From assembly GCA_964023275.1 (NCBI GenBank), contig OZ029928.1, positions 1,116,001 to 1,180,000 on the forward strand: DNA of 64,000 nt, in the 5' to 3' direction. The position numbers were made by a program, and so were the translations under genes. Source of the DNA: Norana najaformis. Taxonomy: Eukaryota; Annelida; Clitellata; Crassiclitellata; Hormogastridae. The notes beneath the pieces are model-generated. The model did not search any database and was not told the DNA's origin. It saw only the letters and a list, made by a program, of their open reading frames with translations. How positions within the stretch are numbered: position 1 is the first letter of the stretch; the number at the start of each line of letters is the position of its first letter. Below, in pieces: positions 1 through 64,000 of this stretch.

Positions 1-2450
1 GATAGAAGAATTTCAGATGACTTTGGGTTTGGAATAGGTTAAGCGAAGTGGACAAGTTTCAGCTGTGATTTATAAAAGAAGACGATTCCGTCACCAAGTC
101 CTTCCCGCCAAAGTTCGTTTAAGAGAGAAAAGGATAGTGGCGTTACCTTCGAAATGAGGAAAGGTTGTCAGACTGTTTGATCAAGTTTCATTGAGAGCAA
201 GATTATCTACCGGGTGATACAAGATGCAATTTTGAAGAGAAGGGACTGCAGCGATCCTCCTCTTTGAATTCGCATTTGATTCTGTGAGTAACTTGTGTAT
301 AGAGTATTAGGGTGCTTAGCTAGACTTATATAGTTTAATATGTTTAATGCGTATCTAGTTTGCCTATGGTAGTGTACGTATAGTGATTTATTAGGTAAAA
401 GCTAGTTTATTGGTAAAGATCAGCCTATGTAGATACTTAGGATTGATATTGATAAATGGGGATCTGCTGTGTCATGGTGGATGACTAGGCAGATTCAATT
501 GACCGCCAATAAAGCTCAAAAGATCGCTTGTGGATTTAAGATGCATGATGCAGCATGACGCATCAGAAATAGAACGTCGCCATTCATCGAGCAGGCGTAT
601 TTTTAGAGAGGGTAGAAGAGGCGGTGAACGTTAAAATGTGGGAGTCTTACGCTGGACACGAAAGGGTGAACTCGTGACAAAAATCCTTCATATTTCTCCA
701 GATCGATTTGAAGTTTATACTTCAGATAGCTCCTCAACTCGTTAGGAAGTCATTTCCTAAGTAGCTATAGTAGAACCGTGAACTGTGACCTACCTGTCGG
801 ACGTCTTGTCAGCGGCAGCGTGAAGTAAATTGATCTGCCGTGTAATCGAACGCAATGTTCGTTAGGCGAATTGAGTGAAAATGCCGAGTAACTTTTTCAG
901 CTAAGTTAAACGAAGGAACTATGAAGGAACTGTAACTGGGAAAACTCGAATCAGCTTTAATTAACGTGGGACGGGAAGAGTAAATGCACAAGTTGATAAG
1001 AATATAAGTTGTGCTGGTCTTATATATGCTAGGTTAATGGATTAGAAATTCCCTTGTATATTCATTGAACTCAAAACATTTGACAATCATTGTAATGAAT
1101 TCATAATTTTAAATTGACAATGATCGTAACGAGCCATCATATCACCAAACATCTTATTCTATTGTAAGGGTTTGACAAAGTAAGACTTGGGTTAACTTGC
1201 TAGTCAATAGTAGATTACTTATTGTAGCATACTCCCGGCTCAAGTGCTTAATAAATATAGATTGCTAGCATCTCTTGTTTAATCAATACACTACAGTGAA
1301 ATAGTTTCAAAGGGAGTAATAAACACGGTGTGACAGGAACCTATTCCGAATACAGTGGATATCAAGGTGGTAGAAATCAATTGTTCAAAGATGCAAGGAC
1401 CTGGATTAAGCTCAAATATTTGGCCCAGTGGCTCAGTTGTTATATTTTGTTTGGGTTTGATTTGTGGAAAGGTTTGAGACTGAAATGGCAATTATTGAGT
1501 CCGGGATGGTTTTGTTGCTGTTGGTATCAAGGTTTATGTAAGTTTCGTGACAGATTTCTTGGCAGGGTTGTATATCAGAACATGCTAAGAGTTCTTGGCT
1601 ATAGACTGTACATAGAAGGCTGTTATAGACTTTTTGGTAACATTGTAAGGATGCGAAGGTGTTATTCATGGCTAGTTCTATCCTTTCTGCCTGAGTTTTG
1701 TGTTACTTTCAATGCTAAATCTACCTAGATTGAGCAAAGCCAGCTGGTGCATAATTTAGGACTATTTTTAACCTATCTAAGATAGGTTCTTATCAACTGG
1801 TTCTTGAAATCTGAAAGTTGTAGATGTCAGTTTTATGTTATCGTATCACAACTTGAATATTATATTTTGGCTGCAGTCGCCAGCAAAAGGTAGCAGAAAA
1901 TAAACAAGTGATAAGTAATACAGAAAAGTTTTGGATCTAGTAGTAGATTTGGAGAAATGGCAATATGGTGACCGAACAGAGCGAATCAAGAAGCATAGGT
2001 AGAAACATACAAGCATTTTATACACGGCCAGTTGGTAAGCTAAAAGGAATAGGCATGAAAAGGACGGTAGACTACTATCGAGCAGCTTGTTCTGGCGACG
2101 ACATGAAGTGATGGTTTGGGAGAAAGGGCATTTGTGCATGTACAGAAAAGAGAACAATGATAATGACCAATGCAGTGAGTAGGCCAAACAGATATAGACA
2201 CCGTAATAACTGTCACGGTTTACGTGAGATGGCGAGTTATACCCTAGGCCTAACTAGCCAGGGAGGTTGTGAGCGGTGGCGAGATAAGAAAAATATGTCA
2301 ATGAACACAACACCGACGTTTTACACTTATCTTAACACACTGAACATATATATATACATACACTAGAGTTATATTTACAGTATGTCTTTACGGTTTCTAA
2401 TACCCCGTCGATGGCCGTGCCCTTCCCAGGTCCCCCCCAACCCCAACTGG
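1..2450. other. Intergenic, no recognised gene
   Basis: I see no conserved domain, repeat array or splice-bounded exon here. A 132-codon open frame at 1330-1728 on plus is rich in W, C and Y and matches no family I know; it is probably chance. The sequence is AT-rich with scattered short direct repeats. Confidence 0.5.
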
Positions 2451-2715
2451 TTAAAACTCACGGTTCCGTGGTGGGGTGAGTCCTGAGCGGGGCGAGGCGA
2501 CCGTTTCTTTGTCGTGCGTTTTCACCAAACGTTTCATGACTGTCCCGTAGACGGTTGAAAGAAGCGGCCTGTCCTTGACATGTCCTTGCCACCGGCGGCG
2601 TCCTGAAGCGAGCGACCAAACGTCCTTCAGCGACAACTGACTCCGTTCTTCTACGAAGTTTCGTTCGTTCTGCAACGTCTCTTTCTTCGGCGTCTCTTCA
2701 GTTCGTTCCACGACG

Positions 2716-2939
2716 GACGACACGTTCTTCTGCGAAGACGCTCGTTCCCCAACCGGACGACACGTTCCTCTGCGAAGACGCTCGTTCCCCAACCGGACGA
2801 CACGTTCTTCTGCGAAGACGCTCGTTCCCCAACCGGACGACACGTTCCTCTGCGAAGAATCTTTCGTTCCCCAACCGGACGACACGTTCCTCTGCGAAGA
2901 ATCTTTCGTTCCGCAACCGGACGACACGTTCTTCTGGAA
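2716..2939. repeat. Minisatellite, 40-42 bp unit, about 5.5 copies
   Basis: Units start at 2716, 2756, 2796 (40 bp each), then 2836 and 2878 (42 bp each), with a partial unit to 2939. Each unit begins GACGACACGTTC and ends CCCCAACCG or a close variant. The first three units carry GAAGACGCTCG and the last two GAAGAATCTTTCG, so the array holds two subtypes in blocks. Just distal, a 23 bp motif (GAACTCCGACGTTTCCG...) repeats twice. Open frames in three minus-strand frames across this array are a by-product of the repeat and not genes. Confidence 0.9.
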
Positions 2940-3769
2940 GACTGAACTCCGACGTTTCCGAAGATTGAACTCCGACGTTTCCGAAGATTGAACTCCACTC
3001 CCTTGTTCGCACACCTCGTCCTTTTATCCTCCTCGCTTCGTCGGTCGACGTCATGCCCATCCCATGACCCCTTTGGACCCCACGGCCATCAACCGACCAT
3101 CGACATGTATATTTATAGCCTATAGTCACTTATACAGGAGGCCCTAGGTAATTATTATATATAGACAGTTCACCTGTAAATCAGGGCAATCCGTGACAAT
3201 AACCAAAACAAGCAACTTGTAATTGTAATTAGTAACATTTGTCGCGTCGGTGTTTAATGCACATCAAGCAATGGCGCACAAAAGCCAAGCTGCAATCAGG
3301 TCAATATCCTGAAGGTCAGTCCATTAAGACAGAGAGGCAGCTTACGGCGGATAAGCAAATTGAAGAAGGCAAAGTTTAAGTTGAGAACGAAATGACACAA
3401 GCAACTGCGCAGAACGAACAAACACAAGAAGAGCGCTCCAAAATCTAGGTCCAAGAAATAAAAATGCACGATCACCAAGAAACGTTCTAGTCTTAGGTAT
3501 GGCCAGAGAAAGGCAATCAGATGCCCTGGTTGAATAATGACAAGTGTGGGGAATGAGGACTGGTCCAAGTATATTGGTTGGCCAAACTTCAATGCTTAAT
3601 AAACCTTAAGCCCCAATTTTGAACAATTTTGAAGATTTTGAACGACTTGCCAATACAAGGCAGTGCCAGAAATACCAAACTAGCGTCGGAAACGATGTAG
3701 AAGAAGTAGACTGTATTTAATAGCTTATTTAAAATGGACAGAAATTAAAGCAAAACAAGTTTTGTAGCA

Positions 3770-4075
3770 GAAATTAGTTGTTCAGTTGGATGTTGAAAGA
3801 ATCTACTAAATAAGCTGTTGATTGAACTATTCGGCTGCTTCTAGAATGACTTTCTTCCGTTGGTTGTTGAAGGAATTGTTGATTCGAATGTTGAGCAAGT
3901 TTTTCAGTTGGTTCTTCAGTTTACAGAACAGTTTGTAGTTGAAGGAATTTTCCAGACTTTTGTTAAATTTGTTGTTCAGTCGGCTTCTGAACATGTTTTA
4001 CAACCAGAAACCGACTTTGTTGCTAAATGGTATATTCAGTTGGCTCTTGAAACGAGTTGTATAGTCGGTTGCTGA
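3770..4075. repeat. Degenerate GTTGTTCAGTTGG-type tandem repeat
   Basis: Variants of TTCAGTTGG and GTTGAAGGAATT recur roughly every 30-60 bases. The array is too diverged to set a unit length by eye. A 71-codon plus-strand frame here follows the repeat and is not treated as a gene. Confidence 0.45.
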
Positions 4076-4089
4076 GTAAGCTGGTAATT

Positions 4090-5862
4090 GAACGTGTTGG
4101 TCAATTAGCGGTGACAGGTGCAGTCACAATTCGTCGCATGCAGGGACAGTTTGGCGCACGGATAATTCGGTTATAAAACATATATTATAAAGTAATAGCC
4201 ACATTACAGAAACGAGAACAGGAGCTTCAAGAAAACATTCCACTTTAACGACAATAGTAACACACTATTAATATTCCAGTTAGAAGCCGATAAATGAATG
4301 TTGATTTGAGCCACGTACGCATGCTGTAATATCATGATTATAGGTTTAGTCTAAATTGCATGACCAACTGAGACTGTCGAATGTGAAACAATCCTGTTGT
4401 CTGACGTTTAATCTTAGAAACTTGAATCATTTTGTCCAATAGTATCTGTCCAATAAATACTGTCGTAATGTTGGAGCTGGTGAATCAGACCCGTTATAAT
4501 TCAAAGTGCATGCAGTTATGATACTCTCGTTTTCCATTAAAACACTTCCACTGTTAACTCTAATATCATCGCATCATCTATGGCCTGCCCAGCTTCAGAG
4601 CGTAGCCGTTTCTACAATACTCCTCCAATATTCTCTGTTTGGGCGCGTTTCCAGGCCGTGTAAAATTCGAAATTCAGGGCAGGCTGGTAGGACTCAACCA
4701 CTCTTGTACATGTATAGCGAGGACGTCCAATTGATCTCTTCCAACCTCTTGTAGGGCAGCTATCATGGCACGTTGATCTCTGGCATGGTCCTATAATATA
4801 AATGTTTCTTGCGCAGTCCCAGTTACTATATGAGGTTTCACGTCCTGAGCGCATTGTTCAGTTTTCTTCATAGTTTATTGTCATTTCTTCAATGTCTGAC
4901 AACGCGAGTTTGATTCTCTAGTTCAATTAGAGTTACACTATACGGAGCGGGCAATAATGACAATAGCCTACGACGAACCTTAAGATGTAATTCTACCCAT
5001 AAAGATTGCTATAGCGCCAGAAGACGCTAGACTTTATAAGAGCCTACAACTGATTCTAGCTAGCTCTTACAGCGAACCCTGAGTTCGACCGTCTTCTGTC
5101 GCGTCCAGAGCTCGACTGACTTTTCTCGCGTCTAAGCGGACTCTTTACTTAGCGTGATCTTTCTGCGTATCTCTCCCTGTATCTGTACCCGTCTGTCTTC
5201 CTGTCTCTATTGCAACTGGTTGTGCAATCGCTTTCCGGGTGGGCCGGTTGACTCATTACCAGTTATCAGTCCCAACTCTCTGTCTGAACAAACCAATTAA
5301 TCAGGCGCCCTACCCCTACTTCGCTGGCACGTCCAGGCGTTGATATCAGTTGATGTTTCTGCACTGGCTGTCCCCTCTCTCCATCCTAAACTCCAAAAAA
5401 CTTCAACAACTACTAAACTGAGCGAGTCTGTTAATACTTTCATACGTACTCAAATTAACTTGGTGATAGTCCTGTTCTCTGTTGCAGCGTGCTATGTGCC
5501 AAACAGCCGGAGCCTCAAATTCTGCATCCTATATATATATATATAACACTGGCCAACACATAATTTGTTGCCTCAAATGTTAGAACTGTTTCTGGGTATA
5601 TTTGACCTGCTGATTCCAGAAAAGGCACCAGTTTTCTCCCAGCAGATCTAGTTTTCGAGATATAGAACATTATGCCATATACCAGTCCTTGCCTCTGCTC
5701 GCCCATAAAACATAAGGCTATAGCTATAATTATGTAGTGCTCAATTTATTATGTGATACACTAAATAAACATAATAATACAAATACTTAAAAGAAAATGT
5801 TAGTACCTGAAACTGTACTTATATGATACCAAACAGAACAGGTTTGTTATAAAAATTTCAAG
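4090..5862. other. Intergenic, possible old retroelement tail
   Basis: Mostly featureless. On minus at 4612-4854 a frame contains GWKRSIGRPRY, reminiscent of the basic GRPR motif near the C terminus of some non-LTR polyproteins, but this is weak. A short (TA)n run lies at 5529-5546. On the minus strand an AATAAA signal near 5748 could serve the gene ending at 5863. Confidence 0.35.
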
Positions 5863-7566
5863 TCATTCGACACCGAAGAAGCTCCTTTTGTACGATTTCC
5901 GAGTGTGGCATCTGCCGGAACAATCGCGCATAATATTCCAGCAATAGTCTGCCATCATGTGTGCATCCCATCTTCCTTGATATCGATTTTCCATTGTTTT
6001 GATGTCTTGGTGAAATCTTTCACCTTGCTCTTCGCTGAAGTCACCAAGATTCTCTGGAAAGCGATCTAAGTGACTGTGGAGATAATGGACTTTAATGCTC
6101 ATGTTGCAGCCAAGCTTGTTGAAATGAAGAAGCATATCCTCTACTAGTTGTGCATAATTGTCTGCCTTCTTGTTGCCAAGAAAATTTTTAGTTACAAGAA
6201 CAAAGGAAGACCAGGCACAAGATTCGATTTCATTCATTGATGGTATGAAAAGTGGGTCATTCATAAGTTGCCTGATCTGTGGACCATCGAAGATTCCAGC
6301 CTTCAATTTTTCCATTGTAATTCCTGGTAACTTATGTACTATGTATTCGAAGCATGAACCTTCTTTATTCAAAGCCCTGACAAATTGTTTCATCAGGCCT
6401 AGCTTTATATGTAGTGGTGGCAGTATGATCCTATCTCGTGCCACCAAAGATTCCTTGATTACATTTTGAGCTCCAACCACCATGTCTTTCCTCGAAGGCC
6501 AATCTTTTCTTGTCCAATGTTCATGCTTGGCTCTACTGTCCCAAAGACACAAAAAGCAGGGATACTTTGTGTAGCCACTTTGTTGACCAAGCAGGAAATT
6601 TACCATCTTCAAGTCTACACAAATTACCCATTGATGTTCTTTGTATTTTATCTTTTCCAGTACTAAAGAGATGGCATTGTACTCTTCTTTCATCCTGGTG
6701 GAGTGACCGATTGGAATAGAACCAAATTTGTTGCCGTTATTTAAAAGCACACATTTCAGACTACGTTTTGAACTGTCGATAAAAAGACGCCACTCATCTG
6801 GGCTGTAATCCGACAGACCAATTTTCTTCAATAAGTTGCTGATGTCATTACAGAATACTAGGTTGTTGACTTCGGTAAAGAATGGCAGCAAATCTTTTTC
6901 TCTGTTTCTATAAATTGTAATTTTCGTTCCAGGCTGAAGTGCATTCTTTTCCTTTAGTCTGGACGCAAGCAATTCAGAGGACTCTTTGGAAAGATTTAAG
7001 TCCCTGATCAGATCACTCAACTTTTTTTGGTCAAAACGTTCACTGCGTGAAGTTGATTGGAAATCACTGTCACTGCCCCCACTTTCTTCACTTTCGTCAT
7101 CTTGTCCGATATTGGACATGCAAGTGTCATCGTCTGAGAGCTGAGGTAGTTCGCGAAAAGGTGGAACTGGTACAATATCCGAATGCGGAACAGGTCTACT
7201 GGCTGAAGGTATATCAGGGTAAGACAACTTGTGACGATTATTTCGATTGATGCCTATGATATTAACCATACAAAAGTAACAGTCGTCGAAGTGGTTTATC
7301 TGTTCCATCCAAACCATCGGTACACCAAATTTCAGGCAGCTTCTCTTTCCAATTGTCCAGTGGCGCAATTGTTCAATACAAGTTTTGCATACTGTATGAG
7401 GAGCCCATTGCTTATCTTGATCTCCAAGTTTGACACCAAAATAACCTACATATGCTCTTCTTACAAACTCAGAAATCGGTGTCCTGTTTGTGTTTAGTGT
7501 GTATTCCCCACAAATGTAGCAGAATATGTCTGGATGGTTAATGCAGCTCCGTCTGGAAGTAGCCAT
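5863..7566 (-). CDS. Intact member of a multicopy transposon-like gene family, 567 aa
   Basis: A single uninterrupted frame of 567 codons, started at MATSRRSC because the match with the second local copy (9436 on) begins at the same SR residues. The N-terminal third has paired cysteines (FCYICGEY, VCKTC, DCYFCMV) that look zinc-binding, then an acidic serine-rich linker. The rest has a conserved block (VDLKM, SGYTKYPCFLCLWDSR, LPPLHIKLGLMKQF, SEEQGERFHQD). Similar proteins recur as uncharacterised multicopy predictions in many animals. Spaced acidic residues in the VDLKM and SEEQGE blocks would suit an RNase H-like fold, but I cannot assign a transposase class. It has no introns and two decayed relatives lie at 9.4-13.1 kb, so I infer mobile origin. 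Expression and activity are unknown. Confidence 0.75.
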   Translation of the reverse strand: MATSRRSCINHPDIFCYICGEYTLNTNRTPISEFVRRAYVGYFGVKLGDQDKQWAPHTVCKTCIEQLRHWTIGKRSCLKFGVPMVWMEQINHFDDCYFCMVNIIGINRNNRHKLSYPDIPSASRPVPHSDIVPVPPFRELPQLSDDDTCMSNIGQDDESEESGGSDSDFQSTSRSERFDQKKLSDLIRDLNLSKESSELLASRLKEKNALQPGTKITIYRNREKDLLPFFTEVNNLVFCNDISNLLKKIGLSDYSPDEWRLFIDSSKRSLKCVLLNNGNKFGSIPIGHSTRMKEEYNAISLVLEKIKYKEHQWVICVDLKMVNFLLGQQSGYTKYPCFLCLWDSRAKHEHWTRKDWPSRKDMVVGAQNVIKESLVARDRIILPPLHIKLGLMKQFVRALNKEGSCFEYIVHKLPGITMEKLKAGIFDGPQIRQLMNDPLFIPSMNEIESCAWSSFVLVTKNFLGNKKADNYAQLVEDMLLHFNKLGCNMSIKVHYLHSHLDRFPENLGDFSEEQGERFHQDIKTMENRYQGRWDAHMMADYCWNIMRDCSGRCHTRKSYKRSFFGVE

Positions 7567-8300
7567 AACCTTAAGGATGATCGCATCTGAGGAATTAAAT
7601 GACTAACCTAAAAAATAGTAAGAACATGTAGTTATTTAATGCTCACATTCACAGATTGTTCTTGCGACCAACTCTTAATATGCCCTAAGACGACTGCGGC
7701 TGCTCTAGCTTTCAGGAGGCGGTTTATATAGGCTATAAATGCTGACTTCAGCATAATCTATTTACATAGTTCGAAACCATGAAACGCTGTATAAGCACAA
7801 ATAAATTCTAAATGAGGCCATGAATTTAGTGCTGGGTAAGCTGTAGGCTACTGAATAGTTATTTCGTTGAATCAGCAATATCTCAGCACGCGGCAAGATA
7901 TGCTGATTTTACATTATAAGGATGTAGGCATTATATGAATCAGCAAGAATTGTAATTAGCCATAAATAAAGCTTATTATGACATTTTAGTTTTGCCAAAG
8001 ACATCGTTTAAAGAGTGGACTGGATTTTCTTTACAAAATCGACGATATCTGAGAAACTAGACCTGATGCACTCAATCCAATGACATTTTCTGAATCAGCG
8101 CCTAAAATTACCCCAAGAACAGGTCTAAAACCGAAGGCAACAAGAAAAAAAAATTTTTCTGTTGGCCAGTGTAATATACATAAAATATATATGACTCTAG
8201 AGTCATGCAAAAACAATACAATACATAAAATACAATGCGATGTAACTGAAATTTGACAATGCCCCTTTACAAAGTTTAGAGGTGCACCTTGAAGCCAAAG
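7567..8300. other. Intergenic, no gene seen
   Basis: No domain, exon or array recognised. It holds the presumed upstream flank of the minus-strand gene starting at 7566. Confidence 0.5.
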
Positions 8301-9010
8301 CAACAGGAACACTAAAATCATAAACAGACTGAAAGAGGTAACTTTTCAATTTATAGCGAAAGATAGTTTCGGTGAGAGAGTTGCGAACAAGAAGACATTG
8401 AGAGTTCCAGACGAAAGGACCAGCATCTGTGAATAAACGCCGGCCAAAGATAATACGTGTACCAGGAACAAATTACTTTCCAGAAAATGCTGATCAAAGA
8501 GAAGATCACCCTTTAACAGATCTATAGGGTGCAACTATGGATGATAAGTCTGATGGTAGATGATTTGCAAGTGCAGTATATATGAGGAGTGCCAGCTTGA
8601 AGCGGATAGAGTCAGATTCAGGAAGCCAGTGCAGTGAACCAAGAGCAGGTGTGCTATTGACGCCATAACAGAGTCGAAGACTTAGTTGCGCAACCTGGGG
8701 CATAACTCAAATTAGAGGAAGCAGTGTATATTCAGGGAGACCATAGAATAGACAGTTGCAGTACTCGAGTCTTTTTCAGAATGAGGCAATACATCAGTGT
8801 TTCAGCGACGCTGATTCTAGAATAAAGCGAAGCTGTCGGATCATTCTGAGGTGAAGCAATCATGTTCGAGAAGTTGCAGCCATTTAAAGTTTTACAGAGA
8901 GTGTTGAGTCGAGAATGACTCGAAGATCCCGAACAGTAGAGGATGGGGAGAGTAAAGAGGAGTAATTAGAGAGTGAGAGTGAGGTGTCAGTACCCGCCCA
9001 GCGCTTTCGA
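8300..9010 (-). mobile_element. CR1/L2-like LINE fragment, RT C terminus and 3' end
   Basis: Read on minus, frame-shifted pieces give VRDLRVILDSTLS near 8900, then LGSLHWLPESDSIRFKLALL near 8620, then FTDAGPFVWNS near 8420 followed by LKSYLF. This is the usual order at the end of CR1/L2-type ORF2. At least two frameshifts separate the pieces, and there is no EN or RT core. A 5'-truncated dead copy. Confidence 0.8.
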
Positions 9011-9046
9011 TTGCTAAGCGTCATTGTTTGATGCTTAGTCGTAAGG

Positions 9047-9096
9047 TAGAGGCGCTTAATAAATGTTGAAATAAATAAATAATAACAATAATAACA
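9047..9096 (+). mobile_element. LINE-type 3' terminus
   Basis: AGAGGCGCTTAATAAATG followed by (AATA)n/(AATAAC)n is the usual ending of L2-like elements. It points plus, opposite to the adjacent minus fragment, so it belongs to another copy whose body I do not find. Confidence 0.45.
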
Positions 9097-9435
9097 TCGT
9101 GTAAAAAATTTTATTTTTGTTCCTGGGTAGTAAGTGTTATTTCCTAGTTGCTTTGCCTCAGAAGTACAGAAAAAAATGGCTATTAATCCCCACAAACTTT
9201 GCTTTTATGACCAGGACAGTGATGTTCTGAATTCTACTTACTTTACAGAACATTCAAGATGAATTCAGTACTGAGTAAACTTGGAGTTACTGATAGAACT
9301 TTCTAGGACTTTCGAGAATATTCTAGAACGTCCGAGAACCTTCTAGAACTTTCCAGAAATATGAATTGCAGTATAAATATAGTGGCCCACCAGTTCAGTT
9401 TAGTTGTAGCTGCCTAAGTGGATACATATCTAAGT

Positions 9436-10278
9436 TGGCATCAAGAAGCTACAAACATCCGGCAGACGCATTTGCTATGTCTGCGGCCAATTTATCAAGA
9501 CAAGGGTGAAAAGCACTCTGTGGAAGCATCTGCTAAGATGTGTGAAGCCTACAAGGCATATTTCGGCATGCCTGCCGGGGATCAGGATAAAACATGGGCA
9601 CCTCATTTCGCCTACAAGCATTGCAAGAAATACTGGATGGTAAGATGGACAATTGATACTAGCTTAGATGGCGACATTTTATGTTATAAAAGTTTTAAAA
9701 GTTTGAAATGTTGTAATTTCACAATTTTTGAAAATTCTCAGTGCTACTGAACAAATATGTGATGTGTGAAATATGTTGCGAGAATGTCTTATACATTAGT
9801 CATGGGTGAAATACATTTATTTTGTTATGATCACATTTTCATTTTGTTCTTTTGCAGGATGGTACAGAGAGGAAAAGGGAGCCATGAAGTTCGCTATCCC
9901 AAAGAAATTGGCGAGAACCCACTGACCACTCAAGCAATTGCTACTTCTGCATGGTGGATCCTTCCAAACGTCGGGCTGGCTAAGACTGCACCTGCTATCA
10001 CGTATCTGGACTTTCCTTCATCCATCGCCCCAGTGTCTTGAGCTTCCTGTACCCACTCCTTCGGAGAGAAAGCAACCGTCTTCAGAAGAGAGCAGCAGTA
10101 AATCAGAGAGCGAGGAAGACGTTAGAGATCCAATTACAATTTCCGAGCTGAATTGAGAAGCCCATACAATCCCAACCAAAAAGACCTCAACATTTTGATC
10201 AGAGGACTTGGTCTCACCAAGTCCAATGCCGAGCTTTTGACGTCTAGGCTTGTGGCACTTCCAAACTTTGTATCCTAA
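9436..10278 (+). pseudogene. Broken N-terminal part of the 5863-7566 family
   Basis: Pieces in three frames match the N-terminal part of the intact minus-strand copy in order: CYVCGQFIKTR, then AYFGMPAGDQDKTWAPHFAY (9562 on), an intron-like gap, NCYFCMVDPS near 9930, PVPTPSERK and an acidic serine stretch near 10050-10120, and LTKSNAELLTSRL ending at 10278. One-base deletions interrupt it several times, for example in the first CxxC, and a TGA follows LART. The reading order and the later piece at 12685-13144 show one copy interrupted by about 2.4 kb of other sequence, with about 120 residues missing between. Confidence 0.75.
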
Positions 10279-12460
10279 ATGTGTTATATAAATAGCTACA
10301 AATGCTTGAGCAGAGCCGTGTTACAACATAGATCTCATGTTGATTACATCTGACTCAAGCATCTGTTCATTCGTATGCTACTTCTGCACATGTTCGGCGG
10401 CCATGATGTGGCCGTGCTTTCGCCGCTTGTCATTTCGGCTTAAATTTCGTCTTAAAGCAAAATAGTTTTTCGGAAATTCTTTTGTGTTCGGACTGCTGTT
10501 GTGACCGACTTGGCGTTCAGGTGCTTTTGTACACGAGTTCGTCATGGCTTTTCAGTTTTCGGATAGTTTTCTGTTCGCGATCGACAGGAATCGTTCGCAG
10601 GAATCGTTCATTCTACACTGAAGGGATGACAGGTCGCAACTCACGCCTAACGCTTTGGAATTGTTTCGACTGTCTAGCGGAGAGGGGTCCTACCATCAAT
10701 CGAACGGCTATCCGTCACGAATCAACCTGGTGCTCGAGTTATGCCTGGACGTCACATCTTCTACCACCTGCGGACGCCATCGCCCGTCGTCGTTCTACGA
10801 TTCTGAAACTACTCGGTTCACGAACTCTGAACACGTGATCATCAGTCAACTCGGGATGAAAGACAGTTGGTTGGGTTCACCGTGTGTGCGCGAGTCCGCA
10901 GCTGGTTGCACTTCTAGTTATCTGGACACTGCTTGCTAAATGACGGAATTTTTGTTCTTAGTGACACTTAACACCATTTAAGTTAGCGCACTTTGTGAGG
11001 CACTTAAAAGGCGCTATATCAAGTTTTTATATACATACATACATGACTAATTTAATGTTTTGGCTCCTACATAGATAGTCATAGGATAAAGTTTTGATTA
11101 TATATTATCAAGTTAGCCTTCACAAGAATACATAACAACAATGCAGTTCAGAAGTGCCTAGTTTACTTAGCTATGGCCAGCTAATCTCTAAACTTAATAG
11201 AATATTTATTGACTTCTCTTCCCACTTGAAGATCTGTCTTGGAATTTAGTCTCTCTTCTTCCAGTTCATTGGATGACTGTCCACAGTTTGGATTCTGAAA
11301 TGGAGCCGTGCTCTTTTCCTTTGTTTTTCGATTCTATTCGAATATGGCGACGCCGGCAGAAGAATCCGACTCGCATACAGTACATCAAACGATTGACGAT
11401 CGTTCCTTCATAGTCGTTTCTCCTGATCAGTTCACTGACCCTCCGACTTCATTCGATGACAGTTACACCGATGAAACTTAACTTTTGATTGGTTAAACGA
11501 GTACAATTCGATAACCTTTCGTTGCGATGAAGATTCACAGTTCCTCAGCCACGTCTTTGACTACGGATTACATACACAGTTCGATTTTCGGCCGATTCAA
11601 CTCACTTTCGATCGGTGAGTCCTTCGACTAACTCTGTCGCAATTAAGACTCGAATATTCGCAAGTTACGCAGTAATTAATTTTCCTTAAATTACTGGAAA
11701 AACTCGACTTTCACACGAGTAATGTGAAGGCAGTTCATACGATCTTATCACCTCAGTTGCCCATCGCAAGACTGTTGGTTTTCAACGTTCTTTCATTTAA
11801 ATACCCTTCACAGATCGTCTGCTCGAAGCGTGACGTGGACATCATACGTGGCGAAAACACGATCACCCGATCTGGCTTCCATGGTAAACTGTCGGCTGGA
11901 AAATCAATGGCGTACTTCAAATCTGCCGATTCACTGTCCACAGTATCCCCATTGAATGTTTGACTTGTACAGAAACGCTCAGTCAATACAATATAAACAC
12001 TAAACTAACTAAAATCAAATTATTTACCTAAGCTGGCCATTTATTAATATTAGAATCCTACCTACTCTATAACTGGCCAGCTAATCTTAAGTCTAAAATC
12101 TTAATCAGCTACCCTATATAGTCTGTATACTAAACTTAACATTAAAAAGTATGTACACAGAACACAAGATAATACTAATCAAATGCACAATAAATGGAGG
12201 TTCGCTACAATACTCAGGCAGTGAAATTTGTTGGATGAAAGTGTGCAAGTCGCAGATCAGAGGAAGCGTCACCAAGCTTTTTCCAGCTTCTTCAACCGTT
12301 ACTAAGGGCTCTGCTTCTGCCACAATGTTACCGTTCTGTTCGAGACAATTGGAATCGACTGTAACCCGAACTAGTGGCGTCTCTTCATTGACAGTTCATC
12401 CAGGAGCTTCAAAACTGTGATGCTCCATAACGGGAACAAGTACCCGTCTCTTCCTCTGGC
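10279..12460. mobile_element. Foreign segment inside the broken family copy
   Basis: Lies between the N-terminal and C-terminal pieces of one decayed gene, so at least part is inserted DNA. At 10970-11044 a LINE/SINE-like ending is visible (GAGGCACTTAAAAGGCGC, then a TACA-repeat tail). A motif like GGCCAGCTAATCT occurs twice (near 11174 and 12074), and the part from 11200 to 12150 has no recognised coding content. Confidence 0.4.
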
Positions 12461-12640
12461 TCACTCGGTGCACCTCAAAGAGTAGTACAACAGCATCAAC
12501 CGCTTACTAGACGTGAGGGATCGCCGGATAGTGCGCATTTGACTCAGATGGTAGAAACACGTTCGACAAACATTATTCACATGCTCATTCAAAGTAAGTT
12601 CCTGATCCAAAATCACACCTAGGTCACGAACTGAGGAAGT
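12461..12640 (-). mobile_element. CR1/L2-like LINE fragment, end of RT domain
   Basis: On minus: VRDLGVILDQELTLNEHV, then CRTCFYHLSQMRTIRRSLT. This is the conserved segment after the RT core in CR1/L2-type elements. It abuts the C-terminal piece of the transposon-like gene. Confidence 0.8.
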
Positions 12641-12684
12641 GAAGGAGATATCAGGGAAGAGCCTAAGTAATATGGCCAGATCAA

Positions 12685-13144
12685 TCTTAGAAAGCTGATG
12701 GGTCTCCAAGGCGGTTTTACCAAGTTTCCCTGCTATATTTGCCTTTGGGACACCAGGGACAACAAGATGCACTATCACTGGCGGGACTGGCCACAGCGGA
12801 TCGAGTTCTTTGTGTTGAGGAACAACGTCAAGTGGTGGACTCCCAGAAGGTGCTGATGTCACCACTGCACATCAAATTGGGCCTCATGAAAAAATTGTCA
12901 CAGCTCTAGATAAGGAGTCGGCAACCTTCAAGACTTCTTTTCTATGCTATATGAGGCAAAATTTAAAGCCGGTGTTTTCGTCGGACCACAGATAAAGAAA
13001 ATCCTGGAGTGCAAAGAATTCCCCCAAAAGTTCACTACGAAGGAGAAAGCGGCTTGGAACACCTTTGTCACAGTGGTTAGGGGCTTCCTGGACAATCACA
13101 AGGCCGAAAACTATGTGGAGCTGGTTGAGAGTCTGTCTGAGTAG
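12685..13144 (+). pseudogene. Broken C-terminal part of the 5863-7566 family
   Basis: Plus-strand pieces give GLQGGFTKFPCYICLWDTRD, LHIKLGLMKK, then an open stretch from 12944 with LKAGVFVGPQIKKILE and AWNTFVTVVRGFLDNHKAEN. These align with the corresponding block of the intact copy (residues about 330-470), with frameshifts and a stop near 12910. The SEEQGERFHQD block is absent, because the copy ends at a stop at 13144. Confidence 0.75.
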
Positions 13145-13169
13145 TAAATGTAATTTCTTAATTGCTTAA

Positions 13170-13211
13170 GCCTCAGAAGTTTAGAAAAGCCATTTTCTAA
13201 ACTTCTGAGGC
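13170..13211. repeat. Perfect 19 bp inverted repeat, 4 nt loop
   Basis: Left arm 13170-13188 (GCCTCAGAAGTTTAGAAAA), loop 13189-13192, right arm 13193-13211. Imperfect pairing continues outward to about 13150 and 13232. The same outer sequence (TGTTATTTC..TAGTTGC..GCCTCAGAAGT) occurs singly at about 9137-9173 and inverted at about 45870-45910, so it looks like a family-specific terminal sequence. Two of the sites bracket the broken transposon-like gene. Confidence 0.75.
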
Positions 13212-13509
13212 ATAAACAAGTAAGAAATAACACTTACACAAACAGGCACAAACATTTTGTTACTTAGTGCAATCAGTACCCTGTAATAAGTTAGAGGCTT
13301 TGCCAAAGTAAATTTGAGACTCAATAGCATAATGTCATCTATGCAGGTGTGAAGTCTCTTGGTAACAACTGCAACCTCATTTAGCGGAAGATGCATATAG
13401 GTAGGTATTGCTGTCAGAAAGGTAAATTCCTAGACCTTGTAAAAAGGTTACAGCTGACAGTGCATAGAGGATGAACAGCAGAGACTTCAAGACTGAATCT
13501 TTGGAACGC

Positions 13510-14110
13510 AAAAGAGCACAGCAATAATAGATTACATGAGAGCTTCACTGCGAATATACTAAGTAGGATTAGACAGGCAGGAGACAAACCACTTGATGAA
13601 TATGCGAGAGATGCCGAAGAACTTTTGCAAGACTTTTAGTGGGATGTAGTGATCTACACAGTTAAAAAGCAGCAGAGAAATCATGGATTAATAAGGCAGT
13701 CCTATACCTTGTCAGCAGCAAGGACAAGGTCATTATAGACTTTCAGGATGGCTGTTTCCGTGGAATGATATCGCCCAAAGTCTGACCAAAGAGGTGGGAA
13801 TAGGTTGTTTATAGAGAGGTATGAGTAGTGTTGAGTGTGGACCATTTTTTTCTATCATCTGGAATAATTAAGACACAGAGATAGGCCTACATTTAGAACA
13901 GAGAGTGGGATCTAGACCACACTTCTTAAGACGTGGACGTATATCTGCCCTCTTTGAGAGAACGGTATTATGCAAGTAGAAAGAAAAGGTTAATAATGAA
14001 AGCTAGCATAATGGCAAAGATCTTAAGACTTTCGAAGCCATGTTGGCGCAGGGTCAAGTTCTTGTATATATATTCTATGAGCATGTTAGAAATGTAGTCA
14101 CAAATGACAA
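13510..14110 (-). mobile_element. CR1/L2-like LINE fragment, RT domain
   Basis: Minus-strand pieces: LKKCGLDPTLCSKCRPIS, then HSTETAILKVYNDLVLAADK, and FGISRIFIKWFVSCLSNPT further on. These match the order NYRPIS..., HSTETAL..., LGIS..LKWF..YL in CR1/L2-type RT. Many frameshifts; no YADD box found. Confidence 0.75.
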
Positions 14111-14349
14111 GGGTCAAGGTTTTATAGTGAGGTCATATTAAAGGTAGATATCTAAGAATGAGAGCTTCAGTGCTACTATATCTAGCACTGCTAACTTTAG
14201 CAAGAAAAAATTTAACAACTCATCTGGTGTGTGGGCTTGGCAGAAAAGAGGAACTGGACGAAGTGGAGAGTTCAGGATGTTCCAGGTGTTTTTGCTACAA
14301 ACGTGCATCGCCAAGTCGTCGAATTATGAATTTAGCACGCTTGTCATCA

Positions 14350-15700
14350 AAGAGGTGTTGGTGTTGCCTTGTTGTTTAATCTAGGCATCTCGATTTGACA
14401 CCTTCGACTTCCAGCATTCCCCATCAAACCACGACCAAGATTATAGATGGAGCCAGCATGGTGGACGCTTTGCTGTCTGCCAGTTGAATGGGACGCCATC
14501 CACTCTAACATGTTGGATGAAGTGCCTAAAGATAAATGTAGTCGGCGGAGAAAAATGCTGTGGTGGACTGTGTCGAATGCAGCAGACTGTTCCAGAAGAT
14601 AAAGAAACGTGTCCAAAGTCTATTGTCAGGAGCTTGTCAGACAGAACATCTGCAAGGACCTTCTCGGTAGGCCGACTATATGTCAAGAAAAACATGTTAA
14701 TTTTGAGGTACATAAAAAGTTGCCGGCCCACTATCCTTTCCAGCATTTTAGACATAACAGCCTGATTTGAGATGGCAGTTCCCTTACATCTGAAGTGTCT
14801 AGGCCAGCTTACCTTTGCAGCAGAGTAATGCTTGCGATATTGAAAGCCTGTTGCAATGTAACATCTACTAGTTGAGTGATAAATGGGACAAACATGTCAG
14901 CAAATTTCCTCAGCAGCCATGTGTGTAGCGGGTCGACCGTTTAATGCTTCTTCAGACCGCACTGGAAGAGCGCCAGAATGTCACCAGTTGCAGACCACTT
15001 GGAACTGAATGTCTGTAGTTAGGTATAAGAACATCTGCTGTTTTAAAAGTGCGGCGATACTGCCGCAGCTCTGCGAGCCATTCTGCACGTCAGTTATATC
15101 TGTTCGCCTCATTCTTAACACTGTGAAAACGATTATTCTAATCTTGACATAAGTCCTCGAACCCTGACTGATGACACGTACACAACGATTTTCCAAGGAC
15201 TGCCGGCTGCCTTGCTCAGTTTGGTCAAGCGGGTGTCGGTTTGGTTCACGCTTCATGAGGTTGTCCTCGGGCTGTCTTGATCGATTCTGCTTCACTGTTT
15301 GTTAGCCCTGTGTCTGTTGTCATCAGAGGTTGGCAGACGTCGTCGAGCAAGGTTTCAGTCAGGCACAGAACAGAAATAGTCAAGTTTTCTGCAAGTTCCT
15401 TTAATGCTCTAGCTTTTTGGGTAGAAAGCGCACATTAAGAGTGGCACAATGGAGTTGCCTGGGCGGCTGACTGACTCGCTGCGTGTTTGTATTTGAGCCA
15501 GAACTTTGATATAAGATACGATGATCGGCGTCTGTCGAAGACATTCAGATGAACAGTGTAGAGGACGATTACCAGAGATAATGGCAATGCCAGTGCCCTT
15601 TATCTCGATGTATGTCGGTACCAAACGACGACTCTGGACACCCTGCACCCGCGTACATTTGCTGTTGCGGTTATTAATGAGTTGATGCCGTCGCCGTTAC
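14350..15700 (-). mobile_element. CR1/L2-like LINE fragment, endonuclease plus RT
   Basis: On minus from about 15480 down: STQKARALKELAE then LCLTETLLDD, an endonuclease-type TETW region with the W replaced. From about 14960: FADMFVPFITQLVDVTLQQA, then MSKMLERIVGRQLFMYL (14755 on), then SAAFDTVHHSIFLRRLHLS (about 14580) and GRQQSV. Domain order is normal for one element, but the region between 14990 and 15340 is unreadable and frameshifts are frequent. Confidence 0.7.
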
Positions 15701-17200
15701 TCCGGGTTAACGAAGGCCTTAGCCAGTGCAAATTCATCAGCTTCTCACGTGAATAAATAAATGAACACGTTTTTCAATAGCGACCGTATGGCCTCGACCC
15801 TGCTCATTTTCAATTTATTCATCAGGTTTAATCCTTCATCACCTCTGCCCGTTTGAATGGACGCCACGCCATTTAAGGTCCCCGTGCTAGCCCGAGATTG
15901 AAACCTCTGAAATAAGCCACGACCGGGATGCGAATATCGGCATCCTCACGCTCAAAGGCGCCTTGACGTAGAGCCTATACGTATAGCTAACCAGGCTGGT
16001 AAGCCTATACTTTGTACGCCTCAAATCCTCGCTTATCTCCATAATACATTCGTAAAACACACTGAAATATAGTACGAACTAAGAAAAAACCCAGCACTTC
16101 ACATGCTGACGAGCGTCCAAATACCAAACTATATTACAAAGTAGAGCTGAGTGCAAGCTACGTAAGAAGTAGAATAGACTGCGGCCACATAAGGCGCTAG
16201 TAAAAGGGTTACTGCCGTTACGTTCTATACAAAAGAAAAAATACCAAGAAGCTAGTTGATAGAGGTAGTGTAAGGAAGATCAGTTTAAATTAGGTCATCG
16301 AGTAACTTTTTAGGACGATGGAGCACAGACAGATGAGATACGAACACTAAGAAGTCACTCAAGAAAGTAGATGTTGTCACTGAAGAAAGTAGGTTCTTTC
16401 ACAACCATATCTGTAAATCGTGTCGATTGTAATTGTAATCCACATGTGATAAGAAGGCAGAGATTCAACGTGCTAGGGGCAAAATCTCCTACTTCACGTT
16501 TGGTAATGTGAAGATTTTTGTGATGGAATATAATGCAGAGGGCTCTCTTCTTGGCCGAGAGGCCGTGGCTGGTCAACGTAGAGTAAGCATCAGGTGTTGC
16601 AGGATAACGGATGGAGAGTTGCTGGCTTCGTGTCAAGTTTCAGCAGCGCGGAAAATATCGAATCCAGAGGAATTGATTAATTCCTGCAACGAGAAAGATT
16701 TGATCCAGAGCGAGCGAACATTAAGAATGCCGACGAAAAGGACAAGTCATGAAGCCTTCTGCTTCAAGCCTGAGATGCTGCGGGTTGAACTCCATATTTT
16801 TTAATAGACCATAACCTATCAAGTTCGACAGGTATTGGCTCAGCCGAACTGATAGCACAAGCAGTCCATCTTTCGAGTAACAATTGACCCTGTGAAGCAA
16901 TCGGGCGACAATAGAGTTGATGGATTTAAAACGCAATAACACAACATCACCCGTAATGAAATCTCAAATTGCAGTACAATCAATCGCCAGTCTATTTAGT
17001 ACAGTAGATTGCAACATCGACTAAGAGTAGTAGTTTCAAATTGATTGTTGAAAATGTTTTTCCAGGACTCACGCACCAGATATATGCGCCAAATATTCAA
17101 CAATAATTTCAAAAGCAATGTTATATTTTTAATTGATAGCTTATAATCGAACCTTTTCTTTGGGCACATCTAATTAAGGATATATTGTGCTGGAACCTAC
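15701..17200. other. Intergenic/intronic, nothing assigned
   Basis: Minus-strand open frames at 16355-16636 and 16721-16942 resemble each other only in lying next to one another; I cannot place them in a family. This interval is where exons after the minus-strand Ig exon would be expected. I found no Ig-like W/YxC pattern or transmembrane exon in it. Confidence 0.4.
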
Positions 17201-17524
17201 CTATTACTGTAAGTATTGCAGACGGTCCATAAACAGTGTCTGAGCAAGTGTATACTCCTGCTAGTGGCATAGTCGTATCTTTGACAATCAGATTGCATGC
17301 ATTGCTGCTACCTCCTGGTCGATCAACTCCATAGTGAGTTGCAAATCCAGGCTCAACCACGCAGTTAATTGCAATGTTTTGAGCTGAAGTTGTCCCGAGG
17401 TCTTCCCGTTTTGCCGAAAAGATCCAGTTCTGTAGAGTTGTACTTGATGTACAAGTTAATATTGCCTGACCTCCAACTTCAGCAACTGTATTCAGTGGTG
17501 AATCTGTTATCACTCCATTGACAC
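17201..17524 (-). CDS. V-like immunoglobulin domain exon, intact, minus-strand receptor
   Basis: A 324 nt exon (108 codons), phase 1 at both ends. The acceptor on minus is TTTTTCTTAG before GTGTCAAT and the donor is GTAGGT after ATAG. The protein has AILTCTS (B-strand Cys), LQNWIF (C-strand Trp) and LAGVYTCSD (F-strand YxC), the canonical Ig pins. Two further cysteines (INCVVEP and SNACNLI) may form an extra disulphide. The spacing is long enough for a V-set fold. It lies 1.7 kb downstream of a minus-strand signal exon. I infer the membrane-distal domain of a cell-surface receptor. A nearly identical exon sits on the opposite strand at 43280-43603, with a stop. No later exons of this arm are visible in the window. 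Confidence 0.85.
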
Positions 17525-17914
17525 CTAAGAAAAACACTATGTCCACTTTAGCAATTATATTAGCTTCTTTGACGTTTATTAGGGCGCAAGAACAATCTGA
17601 GTAGCAGATCTGTGTGTTCAAGTAAAACAACTTAATAGGTAAACATGTTGTAGTTTAATATCGAACGACAATAGTATTAAAAAATTGCTATAAATATTAA
17701 TGATAATGTTAAGTTTTATTTATTTATGTAGAGCAACACAATGGAAATGAATTTAGCTTCTTTGTAGCCTTTGCAACGAAACAGCATTTAAGACAAACCA
17801 ATTTTCACAGGAATAAATAAATGTAAGTATGCATGTAATTTTTTGTCCGATTCGTATTTAAGGTAGTGAAAGATATCCGACGAGAATTTTGTAATTATTA
17901 TTTCATTATAATGC

Positions 17915-18545
17915 TGATGCTGATGATGATGCTAATGTTTCTCGGCCATTACAGCCTGGACTGTCCTGTCACTTAATCGTTGAATCACGTTGATAGGCAG
18001 GAGCATTGCAGTTTTAAGTGGTATCCTAAATTGATCGATTGACTGCTTGTGGTAAAGGATGCCAGGAGATAAGCTATTTCAGACAGATGGTCCTGCAACT
18101 GCGAAACTCCGAGTCTAGTTCTCGTTGCTGGAATGTGGAGGTCGCCACGAGTTGTACAGCGCAAGTGACGCCGGTTGTGAAGAGAGCGGCGCGCATAATT
18201 TAATGTGGTAGTCTGGGGCCAGATGGTGAAGGGAGGTGCAGACGGGCAGTCTTGTATTTTATTCGATAGCTAATGCGGAGCCACAGGAGTTCATCACCCA
18301 GAATTTCAGTGATATGGTCCCACTACTGCTTACAGACGATTAAACGTGCAACGGCATTGAGAACGGACTGTAACTTTATTACCTATTGTGGCAATGCCAA
18401 ACAGAACACTGTAACAGTTGTTGAGGAGACTTGTGATGAAAGCATAGACGAGCGTCTTGGGAACAATTAGTGTAAGTATACGCCGAACGGTACACAGCTG
18501 AAGAATATGGTAGAAGCAGCGTGCATGTAGGTCAGCGGGCATATA
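17915..18545 (-). mobile_element. CR1/L2-like LINE fragment with (CATCAG)n tail
   Basis: Minus strand: HARCFYHILQLCTVRRILT, then KTLVYAFITSLLNNCYSVLF, then DELLWLRISYRIKYKTA around 18280. The 3' end reaches 17941 and is followed by a CAT/CAG-rich tail at 17915-17940, typical of this group. It lies in the intron between the minus-strand signal exon and its Ig exon, in the same orientation as the gene. Confidence 0.8.
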
Positions 18546-19224
18546 GGTTACTTATGTGTGGTACAAATGAAAATAATAATCACAATAGTTCCCGGTGAAG
18601 TATATCTCCGAGACACGTAGCTTAAACTGACAGCTTTACCGTCGAACCATCCAGTTCGATCTAGCTACCTAAAAGTTTGTGAAGCTGTTTTCGCGCACCC
18701 TGTTTAGCTGAAAACAATTTGACGTCATCCAGCTGTTCAAGTTTTCGATGCTAGGCGAAATACAGGGCGAATGAAGTTGTCTGTGCTTGTTTTAGATGAA
18801 TCCTCAATAGATCGCTTAGTTCCACACAGAAAATACAACAAATTTCACACTTTCGTGATAAAACGTTGCATTTTGAGCGCCAAACGCACAAGTGTTCTAC
18901 TAGCAACACTTTTTATAAATGCTTTCGCCAATTGCACTCGTAGAAACGCTTCAAAGCCTTAACTAGTTACCAGGATCATCTTTGTTATAGTTAGTTAGTG
19001 ATCTAGAATATATGTAGCTCCTTTAAGGGATCCTCTCAAATGTGTTCCTCTCTTACTGAAGTAATGTTTGAAAACTTTAATCTGTAGGCGAAAGCTACTG
19101 TTGTGTAGGTGAAAAATAAATGCATCATGTAATTAGCTACTTTATCTTAATTTTAGTCACTAACATGGCATACTGGTATTAAGAAATGCTGACATATTGT
19201 AGTCGCTTAGACACTGAAACTTAC

Positions 19225-19285
19225 CTGCTGTAAATAGAAGTAGACGTGCGTAAAATAGTGAATCAAATGAAGATTTCATTTGCAT
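19225..19285 (-). CDS. Signal-peptide exon of minus-strand Ig receptor
   Basis: On minus, ATG at 19285-19283 opens MQMKSSFDSLFYARLLLFTA and the exon ends after one extra base (G) at 19225 against a strong donor, GTAAGT. That is phase 1, matching the acceptor of the Ig exon at 17524. The plus-strand signal exon 1.2 kb away opens with the same MQMK and ends in the same phase, which is the main support. As a signal peptide it is weak: an Asp and an Arg interrupt the hydrophobic stretch, so it may be decayed. Confidence 0.6.
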
Positions 19286-20488
19286 ATATTTTGTATGAAG
19301 GAATAATATAATTAAAACGTATCAGTTGTTTCAGTCCTCCTTATCGTGACGTATGCCAATCGCGAACGGTTGATCCTTACGTCCGCAATCTAAGCGCAAG
19401 TTGATATGAAGGCGATACCAACCACATATAGCAGTAGGCCTACACGTGTGATTGCCAAGGCAGCAATATGCTAAACGAGTTGAGTTTCCTGATCTCCTTT
19501 GCACGACGCGCAGCCTATACGCTCAAGTCACGAGACATTAATACCCACGCACCTCAGTATGAGTAATGATGCTAACGGTATTACCACATTGATTTGGCGC
19601 CTTTCTTAGGTTTTGCTAGTATCTAATTCTTGGACTCACTGTAATTCAACACTTGACCGAGTTTTACACATAACACCATTTTCTTACCGATTTTCTAACA
19701 TTTAGTCTTGAATTTAAACAAACTTGCGTGGTTAATTAAAGATTGTTCAAACATTTGAAAAACAAAATAAATTATTTTAAAGTTTATAATACTTGGCAGG
19801 AATGTTCTTTTTACAGCCAAATGACGTTGTTTTGAGCGCAATAATATGGTTTTAGTTAAACATTAGAATTAGGTCATTAAACAAGCGTATCTTTCATGCC
19901 TAAATATCTAAATAAATTCGAAAAATATTATTAAACATAAATTATATGTATTAGGTCTAGAACTAATATAAAGACACCGTTACTTTTTTTGCTGGGACAC
20001 GTGTATTGGCGCTTAAGTTTCTGTCTTTGGTGTCATTTGCCTAATGTTGCCATTCATAAATTGCGATGTGATCTTACATTATTATAGACAAATGCATTTA
20101 GTAAATCTGTGCTTACCTTAAGTTACCCAATTTAGGACTATTATTACTTAGCAAAGAGAGAAAAATACATTTAAGATCTTCTCTAGTCAGTTTCTTTGTG
20201 ACGCATTTAATTCAGTAGGAGCAATCGAAAACTAGAGAAATAGGCCTATATATATAGGCCAATTTGTCTAGTTGTGTTTGAATTGGATGCTTTTGCCACA
20301 GTGTGTGATATATAATACTGGGTAAAAGAATTCGTTACATCCTCGGGGTTTTCCCTTATGAGTCAACTGAGTTATGTGTACAATTAAGCCTGTTAGCGTC
20401 TACAAATAAAGAAAATACGTTAGATGTAGAAGCTGCAATTCTAGTATTTATTTTAAAATTGCAAGCTGTTTGTCAACGTTTTCGGACA
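19286..20488. promoter_or_regulatory. Spacer between divergent Ig receptor starts, presumed shared promoter
   Basis: About 1.2 kb separates two outward-facing start codons, so both upstream regions must lie here. On the plus side a TATATAA at 20309-20315 is 174 bp before the start codon. A perfect 18 bp palindrome, GGCCTATATATATAGGCC, lies at 20243-20260. The minus side has only AT-rich sequence near 19300-19340. No coding content or transposon is evident. Promoter function is inferred from position. Confidence 0.5.
20243..20260. repeat. 18 bp perfect palindrome in the divergent spacer
   Basis: GGCCTATATATATAGGCC reads the same on both strands. It contains a TATA core and could be a symmetric binding site or a chance AT palindrome. 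Confidence 0.6.
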
Positions 20489-20552
20489 ATGCAGATGAAG
20501 TTGAACACTCTGTTGTTGATTGTAGTGCTGGCCTGTGGACTTAATGGATTAG
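20489..20552 (+). CDS. Signal-peptide exon of plus-strand Ig receptor
   Basis: ATG at 20489 opens MQMKLNTLLLIVVLACGLNG followed by L and one extra base (G at 20552), then donor GTAGCT. This is a textbook signal peptide: a basic residue, a hydrophobic core LLLIVVLA, then small and polar residues. An alternative start is the in-frame ATG two codons later. Exon end phase 1 fits every acceptor of the plus-strand Ig, stalk and transmembrane exons. The next exon in order lies 22.7 kb away, beyond the gypsy, I-group and hAT elements. Confidence 0.75.
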
Positions 20553-21090
20553 GTAGCTTCAAATAAATCACAAGCTAAATGGTCAGATAAATAGGTCTAT
20601 GTAACTCCCGCTTTATTCTCATTATTATTTTTACATTGAATAATCTCCCAATTACGTTGTTGTCCATTTACGGATATCGATCTCAAAGTAATGTGGCGCT
20701 AAGTTGGCTTCAACACTCTACTATATCACGGTCACACATACAGGTATTGATCGAGCTCGACTTGGCTTGAATCAATATCGGAATTTGTGTAGATTGGCCA
20801 GCAGGTTTTAAACATATTGCAATTTTCCATAACATAATGTCTATGTTTAACTGGGTGTTTGAATTGCTTGGGTGTGTGTGGGCGATTTACAAAACTTTGT
20901 TGAAACTGATAGACGCAGCGATGGGTTAGTATGACGTCAGCGGGAACACATTTTATCATTTATGGGCGCTCGCGTAGGAAAGGTAGGGCTTAAGTGCAAT
21001 AGGCAAGCCCATACATGTCTTGCTGACTCGCGACCTTTTTGGAGCATAGAAGACGGTTGCAAATGCATTGAAAACAGTGTTGCCAATATG

Positions 21091-21286
21091 TTTTAGGGCA
21101 GTTGTTTGTTGTGCTCAGTCGATTCTTTGATTTATAAGGGACACTGATAATTGCTGACGATAGCGATTCTCAAATTCGTACGTTAGTAAGACTTTATTTT
21201 GGTGATCATGGTATAGTTTTGAAGAGTTTATCAAATTCTGTCGGTCTGTCTGTCTGTTTTAGGGCAGTTGCTTGTTGTGCTCAGTC
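21091..21286 (+). repeat. Direct repeat of 30 bp, 136 bp gap
   Basis: TTTTAGGGCAGTTGTTTGTT... at 21091-21120 recurs with one change at 21257-21286. The second copy is embedded in a GTCT-rich microsatellite. Confidence 0.7.
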
Positions 21287-21399
21287 TGTCTATCTCTCAA
21301 ACCATCCAGCCAGCCATCCATCCATCCGTCTTTCTATTTATATCTCTATCCATCTTCTTAACTGTCTTTCCGTCCGTCTGTTTGTCTATCTGTGTGTAT
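21236..21399 (+). repeat. GTCT/CATC microsatellite, left flank of gypsy insertion
   Basis: Runs of CTGT, CCAT and TCTG lead up to GTAT at 21396-21399. A matching GTAT/GTCT array resumes at 34537, so the two are halves of one microsatellite split by the gypsy element. Confidence 0.75.
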
Positions 21400-21681
21400 T
21401 GTTGCACGTTAGTCTAGCAGAAGTAAAAACACCCGCAGTAATTTAAACAGCATATATGTACAAGCAAATTCGGACTCACGTGTACACAGAAAAACAACCA
21501 AGGCGGTCCAGCGAACAGGAGAATCTTCACAAGACACAGCGTCAACTTCACACAAAAATGTCATCCACTGCGGGAGACAGAATCAACTTCAAAACACCTT
21601 CAAAAGAATATCTTCTGAGTCCGTCCCCTCAACACAAGAGAACGACCAACAGGGTCAAAACCAGAAGCCGGACTGAAATTA
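21400..21681 (-). repeat. Gypsy LTR, piece 1 of the interrupted copy
   Basis: Matches 34123-34404 closely, from TGTTG.ACGTTAG to GCCGGACT.AAATTA, then breaks off. The last ten bases, ACTGAAATTA at 21672-21681, recur at 27383-27392 where the LTR resumes: a target-site duplication of the inserted element. Confidence 0.9.
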
Positions 21682-21865
21682 CCGCGTTTGATAACATTTG
21701 TTTTACGACGTCTTCATATCAAGATGATTGACGTCATAACAAAAACATAGTACAGAGAACATGGTGTGCGTTAAACTATGGATTCCAAGACAGGTGAGTT
21801 AGCCGGGTCATCCTCCTTGTTTTTTGGCACAAGAACCGTCAGAGTTAGTCGGGTCAGATGTGTAA

Positions 21866-24800
21866 TCACATTTTCCTTCCGGATGCCTTCAGCCACTTGT
21901 AGATGTTATCTAAGCAGCTGGTTTGACTGAGGGCGGTGCGAAGATCGAAAGTCCATCTCCTGCGTGCACACTCCAGAGTGAGCTGGTCTTGAAACCCTGC
22001 CTGGGCAGGGCACTCCATTAAGAAATGGCCAACGATTTCTTGGACGTCGCACTAGTCGCAGTTTTCGGTCGCGTGCCAATACCATAGCTTCAACTGTGAG
22101 TTTAAGCAGTAGTGGCCTAAACGGAGCCTGATGATGACAATCTCCTTTCTCCGGTTTCGGTCGCTGTATTTTCGAGCAAGGCCCACATTCGGCTCAATGA
22201 CCCGATAGCCTGAGCCTGTGGCCGAGGGGGACCATTCTGCTTGCCAGTGTCGGAGGAAGTGGTCTCTGTAAATGTGTCGAGCTTCTCGGAATTCTCGGTA
22301 GGTCGGGAGATCGACGCTGGTACGATTTAACGCTTCTCTGCACAGACCGTCTGCAGTCTCGTTCCCTGCGATGCCCAGATGACCGAGGATCCAAACGATC
22401 GTTGCCGGCGACTGAACCCGTTGTCCGTAGTCATCCAATGCGTGCATCAGGTCCACGAGATGCTGCGGTCCGGACGCAGATTTATGTCGTTCCAGGCTCT
22501 CAGTCGCTTCCAGAGAATCTGAAAGACGACAACATGAGGTATGTTAGCGCTGCTGGCCCATTCTACTGTCCTCTGTATGGCCATCATTTCTGCCCTCAGG
22601 ACTGATGAGCCGTCACTCATCCGGTAGCTTCCATGGTGGTCAAGAGAGGGCACATAAAAAGAGCATGATACTTTACCTGCGGTGGTCTTTGACCCATCCG
22701 TATAGACAGCCACTCGCCCGTCATAGGTTTGGATGTGACCTTCAGCCATGGCTCTCGTTCTGGAAAGGATGTCGGCAGGTTTGAACTTCTCCTCCAGGGT
22801 GGTATTTATGATGGATGAGTAAAGTTGTCGCGGTGGTCGAGTAGAGCAAGTGAGCAGAGAAATCGTCGGGGGGCTACTTCTGCGTCGATCTGTCTCGCCT
22901 TGATTCGGATGGGATCCGTGTCGCGCTTTACTGCTTTCAGCTTCCATCCGCTGGAGACGACTTGTGTCGGGTGATCCGGGATGGCGTTTATCTTCATGAT
23001 GTACTCCATTACCTGCTGCTTGCGCCGGAGGTGTAGCGCAATTTCGCCGCAGTCGACCTGAAGGGCGGCCAAACTTGTTCCTCGAAGTGCTCCGGTGGCT
23101 ATCGTCAACGCTTTTCACTGGATAGTGTCGAGCGTTTTCTTCACGTTCGTCGTGGCACTTCACAGTCTTCTCGTAGCTCAGATGGAAGCCCCGAGCTTCA
23201 GCGGTCGGTGAGCTGAGGTTGTTCCGCAGCGAAAAAATTCCACGGCAACGGTCTTAGTTGTGGACATCTTGAAGCCCCACTCGTCAAAGAATATCTTCAG
23301 TTGATCGAGGTACGACTGCAGATATCGTTGGTTCGCTTCCGGATTCGGCCCTGCTCGCCAGATGGCGCTGTCGTCTGCGTAAAGTGAAAGCTTGACGTCG
23401 TTCTTTGGATACGGAATGTCGTTCATCGTGATAATGAAAAACACAAGGCTGATGACGCTGCCCTGCGGCGATCCGTTTTCCATGAGGAAGAGATCGGACA
23501 GCGCTGTTCCGACGCGAACACGGATCTTTCTGTCGGTCAGGAAATTCCGAATCCAGTTGAGCATCTGACCAGTGATGTTATGCTGGCGTAGCTTGTGCAG
23601 CATGCCGACGGTTCACATGAGGTTGAAGACTTTCTCAAGATCCACGAAGACTCCAGTGAGGGTGTACTTGGCGTGGATGTCGTCTGGGAGTCGTACGATG
23701 TGATCCTGGGAGCTCCTCAGCTTGCGGAAGCCGAACTGAAACTTGTTGAACTGGTTGGTTGATTCCATGTGCCAGTTCAGCCTGTCGGTAATTAATCGCG
23801 CAATCAGCTTGCACAGCAGAGAGGTCAGCGCAATCGAACGATATGAGTTTCACTCGTAGGCTGGTTTGTTCGGCTTCAGGATCGGGACGACGATGAAGTT
23901 CTTCCAGAGGGCCGGAAGTTTGCCCTGTTCCCATACCTCGTTGAACAGCTTCAGCAGAGCAAGCAAGCTGGGTTGAGGGAGCTGGTCCAGGATCTCGTAC
24001 GTGATGTTGTCTTCGCCGGGGCTCGAGTCCTTCATACACCGTAGGAGGGCGATTCGTAGAGCCTGTATGGTGAAGGGCTCGTTGAAGGGTTCTTCGTCAG
24101 ACGGCAGCTGACCACCGTGTAGTTCTTCGAAGTGCTCGACTTCAAAGTCAGTCTTGCGCTTCTGGAATTCCGCACTGTGCTTTTGATTGCTGCTCACTTC
24201 CGAGAAACACCTCCCGAAGAATTTCGATTTCTCCTTGTTTGTAGTGTATTTGATGTCCGTCCTTTTTCAGCGTTGGTATTGCTGGTTTCGATCTCACGCC
24301 GGACATCTTCCTCAGCGTTCCCCAGATCTTTTCAAGTTTCGACCTATCGCTAAGTGTCGTGCAATATTCTCTCCATGACGCCTTCTGGGCATTATTGATG
24401 ATCTTTTGGGTCACTCCCTTGATTCCGAGTTTTCTGCATCTTTTTCCTTGCATCGGTGCGCATCTTGACGTGTATTGAGCATTCTTCAGTCCAGCACGGC
24501 ACGTTCTTGTTGTTCCCTCGGGGAGGAGTAGTCATTGGGATGTGCTGCGACGCAATCTCCTTCAGCGTTTCCACGATGTTGTTGTAGCTCGCCTCGATGT
24601 CATCGGTGACGAGATCTGGTGTGGTTCCTTTTCTGCAGCCCTCCCTGAAGGCCATCCAGTTGGCCTTTCGGTAGAGTCATCTCGGTACAAAGGGTCTGCA
24701 ACCGAGACTACCTCCTCCACGCCGATGAGGATGGGCGAATGGTCACTTCCCATCGAGTCGTCCAGGACTGTCCAAGTGCACTTTTGCGCCAAGAGCGTCG

Positions 24801-25357
24801 AAGCCATCGCAAGGTCCAAATGACTGGAAGTTCCGTAGATATTACTGAAAAAGGTTGGAGTTCCAGTGTTTAGAGCGACATAGGCACTGGCTTCCGTGTC
24901 GCCTTCCAACTGTGACCTCCGCGCGTCAGTAGAGTTGGACCCAAAGACGGTGCTGTGCGCATTGAAGTCGCTAAGCACGATCGCCCGTCTCTCTCGAAAG
25001 AAGCGAGAGTATGTGTTCGGGAGTAGAGGTCTCTCCGAATCACCTTGGCGATGGCAAACGTTCACGATCGTGAGCTTCTCCGCCAATCCATTGATTGAGA
25101 TGACGATCGATTCCGGATCGTCGGTGGTGCCAGCCAGGGAGTAGGCGATTCCTTTCCTGACGAACATGTCTACTCCTCCTTCCTGCTCTCCCGTGGATCG
25201 GTCATATCGCACACAGGAGTAACCTGGTATTTCAAGACTATTCGTTGGTCTCAGCCATGTTTCCTGAACGCATATGACCGATGGCGGGTCGCGCATCTCG
25301 GAGATGCGGTGCCTTAGCTCCCCCAGGCGGGCTCTGAGGCTACACGCGTTTCACTGC
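21866..25357 (-). pseudogene. ORF2 of I-group element: endonuclease, RT, RNase H, zinc knuckle
   Basis: Domains in order on minus: endonuclease from about 25330 (VICVQETWL, VLSDFNAHS, GSDHSPIL), RT from about 24100 (NGSPQGSVIS and the catalytic box LYADDSAIW, intact), RNase H from about 22710 (VYTDGSK, LRAEMMAIQ, GHLGIAGNETAD), and a C-terminal CxxC..H..C knuckle near 22070 (CDECNVQEIVGHFLMEC). The product would copy element RNA into DNA at a nicked target. A TGA replaces the expected Trp in ILQ*NA at the very start, an in-frame TGA follows KPAYE, and several shifts break it, so it is inactive. The stop codon is at 21866-21868. Confidence 0.85.
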
Positions 25358-25382
25358 AGTATGGTGAGATCTACGTTGGGTT

Positions 25383-27147
25383 TCAGAGAGAGGAGTGGCA
25401 GACGTGGTTTTCTTGGCAAAGAAGTTTTCGCTGATTGCGCTGGTAAATTTGTCGGTGACCACAGCCATAGGGATGTTGAAGTGCGAGTGGATGGCTGCCG
25501 ATAACAATTCCAGCAGCTTCAACTGCTGGCATCGAGGCGTAGTTCCCTTTACCGACTTCCTTTCCGATCGCATAGGCTGCTTGGCACAAGGCTTGGAGAG
25601 CCTTGAGTTGTACGTATGTTTCTCTGATCAGAGTCTCACTTGTCCCCTGTCCTTGTGACGCATCAGGGGCGTGTGCGTGTTTTGGTTGTGTTTTCTCCTG
25701 TCCTTTGGACACACGATGGGTGTGTGCAATCGTTGATTTTGCTGCTACGTTTTCCCCTTCCTTCGACGCACCAGGGGCGTGTGCGTTTGCTGGCCGAGAT
25801 GTCCCCTGTCCATTGGACGCACCAGGGGCATGTTCGTTTGAAGGCTTTGTTTGGTCCGGCTTGCAGTGCTTCGTGTGCTCGCCTTCTGTCGTAGCAGCTC
25901 TTCCTTGTAGGACAGGCTCGACAGCTTCTGCTCCTTGACGCCTTCGCCAGAGCGTATTTCGGGCAGAAGCTGGAGAGCGCGTTGTGTGGCCCACCTCAGG
26001 CTGCGGATTTCGCTTGCTCCTTTTTCTAGCAGTCGGTGTACTTGTGCTCTCCGGCACAGATGCTGCACTTCTGGGACTTCGCATAGTGCTTTGCTATATG
26101 GCCAACCGAAAAAAAACGAAACAGCGAGTGGGTGGTGGCACATAGTAATATGTGATGAAGACAAGAAAGCCTATAGAAATCTTGTTAGGCACAATTGTAC
26201 CCGGTTCAAAATTGATGAGTACCGCTGTCGTCGGCACCTTCACGCTGTTCTGGATCTTGTGGATCCTCTCAGCTTTTATCACCGCGAGTTGGCCATGATC
26301 TTTAAGGGAACACATGATGTCGGTGTCCGATATGGTACTAAGGACACCTTTTATGACCTTTTGCACGTACTTCGTGCGACACCTAACAATTTTCCGCGGT
26401 TCCGATACCTTAATCTGGTACCCGCAGATACCAGTCGCCGCTAGAAGACGAGCTTTATGTTCGCCTTTGTTCGGTCCGCCAAAGTGCACGCGTACACAAG
26501 TGGCGGCCTTGGGCGGGGCATCGGCATGTAGCGGTCCATACATCTTGTTCAGCTCTTCGCGAACAACGCGAGCATTAACTTCTCTAACGCAATGTTAACA
26601 AATTCTATGTAAACACGATCCTACACCGATTGCTTGACAGCATTTGGGTCGGCAGTCACTTCAGTCCTTTCGTCCGTTCTCGTGGGTTGCGGGTTTCCTT
26701 TGGGCTCCGATGCCACGTGTTTGCGGGTACGCGGGGACACGTGGCGCTGTGGTTCCTCTGCAGGCCTACCCATTGGCGCAACCTTTTTCCCAGATTTACC
26801 TTGCTTGACCTTTTTCCGTGGTGCCAGGTCCACCTTTCCCGGGGTTTTCCGCAAGGCAGCCAAGGAAACCTTAGGGACCTTTTTTCTCTCTTCTCGGCCC
26901 GTCGTTCGTCCCTGTCGAGTTTCTTTCTACGGACGACCTCAAAGCCTGTTTCATCATCTGCCGAAGTACTATCGGCATCACTGTCAGTGACAAAATACGG
27001 ATTGCTACCGCTCGCTTCTGTGTCTGACATTTTCCTCTTCTTATTCAGAATTGGAACGTCAAGAAAATCCATACTCTCAGGTCTCTGCTCATAGGTGGCA
27101 GACCCCGAGATAGTGGCTTTCTCACCGGTGTTCATAACGAACGGCAC
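25383..27147 (-). pseudogene. ORF1 (gag-like) of I-group element
   Basis: Starts MPFVMNTGEKATISG at 27147. A basic, acidic-patch N-terminal region is followed by a frameshift after EKREK, then a nucleic-acid-binding region (TCVRVHFGGPN, IRFxxxx-like) and zinc knuckles. In this copy the first knuckle and its neighbours are interrupted. The C-terminal part has a repeated HAPGASxGQGT peptide from four imperfect copies of about 50 bp (25640-25840), then LKALQALCQAAYAIG. The second copy at 58461-60265 shows the same layout and keeps frame where this one loses it. Confidence 0.75.
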
Positions 27148-27382
27148 AGCAAAGGAATAAAAACCGAAAAGGATTTAAAACTATAAGTCTACAGTTATGC
27201 AATATCAATGTTAAGTCTGAAGTAAAATCCTGAAATATTTTAACACAAATAACGATATAGCTCACCGTATAAATTTTCGCCAAGTTCGCTGGATATCACA
27301 ATTCTCCAATTCAAGGTCGCGCTTTCAGGAACACGTGTGCTACCTTCGGCTGTCAAATCTACAGTTCTGACCTGATCTTTTC

Positions 27383-27522
27383 ACTGAAATTAACTCACAC
27401 TCGCGCCTTTTTATAAGCTGGAGTTCCCACCCGAAATGGGACACTACCTATTCTAACATCTGTTGCAGGTGGCACCTGCAGGCGGCATTCTAGCCTACCC
27501 ACCCACGCGTGCCACCTCCGCA
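27383..27522 (-). repeat. Gypsy LTR, piece 2 of the interrupted copy
   Basis: Matches 34394-34533: ACTCACACTCGCGCC, then TTTATA.GCTGG, GAAATGGGACACT, GCACCTGCAGGCGGCATT, ending CCGCA. Together with 21400-21681 it restores an LTR of about 411 bp. The TTTATAAGC just inside may be the LTR TATA box. Confidence 0.9.
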
Positions 27523-27693
27523 ATATACCCCCATCAGAAAATGAGGAAACCGGTAAGGTTACCGAAAAAACGCAAACCTTAACTAATAAAAACGCTATCC
27601 AAGCTCAATCTAATTATAAGTCACTTTAGATAAATACATCACGAAAAGTTCCACTTGCTTATCTTAACTATTACATGGCAATGTTTCTTCACA

Positions 27694-29282
27694 TCACTGA
27701 GCCGGAATGTTTAATACGCAAACCCAATAACAAAGTCCCTTCCTTTGTGTCCAACAGTCTCTATTTGCTGCAGGAGGACTCAAAATGTCCGGTAAAAGGT
27801 AAAAGCGTACAGGACGATGTTTAATGTTCAAAGAATGCTGAGTTAGTTCCAATCTCCATCGCAACAGTTTCTGATTTGTATTGGCCATTCTGTTGATAAA
27901 TTGGAGCGGACTATGATCAGTGTACAAAGTGACCGGCGCAGAACCAAAATATACGCTGAACGCGCGTACAGCCACCACCAAGGCCAACTCTTCTTTTTCG
28001 ACAGTGGAATAGCGCGTCTTGTGGATGTTCAATTTCCGGCTCAGGTAGCAGACCGGATGTTCCTCCTCGTCCGCGACCTGAAACAAACAAGCTCCCACAC
28101 AAAACTGAGATGCATCAACAGCCAAACGAAATGGGATGTCATAATCGGGCGGCCCTAAAATAGGACTCGATGCCAAGCGCGATTTTAAATCGACAAAGGC
28201 TTTCTCTGAATCTACAGACCAATAGAAATGCTGGCCTTTCTTTAACAATTCAGTCAGTGCCAAGGTTATTTCAGAGTAGGGATGTAAATATCTTCGATAA
28301 TAATCAGCCAGTCCAAGAAATGATTGCACCTGCTTCTTATCAAGTGGTCTAGGAAAATTTTGCAAAACCTGGACCTTTAGCATTGAGACCAATGTGATGT
28401 TCCAAAAAGTCAATTTCAGCTTTAGAAAAAACAAATTTTTTCAGATTTAGTGTCAATTTAGCATTACAAATTCTTGAAAACACCTTCTTTAAATGACACA
28501 AATGCTCAGACCAAGGCATATATTTCCACTGGAAATGACCCTACGGTGTAACAAACCCAGTCAGAGGAATGAATCTTTACCCAATAGGATTTGCCAATAT
28601 CCCTTTGTCATGTCTAATTTAGTAAGAAACTTCGCCTTTCCCATCTTATCGATTAACGTTTCAATACGAGGTATGGGAAAATGATCAGGGACCGTGACGG
28701 AATTTAACTTTTTGAAATCCGTGCACAAGCGACTCGACCCATCCTGTTTCTGTACCATTACTATTGGAGCAGCCAAAGGACTGTCCGATTCCTCAATTAT
28801 TCCGGTTTTAAGAAGTTCCGCTATTTCCTGATCCATCTTAGACAATAGCTCGGGATTTAATCTATAGGCGGTTTGCCGCGTTTGTTTGGCTCCGGGGATG
28901 AAATCAATATGATGGGATATTACATCCGTTTTTCCCGGGACCACACTAAACACACCTTCAAAAGAATGCAACAGTGCATTAATTCAGTTGTTTGAACCGA
29001 ATCCAAATGACATATGGAAACAGCTTCATCCAAATTAACAGTCTCATGTACAGACGCATTAGGTGTACAATTCGTATGCATAGGCAACACAGACGGAACC
29101 GCACTGAGACACAATATATTGTTATCTCTAGTCTCGTAACGTTTCATTAAGTTCACGGGCACTACACGCCTACTTTTACGGCGGTCAGACTTAGCGACCA
29201 GATAATCAACCTGACCTAGGCGCTCCAACACAGAATAGGGGCCACAATACTTAGCTTGCATTGGTTTCCCAATCAACGGTAG
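27694..29282 (-). pseudogene. Gypsy pol: end of integrase, reverse transcriptase, RNase H
   Basis: On minus from 29282: integrase C-terminal segment (QAKYCGPYSVLERLG, RRKSRRVVPVNLMKRY), a short linker, RT from 28971 (AYRLNPELLSKMDQEIAELL, LCTDFKKLNSVTVPD, FLTKLDMTKGYWQ) and RNase H from 28230 (LAVDASQFCVGACLF, STVEKEELALV, LYTDHSPLQF). Between FQWKYMP and WSEHL near 28530 the segment that should hold the YxDD catalytic box is missing, so RT cannot work. Frameshifts lie near 28960 and 28440. The integrase tail directly in front of RT shows the integrase-first order. Confidence 0.85.
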
Positions 29283-30991
29283 TGTTACGCCCGCCCCATC
29301 ACCCTTATGGGCTGAAGCGTGTTGTTGTAGGGGGTAGAATTGTCGCGACTCAATTCCGTAACTGCTCCTACATAGATTCGAACCCTGATCGTGAGAGATG
29401 GCAAATTGTACCCGATGACCTCTCTCTCCAAAATAGGTTGGAACCTTACTCTGTAATCGTGCACTACGCCTCAGGGTTGGTAATTCCTGTGGGGCAATAC
29501 CTTCAGTTGCCTTACCAGATGGCGGTTCAATTCCCGAACTTAGAGTGGTGATAGTGACCTTCGGGTGGAAGGTTATCACATCTTCTGATGGATAAGAGTC
29601 CTTTTCCCCTACAACAATCTTACTTTTCTCTCTCGTACAAATTTCTTGAGAAGGTTGGCGCAACATAAAATCTTGCGTTGTTCTCAAGAGTTCTTCCGAT
29701 AATCTTTCACTCATCCTCGACTGGCGCTGTATAATTGCTTCTTCGTGGCGCTCAATACTTTCCTTCATTTCCTTCCGAAACTCCTGGAACTCGGTTTGGC
29801 GCTGTATAAGTACTTCTAATATTTGTTCTTGCCAATTTGTCTGGCGCTGCATAAATTCAGTTTTAGCATCAGAAATGGACGCTGGTGAAGACACCATAGC
29901 TACATCTTCCACCTTCTCAGAGGCGCGTCACAGGCTGATGTATCGGCCATTCTTCACAACAATCACAGACTTGATTTCCGAATTAACAATCGACTATATT
30001 TACAATCAAAGAAATAAAATTGTCTTTAAGACCTTTCTTTAAACTTAAGTTAATTCTTATTTATCAACTCGGAGCATTTGATTAAATTTTCAAGTAAATG
30101 AAAAATCATAAAAACTCCCTGCTCGGTTCGTCACAACACAGTAGAGATGTCCCCTGTCCGACTTGAACGAGCGTGGAAGGTTGAAACACCCAACCGAGTC
30201 CAACAATTCCAGGACCCAAGCTTCGAATCCTGAAAATCTGGCGAGAAACCTTCAGCGCGGTAGATTCACGCTACAATACAGCATGAATCGAACCCCAGAC
30301 TCCAAAATTTTAAGTCCCTCTCGATTCGGAAATATAATTTCAACAAGCCGCTTTGAATCCACACAACTCAGTAGGAAATCGCCTCAGATTCGCCCTACAG
30401 GGTTCAACACTTATACCTATAAGGAAACTATCGAAATCCGTAAGATTCGAACTGTTGATTATCATCTATACCACCTGGGAACTCACGAAAGAAAACGCGC
30501 TCTGTCAATTGCGCAAAATTCTTTTATACTGACCAGTGAGGACTCTCTCACCTCCAGTCGCCGCGTGCGGCCGATAGCAGCTACTAGGCGGACCGAATGA
30601 ACCTGTCCGAAACGCCCTCTACCTAGCGAACTCGCACAGAGCGACCTCTACCTGGCGAACTCGTACGCAGCGACCTCTACCTGGCGAACTCGTACTGAGC
30701 GACCTCCACCTGGCGAACTCGTACGGAGCGACCTCCACCTGGCGAACTCGCACGGAGCGACCTCTACCTGGCGAACTCGTCCGAAGCAACCTCTAGCCGC
30801 CTTCACCCGTACTAGGCAAACTCATACGGAGTGACCTCTACCTGCCTCTCTATGCCTGCCTTCCGTATTCGAACTGAGTGACCGTGTACGGGGAAACCGC
30901 ACTGTCGGCTCTCTCTCCAAAAATCATTTACCACGTATCGGCAAGGGCATTTAGATAGCGCCACTTGAAACAAAAAGGCTGGTTCGTTTCA
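29283..30991 (-). mobile_element. TG...CA-bounded insertion in gypsy integrase, 1.7 kb
   Basis: On the plus strand the segment starts TGTTACGCC at 29283 and ends GTTTCA at 30991. GTAG precedes (29279-29282) and follows (30992-30995), a 4 bp duplication. Removing it rejoins integrase codons GDLVLLLL and PLIGKP in one reading frame, so the boundaries are well defined. Inside on minus is a frame up to 29912 with QRQTxWQE-type repeats like a gypsy gag start, and LRRSARLQSKVPTYFG, like a gypsy pol end. I did not find two matching LTRs, so it may be an internally deleted LTR element or a long solo LTR. Confidence 0.65.
30611..30786. repeat. Minisatellite, 29 bp unit, about 6 copies
   Basis: Units start at 30641, 30670, 30699, 30728 and 30757, each GCGACCTCYACCTGGCGAAC plus TCGTACGGA or a variant, preceded by a diverged unit from 30611. 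It lies inside the 1.7 kb insertion. Confidence 0.9.
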
Positions 30992-30995
30992 GTAG

Positions 30996-32188
30996 TAGCA
31001 ACAATACTAAATCACCTTGCTGGTACGAGATATTCTTAGTATGTTTATCATACCACTCCTTTGATTTCAACTGTGCAACCAACACATTCTCGTTCATCAC
31101 TTTAACAGCAGCTTGAATATGTTCACGCATATTCAACAAAATCAATCAAATTGGATTTTGACAAACCGTGCATGACATCATCATTCAACCAACTTTGTTT
31201 AATCAACTGCAATGGTCCTTTCACATGAAAACCAAAGAGTAGGTCAAAAGCAGAAAACCCAGTCCTTATACAGGTACTTCCCTATACGCAAACAGAACCC
31301 AAGGCAAAACCTCATCCTCATTGCCAGGAAAATCCTCAACAATTGCCTTTAACGTATCTTTCAATTTCCGGTGAAATCTTTCACAACACCCATTTGTCTG
31401 TGGGTGGTACGGACTTGCTTTCAACTGCACAATTTGACATTTATTGAGAAAAATTTGCATTATCTCCGACATAAAATCTGAACCACAATCAGACAAATTC
31501 TCATGAGGAAATCCAAACATTGTAAAGACAGAAATTAAAGCCTTTGCTACATCATGAGCGGTATGAGTTCTTAGTGGAAATGCCAGTGGGTAATGAATGA
31601 CCATATCAATCAACATTAACATGCACCTATTCCTGGATTTATCGCATGTATTCAATGGTCCGACTATATCGATTGCAACCGTGAAAATGGCTCGGAGATA
31701 ACCGGTAAGTTGATCTATGGAGCACGTGCAGTTTTGGCCCCCTTTCCCATCCTTTGACATACAACGCATGTGCGGCAGTAATGTTTAACAGTGCCAAAAA
31801 TACCGGGCCACCAGAAATGCCTCAACAAACGGTCCACAGTTTTCTGCGTTCCCAAATGACAGCTAGCTGGAATGTCATGTGCGACATAAAACAACTTAGC
31901 CTGTAATTTTGAGGGACAACAATATTGTTGTGTTCGCTCTAAGCCCTCTGGTGTGAACTAGTCTCTCCATAAAGGAACAAGTACTCCATTTACAATTGCA
32001 TACGAACGGCGCTCCATCGTGCGACCATAATCAGAGATAGCCAACTGATACAACGGCGCTAAATCCTTGCACGCCTGTTGCTTATGAATGAACTGGTCAC
32101 GGGATACAGTATCAGATATATTAATATCCGTATCAGACTGTTCGTCGAATAATATAACCAGAACATTGTCGTCAGTGAAATCACACAC
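30996..32188 (-). pseudogene. Gypsy integrase region
   Basis: On minus: a linker piece from 32188 (YGRTMERRSYAIVNGVLVPL), an HHCC-type zinc module near 31760-31880 broken by a frameshift (HLGTQKTVDRLLRHFWWPG), then the catalytic core 31769-31266 with AIDIVGPL, SDCGSDFMSE and HPQTNGCCERFHRKL, which supply the D, D, E triad. The domain continues from 31145 (EWYDKHTKNI, GDLVLLLL) up to the inserted element. Integrase joins the cDNA to host DNA. Frameshifts make this copy inactive. Confidence 0.85.
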
Positions 32189-32616
32189 TCCCGCTGAAGA
32201 AATTGTGTTTGTGTATGAGTATTGTGAACACTAGGTTATATATAATCTGATTCAATCTCTGCCTGTGCTCTGGCAACCACCGCACTATCCTTCGGTTTCT
32301 AATCTACTAACCCTATATCATTGCCAGTTAGCATATGTATTCCAGGAGGCAAGCTATCAATCAGGCAGCAAAGAACAGGGTCCTTCCAAAACCACTGTCA
32401 ACCCGAATTTCAACCAGTGGCACCTGCAGTTTGACTCCAGTAATTCCCTTTATTAATATATTCTCGCCCGTGTCACCGAACTCAGACGGTTAATCAACTC
32501 CCTACTGACCAAACTTTGCAAAGAGCCAGAATCTCTCAGCAAAACAGTATTACGAGATTTTTCATTGACATAAAACAAGGTACCAGTAGAACAAAACGGT
32601 AGTTAGCGCTTATCTA

Positions 32617-34006
32617 CTAGACAACCTGCAACTTCCGATTTGTTCGGAATAGCCCCCGCAACCAATTCAATGGTTTTAACTGTGTTTCTAGACCCTCCTG
32701 CTCCCGATTTCGCCTTAAACTGAAACGGGACGAAAGGGAGTGGCCAATTTTCTTACAGTAAGCACAGGTAACTGGCGTACTAAACCGTTGTTGAAATTTT
32801 CTGTCCCTTAGCAGCAAAAATTTGTAAGGAGCCCCTGTTGTGTCCTGCCTCAAATTTTGACCCAACCCAGAATAGTTTTGTGTTTCCCCGGGACTGGTTC
32901 CCCCGAGGACTCGACATGAAAGAGCTTGTATGGCGTACTCATCCGCCAACCTAGCCGCTTCCATGAGGGTTTTGGGCTTCTTGTCAACTATCCACTTATG
33001 TAATTCCACAGGCAAACTCTTCACAAATGGTTCCAATTTGAAAACTTCAAAAGCTCTGCCTAAATCAAGCGAAAGGCTGTTCCCCCTCGAGCCACCGTTT
33101 AAAAGGCAACGTCAATCGGAACGCAAAATTTGAATATGTTTCCAAATTCCCCATAACGTGTTCTAAAACGCTTTGGGTAGAATTCCGGCACACGGGAATG
33201 CGCATTTAGCAATGCTTGCTTTAAAATGTCGTAATCTTGGCATTCCTCAATTGAAAGTTCAGAAAAACTTTCTGTGTTTTTCCCGTTAATTGCGTGAGCA
33301 AAAGGGCGGTCTATTAATCCTTAGGAAATTTATGAATTGTCATGGCTTTTCAAAGGATAACAGTACTGCTTAACATCGGATTCATCAAATTTAGGACCCA
33401 ATTTTACAGCCGAGGCTATCTTAAATGTATCAGTTTCTCGGACCCGGCCAGTTTCTGTCTGAGTGCTCTCCAAACTTCTTAGTTCTAAATCATATTGTCT
33501 CTCTTTGTCCTCCATTTCAGCCAATAATTTTCTATCTTCCAACTGTAACTTTCTTTCCTCTCCTCCGGTTTGAACCTTCTCTCCCGCTTCTGCCTGTAAC
33601 TTTCTATCTTCCAAGCGCATTCTTTCTTCAACTTTTCTTGCTTCAGCTTCAGCTTTTAACCTTCTCTCTTCCGCTTCTTCCTCTAATTTAAGTTTAGCCA
33701 ATTCAAATTCGCGCTCTTTTCATTTCTGTTACCTTTCCGCCTCCTCCGCTTCCTTTTGGGCCTTAATTTCTATTTATTCAATATTTAGTCGCACATCCTC
33801 CAAATCCACCTTTTTCAAGGATAGCAATCTAAAGAAAGCTTTTGCAATTGTATTTTACTCAAGCCCTTGGTCTCGTGGCCCATTTTTTCCAACTCCTCTC
33901 TCAATTCATCGGCCGACATGTCAAAAACGTCGTTCAAGGCTATCTGCTTAGCAGCACCCGGAGACTTCATTTTAGAACTAATTTTATACTCCAAAGCGTA
34001 CAACAA
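32617..34006 (-). pseudogene. Gypsy gag region
   Basis: Three frame-shifted pieces on minus. 34006-33815: MSADELREELEKMG, a SAP-like leader. 33701-33330: a long charged coiled coil (EEEAEERRLKAEAEARKVEE). 33036-32617: a SCAN-like stretch (LPVELHKWIVDKKPKTLMEA) and a zinc knuckle CAYCKKIGHSLSS in which the last Cys is Arg. The layout matches vertebrate-type gypsy gags with N-terminal coiled coils. A protease should follow between 32.6 and 32.2 kb but I cannot see its motif. Confidence 0.75.
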
Positions 34007-34102
34007 TTGAAGGAATTAAACCGCACACAAAACTTTAGTGCCAAATTTCTACAACCCAATTTCAGGCAAAAAAATTTAGCAAAAAGAACGATTTTTACGA
34101 AT

Positions 34103-34120
34103 TTTAAGGACGAGCCTCCA
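34103..34120 (-). other. Candidate primer-binding site of gypsy element
   Basis: On minus, two bases inside the LTR, TGGAGGCTCGTCC follows. TGG at this position is the standard start of a tRNA 3'-end primer site. The matching tRNA is not identified. Confidence 0.45.
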
Positions 34121-34122
34121 TA

Positions 34123-34536
34123 TGTTGGACGTTAGCCTAGAAGAAGTAAAAACACCCGCAGTAATTTTAAATGGCATATATGTACAAGCAAATTTGGACT
34201 CACGTGTACACAGAAAAACAACCAAGGCGGTCCAGCGAACAGGAGAATCTTCACAAGACACAGCGTCAACTTCACACAAAAAGGTCATCCACTGCGGGAG
34301 ACAGAATCAACTTCAAAACATCCTCAAAAGAACATCTCCTGAGTCCGTCCCCTCAACACAAGAGAACGACCAACAGGGTCAAAACCAGAAGCCGGACTAA
34401 AATTAACTCACACTCGCGCCTATTTATAGGCTGGTGTTCCCGCCCGAAATGGGACACTCCTATTCTGACATCTGTTGCAGATGGCACCTGCAGGCGGCAT
34501 TTTAGCCTACCCGCCCACACGTGCCACCCCGCAACG
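34123..34536 (-). repeat. Gypsy LTR, intact copy (5' LTR of minus-strand element)
   Basis: Begins TGTTGGACG, ends CCGCAACG on the plus strand. It aligns along its length with the two pieces at 21400-21681 and 27383-27522. The outer side abuts GTATGTATG at 34537. Confidence 0.9.
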
Positions 34537-34650
34537 GTATGTATGTATGTCTGTCTGTATGTCTGTATGTATGTATGTCTGGCGGCATGTATATCTGTCC
34601 GTCTATAAGTCTGTCTGTATGTCTGTCTGTATGTCTGTCTATCTATAGTG
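34537..34650 (+). repeat. GTAT/GTCT microsatellite, right flank of gypsy insertion
   Basis: Repeats of GTATGTCTGT continue the array that ends at 21399. Confidence 0.9.
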
Positions 34651-34781
34651 AGTTGAACTTTGAATTGAAACAAATTAAATGAAGCCATAGATTAGCGCGA
34701 TATTGACAGTGATGGGCACGTTTAACAACTGTAGTTACTAATTACTAGTTATAACTACGTTCAAGTAGTTAACAAGTAGTA

Positions 34782-35171
34782 TGTCACGTTCCTCGCCTCA
34801 TGTGTCGTCGTCGTCGTCAGCACGTGCGTCCGTTGATACCCTCTGGTGATCACGGATGGTAGCTGGAGGTGCGCAATCGGCGGGAAGTTTCGACACTCAC
34901 CTGATGCGAGGGAGTGCCAGAAGCTTACTGGTGAAAGACTCGAGTGAGGGAGTGTCAAACTAGTTTATAAGACTGGCGTTAGACCGATATCGACCGATAC
35001 AGACTGGAATCAGACCGATATAGACCGAGAGAGCGACAGAGCCGCTCGTCAGTCGATGTTTAACTGTGCACAACTGCCGTGAACTGCTGTTACACTTTAT
35101 TTCGGTCGAAGTAACATCTCAGTTAAATAATAATAAAAGACTTCTATTCGATAAGACTCGGCATCGTGACA
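34782..35171. repeat. Solo LTR nested in hAT
   Basis: Starts TGTCACGTTCC and ends CATCGTGACA, a TG...CA pair with a 7 bp inverted end. Flanks TAGTA and CAGTA suggest a 5 bp duplication with one change. ATAATAATAAAAGAC near 35128 may be the polyadenylation region. Confidence 0.75.
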
Positions 35172-35569
35172 CAGTATTAACTAAGTTTAGTGATAAGTAG
35201 TTACAGAGTTGTTAGACTACTTTTGCAATAGTTATAAATTCAGTAGTTAACTACTTAACATAACTACTTTCATATTATTTTAGTGCAACATTTTTAATAG
35301 ACGCGAGAAGAGGCGCCAAAATCTTTAGTTACATTTTCTTTGCTTCTACTCCATTTTTGAATCTATGGAATTAAAACCTGATGTAGGCCAAACTAATGTT
35401 TAGTAATTGTTTTTTCCCATAACTTCGTTAAAGTGACTTAATTGTGAAGGTTGGTTATAAGAAATCATATTTAAATCAAGGTAAGAAACTGCACTGAACA
35501 TTGGCAGTAAATTGTCGTAACTACTTACGTTTTTTTTTCAATAAGTGAATGTTATTAATTGCCATAATG

Positions 35570-37175
35570 GGAAGAACACATTGAGTCCACCACGAGTTGT
35601 CGAAATCGGAGTTGCCAAGCTAACCAAAATTTGTTATAAGCCCGACTTACCGAAAATTATCAAACATATCCAGGAACAACATCCACACGAGTTTCACACA
35701 TTTATACATTAGCAAAGCAGGCCAGTAGTTCCAGAAAGAGGCAAATTACTGACTCGTGTGAAGAGGTAGGAGAAACCAAATGTGAAGCATGCTAAGCAAA
35801 CTTCTCTGACGCAGTGTTTCCATAATGCACACTTGAGTATGATTATACAAGAAGACTTTGATACTGCTGTGCGTGACTTGATACTGGAGGACATGATGCC
35901 TGTTGCCACTGTTGAACGAAAAGGTTTCATCGTATTTTGTCAAAAGGTTGCAACCAATCGTATTCTTTTGAGCCGCAGGACAATAAAGAGGAGAATCGCT
36001 GAAATCTATGTTGAAGAAAAAAATTATTTCGGAAATGAGTCAAACTAAATGGTTGTCAGCAACGGCCGATGCGCGGAGCAGTCATAAGCAAGCATTTATA
36101 GGCGTTACTATCCACTACGTTGACCCATGCAACGCTTGAAATGAGGTCAACTGTGCTTGGAGTTCGACGTTTAAGCATGCACACACAGGTGATGCAATTG
36201 GAAAGATGCTACTCTCCATGCTGAATGAGTTTGTGTTCGTAGCAAACTCCAAAATATTGTAACCGTTAACAGACGTTAACGATAAAATGGACTTCCCAAC
36301 CAGTGTTACGAGTGTTGAAGTTGATACTCAAGATGAATTAAATGGAGAACTTCTAAACCAAGATTCTGGTGAAATACAAGTTGAAGTTGTTAATGTGTTT
36401 GATGTACTCTCCGCTGCATCATAGAATGAAGAAATGGAGATGTTGCCTCGGCACAAGCATTGTGGAAATCACATACTCAATGTCATAGCCAGTTGTGAAA
36501 GAAACAAATGACAGATGTTGAAATGTTAGTTTTGTTATTTTAGATTTGCGTTTTGAAGCCTTTTTGACTGCAATGGATATGTTACAGAGAGGGAAGTCTT
36601 GCTACTTGGGCCATATTATTCCAACTGTTCTTGGCCTAAGATCAAAACTCGACAAAAATACAGACAAAATAGTGGAAGCTCTAGTGAGAGCACTTTCTGC
36701 AGGTCTCAGCAAGTGATCTGATGATGTGTTGGTTGACGACGAACACATGATTGCATCCATGTTGATACCGCAATTTAAGTTGAACTTTATTCCTGAGGAT
36801 TCCAGCAAACCATGAAGCGCAAAATTTGTTGCTTATTTTAAGAAAGTTAAAGTTGAGATGAAAGAGGCAGTTTTGGGTCTAAATTTGTCCAATTACTGTC
36901 AACAAGAAAAAGACACAACCACAGCCCATGATGATGATGATCTGTACTCGTCTGATCAACCTCCACAAAGTTGAACAATGGAAAGAGAAGTCGACGATTA
37001 TTAATCCTCGAAGAGGGTCGACATCACCAGCCTGAAGGCCTTACCAAACGTCGCCTTGGCTTTCCAAAAAGCCAATTTCACACTGCCTAGTAGTGCAGCT
37101 GTCGTGCGACTCCAGCGTTGCAGGTTTGATTTTTGCCCCAACGATGTTTAAGATGTCAGACACCTTGGATTACAA
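35570..37175 (+). pseudogene. hAT transposase, frame-broken
   Basis: Pieces in order: a BED-like zinc-finger remnant (HIQEQHPHEFHTF near 35680), DLILEDMMPVATVERKGF (35875 on), AFIGVTIHYVDPCN (36095 on), LRSKLDKNTDKIVEAL (36640 on), and the hATC dimerisation block ALPNVALAFQKANFTLPSSA with VVRLQ near 37050. This is the usual hAT order: the enzyme cuts and pastes the element. Numerous stops and shifts make it nonfunctional. Confidence 0.85.
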
Positions 37176-37555
37176 GATAGTGCTTTTAAGATCTAGATCT
37201 AGATAGGAAATAGTGAATATGTTTCAAAATATGTTAGGCTAATCTTTGCACAGTAACATCCGATTACTAGTTTTAGTGCACATGAACACTGCTACAAATA
37301 ATGTACATTACGGGCTGCAGAACTTTGTGATTTGATATAAATAACTTAGCTGAATAAGTTTGCCTTCTTTAGCGTTGTTGTTCGTGCTTATGTAGTCACG
37401 AAAGTAGTTAAATATATAACTGATATTTAAAGAAGTAGTTGTGACTATTTATCCACTGAAGTAGTTAAAACTAGTTATAACTTCTTTCTTGACTAATAGT
37501 TAGGAAAGCAGTTTAACTACCGCTGAAGTAGCTAGTGCCCATCTATGGATATTAA

Positions 37556-38409
37556 TAACTGCTTAATAAATAATTATAATATAATTATATATTAGGGTGG
37601 CCCTAATTTTCTTATTTTCGAAATTTGTGACTCTCACCTTGCCAAATGGTTTAAATTTAGTAAGAAACATTTGTGTGAAAGTTGAAGCAGGTAGAACTGC
37701 ATTTAGAGGTCGCTCACGGGGGCCAAGTTTACTATGTAATCAGTATGGTATGAACTTTCATAAACTCTTATTTACAGTGCACGGGGCTGTTAGACATGAT
37801 TCTTGGCGCATGAGTCCTTTGCATAGTGCACAGTTGGACACGGCTTTTTGCACACGTGTCCCTTTGCACACAGGTCTTTTGCACATGCGTCCGACTTCCT
37901 ATATAAGACGGTTAACCAGCCACAACAGGTAAGATGAACATCCACTCATTGAGAGACAGTCGGAGCCGAAGAAGACGAATGGAGCCGAAGAAGACGGTCG
38001 AAGCCGACATTCACCCACCGAGAACAGTTGGAGCAGCAGATAAAGGAGACGGTTTGAGCCAACGAAGATGGCAAGTCGTTCGCAAGATTACCTAGTTAGC
38101 CCTGCTGAAATGATAGAAGGAAGTAAACTACCGTCGGAGAAGCAGGTTCTTGGCCACTTTATGCATCGCCAAAGTGTACTAAAGGAGGATATCCGAACGA
38201 CAGCGACCCACACCATGTAGATTTCTGGTTCCGCGCTATAATTCCAACCAAATATCGCGACCACTAGATCAAAAAGCTCGAGCAACTATTCTGTGAATGG
38301 CAGGGGCTGAAGAAGAACAAGAGTTGTCAGTCCCAGACTCAAACAGGCAAAGAATCTACGTTTTTAGACAGGATCGGGGAACTGTTTTGATATTGCGCAT
38401 GCTAACGCC
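37556..38409. other. Probable 5' part of the next transposon, no gene assigned
   Basis: GGGTGGCCCTAA at about 37593 is palindromic and may be a transposon end. An open frame at 37597-37932 has no match I recognise. Confidence 0.35.
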
Positions 38410-39575
38410 ATGGAGCTCATCGAGAGTCACGAAGATAAGCTTTTCCTCGAACCACATCGGAAAAAGGGACGACCGGGTCGACAGCAGTCGACAAGGCGAT
38501 GCTCCAACAGCAGCAGAAGCAGATGGAGAAAGAGTAGACGATGCAAAGGAGGCGCACAGCGATCCCAACTTCAGAAAGACGCTCATTTGGAGAAAGTTAT
38601 GTTGGAGAACAGCAACAACTCGGAAGAAAGTCAGTGTGTGAATGTGAAGATCAAGATCCACGTCCCAGTACGAGTACTGCTTACCCGCCACGAAAACGAG
38701 GACGCCAAAGTGTTATATTACCAGAACTGGCAGCTATGCTTGATCGAAATGGACTGAGTTTCAGGGCCGCCATGATGATGGTTTTTGAAGCGTCTAGGGC
38801 TCTCGGATAAGACCCAGAAGCGCTTGCACTTTACAGGTCAACCATCCAGCGTCTACGTAGAAGAAACCGAAAAGCAGCAGCTGCTGGCATTGTACAGGCA
38901 TTCAAACAAAACACGACCCTGACAGTTTGATTTGACAGGGAAAGAGAAAGTGCATAGGCTGCCTATTCTCGATTTAACGATGAGAGAGAAGAAACTAATG
39001 TCAATTCCAAAGATACACACAGGGACTGGCCAAGCTGTGCACAACGAAATACGAGAATGGGATCTGGAAGGTTTGGTCCAGGGCATGTGTTTTGACACAG
39101 CCAGCTCTAACACAGGCCGACTATTCATTCTGGAGCAGCTACTGGGACGGCCTCTTTTACATTTCGGCTGTCGATATCATATCATTGAATTTGTATTGGC
39201 TGCCACCTTTGGAGTATGTATGGGGCCTAGCCATGGACCAGAAGTCCTCATCTTCAAACGGCTTCGTAAACAGTGGTCATTCATCGACAAAGAAATATAC
39301 GACGATGCCTTCTCCGATGATTTCGCCTCATCCGAGCTCATCAATGTCTGAGACGAAGTCATTGTATTATGGGAAAGCAGCAGCTGCAGGATCAGCAACC
39401 CCATGAGGACTACCGCGAACTGCTCCAACTAATGCTTCTCTTTTTGGGAAGAACGCCATATCATGGGACAAACTTTGAGCCCCTAGGCCGATGATTCAAG
39501 CTCGTTGGATTTCAAAAGGAATATACAGTATAAAGGTTTGCCTCTTAGGTTGCAGTTCAAACTGCCGACAAGAGA
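38410..39575 (+). pseudogene. Transposon-like gene of the MCFDTxxSNTG family, N-terminal and middle part
   Basis: Plus-strand pieces: basic and glutamine-rich leader, RKRGRQSVILPELAAMLDRN around 38690, then DLEGLVQGMCFDTASSNTGR and FGCRYHIIEFVLAATFGVC (39070-39210), SHGPEVLIFKRLRKQWSFID, and ARWISKGIYSIKVCLL near 39510. This is a recurring multicopy family in animal genomes of unclear class; the FDTxxSNTG and HH.E blocks suggest an RNase H-like core. Frameshifts and a stop at 39349 interrupt it. It resumes at 41130 after a repeat insertion. Confidence 0.65.
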
Positions 39576-41120
39576 ATTGTAACCCCCTTTCTAAATGCTC
39601 CTTCGTCTAGATCTAGTGACGATAGATGGCAGTCACTTTACCTTACCTCATGGTACCTACAAGCTTGTTTAGGCTGTAGGTAGATATACATGTTAATTGG
39701 GGTTCAGTCTCCTGATATGATATTTATAGGTCAGACTTAAATCAACATGCAATATCTAGTGGAAATTGTAATGATATTACAATAGCTCGTAGTTTCCACT
39801 ACCATCTTGTATTATAATGTCTGATTGAATAAGAATGAACAAAGTCAATTGTTGCAAATCAATCAATGTATTATATACAGTTCAATGACTTAATTAATGC
39901 TTAATTAAGGCCAGCTTCTTATTAAGCCTAGATCTTTAACACTACCCACCCACAAGCTTGGATGGCCATTTTTCCACGTGTACTGACTCTGATGAAGTCT
40001 GAACAGTTTCACTGTAAGTTGCAGTGAGATTGTCTCAATGTAGTATGGTAAGATTATCACTCACCACTGGCTGTCTCTGTTTAAGCGATTCTTTCACTAC
40101 GCCAACGTACCTCGTAGACCATTGAATAAGAGTCTTTCGTAGAAGGTATTGTGAGCGAGATCCTTGCTGTTCAAGGATGAGAATCCACGCGATTCGATCG
40201 TTATCGTCCGAAGGAATGTTCCTTGACGAGATGTGGTTGCACCGTAGAGTCGAAGGCTTTCAACTCGCGCCGCTAAGTCCGTTTCGAAGCATTCGCATGG
40301 AATTAATCCAAACTTCCAGACATTAGTTTCTCGACGCACACTTTGTCAGTTCGCTACCGCAACACAGGTGAAGAACCCGTAACACATGAGCCTTTGTATG
40401 CCCATTATTCGAGAACACAGTTCGACTAGACAAGTACGCAACTGATCACTGATTTCTCGGAGTCACGCCGAATTGTAACTAGGACCTTACTGCCCAAAAA
40501 CCAGCCGTGAACTGAACTTCTCCAACGGTTTTCACCGCGAATCGATATCGTCAAACGGTTGGCCTAAAGTGTCGTCTGCATCTTTCACCAACATTATCCG
40601 TGGTTTCAGCGTCCTTCGTTGAGAGCATCGTCTGCTACTTGTTTACTGATGATAAGGAGTTACGTCCTCTGCGCCTCCTTATTGGCTGGCAGCTTCCAAT
40701 GACAACGTGCCGCCATTGGCCGAAAATTCCCCAAGCAAAATCCCGATTGGCTGGCAATCGAAACATCGATTTGAAATCTCCTTCGAAATGACCCGCAAAC
40801 TTTGACAGATTGCGAATAAAATAATTTATCAACCTCTGCGTTGATCCCCCGTAAAAATGGTTCAGAAACCCATTCATTGTTCCCCGTAATTAGTACATTT
40901 TTAGAGCCTATGCTGGCCTTGCTATTTTAGTTAGTTTAAACGCCCTAAGCCGGCCATGTATCTTAAGTAAGTAATCGCGTTAGTCAACACAAACGCTTAT
41001 TCTAACACACGTAAACCATGTCAATTATATGCATAGTTCATACAATAACAAAATCAATTGAAATTTGATTAACATAGCGAGAACATATATAGATTCAGTC
41101 TACAAGAATCTTGGTGACTT
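39576..41120 (+). repeat. Interspersed 1.3-1.5 kb repeat, copy 1
   Basis: Starts about TGTAACCCCC. It shares blocks in inverted orientation with 47600-48965: GCAATATC.TGTGGAAATTG, TTTCCAC.ACCAT, GTCACTCACC, TTCTCGGAGTCAC, AGCCGTGAACTGA, CGCCATTGGCC. It splits the MCFDT-family gene and carries no coding frame, so it is a nonautonomous element or a long LTR. Confidence 0.65.
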
Positions 41121-41126
41121 CTACGT

Positions 41127-41836
41127 GTGAATATATTTCTCGCGAAACTTTACATCAGCTACTGGTTCCTGGCACCTCTGGCTTCCAAAGCAGCGAAGAA
41201 TGACCTGCTCTTCCTGCAGCAACTTTATGTTTACCCTGATCGCGATATCAATGCAGCTACTTCACGCAAGCTAGCCGGTCACCTATGGTACCTTTCTGAG
41301 GATTTTACCCTTCTCAGCCTCTTTGATCCGGAGGAGGACTTGACCAAAAAACGGGCCATGCTGAAAGCCTCAACAGAGAAAGAAGGAGCAAACGACCCAT
41401 TCAAACGCATAGAGTGGACTTGGCGACGGTACAACAGGAGAATCTTATTGATTTCGTGATAGTGTGCAGCAGAAATGTATTTGGAACGCTGGGCTTGCCG
41501 GTTGGATTCCTAACCAAAGACCTTGATGCATGAAACAGTATGGATGAGTTCAAGGCTGCAAAGGCAACCATCGGCACACTAGCAGTCACCATTGATCAGG
41601 CCGGGCGAGGTGTCGCCATGATCCAAGACACGGCACAGAAAGGGCGCTTCAAGAATGAAGAACAGTTGCAATATGCGCTTCAAGTTATCGAACAGAGTTG
41701 GAAAATCTTTCCCGATGCGAGAATAGGGCTGCCAACTTTTGATTCTGCCAATCCGGGACGCCCGCATAGTCAGTCACTCTATATGCCAGTACCAATTTAC
41801 ACTGTATGTAACGAATGTTGCCTCAGCCTAATATAG
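41127..41836 (+). pseudogene. MCFDTxxSNTG family gene, C-terminal part
   Basis: NIFLAKLYISYWFLAPLASK then LAGHLWYLSEDFTLLSLFD in one frame to 41459, a shift, then EFKAAKATIGTLAVTIDQAG, GVAMIQDTAQKGRFKNEEQL and LQVIEQSWKIFPD in a frame to 41836. This continues the gene interrupted at about 39575. Confidence 0.65.
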
Positions 41837-41839
41837 GAT

Positions 41840-43279
41840 CTACTGCAAATAGTCGTTAAAATTGCAGTCAAATGATTTGACTCAAATCATCAAGAGACAA
41901 GTGGCCTATATATAAAATTTGAATCAACTTCAAGAGCAAAACGTTTATTATATTCCAGTAACCTACCAGGCTTCAGGGCCTAGCACGAGCGAAGTTTATA
42001 CATGCATTCATGATGCATGCAATTTGCAGGTGTCATTTATTGGGTCTACTAACCTAACTACCCTCTATTCTATGGTCACTCTGTAAAACTTAATTAAGGT
42101 CGGCTATTCGAGTTTAGTGTGCGAAATAAACAACATTTGGTGAAGTTGATATTTACACCAAGTTCAGGGACAATTTGGGGTCAATCCGGGACACGGGACG
42201 CACAAGGCCAAAGGCGAATCCGGGACAGTTGGCAGCCCTATGCGAGAAAGTTAACGCTACTTAAGAAATCATAAAAGCATACTATATACAATGCACTAAT
42301 TTGATTTTTAAAACTGTTCTGCTTCGGTTCGAGACTCTTAAACAAACATTAGAACAGCAGTTTTCATTACAGCTTGATTTCTTGCATGGTTTAGTCAAAC
42401 TGATAGCAAGCATTTTTGAATTCTAGCATTTACGCTAAATGGGTAAACATTAGGGTCGTTGAGCGACCTGTAAATTTTAAAATTTCTCGCTCAAAATTTG
42501 TACCTAATATTTTTTTAATAAGAATATCTTGAAAGGGTGAGATTTAATAATTCTTTGCAATTAAATTTCGCAATTTAAATAAAGGCTACCCTGCTATATA
42601 TAATATACATATTTGTGACTGATTTAATATATATTCATTTGAAATTTTCAAAACAATTTTGAGTGTGTGGCTGCTATTAAAGTCTGGGTAAAATTTTAAA
42701 CTTTTCTTAATTGCAGTTTCACGGTTATTACCTATCTCTGTTAAGTTGTTTTACTTGAACACACAGATCTGCGACTAAGATTGTTCTTGTGCCCTAATAA
42801 ACGTCAAAGAAACAAATAATCGTAGTCTCCAGATTTCTACAGCGCCCAATGAAAGCTAAGTCGCGGGAACCAGCTTATTCACAGGCTCTCAGTCAAAATA
42901 AAATCGATAGGCAAAAGGGTTTGGTTCCAGGTCAAGATCCAGAAGTCAGACAGACAGCCTGACGGCTACGGTGGATGGTGTTTGAAATTGAAGCGAGAAC
43001 AGAAACAAGGAGAAGAGGAAGAATAAGGATAAGATTTCAGGAAACGAAATGTTTTCAGTCTTGAGTGAAAGACCAGCACAGAAACTGAAAGAGGTGAAGT
43101 TTTGGTGAGTTCGTATGATGGATCAAATAACTGTCGTAATTCTGGCGGTAGTCTATTCCAGAGGGGTGGGGCAGCTATGGTTATGGCGAGATTTCCAAAT
43201 TTTAAGGATGAGGTGATGGGAGGGCGAAGAATTGTTAGGATAGGCGAGGTTACTAAAGTGGACGCAATGTTTTTCTTAG
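41840..43279. other. Intron before V-like exon copy 2, with a foreign insert
   Basis: 42741-42812 matches the intron beside the minus-strand V exon (TTAAGTTGTTTTACTTGAAC, ACGTCAAAGAA) and the match resumes at 43252-43279 up to the acceptor. The 440 bp in between is absent from the other copy. At 42160-42245 repeated CCGGGACA and GTTGGCAGCCCTA look like a transposon end. Confidence 0.6.
42813..43251 (+). mobile_element. 440 bp insertion in the intron of V exon copy 2
   Basis: Defined by comparing the two V-exon introns, which are contiguous at 17525-17638 on minus. The insert contains a stretch (VVYSRGVGQLW) that may derive from a LINE 3' region, at low certainty. Confidence 0.5.
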
Positions 43280-43603
43280 GTGTCAGAGGATTGATAACAT
43301 TGGCGCCATTGAATACAGTTGCTGAAGTTGGAGGTCAGGCAATATTAACTTGTACATCAAGTACAGCTCTACAGAACTGGGTGTTTACGGGAAAACGGGA
43401 AGAACTCGGGACAGCTTCGGCTCAAGACATTGCAATTAACTAGGTGGTTCAGCCTGGATTTACAGCTGACTATGAAGTAGATCGACCAGGAGGTAGCAGC
43501 AATGCATGCAATCTGATTGTCAAAGATACGAATATGCAACAAGCAGGACTATACGCTTGCTCAGACACTGTTTATGGACCGTCTGCAATACTTACAGCAA
43601 TAG
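43280..43603 (+). pseudogene. V-like Ig domain exon, copy 2, with in-frame stop
   Basis: Exactly 324 nt, phase 1-1, acceptor TTTTTCTTAG, donor GTACGA. It keeps AILTCTS, LQNWVF and LYACSD. The codon for the extra cysteine in copy 1 (INCVV) is TAG here at 43441-43443, two base changes from TGC. Everything after the stop remains open to the donor and is as well conserved as the part before it. It may be a dead exon skipped in mRNA, which costs no frame, or the stop may be an allele or assembly error. It is placed correctly for the first domain of the plus-strand receptor. Confidence 0.8.
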
Positions 43604-43611
43604 GTACGAGA

Positions 43612-43740
43612 AAATATATGCATGTATGTATGTTTGTATGTATGGAATATATATGAATGAATGTGTATACGCTTATATATATTAATTACAAAGATACGTA
43701 CACAAATTAAGTGTATGTATGTATATGTATATATTGTTAC
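43612..43740 (+). repeat. GTAT/ATAT microsatellite
   Basis: Runs of ATGTATGT and ATATGTATAT directly after the V exon copy 2 donor. Confidence 0.75.
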
Positions 43741-44639
43741 AAATTTGAAATAAAGTCTGGCTCAAACAGTTCGTTTCTCTTCTCAGGACAGGCAACGATA
43801 ATCCTATGCAGGTTCAGACTATTACCAGCCCTCGATGAAGCTCTAGTGAAAGCAAGTCTGAAACCAACCCTTAATGTTCATATATTCAAGTAACGTTTAT
43901 GTTCTCTCGCAACATTGTTTTTGAAAATGCATATAAAATCAAAAACCAACGCTCCTGTTTAGAATTTTGGAGCAATTGTTCAAAATCCCTTAATTATTGT
44001 TAATTTGCTAATTAATAACATCTATAGCGCCAATATGGTCGTTAACATGGTGCTCAAGGCATCAATCGGTGGCTCACCAACGCTGAGCCATAAGCAGGTC
44101 TAAATACAGAATATCAGTCCGCTAAGATAGAGAGGCAGCCTATAGTGGAACATTTCTATCAAGCAATATATGACCAGGCAGGCATTGTGGACGCTGTTAT
44201 AGTTGGTGCGACATTAACAATGTGGTTGCCTCTGGTCTGTCACATCATCAACTCATCAAGTAATCAACAGACCTTCGACTACCATCACTGCTGTCCATCA
44301 TAGAAATTCGCCTGCATTGTAAGTGGACAAATTCTGCTCAGCTCTTCAATGTCGCCTTTATGCGACATGGCTTACATAAATCACTTGATGTCGACCAACT
44401 GGTCATGTAATACGACATCATCACCAGCATTTTGAATAGGTTGGTCCTCTTCTTGAGATGAGTATCGTATTATGCCTTCTGATTTATTGTTCGATGACGT
44501 CTGCCGAGATTATAAAATGCGAGGGAAACGCGTGAAGTGCCGTTTCCGCAATGGTAAGAAAGAAGAGGACAGATTCCTGCGAATAGTGTAGAATGGTTTG
44601 CAGAACTTCGGCAGCATCGCCGCATTTTAAACACCAGAC

Positions 44640-45840
44640 GCTTTGATTTATGGCTACAGACGATCAGAACCTCTATAACCAGAAATCAGAGTGTATATCG
44701 TCCAGAATGGTGTGCACATATGATTTCACCAGGCAACTCGATCGCAGCGGCCAAACTGTTACGCATAAGGCGAGGAAACTAACATCTACATGTCGTCCGC
44801 GCACCGAGAGCAGCAATCAGCCAAAATTGCCCATTGACTCAAAGGACGATGGCGGTAAGCTACAAATTGGCTTGCGACTGAGATCGTGGAGCGTAAGAAG
44901 TGTGAGAAATAAACACACTTCCGTCGCCGAATCCATTGTCCGTCGTAACTTGGATATTTTTGTTGCCGTGGATACGTGGCATCAATCTGCTAACAATGCT
45001 GCGATGCGGACATCTACACTTCCTGGGTTTAACACCATAAACCTGCCGCTATAGAACTCAAAACTCCTAACTTTACATCATGGAAGCTGTGGGCTAGCGA
45101 TGTTCCTCCTAGCAAATCTGAGGGCGTACCGGATTAAACTTGTTGAGACGTACACAACCTTCGAGATTCTCTTGAGTTAGTTTCTTACAGCTTGCGGCCC
45201 GCTTACAATCACCGTCATCAACCGATCAGGATCGATGCCATCCTAGTCTGTGTAAAAATTCACGATCCTTCTGAAGATGCTAGTCCTCTACTACAGTCAG
45301 CAGGTGATCTCAACATACATATGGAGGATCCGGATTGTCCTTGGGTTGAACAGCTGACATAATTTATCATCAGTTTCTGCTCGCGACAACATTTGGAAGT
45401 TTCCATCTGTATCCATGGCAGCTGCCTAACCTGGTCATTGCATGAGGTGACTGTGGACCAATTACAGTAGCCTTGCAGCCTCTATCGATCTATCATCACG
45501 GCATGCTGATTTACACTATACCATTCATAAATTCTTCTTCGCAGGTAACGCAGATCATACTTCGAGGTGGTCAAGGAAGCCTTTCATCAGCTTTTAACTT
45601 TTTTAACTGCCTTTGCAACATGCCAGCAGAGCCAATATACCATAAGCTTACATATTCCATCTTTACGACTCAACTTCGCTTGATTATATTGACGACCTTC
45701 TGCCGTTCCGATCAGCTGGCAGTAGGTGCAATCCCACTATTCCGTGGTTTGATTCGGAGTACAGAGAGATTCACCGGACGGTCGGGCGTGCCGAGCGCCG
45801 CTATAAAAGGACTCGACCAATGATCGAAGCCAGTAGATTC
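44640..45840 (+). mobile_element. CR1/L2-like LINE fragment, endonuclease region
   Basis: Frame 44650-45054 holds LRSWSVRSVRNKHTSVAESI, LDIFVAVDTWHQS and LPGFNTINLPL: the start of an AP endonuclease domain with D replacing E in the TETW motif. Shifted pieces continue with a GDLNIH-like remnant near 45310 and WFDSEYREIHRTVGRAERRY near 45750. In sense orientation within the intron between V exon copy 2 and the next Ig exon. Confidence 0.75.
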
Positions 45841-46502
45841 GGCTTCTGCGAGAAAAACACTCTTTATTGCAAGATACTTTTGAGGCATAAGCAATTAGGA
45901 AATAAGACTGACTACCTAGGAACAAACCAAAATTTAAAATATTTGACACATTGTAATCGACAGATTTATTACCATCTAATTACTGTGAATATTAACAGAA
46001 TTCGTAACTTCTTTAGAAACCACTTTTTGCATCGATAGCTCAATTATATATGGTGTTTACAATGTGAGAGTAACAATCGCTGAATGTTAAAAGTTCCGTT
46101 GAAAATTGGCTAGATGCCACAAGTGACTCGATTGAACTGGGTATTATAAATTAAACATTAAAAAATGTGAGTGTTACTCTCATCCACTTTGTCGCTGTTG
46201 CCTCGCTTTCCCATAAAATTACATGTTCCATGTGGGTTTGCATAATTATCCAGTTGTAACTCTGCTATAGAAGAATTAAAAGCGGTGATGTGTGATTTTT
46301 TGACCTCTTAATTGTGCTGCTTTTAAAATTCATTTCATATACTTTAATGTTAAACTTCATATAATTTACTTTTAAACTTTAAGTTTAATGATTATAAATA
46401 GAATAGGATCAGTTCAACTTTATACTAGTAGAAACAAAAATAAATAAATAATTAAATAAATAAATTTTCAAACGAATTAAGGTTTGAATTCTTTATTTTC
46501 AG

Positions 46503-46850
46503 CTCAGTCTCCAACTATTATGTATAACGATACAGAAGAGGTAGTAGTGGAAAACGACAACGTCATCATCACATGTACTTTAAACCATAACGGAACTGTG
46601 ACATCAGATCCTACATTACGACCGTACTTCTATTGGACTGATTCGAATGGACAAAATGTTTCAAGTTCGTATAATTCAACGACCAACAATACAGTTGTTT
46701 CTCAGTTAACAGTTACAGCTGGTAGACAAGATATTACACCATACACATGCCATGTCAATTTACAACTTATACCACCAACAAATCCAAATTATGATAATAA
46801 TATTCCTACGGTTAACTGCAGCACCATTTCTGCTGTTATCGAAATACTCT
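46503..46850 (+). CDS. Ig domain exon 2 of plus-strand receptor
   Basis: 348 nt, phase 1-1; acceptor TTTATTTTCAG, donor GTGAGT. Ig pins: VIITCTL (B-strand Cys), YFYWTD (C-strand Trp) and YTCHV (F-strand Cys). An additional Cys lies in TVNCST near the end. Sequons are unusually dense (NDT, NGT, NVS, NST, NCS), fitting an extracellular glycosylated domain. The domain is open throughout, without lesions. I infer the second extracellular domain of a cell-surface receptor. Confidence 0.85.
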
Positions 46851-46939
46851 GTGAGTATTCTTTCGTTTACATGTTTTATTAGAATAGGCATATTTCTATT
46901 CCATTAGTTACTTGATCTGACTGAGTCTCAGAGGATTTT

Positions 46940-47141
46940 CTATTTAGCGCCTCGGGGGGTTGCAAACCAGCAACTCTTCGTGCCGGTCCCAAGCTCGGAT
47001 AAAGGAGGAGGGTTTGTCAGATGAGTGTCGATGCGCTGACAGTAAAAAACAAAGACGATTGAAATCTGATGCCAAGTAACATGGTGAAAATGGCATCGGA
47101 CACCTACGGGCGCTGAGCCCACGGTGCATGATGATGATGAC
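46940..47141 (+). mobile_element. RTE-like 3' tail or derived SINE with (GAT)n end
   Basis: CCCAAGCTCGGATAAAGGAG... then GCATCGGACACCTACGGG, ending in TGATGATGATGAC, the form of RTE-type 3' ends. No coding sequence. Confidence 0.5.
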
Positions 47142-47218
47142 AAGAGGCTAAAGTTGGAATTTTCAAACAATAAAATGATTTCGATGAATTTGTGATAGAT
47201 GAAGACCGAATGTTCAAG

Positions 47219-47243
47219 GTAAGTAAGTAAGTAAGTAAGTAAG
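47219..47243 (+). repeat. (GTAA)n microsatellite
   Basis: Six uninterrupted GTAA units. Confidence 0.95.
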
Positions 47244-47311
47244 ACATTTGTTAACAGGCCATGTGTCCATCGGCTGGACGAGGGATCGTAGACGTGGATG
47301 AGTCACTTCGG

Positions 47312-47521
47312 TCAGACAAGAAAAGCAAGACGGTACAGATAGATGTTAAGACGCTTTACGAATATGTCTAACGAGACGTTGTTGTGAGTATTAATGTAAA
47401 CAGGAAGACTGTTCCAGATGAATGGCGCAGAATTGCTGAATCCAGTTTTAAGGAATTCAGACCGATAGTATCGGATGTCAGGAAGAGACAAATGGTTTTG
47501 TGTAAAAAAAAGTCTGAACAA
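47312..47521 (-). mobile_element. LINE fragment, ORF2 C terminus
   Basis: On minus: FSNSAPFIWNSLPVYINTHN then FVKRLNIYLYRL, the C-terminal motif of CR1/L2-like ORF2, open for 69 codons. Confidence 0.8.
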
Positions 47522-47599
47522 AGGTAAAAATAATCTACAAAATAAATGTCCTTGTAGACTTCATATTGTCTAGAATTATTTTACGACCTGTTAGCTTGG

Positions 47600-48965
47600 A
47601 TGATGATGAATTATTTTGATCACAATTTGCAATGGTTTGTGAGTCAAATTTTGCCGTGTTGATAAATTGGACGGTGGATTATTGACCAATCACGGAATTA
47701 CTGCGTTGGATTGGCGTCGCAGACAATCTACTATTCCCGACAAGTCGAGAATCAATGATGTGGCGCCGTAGTCATAACTTCTAATCTACGGTGGGTAATT
47801 GAGCAGACGAACCTTTAATAGAAGGTCTAATAATTAGCAAGAAAGAAGGGTGGAAATATCAGACGATGAATTTGGCCAATGGCGAAGTGACAACGATGTC
47901 GAATCTTCGAGACAACAATCGTTTTAGAGAGTCAGTTCACGGCTAGATGGTGGACGGTAAGGTCCGTGTCGAAATATAGTGTGACTCCGAGAAAGTTAGT
48001 CAGTTATTTGGATTAAATGTAAAAGTCAACTGCATTCTCGCTGATGGGCTGGTAATAGCTTATTGGTACGGCGATTAGCCTACGTTTCTGAGGTATTAAG
48101 ACATAGTTTCGTCAAGAAACTATCGTCTGGCAACTGTAGTTTTAATCTCTGTAAATCGCTGAAAATACGGACTTACACTTATAAGCCGAAAGTCATCAAA
48201 GAGCCTAAACTTTGGACTTTTTGATAAAAACGCGTGTCGTCAAAGATCCTAATCTTTTGACTGTATAGTACAGTCGTGTGTCGCAGAGGAGTCGTATCTT
48301 TTGACGATAACGAACGGATTGAATGGCTTCAAAGAATTCCTTTCTTTGGACTGCAAAGAGCAAGTCGCAGTAAAAGACTACGTGAGACTGTGAAACATCC
48401 TGTCTACACGGTATGTCGACGTGGTGAGATGAGACATTCGCAAAGAGGTCGAGATTCGGTGAGTGACAACACTTCATTCATCATATCTTCGTGGAAACTC
48501 ACAAGACAAAGATGAGAAAGTGAATCAATTGCAAGACTTCTTCTACAAAGAGTCAGAGTACCTGAAATATAAACGACCATAATTCTACGTGGGAGGTTAG
48601 GATTGTAAGGATGGGCTTAGTTAAGAAGCTGTTCTAATTAAGTGCTAGTTAAGTCTGTGACATTGGAATATATTTGATTGATTTTGTAACAAGTAACTTT
48701 GATTGCTTTATTAGATCAAATATCATTGAACATTATGGTTGTGGAAACAAAGAGCCATTGCATCACAATTGCAATTTCCACAAGATATTGCACACTAGCT
48801 TAAGTCAGGCCTATATAGATCATATTAGGTGACAAACCCCAAGTAGTGGGGTATCTACTTACTTGTAAGCAAGCAAGTAAGGACTAAGTTGTCGCGATTG
48901 TGGCCTAACAAAGAGAGCCATACACACATACATAGACATTACAGAGTGGGGGTTACAGTCATAAA
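47600..48965 (-). repeat. Interspersed 1.3-1.5 kb repeat, copy 2, inverted
   Basis: Reverse complement of the 39576-41120 family in block order, ending GGGGGTTACA near 48955. The two copies face each other across 6.5 kb that holds Ig exons 1 and 2. Confidence 0.65.
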
Positions 48966-49943
48966 AGGAAAAATGAAAAACTCCAATTCACATTTGGTTC
49001 CCGACCCTTTTTCATCGTTCTGTTCAAATCAAAGTTCAGCTAGGCAGCCTTAACCAAGGTTGAGCGCATAAGGGTTGGAGTGGCGTCTTCTGGATCGATC
49101 CGCTGTCTCCATCAGAATTCAATCATCGTTCATTCTTTTATTCATTCATTCATTCAGAGCCGCAAAGTCGTGCAATCACTCCGACCCTCTTCTGGCACTG
49201 TTCCTCGTCCGCTGGACTTCGGCTCCGTGGAGTCGTCTGCGCTGATTCCGAGCAAGTAACTCGGGCTGTTTTTCCGTCTTCACGTCCTTCCTCAGATCCT
49301 GGTGGCTGGCCTGGCCTTCTTGACCCGTTGAGGATGAAACCACAGACAGTTCCAGATTTTTCCAGTTCACAGAACATTTACTAGGTCGTAATCCCCTCTA
49401 TCCTTTGACAGGAAGACATTCGCCCCCTTCATTTCGTTCAAGAGATTAACATTTACTGTCTTTTTGGTCCTTCGAGAACAATAACTCCTCTGTCCTTGCA
49501 CCGATAGTACAATACAATTCAGTACATCTTTAATAACATATCCCACATATATGTCCATAACAAGCGCGTCAACGTCTAGTGCACCATAAAAGAAAGATTC
49601 CTCAATGGAAAAGGCATTTATGTCATTAAGCATAAGAGATAATTGTCAATCTCCAAACTTATTCTTACTAGTTTTCATCCAAGTTTGAAACTTGGTAGCT
49701 TTATCAAAATTTTTGGTGATTAAAACGTATATTGTTTGATCTTTCATCATAACTTTGTTAGCTCATTTTATAAATAATTAGAATAACAGCGTATGTTCAG
49801 ACTGTGGCTCCAGTTTCTCATCGTAGATGCATGCCAAGCGGTCCTGGAATTATCACCTAACAAATTTGCATGTAAATCCGTTCGTGGGGCTAATTTTTGA
49901 GTGGAAGCATTTTGCGAAAATGGATGTTTTCGAAACTTTGAAG
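48966..49943. other. Intron, no gene seen
   Basis: Minus-strand open frames at 49150-49377 and 49367-49633 have no recognised domain. (ATTC)n at 49136-49158. Confidence 0.4.
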
Positions 49944-50207
49944 ATTCTCCTTCGATACCGGAAATTGTGGCCATAAGTTCTGGATTTGCTGCATGCGAAG
50001 CAAAAAATTTAACGTGTTACTCAGATGCAAATCCTCCGCCAAATTACAATTTGGTGGATTTAACATCTGGAAATGTAACAGATGCACAGAAGATCATTGC
50101 AGAATGCGGAGTTAGCTACACCTGTAATGCGACAAACATAATCAGAAATGTCATCACTGTCAAATCATCGATGTTCTATGAAGCCTCGATTACAAATAAA
50201 ACATGCA
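49944..50207 (+). CDS. Ig domain exon 3 of plus-strand receptor
   Basis: 264 nt, phase 1-1, acceptor ACTTTGAAG before ATTCTCC, donor GTAAGT. An alternative in-phase acceptor, TAATTTTTGAG before 49902, would add 14 residues including two cysteines. The domain runs SPSIPEIVAIS, NLTCYSDANPPP, SYTCNATN. It has both core cysteines, but the C-strand Trp is replaced (NYNLVDL). The shorter spacing suits a C2/I-like fold. NLT, NVT and NAT are sequons. It resembles exon 4 in CY.DA.PPP.Y, so the two probably arose by duplication. Confidence 0.75.
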
Positions 50208-50868
50208 GTAAGTATTTTTATCATGCTCTTAAAAGAGATGAAATCAAGAAGCTAAATGAGTTTCTCAGGACTGCTTTGCTTACAGCATAGTTTGCAACAA
50301 GTTCCTCTCATTAAGCTTTGACATACCGGCCATAATTTTAGATTCGTTAGATATTATTATAGGAAGATGTATAAAGCTTTGTAAGTTAATGTAACGCCTA
50401 GACGTGCTGTAGAGTTATTGAAAGGTTCTTAAAAACGCTATGCTAATATCCAAATCTGTTGTAAATGTAATTTGAGATTTATAAAGCGCCTCTTAGAGGA
50501 TAAACTCAACAGAGGTGTTCCTTCATTGCCAGTTGTTCGGAATCAATCTTCATGCATGAAATTAGTCTGGACTAATATTCACTCGATAGTCATAAATCAC
50601 TACTTGACCACGGGGTTCATAGACACAAACTAGCACGTGACTGGAATATTCTCAGCGTATTATAGAGTATGAACTCTAAGTTATAGCTTATTGCAAATAG
50701 CTTTATTCGAGGACTTACTATAGCTAGTAGTTCACCAAAAGCCTGCGCTATTTTCAAATATTAGGTCTGCATTACATGTCACTTCTTTGAAGTAAGTGGA
50801 CTTTATAGCCTAATCTTCCTGCTGTAACGTAATCCTAACCAACAGGCAAACGCATCATTTCTTCTGTT

Positions 50869-50872
<4 letters not shown>

Positions 50873-50902
<30 letters not shown>
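50873..50902 (+). repeat. (TC)n microsatellite
   Basis: About 15 uninterrupted TC units, 68 bp before the exon 4 acceptor and in the sense of a polypyrimidine tract. Confidence 0.95.
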
Positions 50903-50905
<3 letters not shown>

Positions 50906-50970
50906 ATCGTGATGAGGGCGCCAAATAATTGAGGAGGAAGTTTATCAAGGTTTTGCAGTTGCCTTTATAG

Positions 50971-51231
50971 AATTTCCTCGTGCAAAAAATATGCAGATTT
51001 CTGGACAGCCTTGCAAGGATGATTTTTGCGAATGTGAATGCAAAGCTGCAACTATACTATGCTACGTGGATGCACATCCGCCGCCATTGTACGAATGGCT
51101 TCTTCCAGATGGCAGCCGAGTAGAAGGCCAAACTGTTGAAGCTTATATCAGTAGAATATTCGTCTGCAGGTCTTACAAATTAATAGATGGATGGTACATG
51201 GTGGAAGCGTATACAAGTGTCAATATGTCAG
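50971..51231 (+). CDS. Ig domain exon 4 of plus-strand receptor
   Basis: 261 nt, phase 1-1; acceptor TTGCCTTTATAG, donor GTTGAA, which is weak because positions +3 and +4 are unusual. The domain has ATILCYVDAHPPPLYEWLLP (B-strand Cys and C-strand Trp) and SRIFVCRS (F-strand Cys). Upstream lies a cysteine cluster, CKDDFCECEC, not normal for an Ig domain and perhaps forming extra disulphides. If the donor is not used, a TGA follows at once (TCA GGT TGA) and would give a secreted form. The membrane-proximal Ig domain by position. Confidence 0.7.
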
Positions 51232-52028
51232 GTTGAAGACGAGATTCGAAGTTTTCTTCACATTAAAGAACCATCTTCACTGTTCCGCTTTGCTTATTAC
51301 TCGCTTACGTTGTAGTTTTGTAACTATTAATATGATTAAAAAGTATTTATAAAGAAATATGCTCATTTTATACATAAGACAAACTATCTATGAATCAGTA
51401 AACATCAGGGCGTTGCTGACTGAGAACAGTTACAAGTGACAAAACATTATAAACCCATAAGGCAGAAAGAAAATTAGAGATGAGATCGATTGCATCAATA
51501 TAGGCCAAGGGATAACTAGTGAATTACCAGAGTTAAGATTAAGTAGAACTGGGGCTGTAACTAAACAGATTCACAAAACCTTTGACGTCTAACGTAAAAT
51601 ATGAGACTTGCGATAGCCATATTCTACTGTATCCTAATCTCAGGCCTTGTTATATTAGTGTACAAGACTTTCAGACCATCTGTGCATGCGTACTAATACC
51701 CAATCAAGGGAGCTTTTTTGCAAACCAAAATCAGACAACAAATGCATCGCAAGTGTTTTGTGATGGAAATATTGCGACTATTAAGGAAACCTTTTAGCAA
51801 TCGCAGAAAATTCCAACAAGTCCAAAATAAATAACAATTCTGAAACATGCTGGTAGGAGAAAATACATTAAACTGAACTCTGAGGAGCAAGTCGGTGAAA
51901 TCCTTCTGTCAAACTAGCCTTTGGCTGATTTCGTATTTTAGTCCTGACGAAGATAGGTAGGCTTCTATTTTACCTTATCTGCTAACTGGAATTTGCTAGT
52001 GAAAGTCTAGTGCTGTTTTTCTTGACAG
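51232..52028. other. Intron, nothing assigned
   Basis: A plus-strand stretch to 51797 with NQNQTTNASQVFCDG could be an exon relic, but no flanking splice sites convince me. Confidence 0.35.
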
Positions 52029-52073
52029 CTTATCCTCCCATAACAACAACGTATTCTACGGATAACACTTCGC
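52029..52073 (+). CDS. Stalk micro-exon of plus-strand receptor, 15 codons
   Basis: 45 nt between acceptor TTTTTCTTGACAG and donor GTAAGT, both strong, phase 1-1. It encodes YPPITTTYSTDNTS plus split codons: Pro/Thr/Ser-rich, as expected for a short extracellular stalk open to O-glycosylation. The call rests on splice signals, phase and position. Confidence 0.6.
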
Positions 52074-52079
52074 GTAAGT

Positions 52080-53133
52080 AACTATGTTCATTTTTACCTA
52101 ATCAACTAGACTTGAGGTTTCGCGCCTTATTCCGTAATAGTCCATTCTCATGGGTTTCGCTGCCTTTATCTTTATGGCGATTTCTCTTTCTCTTACATCA
52201 TTTCCCTACAAGTTAATACATTTAATGCTAGATTGCCACGCTTTTAGGTGAATTTGTGATTTGTTGCTATACAAATGTCGGTTATTTTTAATAATATTAA
52301 CATCCTAAATTATGTCGACGAATATCGAAGTTTGAGTCGATCGGGCTTCGAATCGTAGACTCATCCGATTTGTAGCATAGTGTTAACTCGAGAAAAGACA
52401 CGCAGTCTTGACGCTTTTCTAACGCTTAATTAATCAAAATCAACAGTTCAGTCACGACAGTACTTCGATCACGATATGAAACTTTGCATTCACGAATACA
52501 TAACTTACTATCACCAGCAACCATCAAAGACTTCTGCAACTCAATAAACTGAGTATACGACTAACGATCTCTGCAGCATCTTTACGCGCTCTCCATTAAA
52601 ATGCTTTCGCGATAGGTTTTTATAGGATTTTTACGCCACATACACAGACAAGTCTAGAGACGCCTGTGACGCATTTCTAACATCACATAATACTCTTCAA
52701 CCCCCAAGGGATAAGTGTGAGCCGATCGGCGTCACATCAACCCTAGCTCGTTTTCGATGCGTGTTAGAAAGACGCAACCACCTGTCAGAGGCAAGTGACC
52801 ATTGCGTAGCAAATAGACATTTCCAGTATCAACCCCGCGCGATCGATTCGTGCCAGAACAAGTCAATAACCGATGACTCGTCGACGTAACGGTAGAGAAA
52901 ATTCCGGCTTAGCGCTGGATGCCCGCCAACCAGTCACAAACAAATCAATTACTAAATGATTAATCCTTGTGACGTCATAGAAATTCCGATATAACCTCGA
53001 GCTTAAAACTTGCTTATTCAAGAGCGGAAACATTGCGGAAACATTTCACAAGAAATGATTAATAAACTTATTTATAATTGATTTTTCAAATTTTAATGGC
53101 ATTTTCTTTAGCTGAGCTGGGCAGTCTATATAT
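52080..53133. other. Intron, no element recognised
   Basis: GC-richer patch at 52640-52960 with scattered CG dinucleotides may be an old transposon, class unknown. Confidence 0.35.
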
Positions 53134-53553
53134 TGTTACGTGCTAGTCCTAAGAAAAGGAAGTAAACTCGCTTGGGTTGAGATAAAATGTATATTTACAC
53201 TTGCAAGAGGTTATAGCACATAAACAAAATACCTGACATCAGACAGAACTTCGACGGCTGTTTTGAAGCCAAAAGTCGAAGTCTTCACATCAGCGAACAA
53301 CTTAAACACAAAACCTTCTCAGGTTCCTCCAACAGACGGAGGACCTTTAGGCTACATCAGCTCGTAAAACGGAGTCTTGGCGACTAACAGAAACAGAGCC
53401 ACGAAGGACTCGGCCTATCTTAACTAGCCAAGCTCAGTCAACTGAAAGAAACTTCCCCTTTTATAAGGATTCTGGGGTTACGCCCCCCAAAGAGACGGCT
53501 CATCCTTCAGTCACTCCTTACATCCGGGTCTTCTATGTGGGCTGACTCTAACA
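53134..53553. repeat. Solo LTR in the intron before the transmembrane exon
   Basis: 420 bp starting TGTTACGTG and ending CTCTAACA, a TG...CA pair with TGTTA/TAACA ends. ATAT flanks both sides (53130-53133 and 53554-53557). CTTTTATAAGG at 53458 may be its promoter box. It lies 93 bp from the transmembrane exon. Confidence 0.8.
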
Positions 53554-53646
53554 ATATACAATCATTCATATATAATATTTTTGTACTGTCATTACAGGTC
53601 TCGACTTCAAGAAGGAATTTATTATTTTATTTTCGGTTTATTTAAG

Positions 53647-53745
53647 AATACTCATCTTCTGAGACTGCAGCAATCGTGTTGGGTGTCCTACTCGCAATTG
53701 TCATCACAACCAATGTTTTCAGCCTTGTTCTTTTTCTTCGCAAGG
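53647..53745 (+). CDS. Transmembrane exon of plus-strand receptor
   Basis: 99 nt, phase 1-1; acceptor TTTATTTAAG, donor GTAACT. In the frame set by phase 1 it reads YSSSETAA, then a hydrophobic span IVLGVLLAIVITTNVFSLVL with FL, then the stop-transfer residues RK. There is one Asn but no charged residue in the span, so no obligate pairing with a charged adaptor helix is implied. The frame differs from the longer open stretch starting at 53581, which is coincidental. Confidence 0.8.
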
Positions 53746-53989
53746 GTAACTGTTTTCTTGATAGATGTAATGATAAGACACGTATTCACCATTTCTACAT
53801 TGCTTTGTTACTTGGTATTGAAATGTACCAAAAAAGAAACATCTAGTTATTACAATTTTAATTGTTATTATAACATTACAATTATTTCTTTATATACTTT
53901 GTCAGTTTATATTGGAAATAGAGTTTACGTTTATATTTACAACCTCAGTTTTTATTTATTATATTTTACACTAAAACTTTTCTTAAAAG

Positions 53990-54120
53990 GTGCTGTCAAC
54001 AGAAGAGATTCCAATGAGCCTGAAGTAACACAGCCGACAAGTAGTTCAGAAGAACCGCACTACCAGGACCTCTCCAAAGAAACGTTGGCAAAACCTGAAT
54101 ACGAAGAACTTCATCACTAG
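53990..54120 (+). CDS. Cytoplasmic tail exon with ITAM-like tandem YxxL, ends the receptor gene
   Basis: 131 nt; acceptor TTTTCTTAAAAG, phase 1 entry, TAG at 54118-54120. After AVNRRDSNEPE comes a Ser/Thr-rich patch (TQPTSSSEEP), then YQDL, nine residues, YEEL and HH at the end. Two YxxL units this far apart fit the ITAM consensus YxxL/I-x6-12-YxxL/I, whose tyrosines are phosphorylated by Src-family kinases and bind the tandem SH2 domains of Syk-type kinases. Acidic residues next to both tyrosines fit kinase sites. Each YxxL alone could also serve as an endocytic signal. No ITIM (I/V/LxYxxL) core is present: His and Glu stand where the aliphatic residue would be. Confidence 0.8.
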
Positions 54121-55758
54121 GACCTAGTAGAGTTTAACAATTCATAGTGAATTCGGGATCAGCGTTTGAAACCTATACGGTGATATTAAAATATTTTGCT
54201 TAGCCTACAATATAATTTTAGTATTCTTGTAAATAAGGTTTCGTAAGTGTCTTGGTCGAAGGTCTTACAGGTCATATTTTCCGCTGATGGTCACTTTAAT
54301 TTCTATGTGGCGCATTAGAAATAAGTTAAATTGCATCATTCAGCGTTTGTTTGTTTTTAACTTTAATAACTTGGTCCTAAACCATGTTTGTTATCTTGGC
54401 TGAGACTTCATAATCAATAACTGATCGAACATAATGATAAGGTTTCAGAAATTCTAGTTTTTGAAAGTATGTCTTGGCGCAGCATTTTTTAAATCCAATA
54501 ATTTCCTACAGCTACAATCCTTATACTCTTTTGTGGTTAGAGAACCTAGACACTAACGATGTGTTGTGAGAAGCATTTTCTCAAAAAAGGCATATACTGT
54601 ATAATATGTGCTGACTTAAACGAAAAGGAGCTGTTCAGAACATTTTCAAGTCATTATAATAAAATGTGGTTTACCATATAGCATATATAAAGAAACATTG
54701 AAAATCTAGTCTAATGGCATCTACAGCGGTCCTGTGATAAATTGAATATGCACTGCCAAATAATTGAAAAATTGTTGTTTCAGTTGGTAAAATTTGTGGT
54801 CGGCTGCGTGATATGCTACCAATGATCAGAGCCATTTTTATATAGTTGTCATTGGATCTTGTATATTGAATCACATTATGTGTAGTGCTGTGGTTTAAAG
54901 ACTAAATACAAATCCGTATAGATTCGCTAATGTAGTATCATCGCGCGTTGAATAAATGTTACGGGGATATTTTGGCTTATAACCATATCAATTCATGGTT
55001 TGCTGAAGAGTCCAATATTGTCTGTCGGATAAAATATACTGTGGATTTTAATATAAAACATGCTTATCTCCCAGGCTCTTTGTAATATTTGTCAGTAAAC
55101 TAACGTCCTCGTTGATAGCTGTAGTGGCACTTTGTCGGCCATAATACGAAGCACACTCTGTTGCTGTCAACATGTAGGCTATCAGACCTCTCTAGTCGTA
55201 CCGCTGGTTATTCAATATTTTGCTGACTGCTAGGCCTATCTTGTATTATACATTGCCCTACTTTTGCTATTTGTCCGATAAAGTGTTGAGACTAATCTGT
55301 CAGCGATCAGAGTGATTAAACTGCATCACTCCAGAGTGACCTCAGTCAGATAACTAATAAAATCGAAATGAAAAGAACTGTTGCGTCTGACTGAACATCG
55401 GTTCTAACCTCTCAAAATTTACCTACTCCATCAACATTATGCATAATGCTGATTCATGTCTACTAGAGGCTGTAGGAGTTGTAAAATGGGGAGCCAAAAG
55501 TTTCTGTGAGAGCTACAGCCATCTTAGGGTAAACGAAAATTTGTCAGTTTAAACAGGATTTGTAAAATCTAGTTTGGGGAGGGTGGATCGGTTGTGCTTA
55601 GTTCTGCGGCATTCGACCAAGGAAAGTGAAATTTTCAAAACTGTGAAATTTTGATCTGCATTATGCGTAAAATAATAGATAAAAACAGCGCTGAACACCG
55701 GTACAGAATAGGCAATAATTAGGCATTGTAATATTAGCTAACTGGAAAAGTCTCAGGT

Positions 55759-55906
55759 ATTCGCCAGATGGCAGATTAAGATTCTTTTTGATAACTCAAA
55801 GACTACTTATGCACTCCTATTCGCCAGGTGGCAGAGCAATTCGCAACCAAATGCATTTTATGTATACCGAACCAAATTTAATAAACTCTTATTCGCCAGG
55901 GGGGAG
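55759..55906 (+). promoter_or_regulatory. Three same-way ATTCGCCAGGTGGCAG-like motifs
   Basis: ATTCGCCAGATGGCAG at 55759, ATTCGCCAGGTGGCAG at 55819, ATTCGCCAGGGGGGAG at 55891. Flanks are unrelated, so this is not a simple tandem repeat. The middle copy fits about 12 of 14 positions of the CTCF consensus as I know it. Position is 1.6 kb after the receptor stop. Confidence 0.4.
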
Positions 55907-57149
55907 ACCAGGATAATTACACATTAATTACACAATGCAGCAGTAAGCTAAGCAATGCACAAGCAAGCAACGATTATTGAACCGCGTTCTGTGTTATTTA
56001 CTTCTAAAGAAGAATTTTAATATGAATGAGAAAATGTTATTGCAGAATTACACATAAAAACAAATTTGACGCGTTGTTAGTATTCTGACCTTTCAAGCGC
56101 TGTAAACTCACCGGCCTTGCGAATTTATGGTCACATGACTGATCCATGGATACAGTTTTATAATTGAATGATGGCCTGTCGTACAGCCTTTCAATTGCTT
56201 CAGGCCTTGTCATTTACTTTGACACAGGTGTAAGCTTAACGGCGTACGTTGCAACAGAAACTTATAGACACAGCCCTTCAACACTACAACGCAAAATAGC
56301 GCTTTTATTTATTTCCATAAGTTATATTATTTTATCATGTATGTCTGCATCTGGGGTTTTGTAGAGCGTCTTTTTGGGCCTCTCAAAGCGCTATTATGCA
56401 CATCTTTATGATAATTTATTCATCTTTCGAGTGTTTACGCTAGAATGATTCGATTGGCCATTTGTAGAGCAGAACAAACACAAAGACATGCAAGGCCTCT
56501 TGTGTCCCAGGCCTACAATCGGCTGACTCCCACTCTGAGACCCAAATTAAATGGCTTTGTATGCAGTTTGAGATGTAAGACTAACTCCCCGTTTCATGGT
56601 CACGATCCACGAAATCAGGGAAATTTGTTGGCTATATCAAGACTATACGCAGCTTGCTTTCATGTTCAACTCTACAATGTTTGCAAATGAATTTCCTGCA
56701 CTGATTTGACTCAGACTCAAACTCAATAACGCAATTTACAAACATCCTCAGCATAAGAATATACAACCCGCACGTGGTGTATGCGATGTAGAAGAGGTCA
56801 CATTTCTGAAGCAGAAGGTGAGATAGCTCAACGTGCGAAAAGGAGCAAACATCGGTCGACGTCAAAGGCCCTGTTCGCGTAGCTTTGCTCCCTCACTCTT
56901 CTGCATTTTTATTCAATGGCTGATAAATGGTTTTCCAAACTCTCACAGTTTTTAAGACCCAGGTTCGTCCTCTTTCACACGTTTTGTCGCTGGGAATTTA
57001 ATGGAAAACACAACTCAGTGCTGATGACGTTTGATGACATTGCGATAAAGCCCTTATTTTCTTAGAATAGCCAGAGTTCTTTCCACTTGCATTCGAAATC
57101 AGTCGACATATGTATGCGAAACTTGCACTCGATGGCGTACCTGGACGGC

Positions 57150-57192
57150 AGTTCATAGTCTATGTCTCCTTCTGAGACATAGACTATGAACT
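57150..57192. repeat. Perfect 19 bp inverted repeat, 5 nt loop
   Basis: Left arm 57150-57168 (AGTTCATAGTCTATGTCTC), loop CTTCT 57169-57173, right arm 57174-57192. Would form a strong hairpin in RNA or cruciform in DNA. No T-run or transposon end is attached. Confidence 0.8.
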
Positions 57193-58460
57193 ATGTTATT
57201 CGTGTAGATTCGAGAGGATTTTTAGGTGCACTGTCCTGATCGGTGATTCTTGATATTTCTCTGTGGATGGATACAAGTGCTATACAATAAAGAGCATTTA
57301 CAGGCCGATTTTACGCATTTGATCTCTGGCCTGTTGCATTTCGGTAAAATGCATTTGCATCTGGACTCCGCTGGAGAGCTTTACGATGCTCCTATGATCC
57401 AATTGATCGTTACAGGTTTCGTGTCTTCGACACTCTCTATCTTAGACCCCTTAAAATTTCATCCAGGTACTGGACGCTCTGGCTAACATAGTCGCATAAA
57501 CATGTAGCCTAAATGTGCTCAGTTTAATTCTAAATGCTCCAAATGCTTTGGCTTCCCGGGCGGGGGTTAAGGCCCATAGTCGTTAGGAGGTTCGCTGTCC
57601 CAGACCCCTCAATTTTCAACCATGTACCAAACCCTCTAACCCAAAAGTTGCTTACTTCAGTGCTTACACTGTGCAGAATATGAAAACAAGCAGAGCTAAC
57701 AGCAATCAGCAAGTGATCAGGATTAAGTTTACTGATTAGTTCGAGTTTCGACAGAACACTGATCAATCTGTAATTCTAATCAGCTGCTATGCTTTCGAGG
57801 TTTCTGAATCATGAGTTGGTCAGGTCTCAATTGGAGCTAAATTTCTTTTGTCACCGTCATGCTTTCTAATTGAAATTGGTGGAACTCATTTGTACTGAAA
57901 GATGAGTTTGCTTGTGAGTCCTGCGAATCAAGGGTCGCTGGCGAACACAAGTCTCCTTTCAGGATATGGTGGCGAGCGGTGCTATTGATCAGAGGCTTTA
58001 TCTTCGGGGGACTTTATGCCTTTAGCAGCACGCGGGTTCGTGAATGGATCAGTCCGACCGTACAGAGACGTAACACCGATTCTTTCTTCCACACGTATAT
58101 TACAAGTATTTACACCGTATTTACAACAAATTCAGCAAACTCAGAGTCTATGATTCGCATCGGCCTAATAGTCTAGCGAGGTCCGTTTAAGAGGTACAGG
58201 TTTATTATTTTTCTTCTGTTCTCCGGAACCTAACGCCTCATTCGACGACTACCATCGAATGGGAATTGCTAGGCGTGTTGTGGTCCCTGTATGTCATCTG
58301 GTTCTTAATAATTTCCAGTAGTATACACATGGCACAAGGCTACAGTCTTATCCAGATTATGGCAAAAGAAAATCAGCGGATCACAATTTGGGCTCTGGCC
58401 ATTCAAAGGTACAATCTAGACTTATAGTTTTAAATCCTTTTCGGTTTTTATTCCTTTTCT

Positions 58461-60265
58461 GTGCCGTTCGCTATGTACGCCGGTGAGAAAGCCACTATCT
58501 CGGGGCCTGCCACCTATGAGCAGAGACCTGAGAGTATGGATTTTCTTGACGTTTCAATTCTGAATAAGAAGAGGAAAATGTCAGACACAGAAGCGAGCGG
58601 TAGCAATACGTATTTTGTCACCGACAGTGATGCCGATAGTACTTCGGCAGATGATGAAACAAGCTTTGAGGTCGTCCGCAGAAAGAAACTCGACAGGGAC
58701 GAACGACGGGCCGAGAAGAGAGAAAAGGTCCCTAAGGTTTCCTTGGCTGCCTTGCGGAAAACCCCGGGAAAGGTGGACCTGGCACCACGGAAAAAGGTCA
58801 AGCAAGGTAAATCTGGGGAAAAGGTTGCGCCAATGGGTAGGCCTGAAGAGGAACCAGAGCGCCACTTGTCCCCGCGTAAACACGTGGCATCGGAGCCCAA
58901 AGGAAACCCGCAACCCACGAGAACGGACGAAAGGACTGAAGTGACTGCCGACCCAAATGCTGTCAAGCAATCGGTGTAGGATCGTGTTTACATAGAATTT
59001 GTTAACATTGCGTTAGAGAAGTTAATGCTCGCGTTGTTCGCGAAGAGCTGAACAAGATGTATGGACCGCTACATGCCGATGCCCCGCCCAAGGCCGCCAC
59101 TTGTGTACGCGTGCACTTTGGCGGACCGAACAAAGGCGAACATAAAGCTCGTCTTCTAGCGGCGACTGGTATCTGCGGGTACCAGATTAAGGTATCGGAA
59201 CCGCGGAAAATTGTTAGGTGTGTCGCACGAGGTACGTGCAAAAGGTCATAAAAGGTGTCCTTAGTACCATATCGGACACCGACATCTTGTGTTCCCTTAA
59301 AGATCATGACCAACTCCCGGTGATAAAAGCTGAGAGGATCCACAAGATCCAGAACAGCGTGAAGGTGCCGACGACAGCGGTACTCATCAATTTTGAACCG
59401 GGTACAATTGTGCCTAACAAGATTTCTATAGGCTTTCTTGTCTTCAAGACATATGACTATGTGCCACCACCCATTCGCTGTTTCGTTTGTTTGTCGTTTG
59501 GCCATATAGCAAAGCACTATGCGAAGTCCCAGAAGTGCAGCATCTGTGCCGGAGAGCACAAGTACACCGACTGCTAGAAAAAGGAGCAAGCGAAATGCGC
59601 AGCCTGCGGTGGGCCACACTCCTCGCTCTCCAGCTGCTGCCCGAAATACGCTCTGGCGAAGGCTGCCGTCACGATCAGCGTCAAGGAGCAGATGCTGTCG
59701 AGCCTGTCCTACAAGGAAGCGCTGCTAAGACAGAAGGCGAGCACACGAAGCACAGCAAGCGCTGACCAAACAAAGCCTTCAAACGCACATGCCCCTGGTG
59801 CGTCCAATGGACAGGGGACATCTCGGCCAGCAAACGCACACGCCCCTGGTGCGTCGAAGGAAGGGGAAAACGTAGCAGTAAAATCAACGATTGCACACAC
59901 CCTTCGTGTGTCCAAAGGACAGGAGAAAACACAACCAAAACACGCACACGCCCCTGATGCGTCACAAGGACAGGGGACAAGTGAGACTCTGATCAGAGAA
60001 ACTGACATACAACTCAAGGCTCTCCAAGCCTTGTGCCAAGCCGCCTATGCGATCGGACGGGAAGTCGGTAAAGGGAACTACACCTCGATGCCAGCAGTTG
60101 AAGCTGCTGGAATTGTTATCGGCAGCCATCCACTCGCACTTCAACATCCCTATGGCTGTTTCAAGCGCAATCAGCGAAGGGTTCGATGCCAAGAAAACCA
60201 CGTCTGCCACTCCTCTCTCTGAAACCCAACGTAGATCTCACCATACTGCAGTGAAACGCGTGTAG
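58461..60265 (+). pseudogene. ORF1 (gag-like), copy 2
   Basis: Open from MPFAMYAGEKATISG to a stop at 58979, passing the point where copy 1 shifts frame. It then continues in shifted frames: TCVRVHFGGPN, VPTTAVLINFEPG, and three zinc knuckles (CFVCLSFGHIAKHYA with the last Cys changed to Tyr, CSICAGEHKYTDC, CAACGGPHSSLSSCC). A HAPGAS.GQGT repeat follows at 59780-59980, then a conserved C-terminal part. Role: RNA binding in the element particle. Inactive. Confidence 0.75.
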
Positions 60266-63200
60266 CCTCAGAGCCCGCCTGGAGGAACTAAGGCACCGCA
60301 TCTCCGAGATGCGCGACCCGCCATCGGTCATATGCGTTCAGGAAACATGGCTGAGACCAACGAATAGTCTTGAAATACCAGGTTACTCCTGTGTGCGATA
60401 TGACCGATCCACGGGAGAGCAGGAAGGAGGAGTAGACAGGTTCGTCAGGAAAGGAATCGCCTACTCCCAGGCTGGCACCACCGACGATCCGGAATCGATC
60501 GTCATCTCAATCAATGGATTGGCGGAGAAGCTCACGATCGTGAACGTCTACCAAACAGGTGATTCGGAGAGACCTCTACTCCCGAACACATACTCACGCT
60601 TCTTTCGAGAGAGACGGGCGATCGTGCTTAGCGACTTCAATGCGCACAGCACCGTCTTTGGGTCCAACTCTACTGACGCGCGGGGGTCACAGTTGGAAGA
60701 CGACATGGAAGCCAGTGCCTATGTCGCTCTAAACACTGAAACTCCAACCTTTTTCAGTAATATCTACGGAACTTCCAGTCATTTGGACCTTGCGATGGCT
60801 TCGACGCTCTTGGCGCAAAAGTGCACTTGGACAGTCCTGTGACCATTCGCCCATCCTCATCGGCGTGGAGGAGGTAGTCTCGGTTGCAGACCCTTCGTAC
60901 CGAGATGACTCTACCGAAAGGCCAACTGATGGCCTTCAGGGAGGGCTGCAGAAAAGCAATCACACCATATCTCGTCACCGATGACATCGAGGCGAGCTAC
61001 AATAACATCGTGGAAACGCTGAAGGAGATTGCGTCGCAGCACATCCCAATGACTACTCCTCCCCGAGGGAACAACAAGAACGTGCCGTGCTGGACTGAAG
61101 AATGCTCAATACACGTCAAGATGCGCACTGATGCAAGGAAAAAGATGCAGAAAACTCGGAATCCGGAAGACGTTGCTGAATACCGACGCATCAAGGGAGT
61201 GACCCAAAAGATCGTCAATAATGCCCAGAAGGCGTCATGGAGAGAATATTGCACGACACTTAACGACAGGTCGAAACTTGAAAAGATCTGGGGAACGCTG
61301 AGTAAGATGTCCGGCGTGAGATCGAAACCAGCAATACCAACGCTGAAAAAGGACGGACATCAAATACACTACAAACAAGGAGAAAGCGAAATTCTTCGGG
61401 AGGTGTTTCTCGGAAGTGAGCAGCAATCAAAAGCACAGTGCGGAATTCCAGAAGCGCAAGACTGACTTTGAAGTCGAGCACTTCGAAGAACTACACGGTG
61501 GTCAGCTGCCGTCTGACGAAGAACCCTTCAACGAGCCCTTCACCATACAGGCTATACGAATCGCCCTCCTACGGTGTAAGAAGGACTCGAACCCCGGCGA
61601 AGACAACATCACATACGAGATCCTGGCCCAGCTCCTTCAACCCAGCTTGCTTGCTCTGCTGAAGCTGTTCAACGAGGTATGGGAACAGGACAAACTTCCG
61701 GCCCTCTGGAAGAACTCCATCGTCGTCCCGATCCTGAAGCCGAACAAACCAGCCTACGAGGGAAACTCATATCGTCCGATTGCGCTGACCTCTGTGCTGT
61801 GCAAGCTGATTGCGCGATTAATTACCGACAGGCTGAACTGGCACATGGAATCAACCAACCAGTTCAACAAGTTTCAGTCCGGCTTCCGCAAGTTGAGGAG
61901 CTGCCAGGATCACATCGTACGACTCCCAGACGACATCCAGCGAGCCATCCACGCCAAGTACACCCTCACTGGAGTCTTCGTGGATCTTGAGAAAGCCTTC
62001 GACCTCATCTGAACCGACGGCCTGCTGCCTGTGATGTTATGCTACGCCAGGATAACATCACTGGTCAGATGTTCAACTGGATTCGGAATTTCCTGATCGA
62101 CAGAAAGATCCGTGTTCGCGTCGGAACAGCGATGTCCGATCTCTTCCTCATGGAAAACGGATCGCCGCAAGGCAGTGTCATCAGCCATGTGTTGTTCATT
62201 ATCATGATGAACGACATCCCGGATCCAAAGAACGACGTCAAGCTTTCACTGTACCCAGACGACAGAGCCATCTGGCGAGCAGGGCCGAATCCGGAGGTGA
62301 ACCAACGATATCTGCAGTCCTACCTCGATCAACTGAAGATATTCTTTGACGAGTGGGGCTTCAAGGTGTCCACAGCTAAGAGTTGCCGTGGAATTTTTTC
62401 GCTGCGGAACAACCTCAGCTCACCTATCGCTGAAGCTCGGGGCTTCCATCCTGAGCTACGAGAAGACTGTGAAGTTTCTGGGTGTGATCTTTGACCGCAT
62501 CTCACCTGCTTGGATCACATACGGTACGTGGCCGATCGCTGCAAGAAGCCCTTCAACTTGATGCGCGCTATTGCAGGATCGCACTGGGAGGCGTCGAAAT
62601 ACACACTCCTGATGGTTTATTGAGCCTTGATACGCTCCATCATCGACTACGGCTTCATTGCCTACGAAAGTGCCACGACGAACGTGAAGAAAACGCTCGA
62701 CACTATCCAGTGCAAAGCGTTGACTATAGCCACCGGAGCACTTCGAGGAACAAGTTTGGCCGCCCTTCAGGTCGACTGCGGCGAAATGCCGCTACACCTC
62801 CGGCGCAAGCAGCAGATAATGGAGTACATCATGAAGATAAACGCCATCCCGGATCACCCGACACAAGTCGTCTCCAGCGGATGGAAGCTGAAAGCAGTAA
62901 AGCGCGACACGGATCCCATCCGAATCAAGGCGAGACAGATCGACGCAGAAGTAGCCCCCCGACGATTTCTCTGCTCACTTGCTCTACTCGACCACCGCGA
63001 CAACTTTACTCATCCATCATAGATACCACCATGGAGGAGAAGTTCAAACCTGCCGACATCCTTTCCAGAGCGAGAGCCATGGCTGAAGGTCACATCCAAA
63101 CCTATGACGGGCGAGTGGCTGTCTATACGGATGGGTCAAAGACCACCGCAGGTAAAGTATCATGCTCTTTTTATGTGCCCTCTCTTGACCACCATGGAAG

Positions 63201-63956
63201 CTACCGGATGAGTGACGGCTCATCAGTTCTAGCGGCAGAAATGATGGCCATACAGAGGACAGTAGAATGGGCCACCAGCGCTAACATACCTCATGTTGTC
63301 GTCTTTTCAGATTCTCTGCAAGCGACGGAGAACCTGGAACGACATAAATCTGCGTCCGGACCGCAGCATCTCGTGGACCTGATGCACGCATTGGATGACT
63401 ACGGTCAACGCATTCAGTCGCCTGCAACGATCGTCTGGATCCCCGGTCATCTGGGCATCGCAGGGAACGAGACTGCAGACGGTCTGTGCAGAGAAATCGT
63501 ACCAGCGTCGATCTCCCGACCTACCGAGAATTCCGAGAAGCTCGACACATTTACAGAGACCACTTCCTCCGACACTGGCAAGCAGAATGGTCCGCCTCGG
63601 CCACAGGCTCAGGCTATCGGGTCATTGAGCCGAATGTGGGCCTTGCTCGAAAATACAGCGACCGAAACCGGAGAAAGGAGATTGTCATCATCAGGCTCCG
63701 TCTAGGCCACTACTGCTTAAACTCACAGTTGAAGCTATGGTATTGGCACGCGACCGAAAACTGCGACGAGTGCAACGTCCAAGAAATCGTTGGCCATTTC
63801 CTAATGGAGTGCCCTGCCCAGGCAGGGCTTCAAGACCAGCTCACTCTGGAGTGTGCACTCAGGAGATGGACTTTCGATCTTCGCACCGCCCTTAGTCAAA
63901 CCAGCTGCTTAGATATCATCTACAAATGGCTGAAGGCATCCGGAAGGAAAATGTGA
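60260..63956 (+). pseudogene. ORF2 (endonuclease, RT, RNase H), copy 2
   Basis: Endonuclease from 60309 (VICVQETWL, VLSDFNAHS). About 20 bases are missing near 60840, removing the residues before DHSPI that copy 1 keeps. RT from about 61500 (YRPIALTSVLCKLIARLI, NGSPQGSVIS) has its catalytic box changed to LYPDD. RNase H from 63110 (VYTDGSK, LAAEMMAIQ, GHLGIAGNETAD) and a CxxC..H..C knuckle (CDECNVQEIVGHFLMEC) end at 63956. The ILQ*NA stop seen in copy 1 is here too (near 60250). Multiple shifts, inactive. Confidence 0.85.
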
Positions 63957-64000
63957 TTACACATCTGACCCGACTAACTCTGGCGGTTCTTGTGCCAACA

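Follow-up and report, generated by a model that had tools for sequence, protein, structure and literature searches.

An immunoglobulin-superfamily receptor gene with an ITAM-like tail, and its clustered family, in the genome of the annelid Norana najaformis

In the open-licence texts consulted, few invertebrate receptors of the ITAM type are described, the examples being from Hydractinia and Botryllus, with one oyster receptor. As described in the literature, the Alr proteins of Hydractinia are clustered members of the immunoglobulin superfamily (IgSF) with V-set and I-set domains (PMC11999971), and candidate genes of the allorecognition complex carry ITAM or ITIM motifs (PMC12065747). The Fester co-receptors (FcoR) of Botryllus are described as a large family of type I proteins in which one V-type Ig domain and two of the C2 type are combined with a transmembrane (TM) segment and a tail bearing a tyrosine motif, the type of which varies between members (PMC12065747). 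The Pacific oyster receptor CgIgIT2 combines five Ig domains and a TM segment with a tail that the review terms ITAM (PMC11999971). In the snail Biomphalaria, PTC1, PTC2 and linked clusters are summarised as diverse genes for single-pass membrane proteins, some with Ig domains (PMC7494358, PMC10875847). Syk-type kinases occur in several invertebrate phyla, and Syk/Zap70 homologues are reported in invertebrates with CARD-CC/Bcl10, by authors who also infer ancient upstream receptors of the ITAM type (PMC5978004).

Here we analyse a window of 64,000 nucleotides from Norana najaformis (assembly GCA_964023275.1, contig OZ029928.1, positions 1,116,001 to 1,180,000), in which an earlier note had proposed an activating IgSF receptor. 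The predicted gene is, in our reading, one member of a clustered family of type I IgSF recognition receptors that would be Syk-coupled and probably activating; we give this reading a probability of about 0.6.

Gene model, Ig domains and inverted partner

All exons anticipated in the earlier note are present on the + strand, namely signal, four Ig (up to four in that note), stalk, TM and a tail with YQDL-x9-YEEL; together they span 20489 to 54120 (Table 1). The phase-1 joining it had proposed holds at every internal border, and the joined reading terminates at the TAG of the tail; the full eight-exon reading does not hold, being broken by the TAG at 43441-43443 in Ig1. From Ig2 to the tail the window copy is open, with 0 stops in 369 codons.

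Table 1. Features of the receptor gene, its inverted partner and intron 1, in window coordinates
Feature	Position	Strand	Remarks
Signal-peptide exon	20489..20552	+	MQMKLNTLLLIVVLACGLNGL; ends in phase 1; weak donor G/GTAGCT
LTR (gypsy-like) element with nested non-LTR element	21400..34534	-	within intron 1
Ig1 exon (V-like)	43280..43603	+	in-frame TAG 43441-43443 replaces conserved Cys codon
Ig2 exon	46503..46850	+	Pfam Ig_3 2.1e-05; AG acceptor and GT donor in 7/7 copies
Ig3 exon	49944..50207	+	264 nt, phase 1; acceptor CTTTGAAG/AT at 49944 in 5/5 copies compared
Ig4 exon	50959..51231	+	genome matches confined to C16: its own copy and 6 close ones
Stalk exon, short, Thr/Ser/Pro	52029..52073	+	
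Transmembrane exon	53647..53745	+	membrane stretch without charged residue
Cytoplasmic tail exon	53990..54120	+	EEPHYQDL-SKETLAKPE-YEELHH, then stop (TAG)
Decayed Ig2-like exon	4363..4543	-	stops and frameshift; 72.6% DNA identity to Ig2
Ig1' exon of inverted partner gene	17201..17524	-	intact; DNA 90% identical to Ig1
Intron flank, 81 bp	17558..17638	-	92.6% identical to 42738-42818 (+)
Candidate signal exon of partner gene	19225..19285	-	MQMKSSFDSLFYARLLLFTA/G, donor GTAAGT, phase 1; uncertain

The signal exon has a best 9-residue Kyte-Doolittle mean of 3.6 and is the most hydrophobic among four candidate starts between 19286 and 21400, two of which are nested inside it; the 19-residue mean of the transmembrane exon is 2.54. 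Across copies, the tail acceptor is AG in 10/10, the TM donor GT in 10/10 and the TM acceptor AG in 9/10, and the tail acceptor has few pyrimidines in several copies. The Ig4 borders as placed are not common to all copies (acceptor AG in only 3/7, donor GT in 5/7). A 5' border of Ig3 at 49902 was rejected, as an acceptor there would break the frame in paralogues L009 and L010. Neither Rfam nor a tRNA scan gave a match in the window.

The assignment to the Ig superfamily, also made in the earlier note, is borne out by Pfam on the joined model, which scores above the cut-offs for Ig_3 (39.9 bits, cut-off 30) and ig (26 bits, cut-off 21.8); taken singly, none of the four Ig exons passes a curated cut-off. 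An AlphaFold2 model of Ig1' adopts a V-type Ig fold (pLDDT 68.8, pTM 0.67), and antibody and T-cell receptor (TCR) variable domains prevail among the 50 Foldseek matches listed for it (best E 1.5e-4). The Ig1' sequence likewise matches mostly antibody and TCR V domains in the PDB, at E 0.023 or worse, and Ig2-4 have no PDB match up to E 10. As expected for an animal gene, none of 4 pattern matches to Ig1' in viral contigs and none of 35 to Ig3 or Ig4 in bacterial and archaeal genomes was confirmed. Pfam finds no fibrinogen or lectin domain in the joined model, only Ig families and a DUF (E 0.23); identity with the FREP, CREP or GREP lectins, which pair Ig with a fibrinogen or lectin domain, was rejected on this ground and because a TM segment and tail are present instead.

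For the inverted partner, the candidate signal exon is weakly hydrophobic (best 9-residue mean 1.87, below the cut-off of 2.0), and no TM or tail exon of this minus-strand gene was recognised in the 5 kb to the left of the window (L064). On the window's contig (C16), divergent adjacent Ig1 pairs less than 30 kb apart number 6 against 3.4 expected with shuffled strands, a count reached by 5.8% of shuffles; with no distance limit the figures are 6 and 6.3. On C12 there are 3 such pairs against 1.8 expected, reached by 21% of shuffles. Head-to-head pairing as a general rule is suggestive at most. Neither the Ig1 stop codon nor the inverted partner gene had been mentioned in the earlier note, nor had the large clustered family, which is not visible in the window.

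The Ig1 stop codon and the fate of the window copy

The window copy either skips Ig1 or is a recent null. That this member died recently, losing its function through the Ig1 stop while the family works, is a serious contender, with odds somewhat short of even. The stop takes the place of a TGC in the two copies examined codon by codon, the five aligned rows spanning the site show Cys, and a stop inside an Ig1-like match is rare (2 of 94 in the genome, the window Ig1 being among the two). The changes in the window Ig1 also look unconstrained: on its branch, polarised with L054, 15 are nonsynonymous and 1 synonymous (6 ambiguous), dN/dS between Ig1 and Ig1' is 1.08-1.9, and the two differ at 22 amino acids where 20.7 +/- 2.3 are expected without selection. 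Intron 1, of 22.7 kb, consists for more than half of transposable elements, which also fits a dead copy. Against the loss of this member, the reading from Ig2 to the tail is entirely open, with dN/dS of 0.31 (NG86) and 0.38 (YN00) against L009, and of 0.35 and 0.41, respectively, against L010. The closest copies share their splice sites with the window copy at the Ig2, stalk, TM and tail exons, and because all internal exons are symmetrical (phase 1-1), skipping of Ig1 could yield an in-frame three-Ig receptor. Since TGC to TAG takes two base changes, a single sequencing error is unlikely, a point that we also counted against a dead copy.

Conservation of the tail and predicted signalling

We searched the genome of the animal, 608 Mb in 17 contigs, for the family. 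Matches to three tail types amount to 24 in three clusters, with 12 on C16, 7 on C12 and 5 on C8, and the regions concerned are C16 0.34-1.84 Mb, C12 0-0.45 and 10.31 Mb, and C8 5.2-6.1 Mb; the 12 tail exons of the window type all lie on C16, on the + strand, and those on C12 and C8 are of other types. The type I membrane layout with an ITAM-like tail proposed in the earlier note is supported by this family: every one of the 12 C16 tails keeps two YxxL motifs, 9-10 residues apart. In nine C16 paralogues the tail is 77-95% identical to that of the window, and in L015-L017 it still matches at 77-81%, whereas Ig3 and Ig4 match at just 35-39%. Mean pairwise dN over mean dS is 0.25 for the tail and 0.31 for the TM exon (window and nine paralogues), 0.27 for Ig4 (7 copies) and 0.35 for Ig3 (5 copies); by these ratios, purifying selection acts on the tail. 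The six frames of the window contain 22 instances of the bare motif Yxx[LI]x6-12Yxx[LI], a count that proves little and was rejected as evidence. Chance is excluded for the tail motif because it is kept in 12/12 paralogous tails behind shared splice borders.

Tandem YxxL motifs are present in 14 of the 15 tails read, comprising the 12 on C16, one on C12 (spacing 12) and one of two on C8 (L018, spacing 7); in the other C8 tail, L019, the second tyrosine of the close pair is lost. Two Yxx(L/I) 6-12 residues apart, our criterion for an ITAM, are found in 12/12 C16 tails. Canonical ITAM spacing is 6-8, a range that the C16 tails (9-10) and the C12 tail (12) exceed, which tells against the ITAM reading.

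A candidate partner for the Syk-type coupling raised in the earlier note is encoded in the same genome, at four loci where, by match position, tandem SH2 exons are followed by kinase exons. In each of the four cases the kinase exons follow at a distance of 4-6 kb, and they are 49-73% identical to human SYK. At the one locus whose SH2 exons were read and compared with the PDB (C14), the tandem SH2 exons match SYK best (1.2e-37), then ZAP-70 (2.5e-32) and SHP2 (2.3e-16), and the first C-SH2 exon gives 1.1e-13 for SYK and 3.5e-8 for ZAP-70. An SH2 family search returned 131 matches, too broad for naming Syk, and a SYK query was used instead.

On the proposed mechanism, the outer Ig domains would bind a ligand and the receptors would cluster. 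A Src-family kinase would then phosphorylate the two tyrosines of the tail, and a Syk-type kinase, bound through its tandem SH2 domains to this doubly phosphorylated form, would activate the cell. An adaptor is presumably unnecessary, given that the receptor carries its own signal motif and has no charge in its membrane stretch.

Three rival explanations concern the tail. First, it could serve trafficking, its two YxxPhi signals recruiting AP-2 to control the endocytosis of a receptor for adhesion or scavenging, with no Syk signalling. YQDL and YEEL each fit the endocytic YxxPhi signal too, and conservation by itself cannot separate the two uses; the near-constant distance of the pair in 12/12 tails, the acidic residues flanking both tyrosines, the tandem YxxL in two dissimilar sister-cluster tails (one spaced 7) and the four Syk-type loci make this explanation unlikely. 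Second, the receptors could be inhibitory or dual and recruit SHP-type phosphatases in place of Syk. The ITIM consensus [ILVS]xYxx[ILV] has a single match in the one C12 tail and in the one C8 tail tested (SGYEEL and VAYEEL), but no tyrosine fits it in the two C16 tail types, and in 12/12 C16 tails the residue at -2 of each tyrosine is Pro, which lies outside the consensus, so that we regard inhibition as distinctly improbable. Finally, the TM and tail exons can hardly be part of a neighbouring gene, a doubt that the 22.7 kb of intron 1 might raise, since the order Ig3 and/or Ig4, TM, tail recurs with similar spacing in 9/9 C16 paralogues read at 10 kb, with a stalk between Ig and TM in 8/9 (not found in L017).

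Beyond Syk-coupled activation, a larger reading may be offered tentatively, as one that we doubt more than we favour: a paired-receptor system of the KIR/LILR kind, evolved independently in an invertebrate. Taken jointly, it would comprise a C16 cluster that is ITAM-only, C12 and C8 tails that mix an ITIM-type tyrosine with YxxL, head-to-head gene pairs that swap their outer V-like exon, and signalling by all of them into an expanded complement of four Syk-type kinases.

Comparison with known receptor systems

Activating Fc receptors and the KIR/LILR clusters offer a vertebrate parallel. FcgammaRIIA joins its Ig domains to a signal motif within a single polypeptide. The window receptor would work in the same manner, as one chain, the likeness being that of Ig fold and layout. 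Like Hydractinia Alr, the C16 genes are clustered IgSF genes with tyrosine motifs; they are likened by description. The Botryllus FcoR are described with a sushi domain and an ITIM, hemITAM or core tyrosine motif, whereas the joined model has no sushi domain by Pfam and the C16 tails carry two full YxxL. CgIgIT2, again likened by description, is one gene in the review text as against a cluster here. Its name denotes an inhibitory motif, at odds with the ITAM label of the review. In the Biomphalaria PTC2 genes a TM segment is reported to be the sole known domain, and the text consulted describes no ITAM (PMC7494358, PMC10875847). Titles and abstract openings of the open-licence literature yielded no protostome ITAM receptor cluster of this kind.

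The three tail clusters and four Syk-type loci provide concrete receptors and kinases for direct testing, and they open the question of whether Ig receptors that are encoded in clusters, evolve fast and carry activating tails of their own had more than one origin. On our best reading, the family is new in detail, and its kind is already known from Hydractinia, Botryllus and the oyster.

Exon structure of the receptor gene and its surroundings

The eight exons of the gene model in the earlier note (signal, Ig1 to Ig4, stalk, transmembrane or TM, and tail) were all found on the plus strand between 20489 and 54120 of the window, with phase-1 internal borders, but the model broke down at Ig1, which holds an in-frame TAG (43441-43443). 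The joined product has the layout of a type I membrane protein, comprising a hydrophobic signal, four Ig-like domains, a short Thr/Ser/Pro stalk, a single membrane pass with LRK at its end, and a tail, roughly 43 residues long, with the C-terminal end EEPHYQDLSKETLAKPEYEELHH. Pfam Ig_3 and ig exceed their cut-offs on the joined model, and exons taken singly score under them. The Ig3 acceptor at 49944 is common to all five copies compared and is a better placement than a border at 49902, which is out of frame in two paralogues. Confidence is lower for the Ig4 borders, whose present placement has an acceptor AG in 3/7 copies and a donor GT in 5/7. The tail frame stays open back through the TM-tail intron and further (53467-54120, plus strand); the TM exon uses another frame, so this opening looks like chance.

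Intron 1 owes its length to an LTR element, whose RNase H and integrase domains lie on the minus strand, and to a non-LTR element nested inside it. The interval from candidate signal exon to first Ig exon is 1.7 kb in an inverted partner gene; given this and the inserted elements, distance counts for little against the signal exon of the window gene. A second, inverted copy of the non-LTR element is 94-97% identical to the first, and the two flank the Ig-to-tail exons in opposite orientation, where they could support inversion. The open frame left of the receptor probably represents a repeat family, since similar stretches occur in L060 and L064, read elsewhere in this genome.

Coordinates of repeats in the window and of predicted Syk-type loci (window numbering unless a contig is named)
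Feature	Position	Strand	Remarks
Intron 1 of window gene	20553-43279	+	
LTR element, split by nested non-LTR element	21400-34534		in intron 1
Non-LTR element, nested copy	21824-27191	-	
Non-LTR element, second copy	58417-63998	+	
Inverted repeat	39694-39928 and 48614-48845		73% identical; inside introns of receptor gene
Tandem copies of about 80 bp	2702-2942		86-91% identical
Open frame of 579 codons	5863-7602	-	weak zf-AD match
Syk-type locus	C14:22712181-22721917		SH2 exons 22712181, 22712969, 22713799
Syk-type locus	C7:1232096-1240505		SH2 exons 1240365, 1239697, 1238937
Syk-type locus	C7:1217187-1224928		SH2 exons 1224785, 1223876, 1222584
Syk-type locus	C1:32494048-32507472		SH2 exons 32507332, 32501993, 32501371

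Inverted partner gene and constraint on the window copy

On the minus strand, the partner gene carries an inverted copy of Ig1, Ig1' (17201-17524), with 90% DNA identity across 357 bp and 92.6% over 81 bp more of intron flank. Ig1' is intact, with a Cys at the position of the plus copy's stop. The partner's candidate signal exon, weakly hydrophobic, starts at 19285 (minus strand), 1.2 kb from the ATG of the plus gene, and a decayed copy of Ig2 occupies about 4363-4543 (72.6% DNA identity). Similarity within the Ig1 pair, intron flank included, is far higher than within the Ig2 pair, which suggests that copying or conversion of the Ig1 exon postdates the rest of the gene. No copy of the partner's Ig3, Ig4, TM or tail was found within the window; to its left is an Ig2-like exon on the minus strand (C16:1113419), and the 5 kb read beyond it held no recognisable TM or tail. 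Elsewhere on contig C16, which carries the window at 1116001-1180000, Ig2 exons form two head-to-head pairs whose members translate identically, 347322 (minus) with 362104 (plus) and 653488 (minus) with 666054 (plus) (L042/L043 and L044/L045), as if by recent inverted duplication or by gene conversion keeping them alike.

From Ig2 to tail, the window copy has no stops in 369 codons, and its dN/dS against another locus, L009, is 0.31 (NG86) or 0.38 (YN00), with the stalk omitted and a few codons upstream of the corrected Ig3 border kept in. Between Ig1 and Ig1', dN/dS is 1.08-1.9; the branch of the window copy carries 15 nonsynonymous changes and 1 synonymous, the partner's 7 and 3, with 6 changes unassignable. 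Owing to the stop in Ig1, we favour lost constraint on this exon as the source of the pattern, which diversifying selection on a recognition domain could also produce. Genome-wide, 2/94 Ig1-like places contain a stop, the window's Ig1 among them. An intact Ig1 that shares 94% identity with Ig1' is located 4.3 kb past the window (C16:1184281).

A receptor family with paired tyrosine motifs

Across the genome (608,420,607 bases, 17 contigs), a search with TM plus tail yielded 24 matches (12 tail exons and 12 TM exons, a single TM match being weak at E 0.141), every one on the plus strand of C16, with none outside C16 at E up to 1. All 12 tails contain Yxx[LI]x6-12Yxx[LI]; YQDL is always the first motif, and YEEL the second in all but one tail, which has YEGL. 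TM and tail exons stand behind Ig exons in each of the nine C16 loci read at 10 kb. Three loci (L015-L017) match the window copy at 35-39% in the Ig3 and Ig4 exons but at 77-81% in the tail. The ratio of mean pairwise dN to mean dS (NG86) is 0.25 for the tail (10 copies, 44/45 pairs usable), 0.31 for TM (10), 0.27 for Ig4 (7) and 0.35 for Ig3 (5). The Ig4 query found 13 places, the seven close ones, including the window's own, being on C16. Match counts for Ig2 and Ig1' are lower bounds in which a few matches are fragments of a single exon: at least 76 for Ig2 (C16 38, C8 14, C12 12, C2 6, C11 4, C5 1, C1 1) and at least 94 for Ig1' (C16 27, C2 23, C8 16, C12 12, C1 9, C11 4, and one each on C5, C6 and C7). 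The weaker of these may be other Ig genes.

Sister tails occur on two further contigs. A C12 gene, traced from Ig2 via two more Ig exons and a probable TM exon, ends in YEEL-x12-YEEL, a tail type with seven matching places, all on C12 (one tail read). A C8 gene has YEEL-x17-YQEL-x7-YQEL, with five matching places, all on C8, two of them with an internal stop; in L019, the only other C8 tail read, NQEL replaces the last motif. One tyrosine in each intact sister tail fits the ITIM consensus [ILVS]xYxx[ILV] (SGYEEL on C12, VAYEEL on C8), and none does in the C16 tail types. For each of four tails, the tandem motif arose by chance in 0.03-0.28% of 20,000 residue shuffles.

Syk-type kinases and likeness to known receptors

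Queried with the tandem SH2 region of human SYK (matched to PDB 1a81), the genome yielded exons in protein order at four loci. With the SYK kinase domain (matched to PDB) as query, exons 49-73% identical turned up 4-6 kb past the SH2 exons of every one of these loci, so that the genome has four predicted Syk-type loci. The C14 SH2 exons, the sole ones read, were much closer to SYK and ZAP-70 than to SHP2. Two of the loci are neighbours on C7. Vertebrates have two Syk-type genes.

The fold model of Ig1' (pLDDT 68.8) has antibody and TCR variable domains as its closest solved folds. Layout, family, conserved tyrosine pairs and kinase loci are established at the level of sequence, and the following course is proposed: the outer V-like domains would bind ligand, upon which receptors would cluster; a Src-family kinase would phosphorylate the tail; and a Syk-type kinase would dock at the paired phosphotyrosines, leading to cell activation. 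A role in defence or allorecognition is a guess by analogy with comparable systems.

In its mode of action the receptor would be comparable to a one-chain ITAM receptor. Its plan is like that of Hydractinia Alr, Botryllus FcoR and oyster CgIgIT2 (PMC11999971, PMC12065747), and its genomic habit like that of the hyperdiverse clusters of single-pass genes in Biomphalaria (PMC7494358, PMC10875847).
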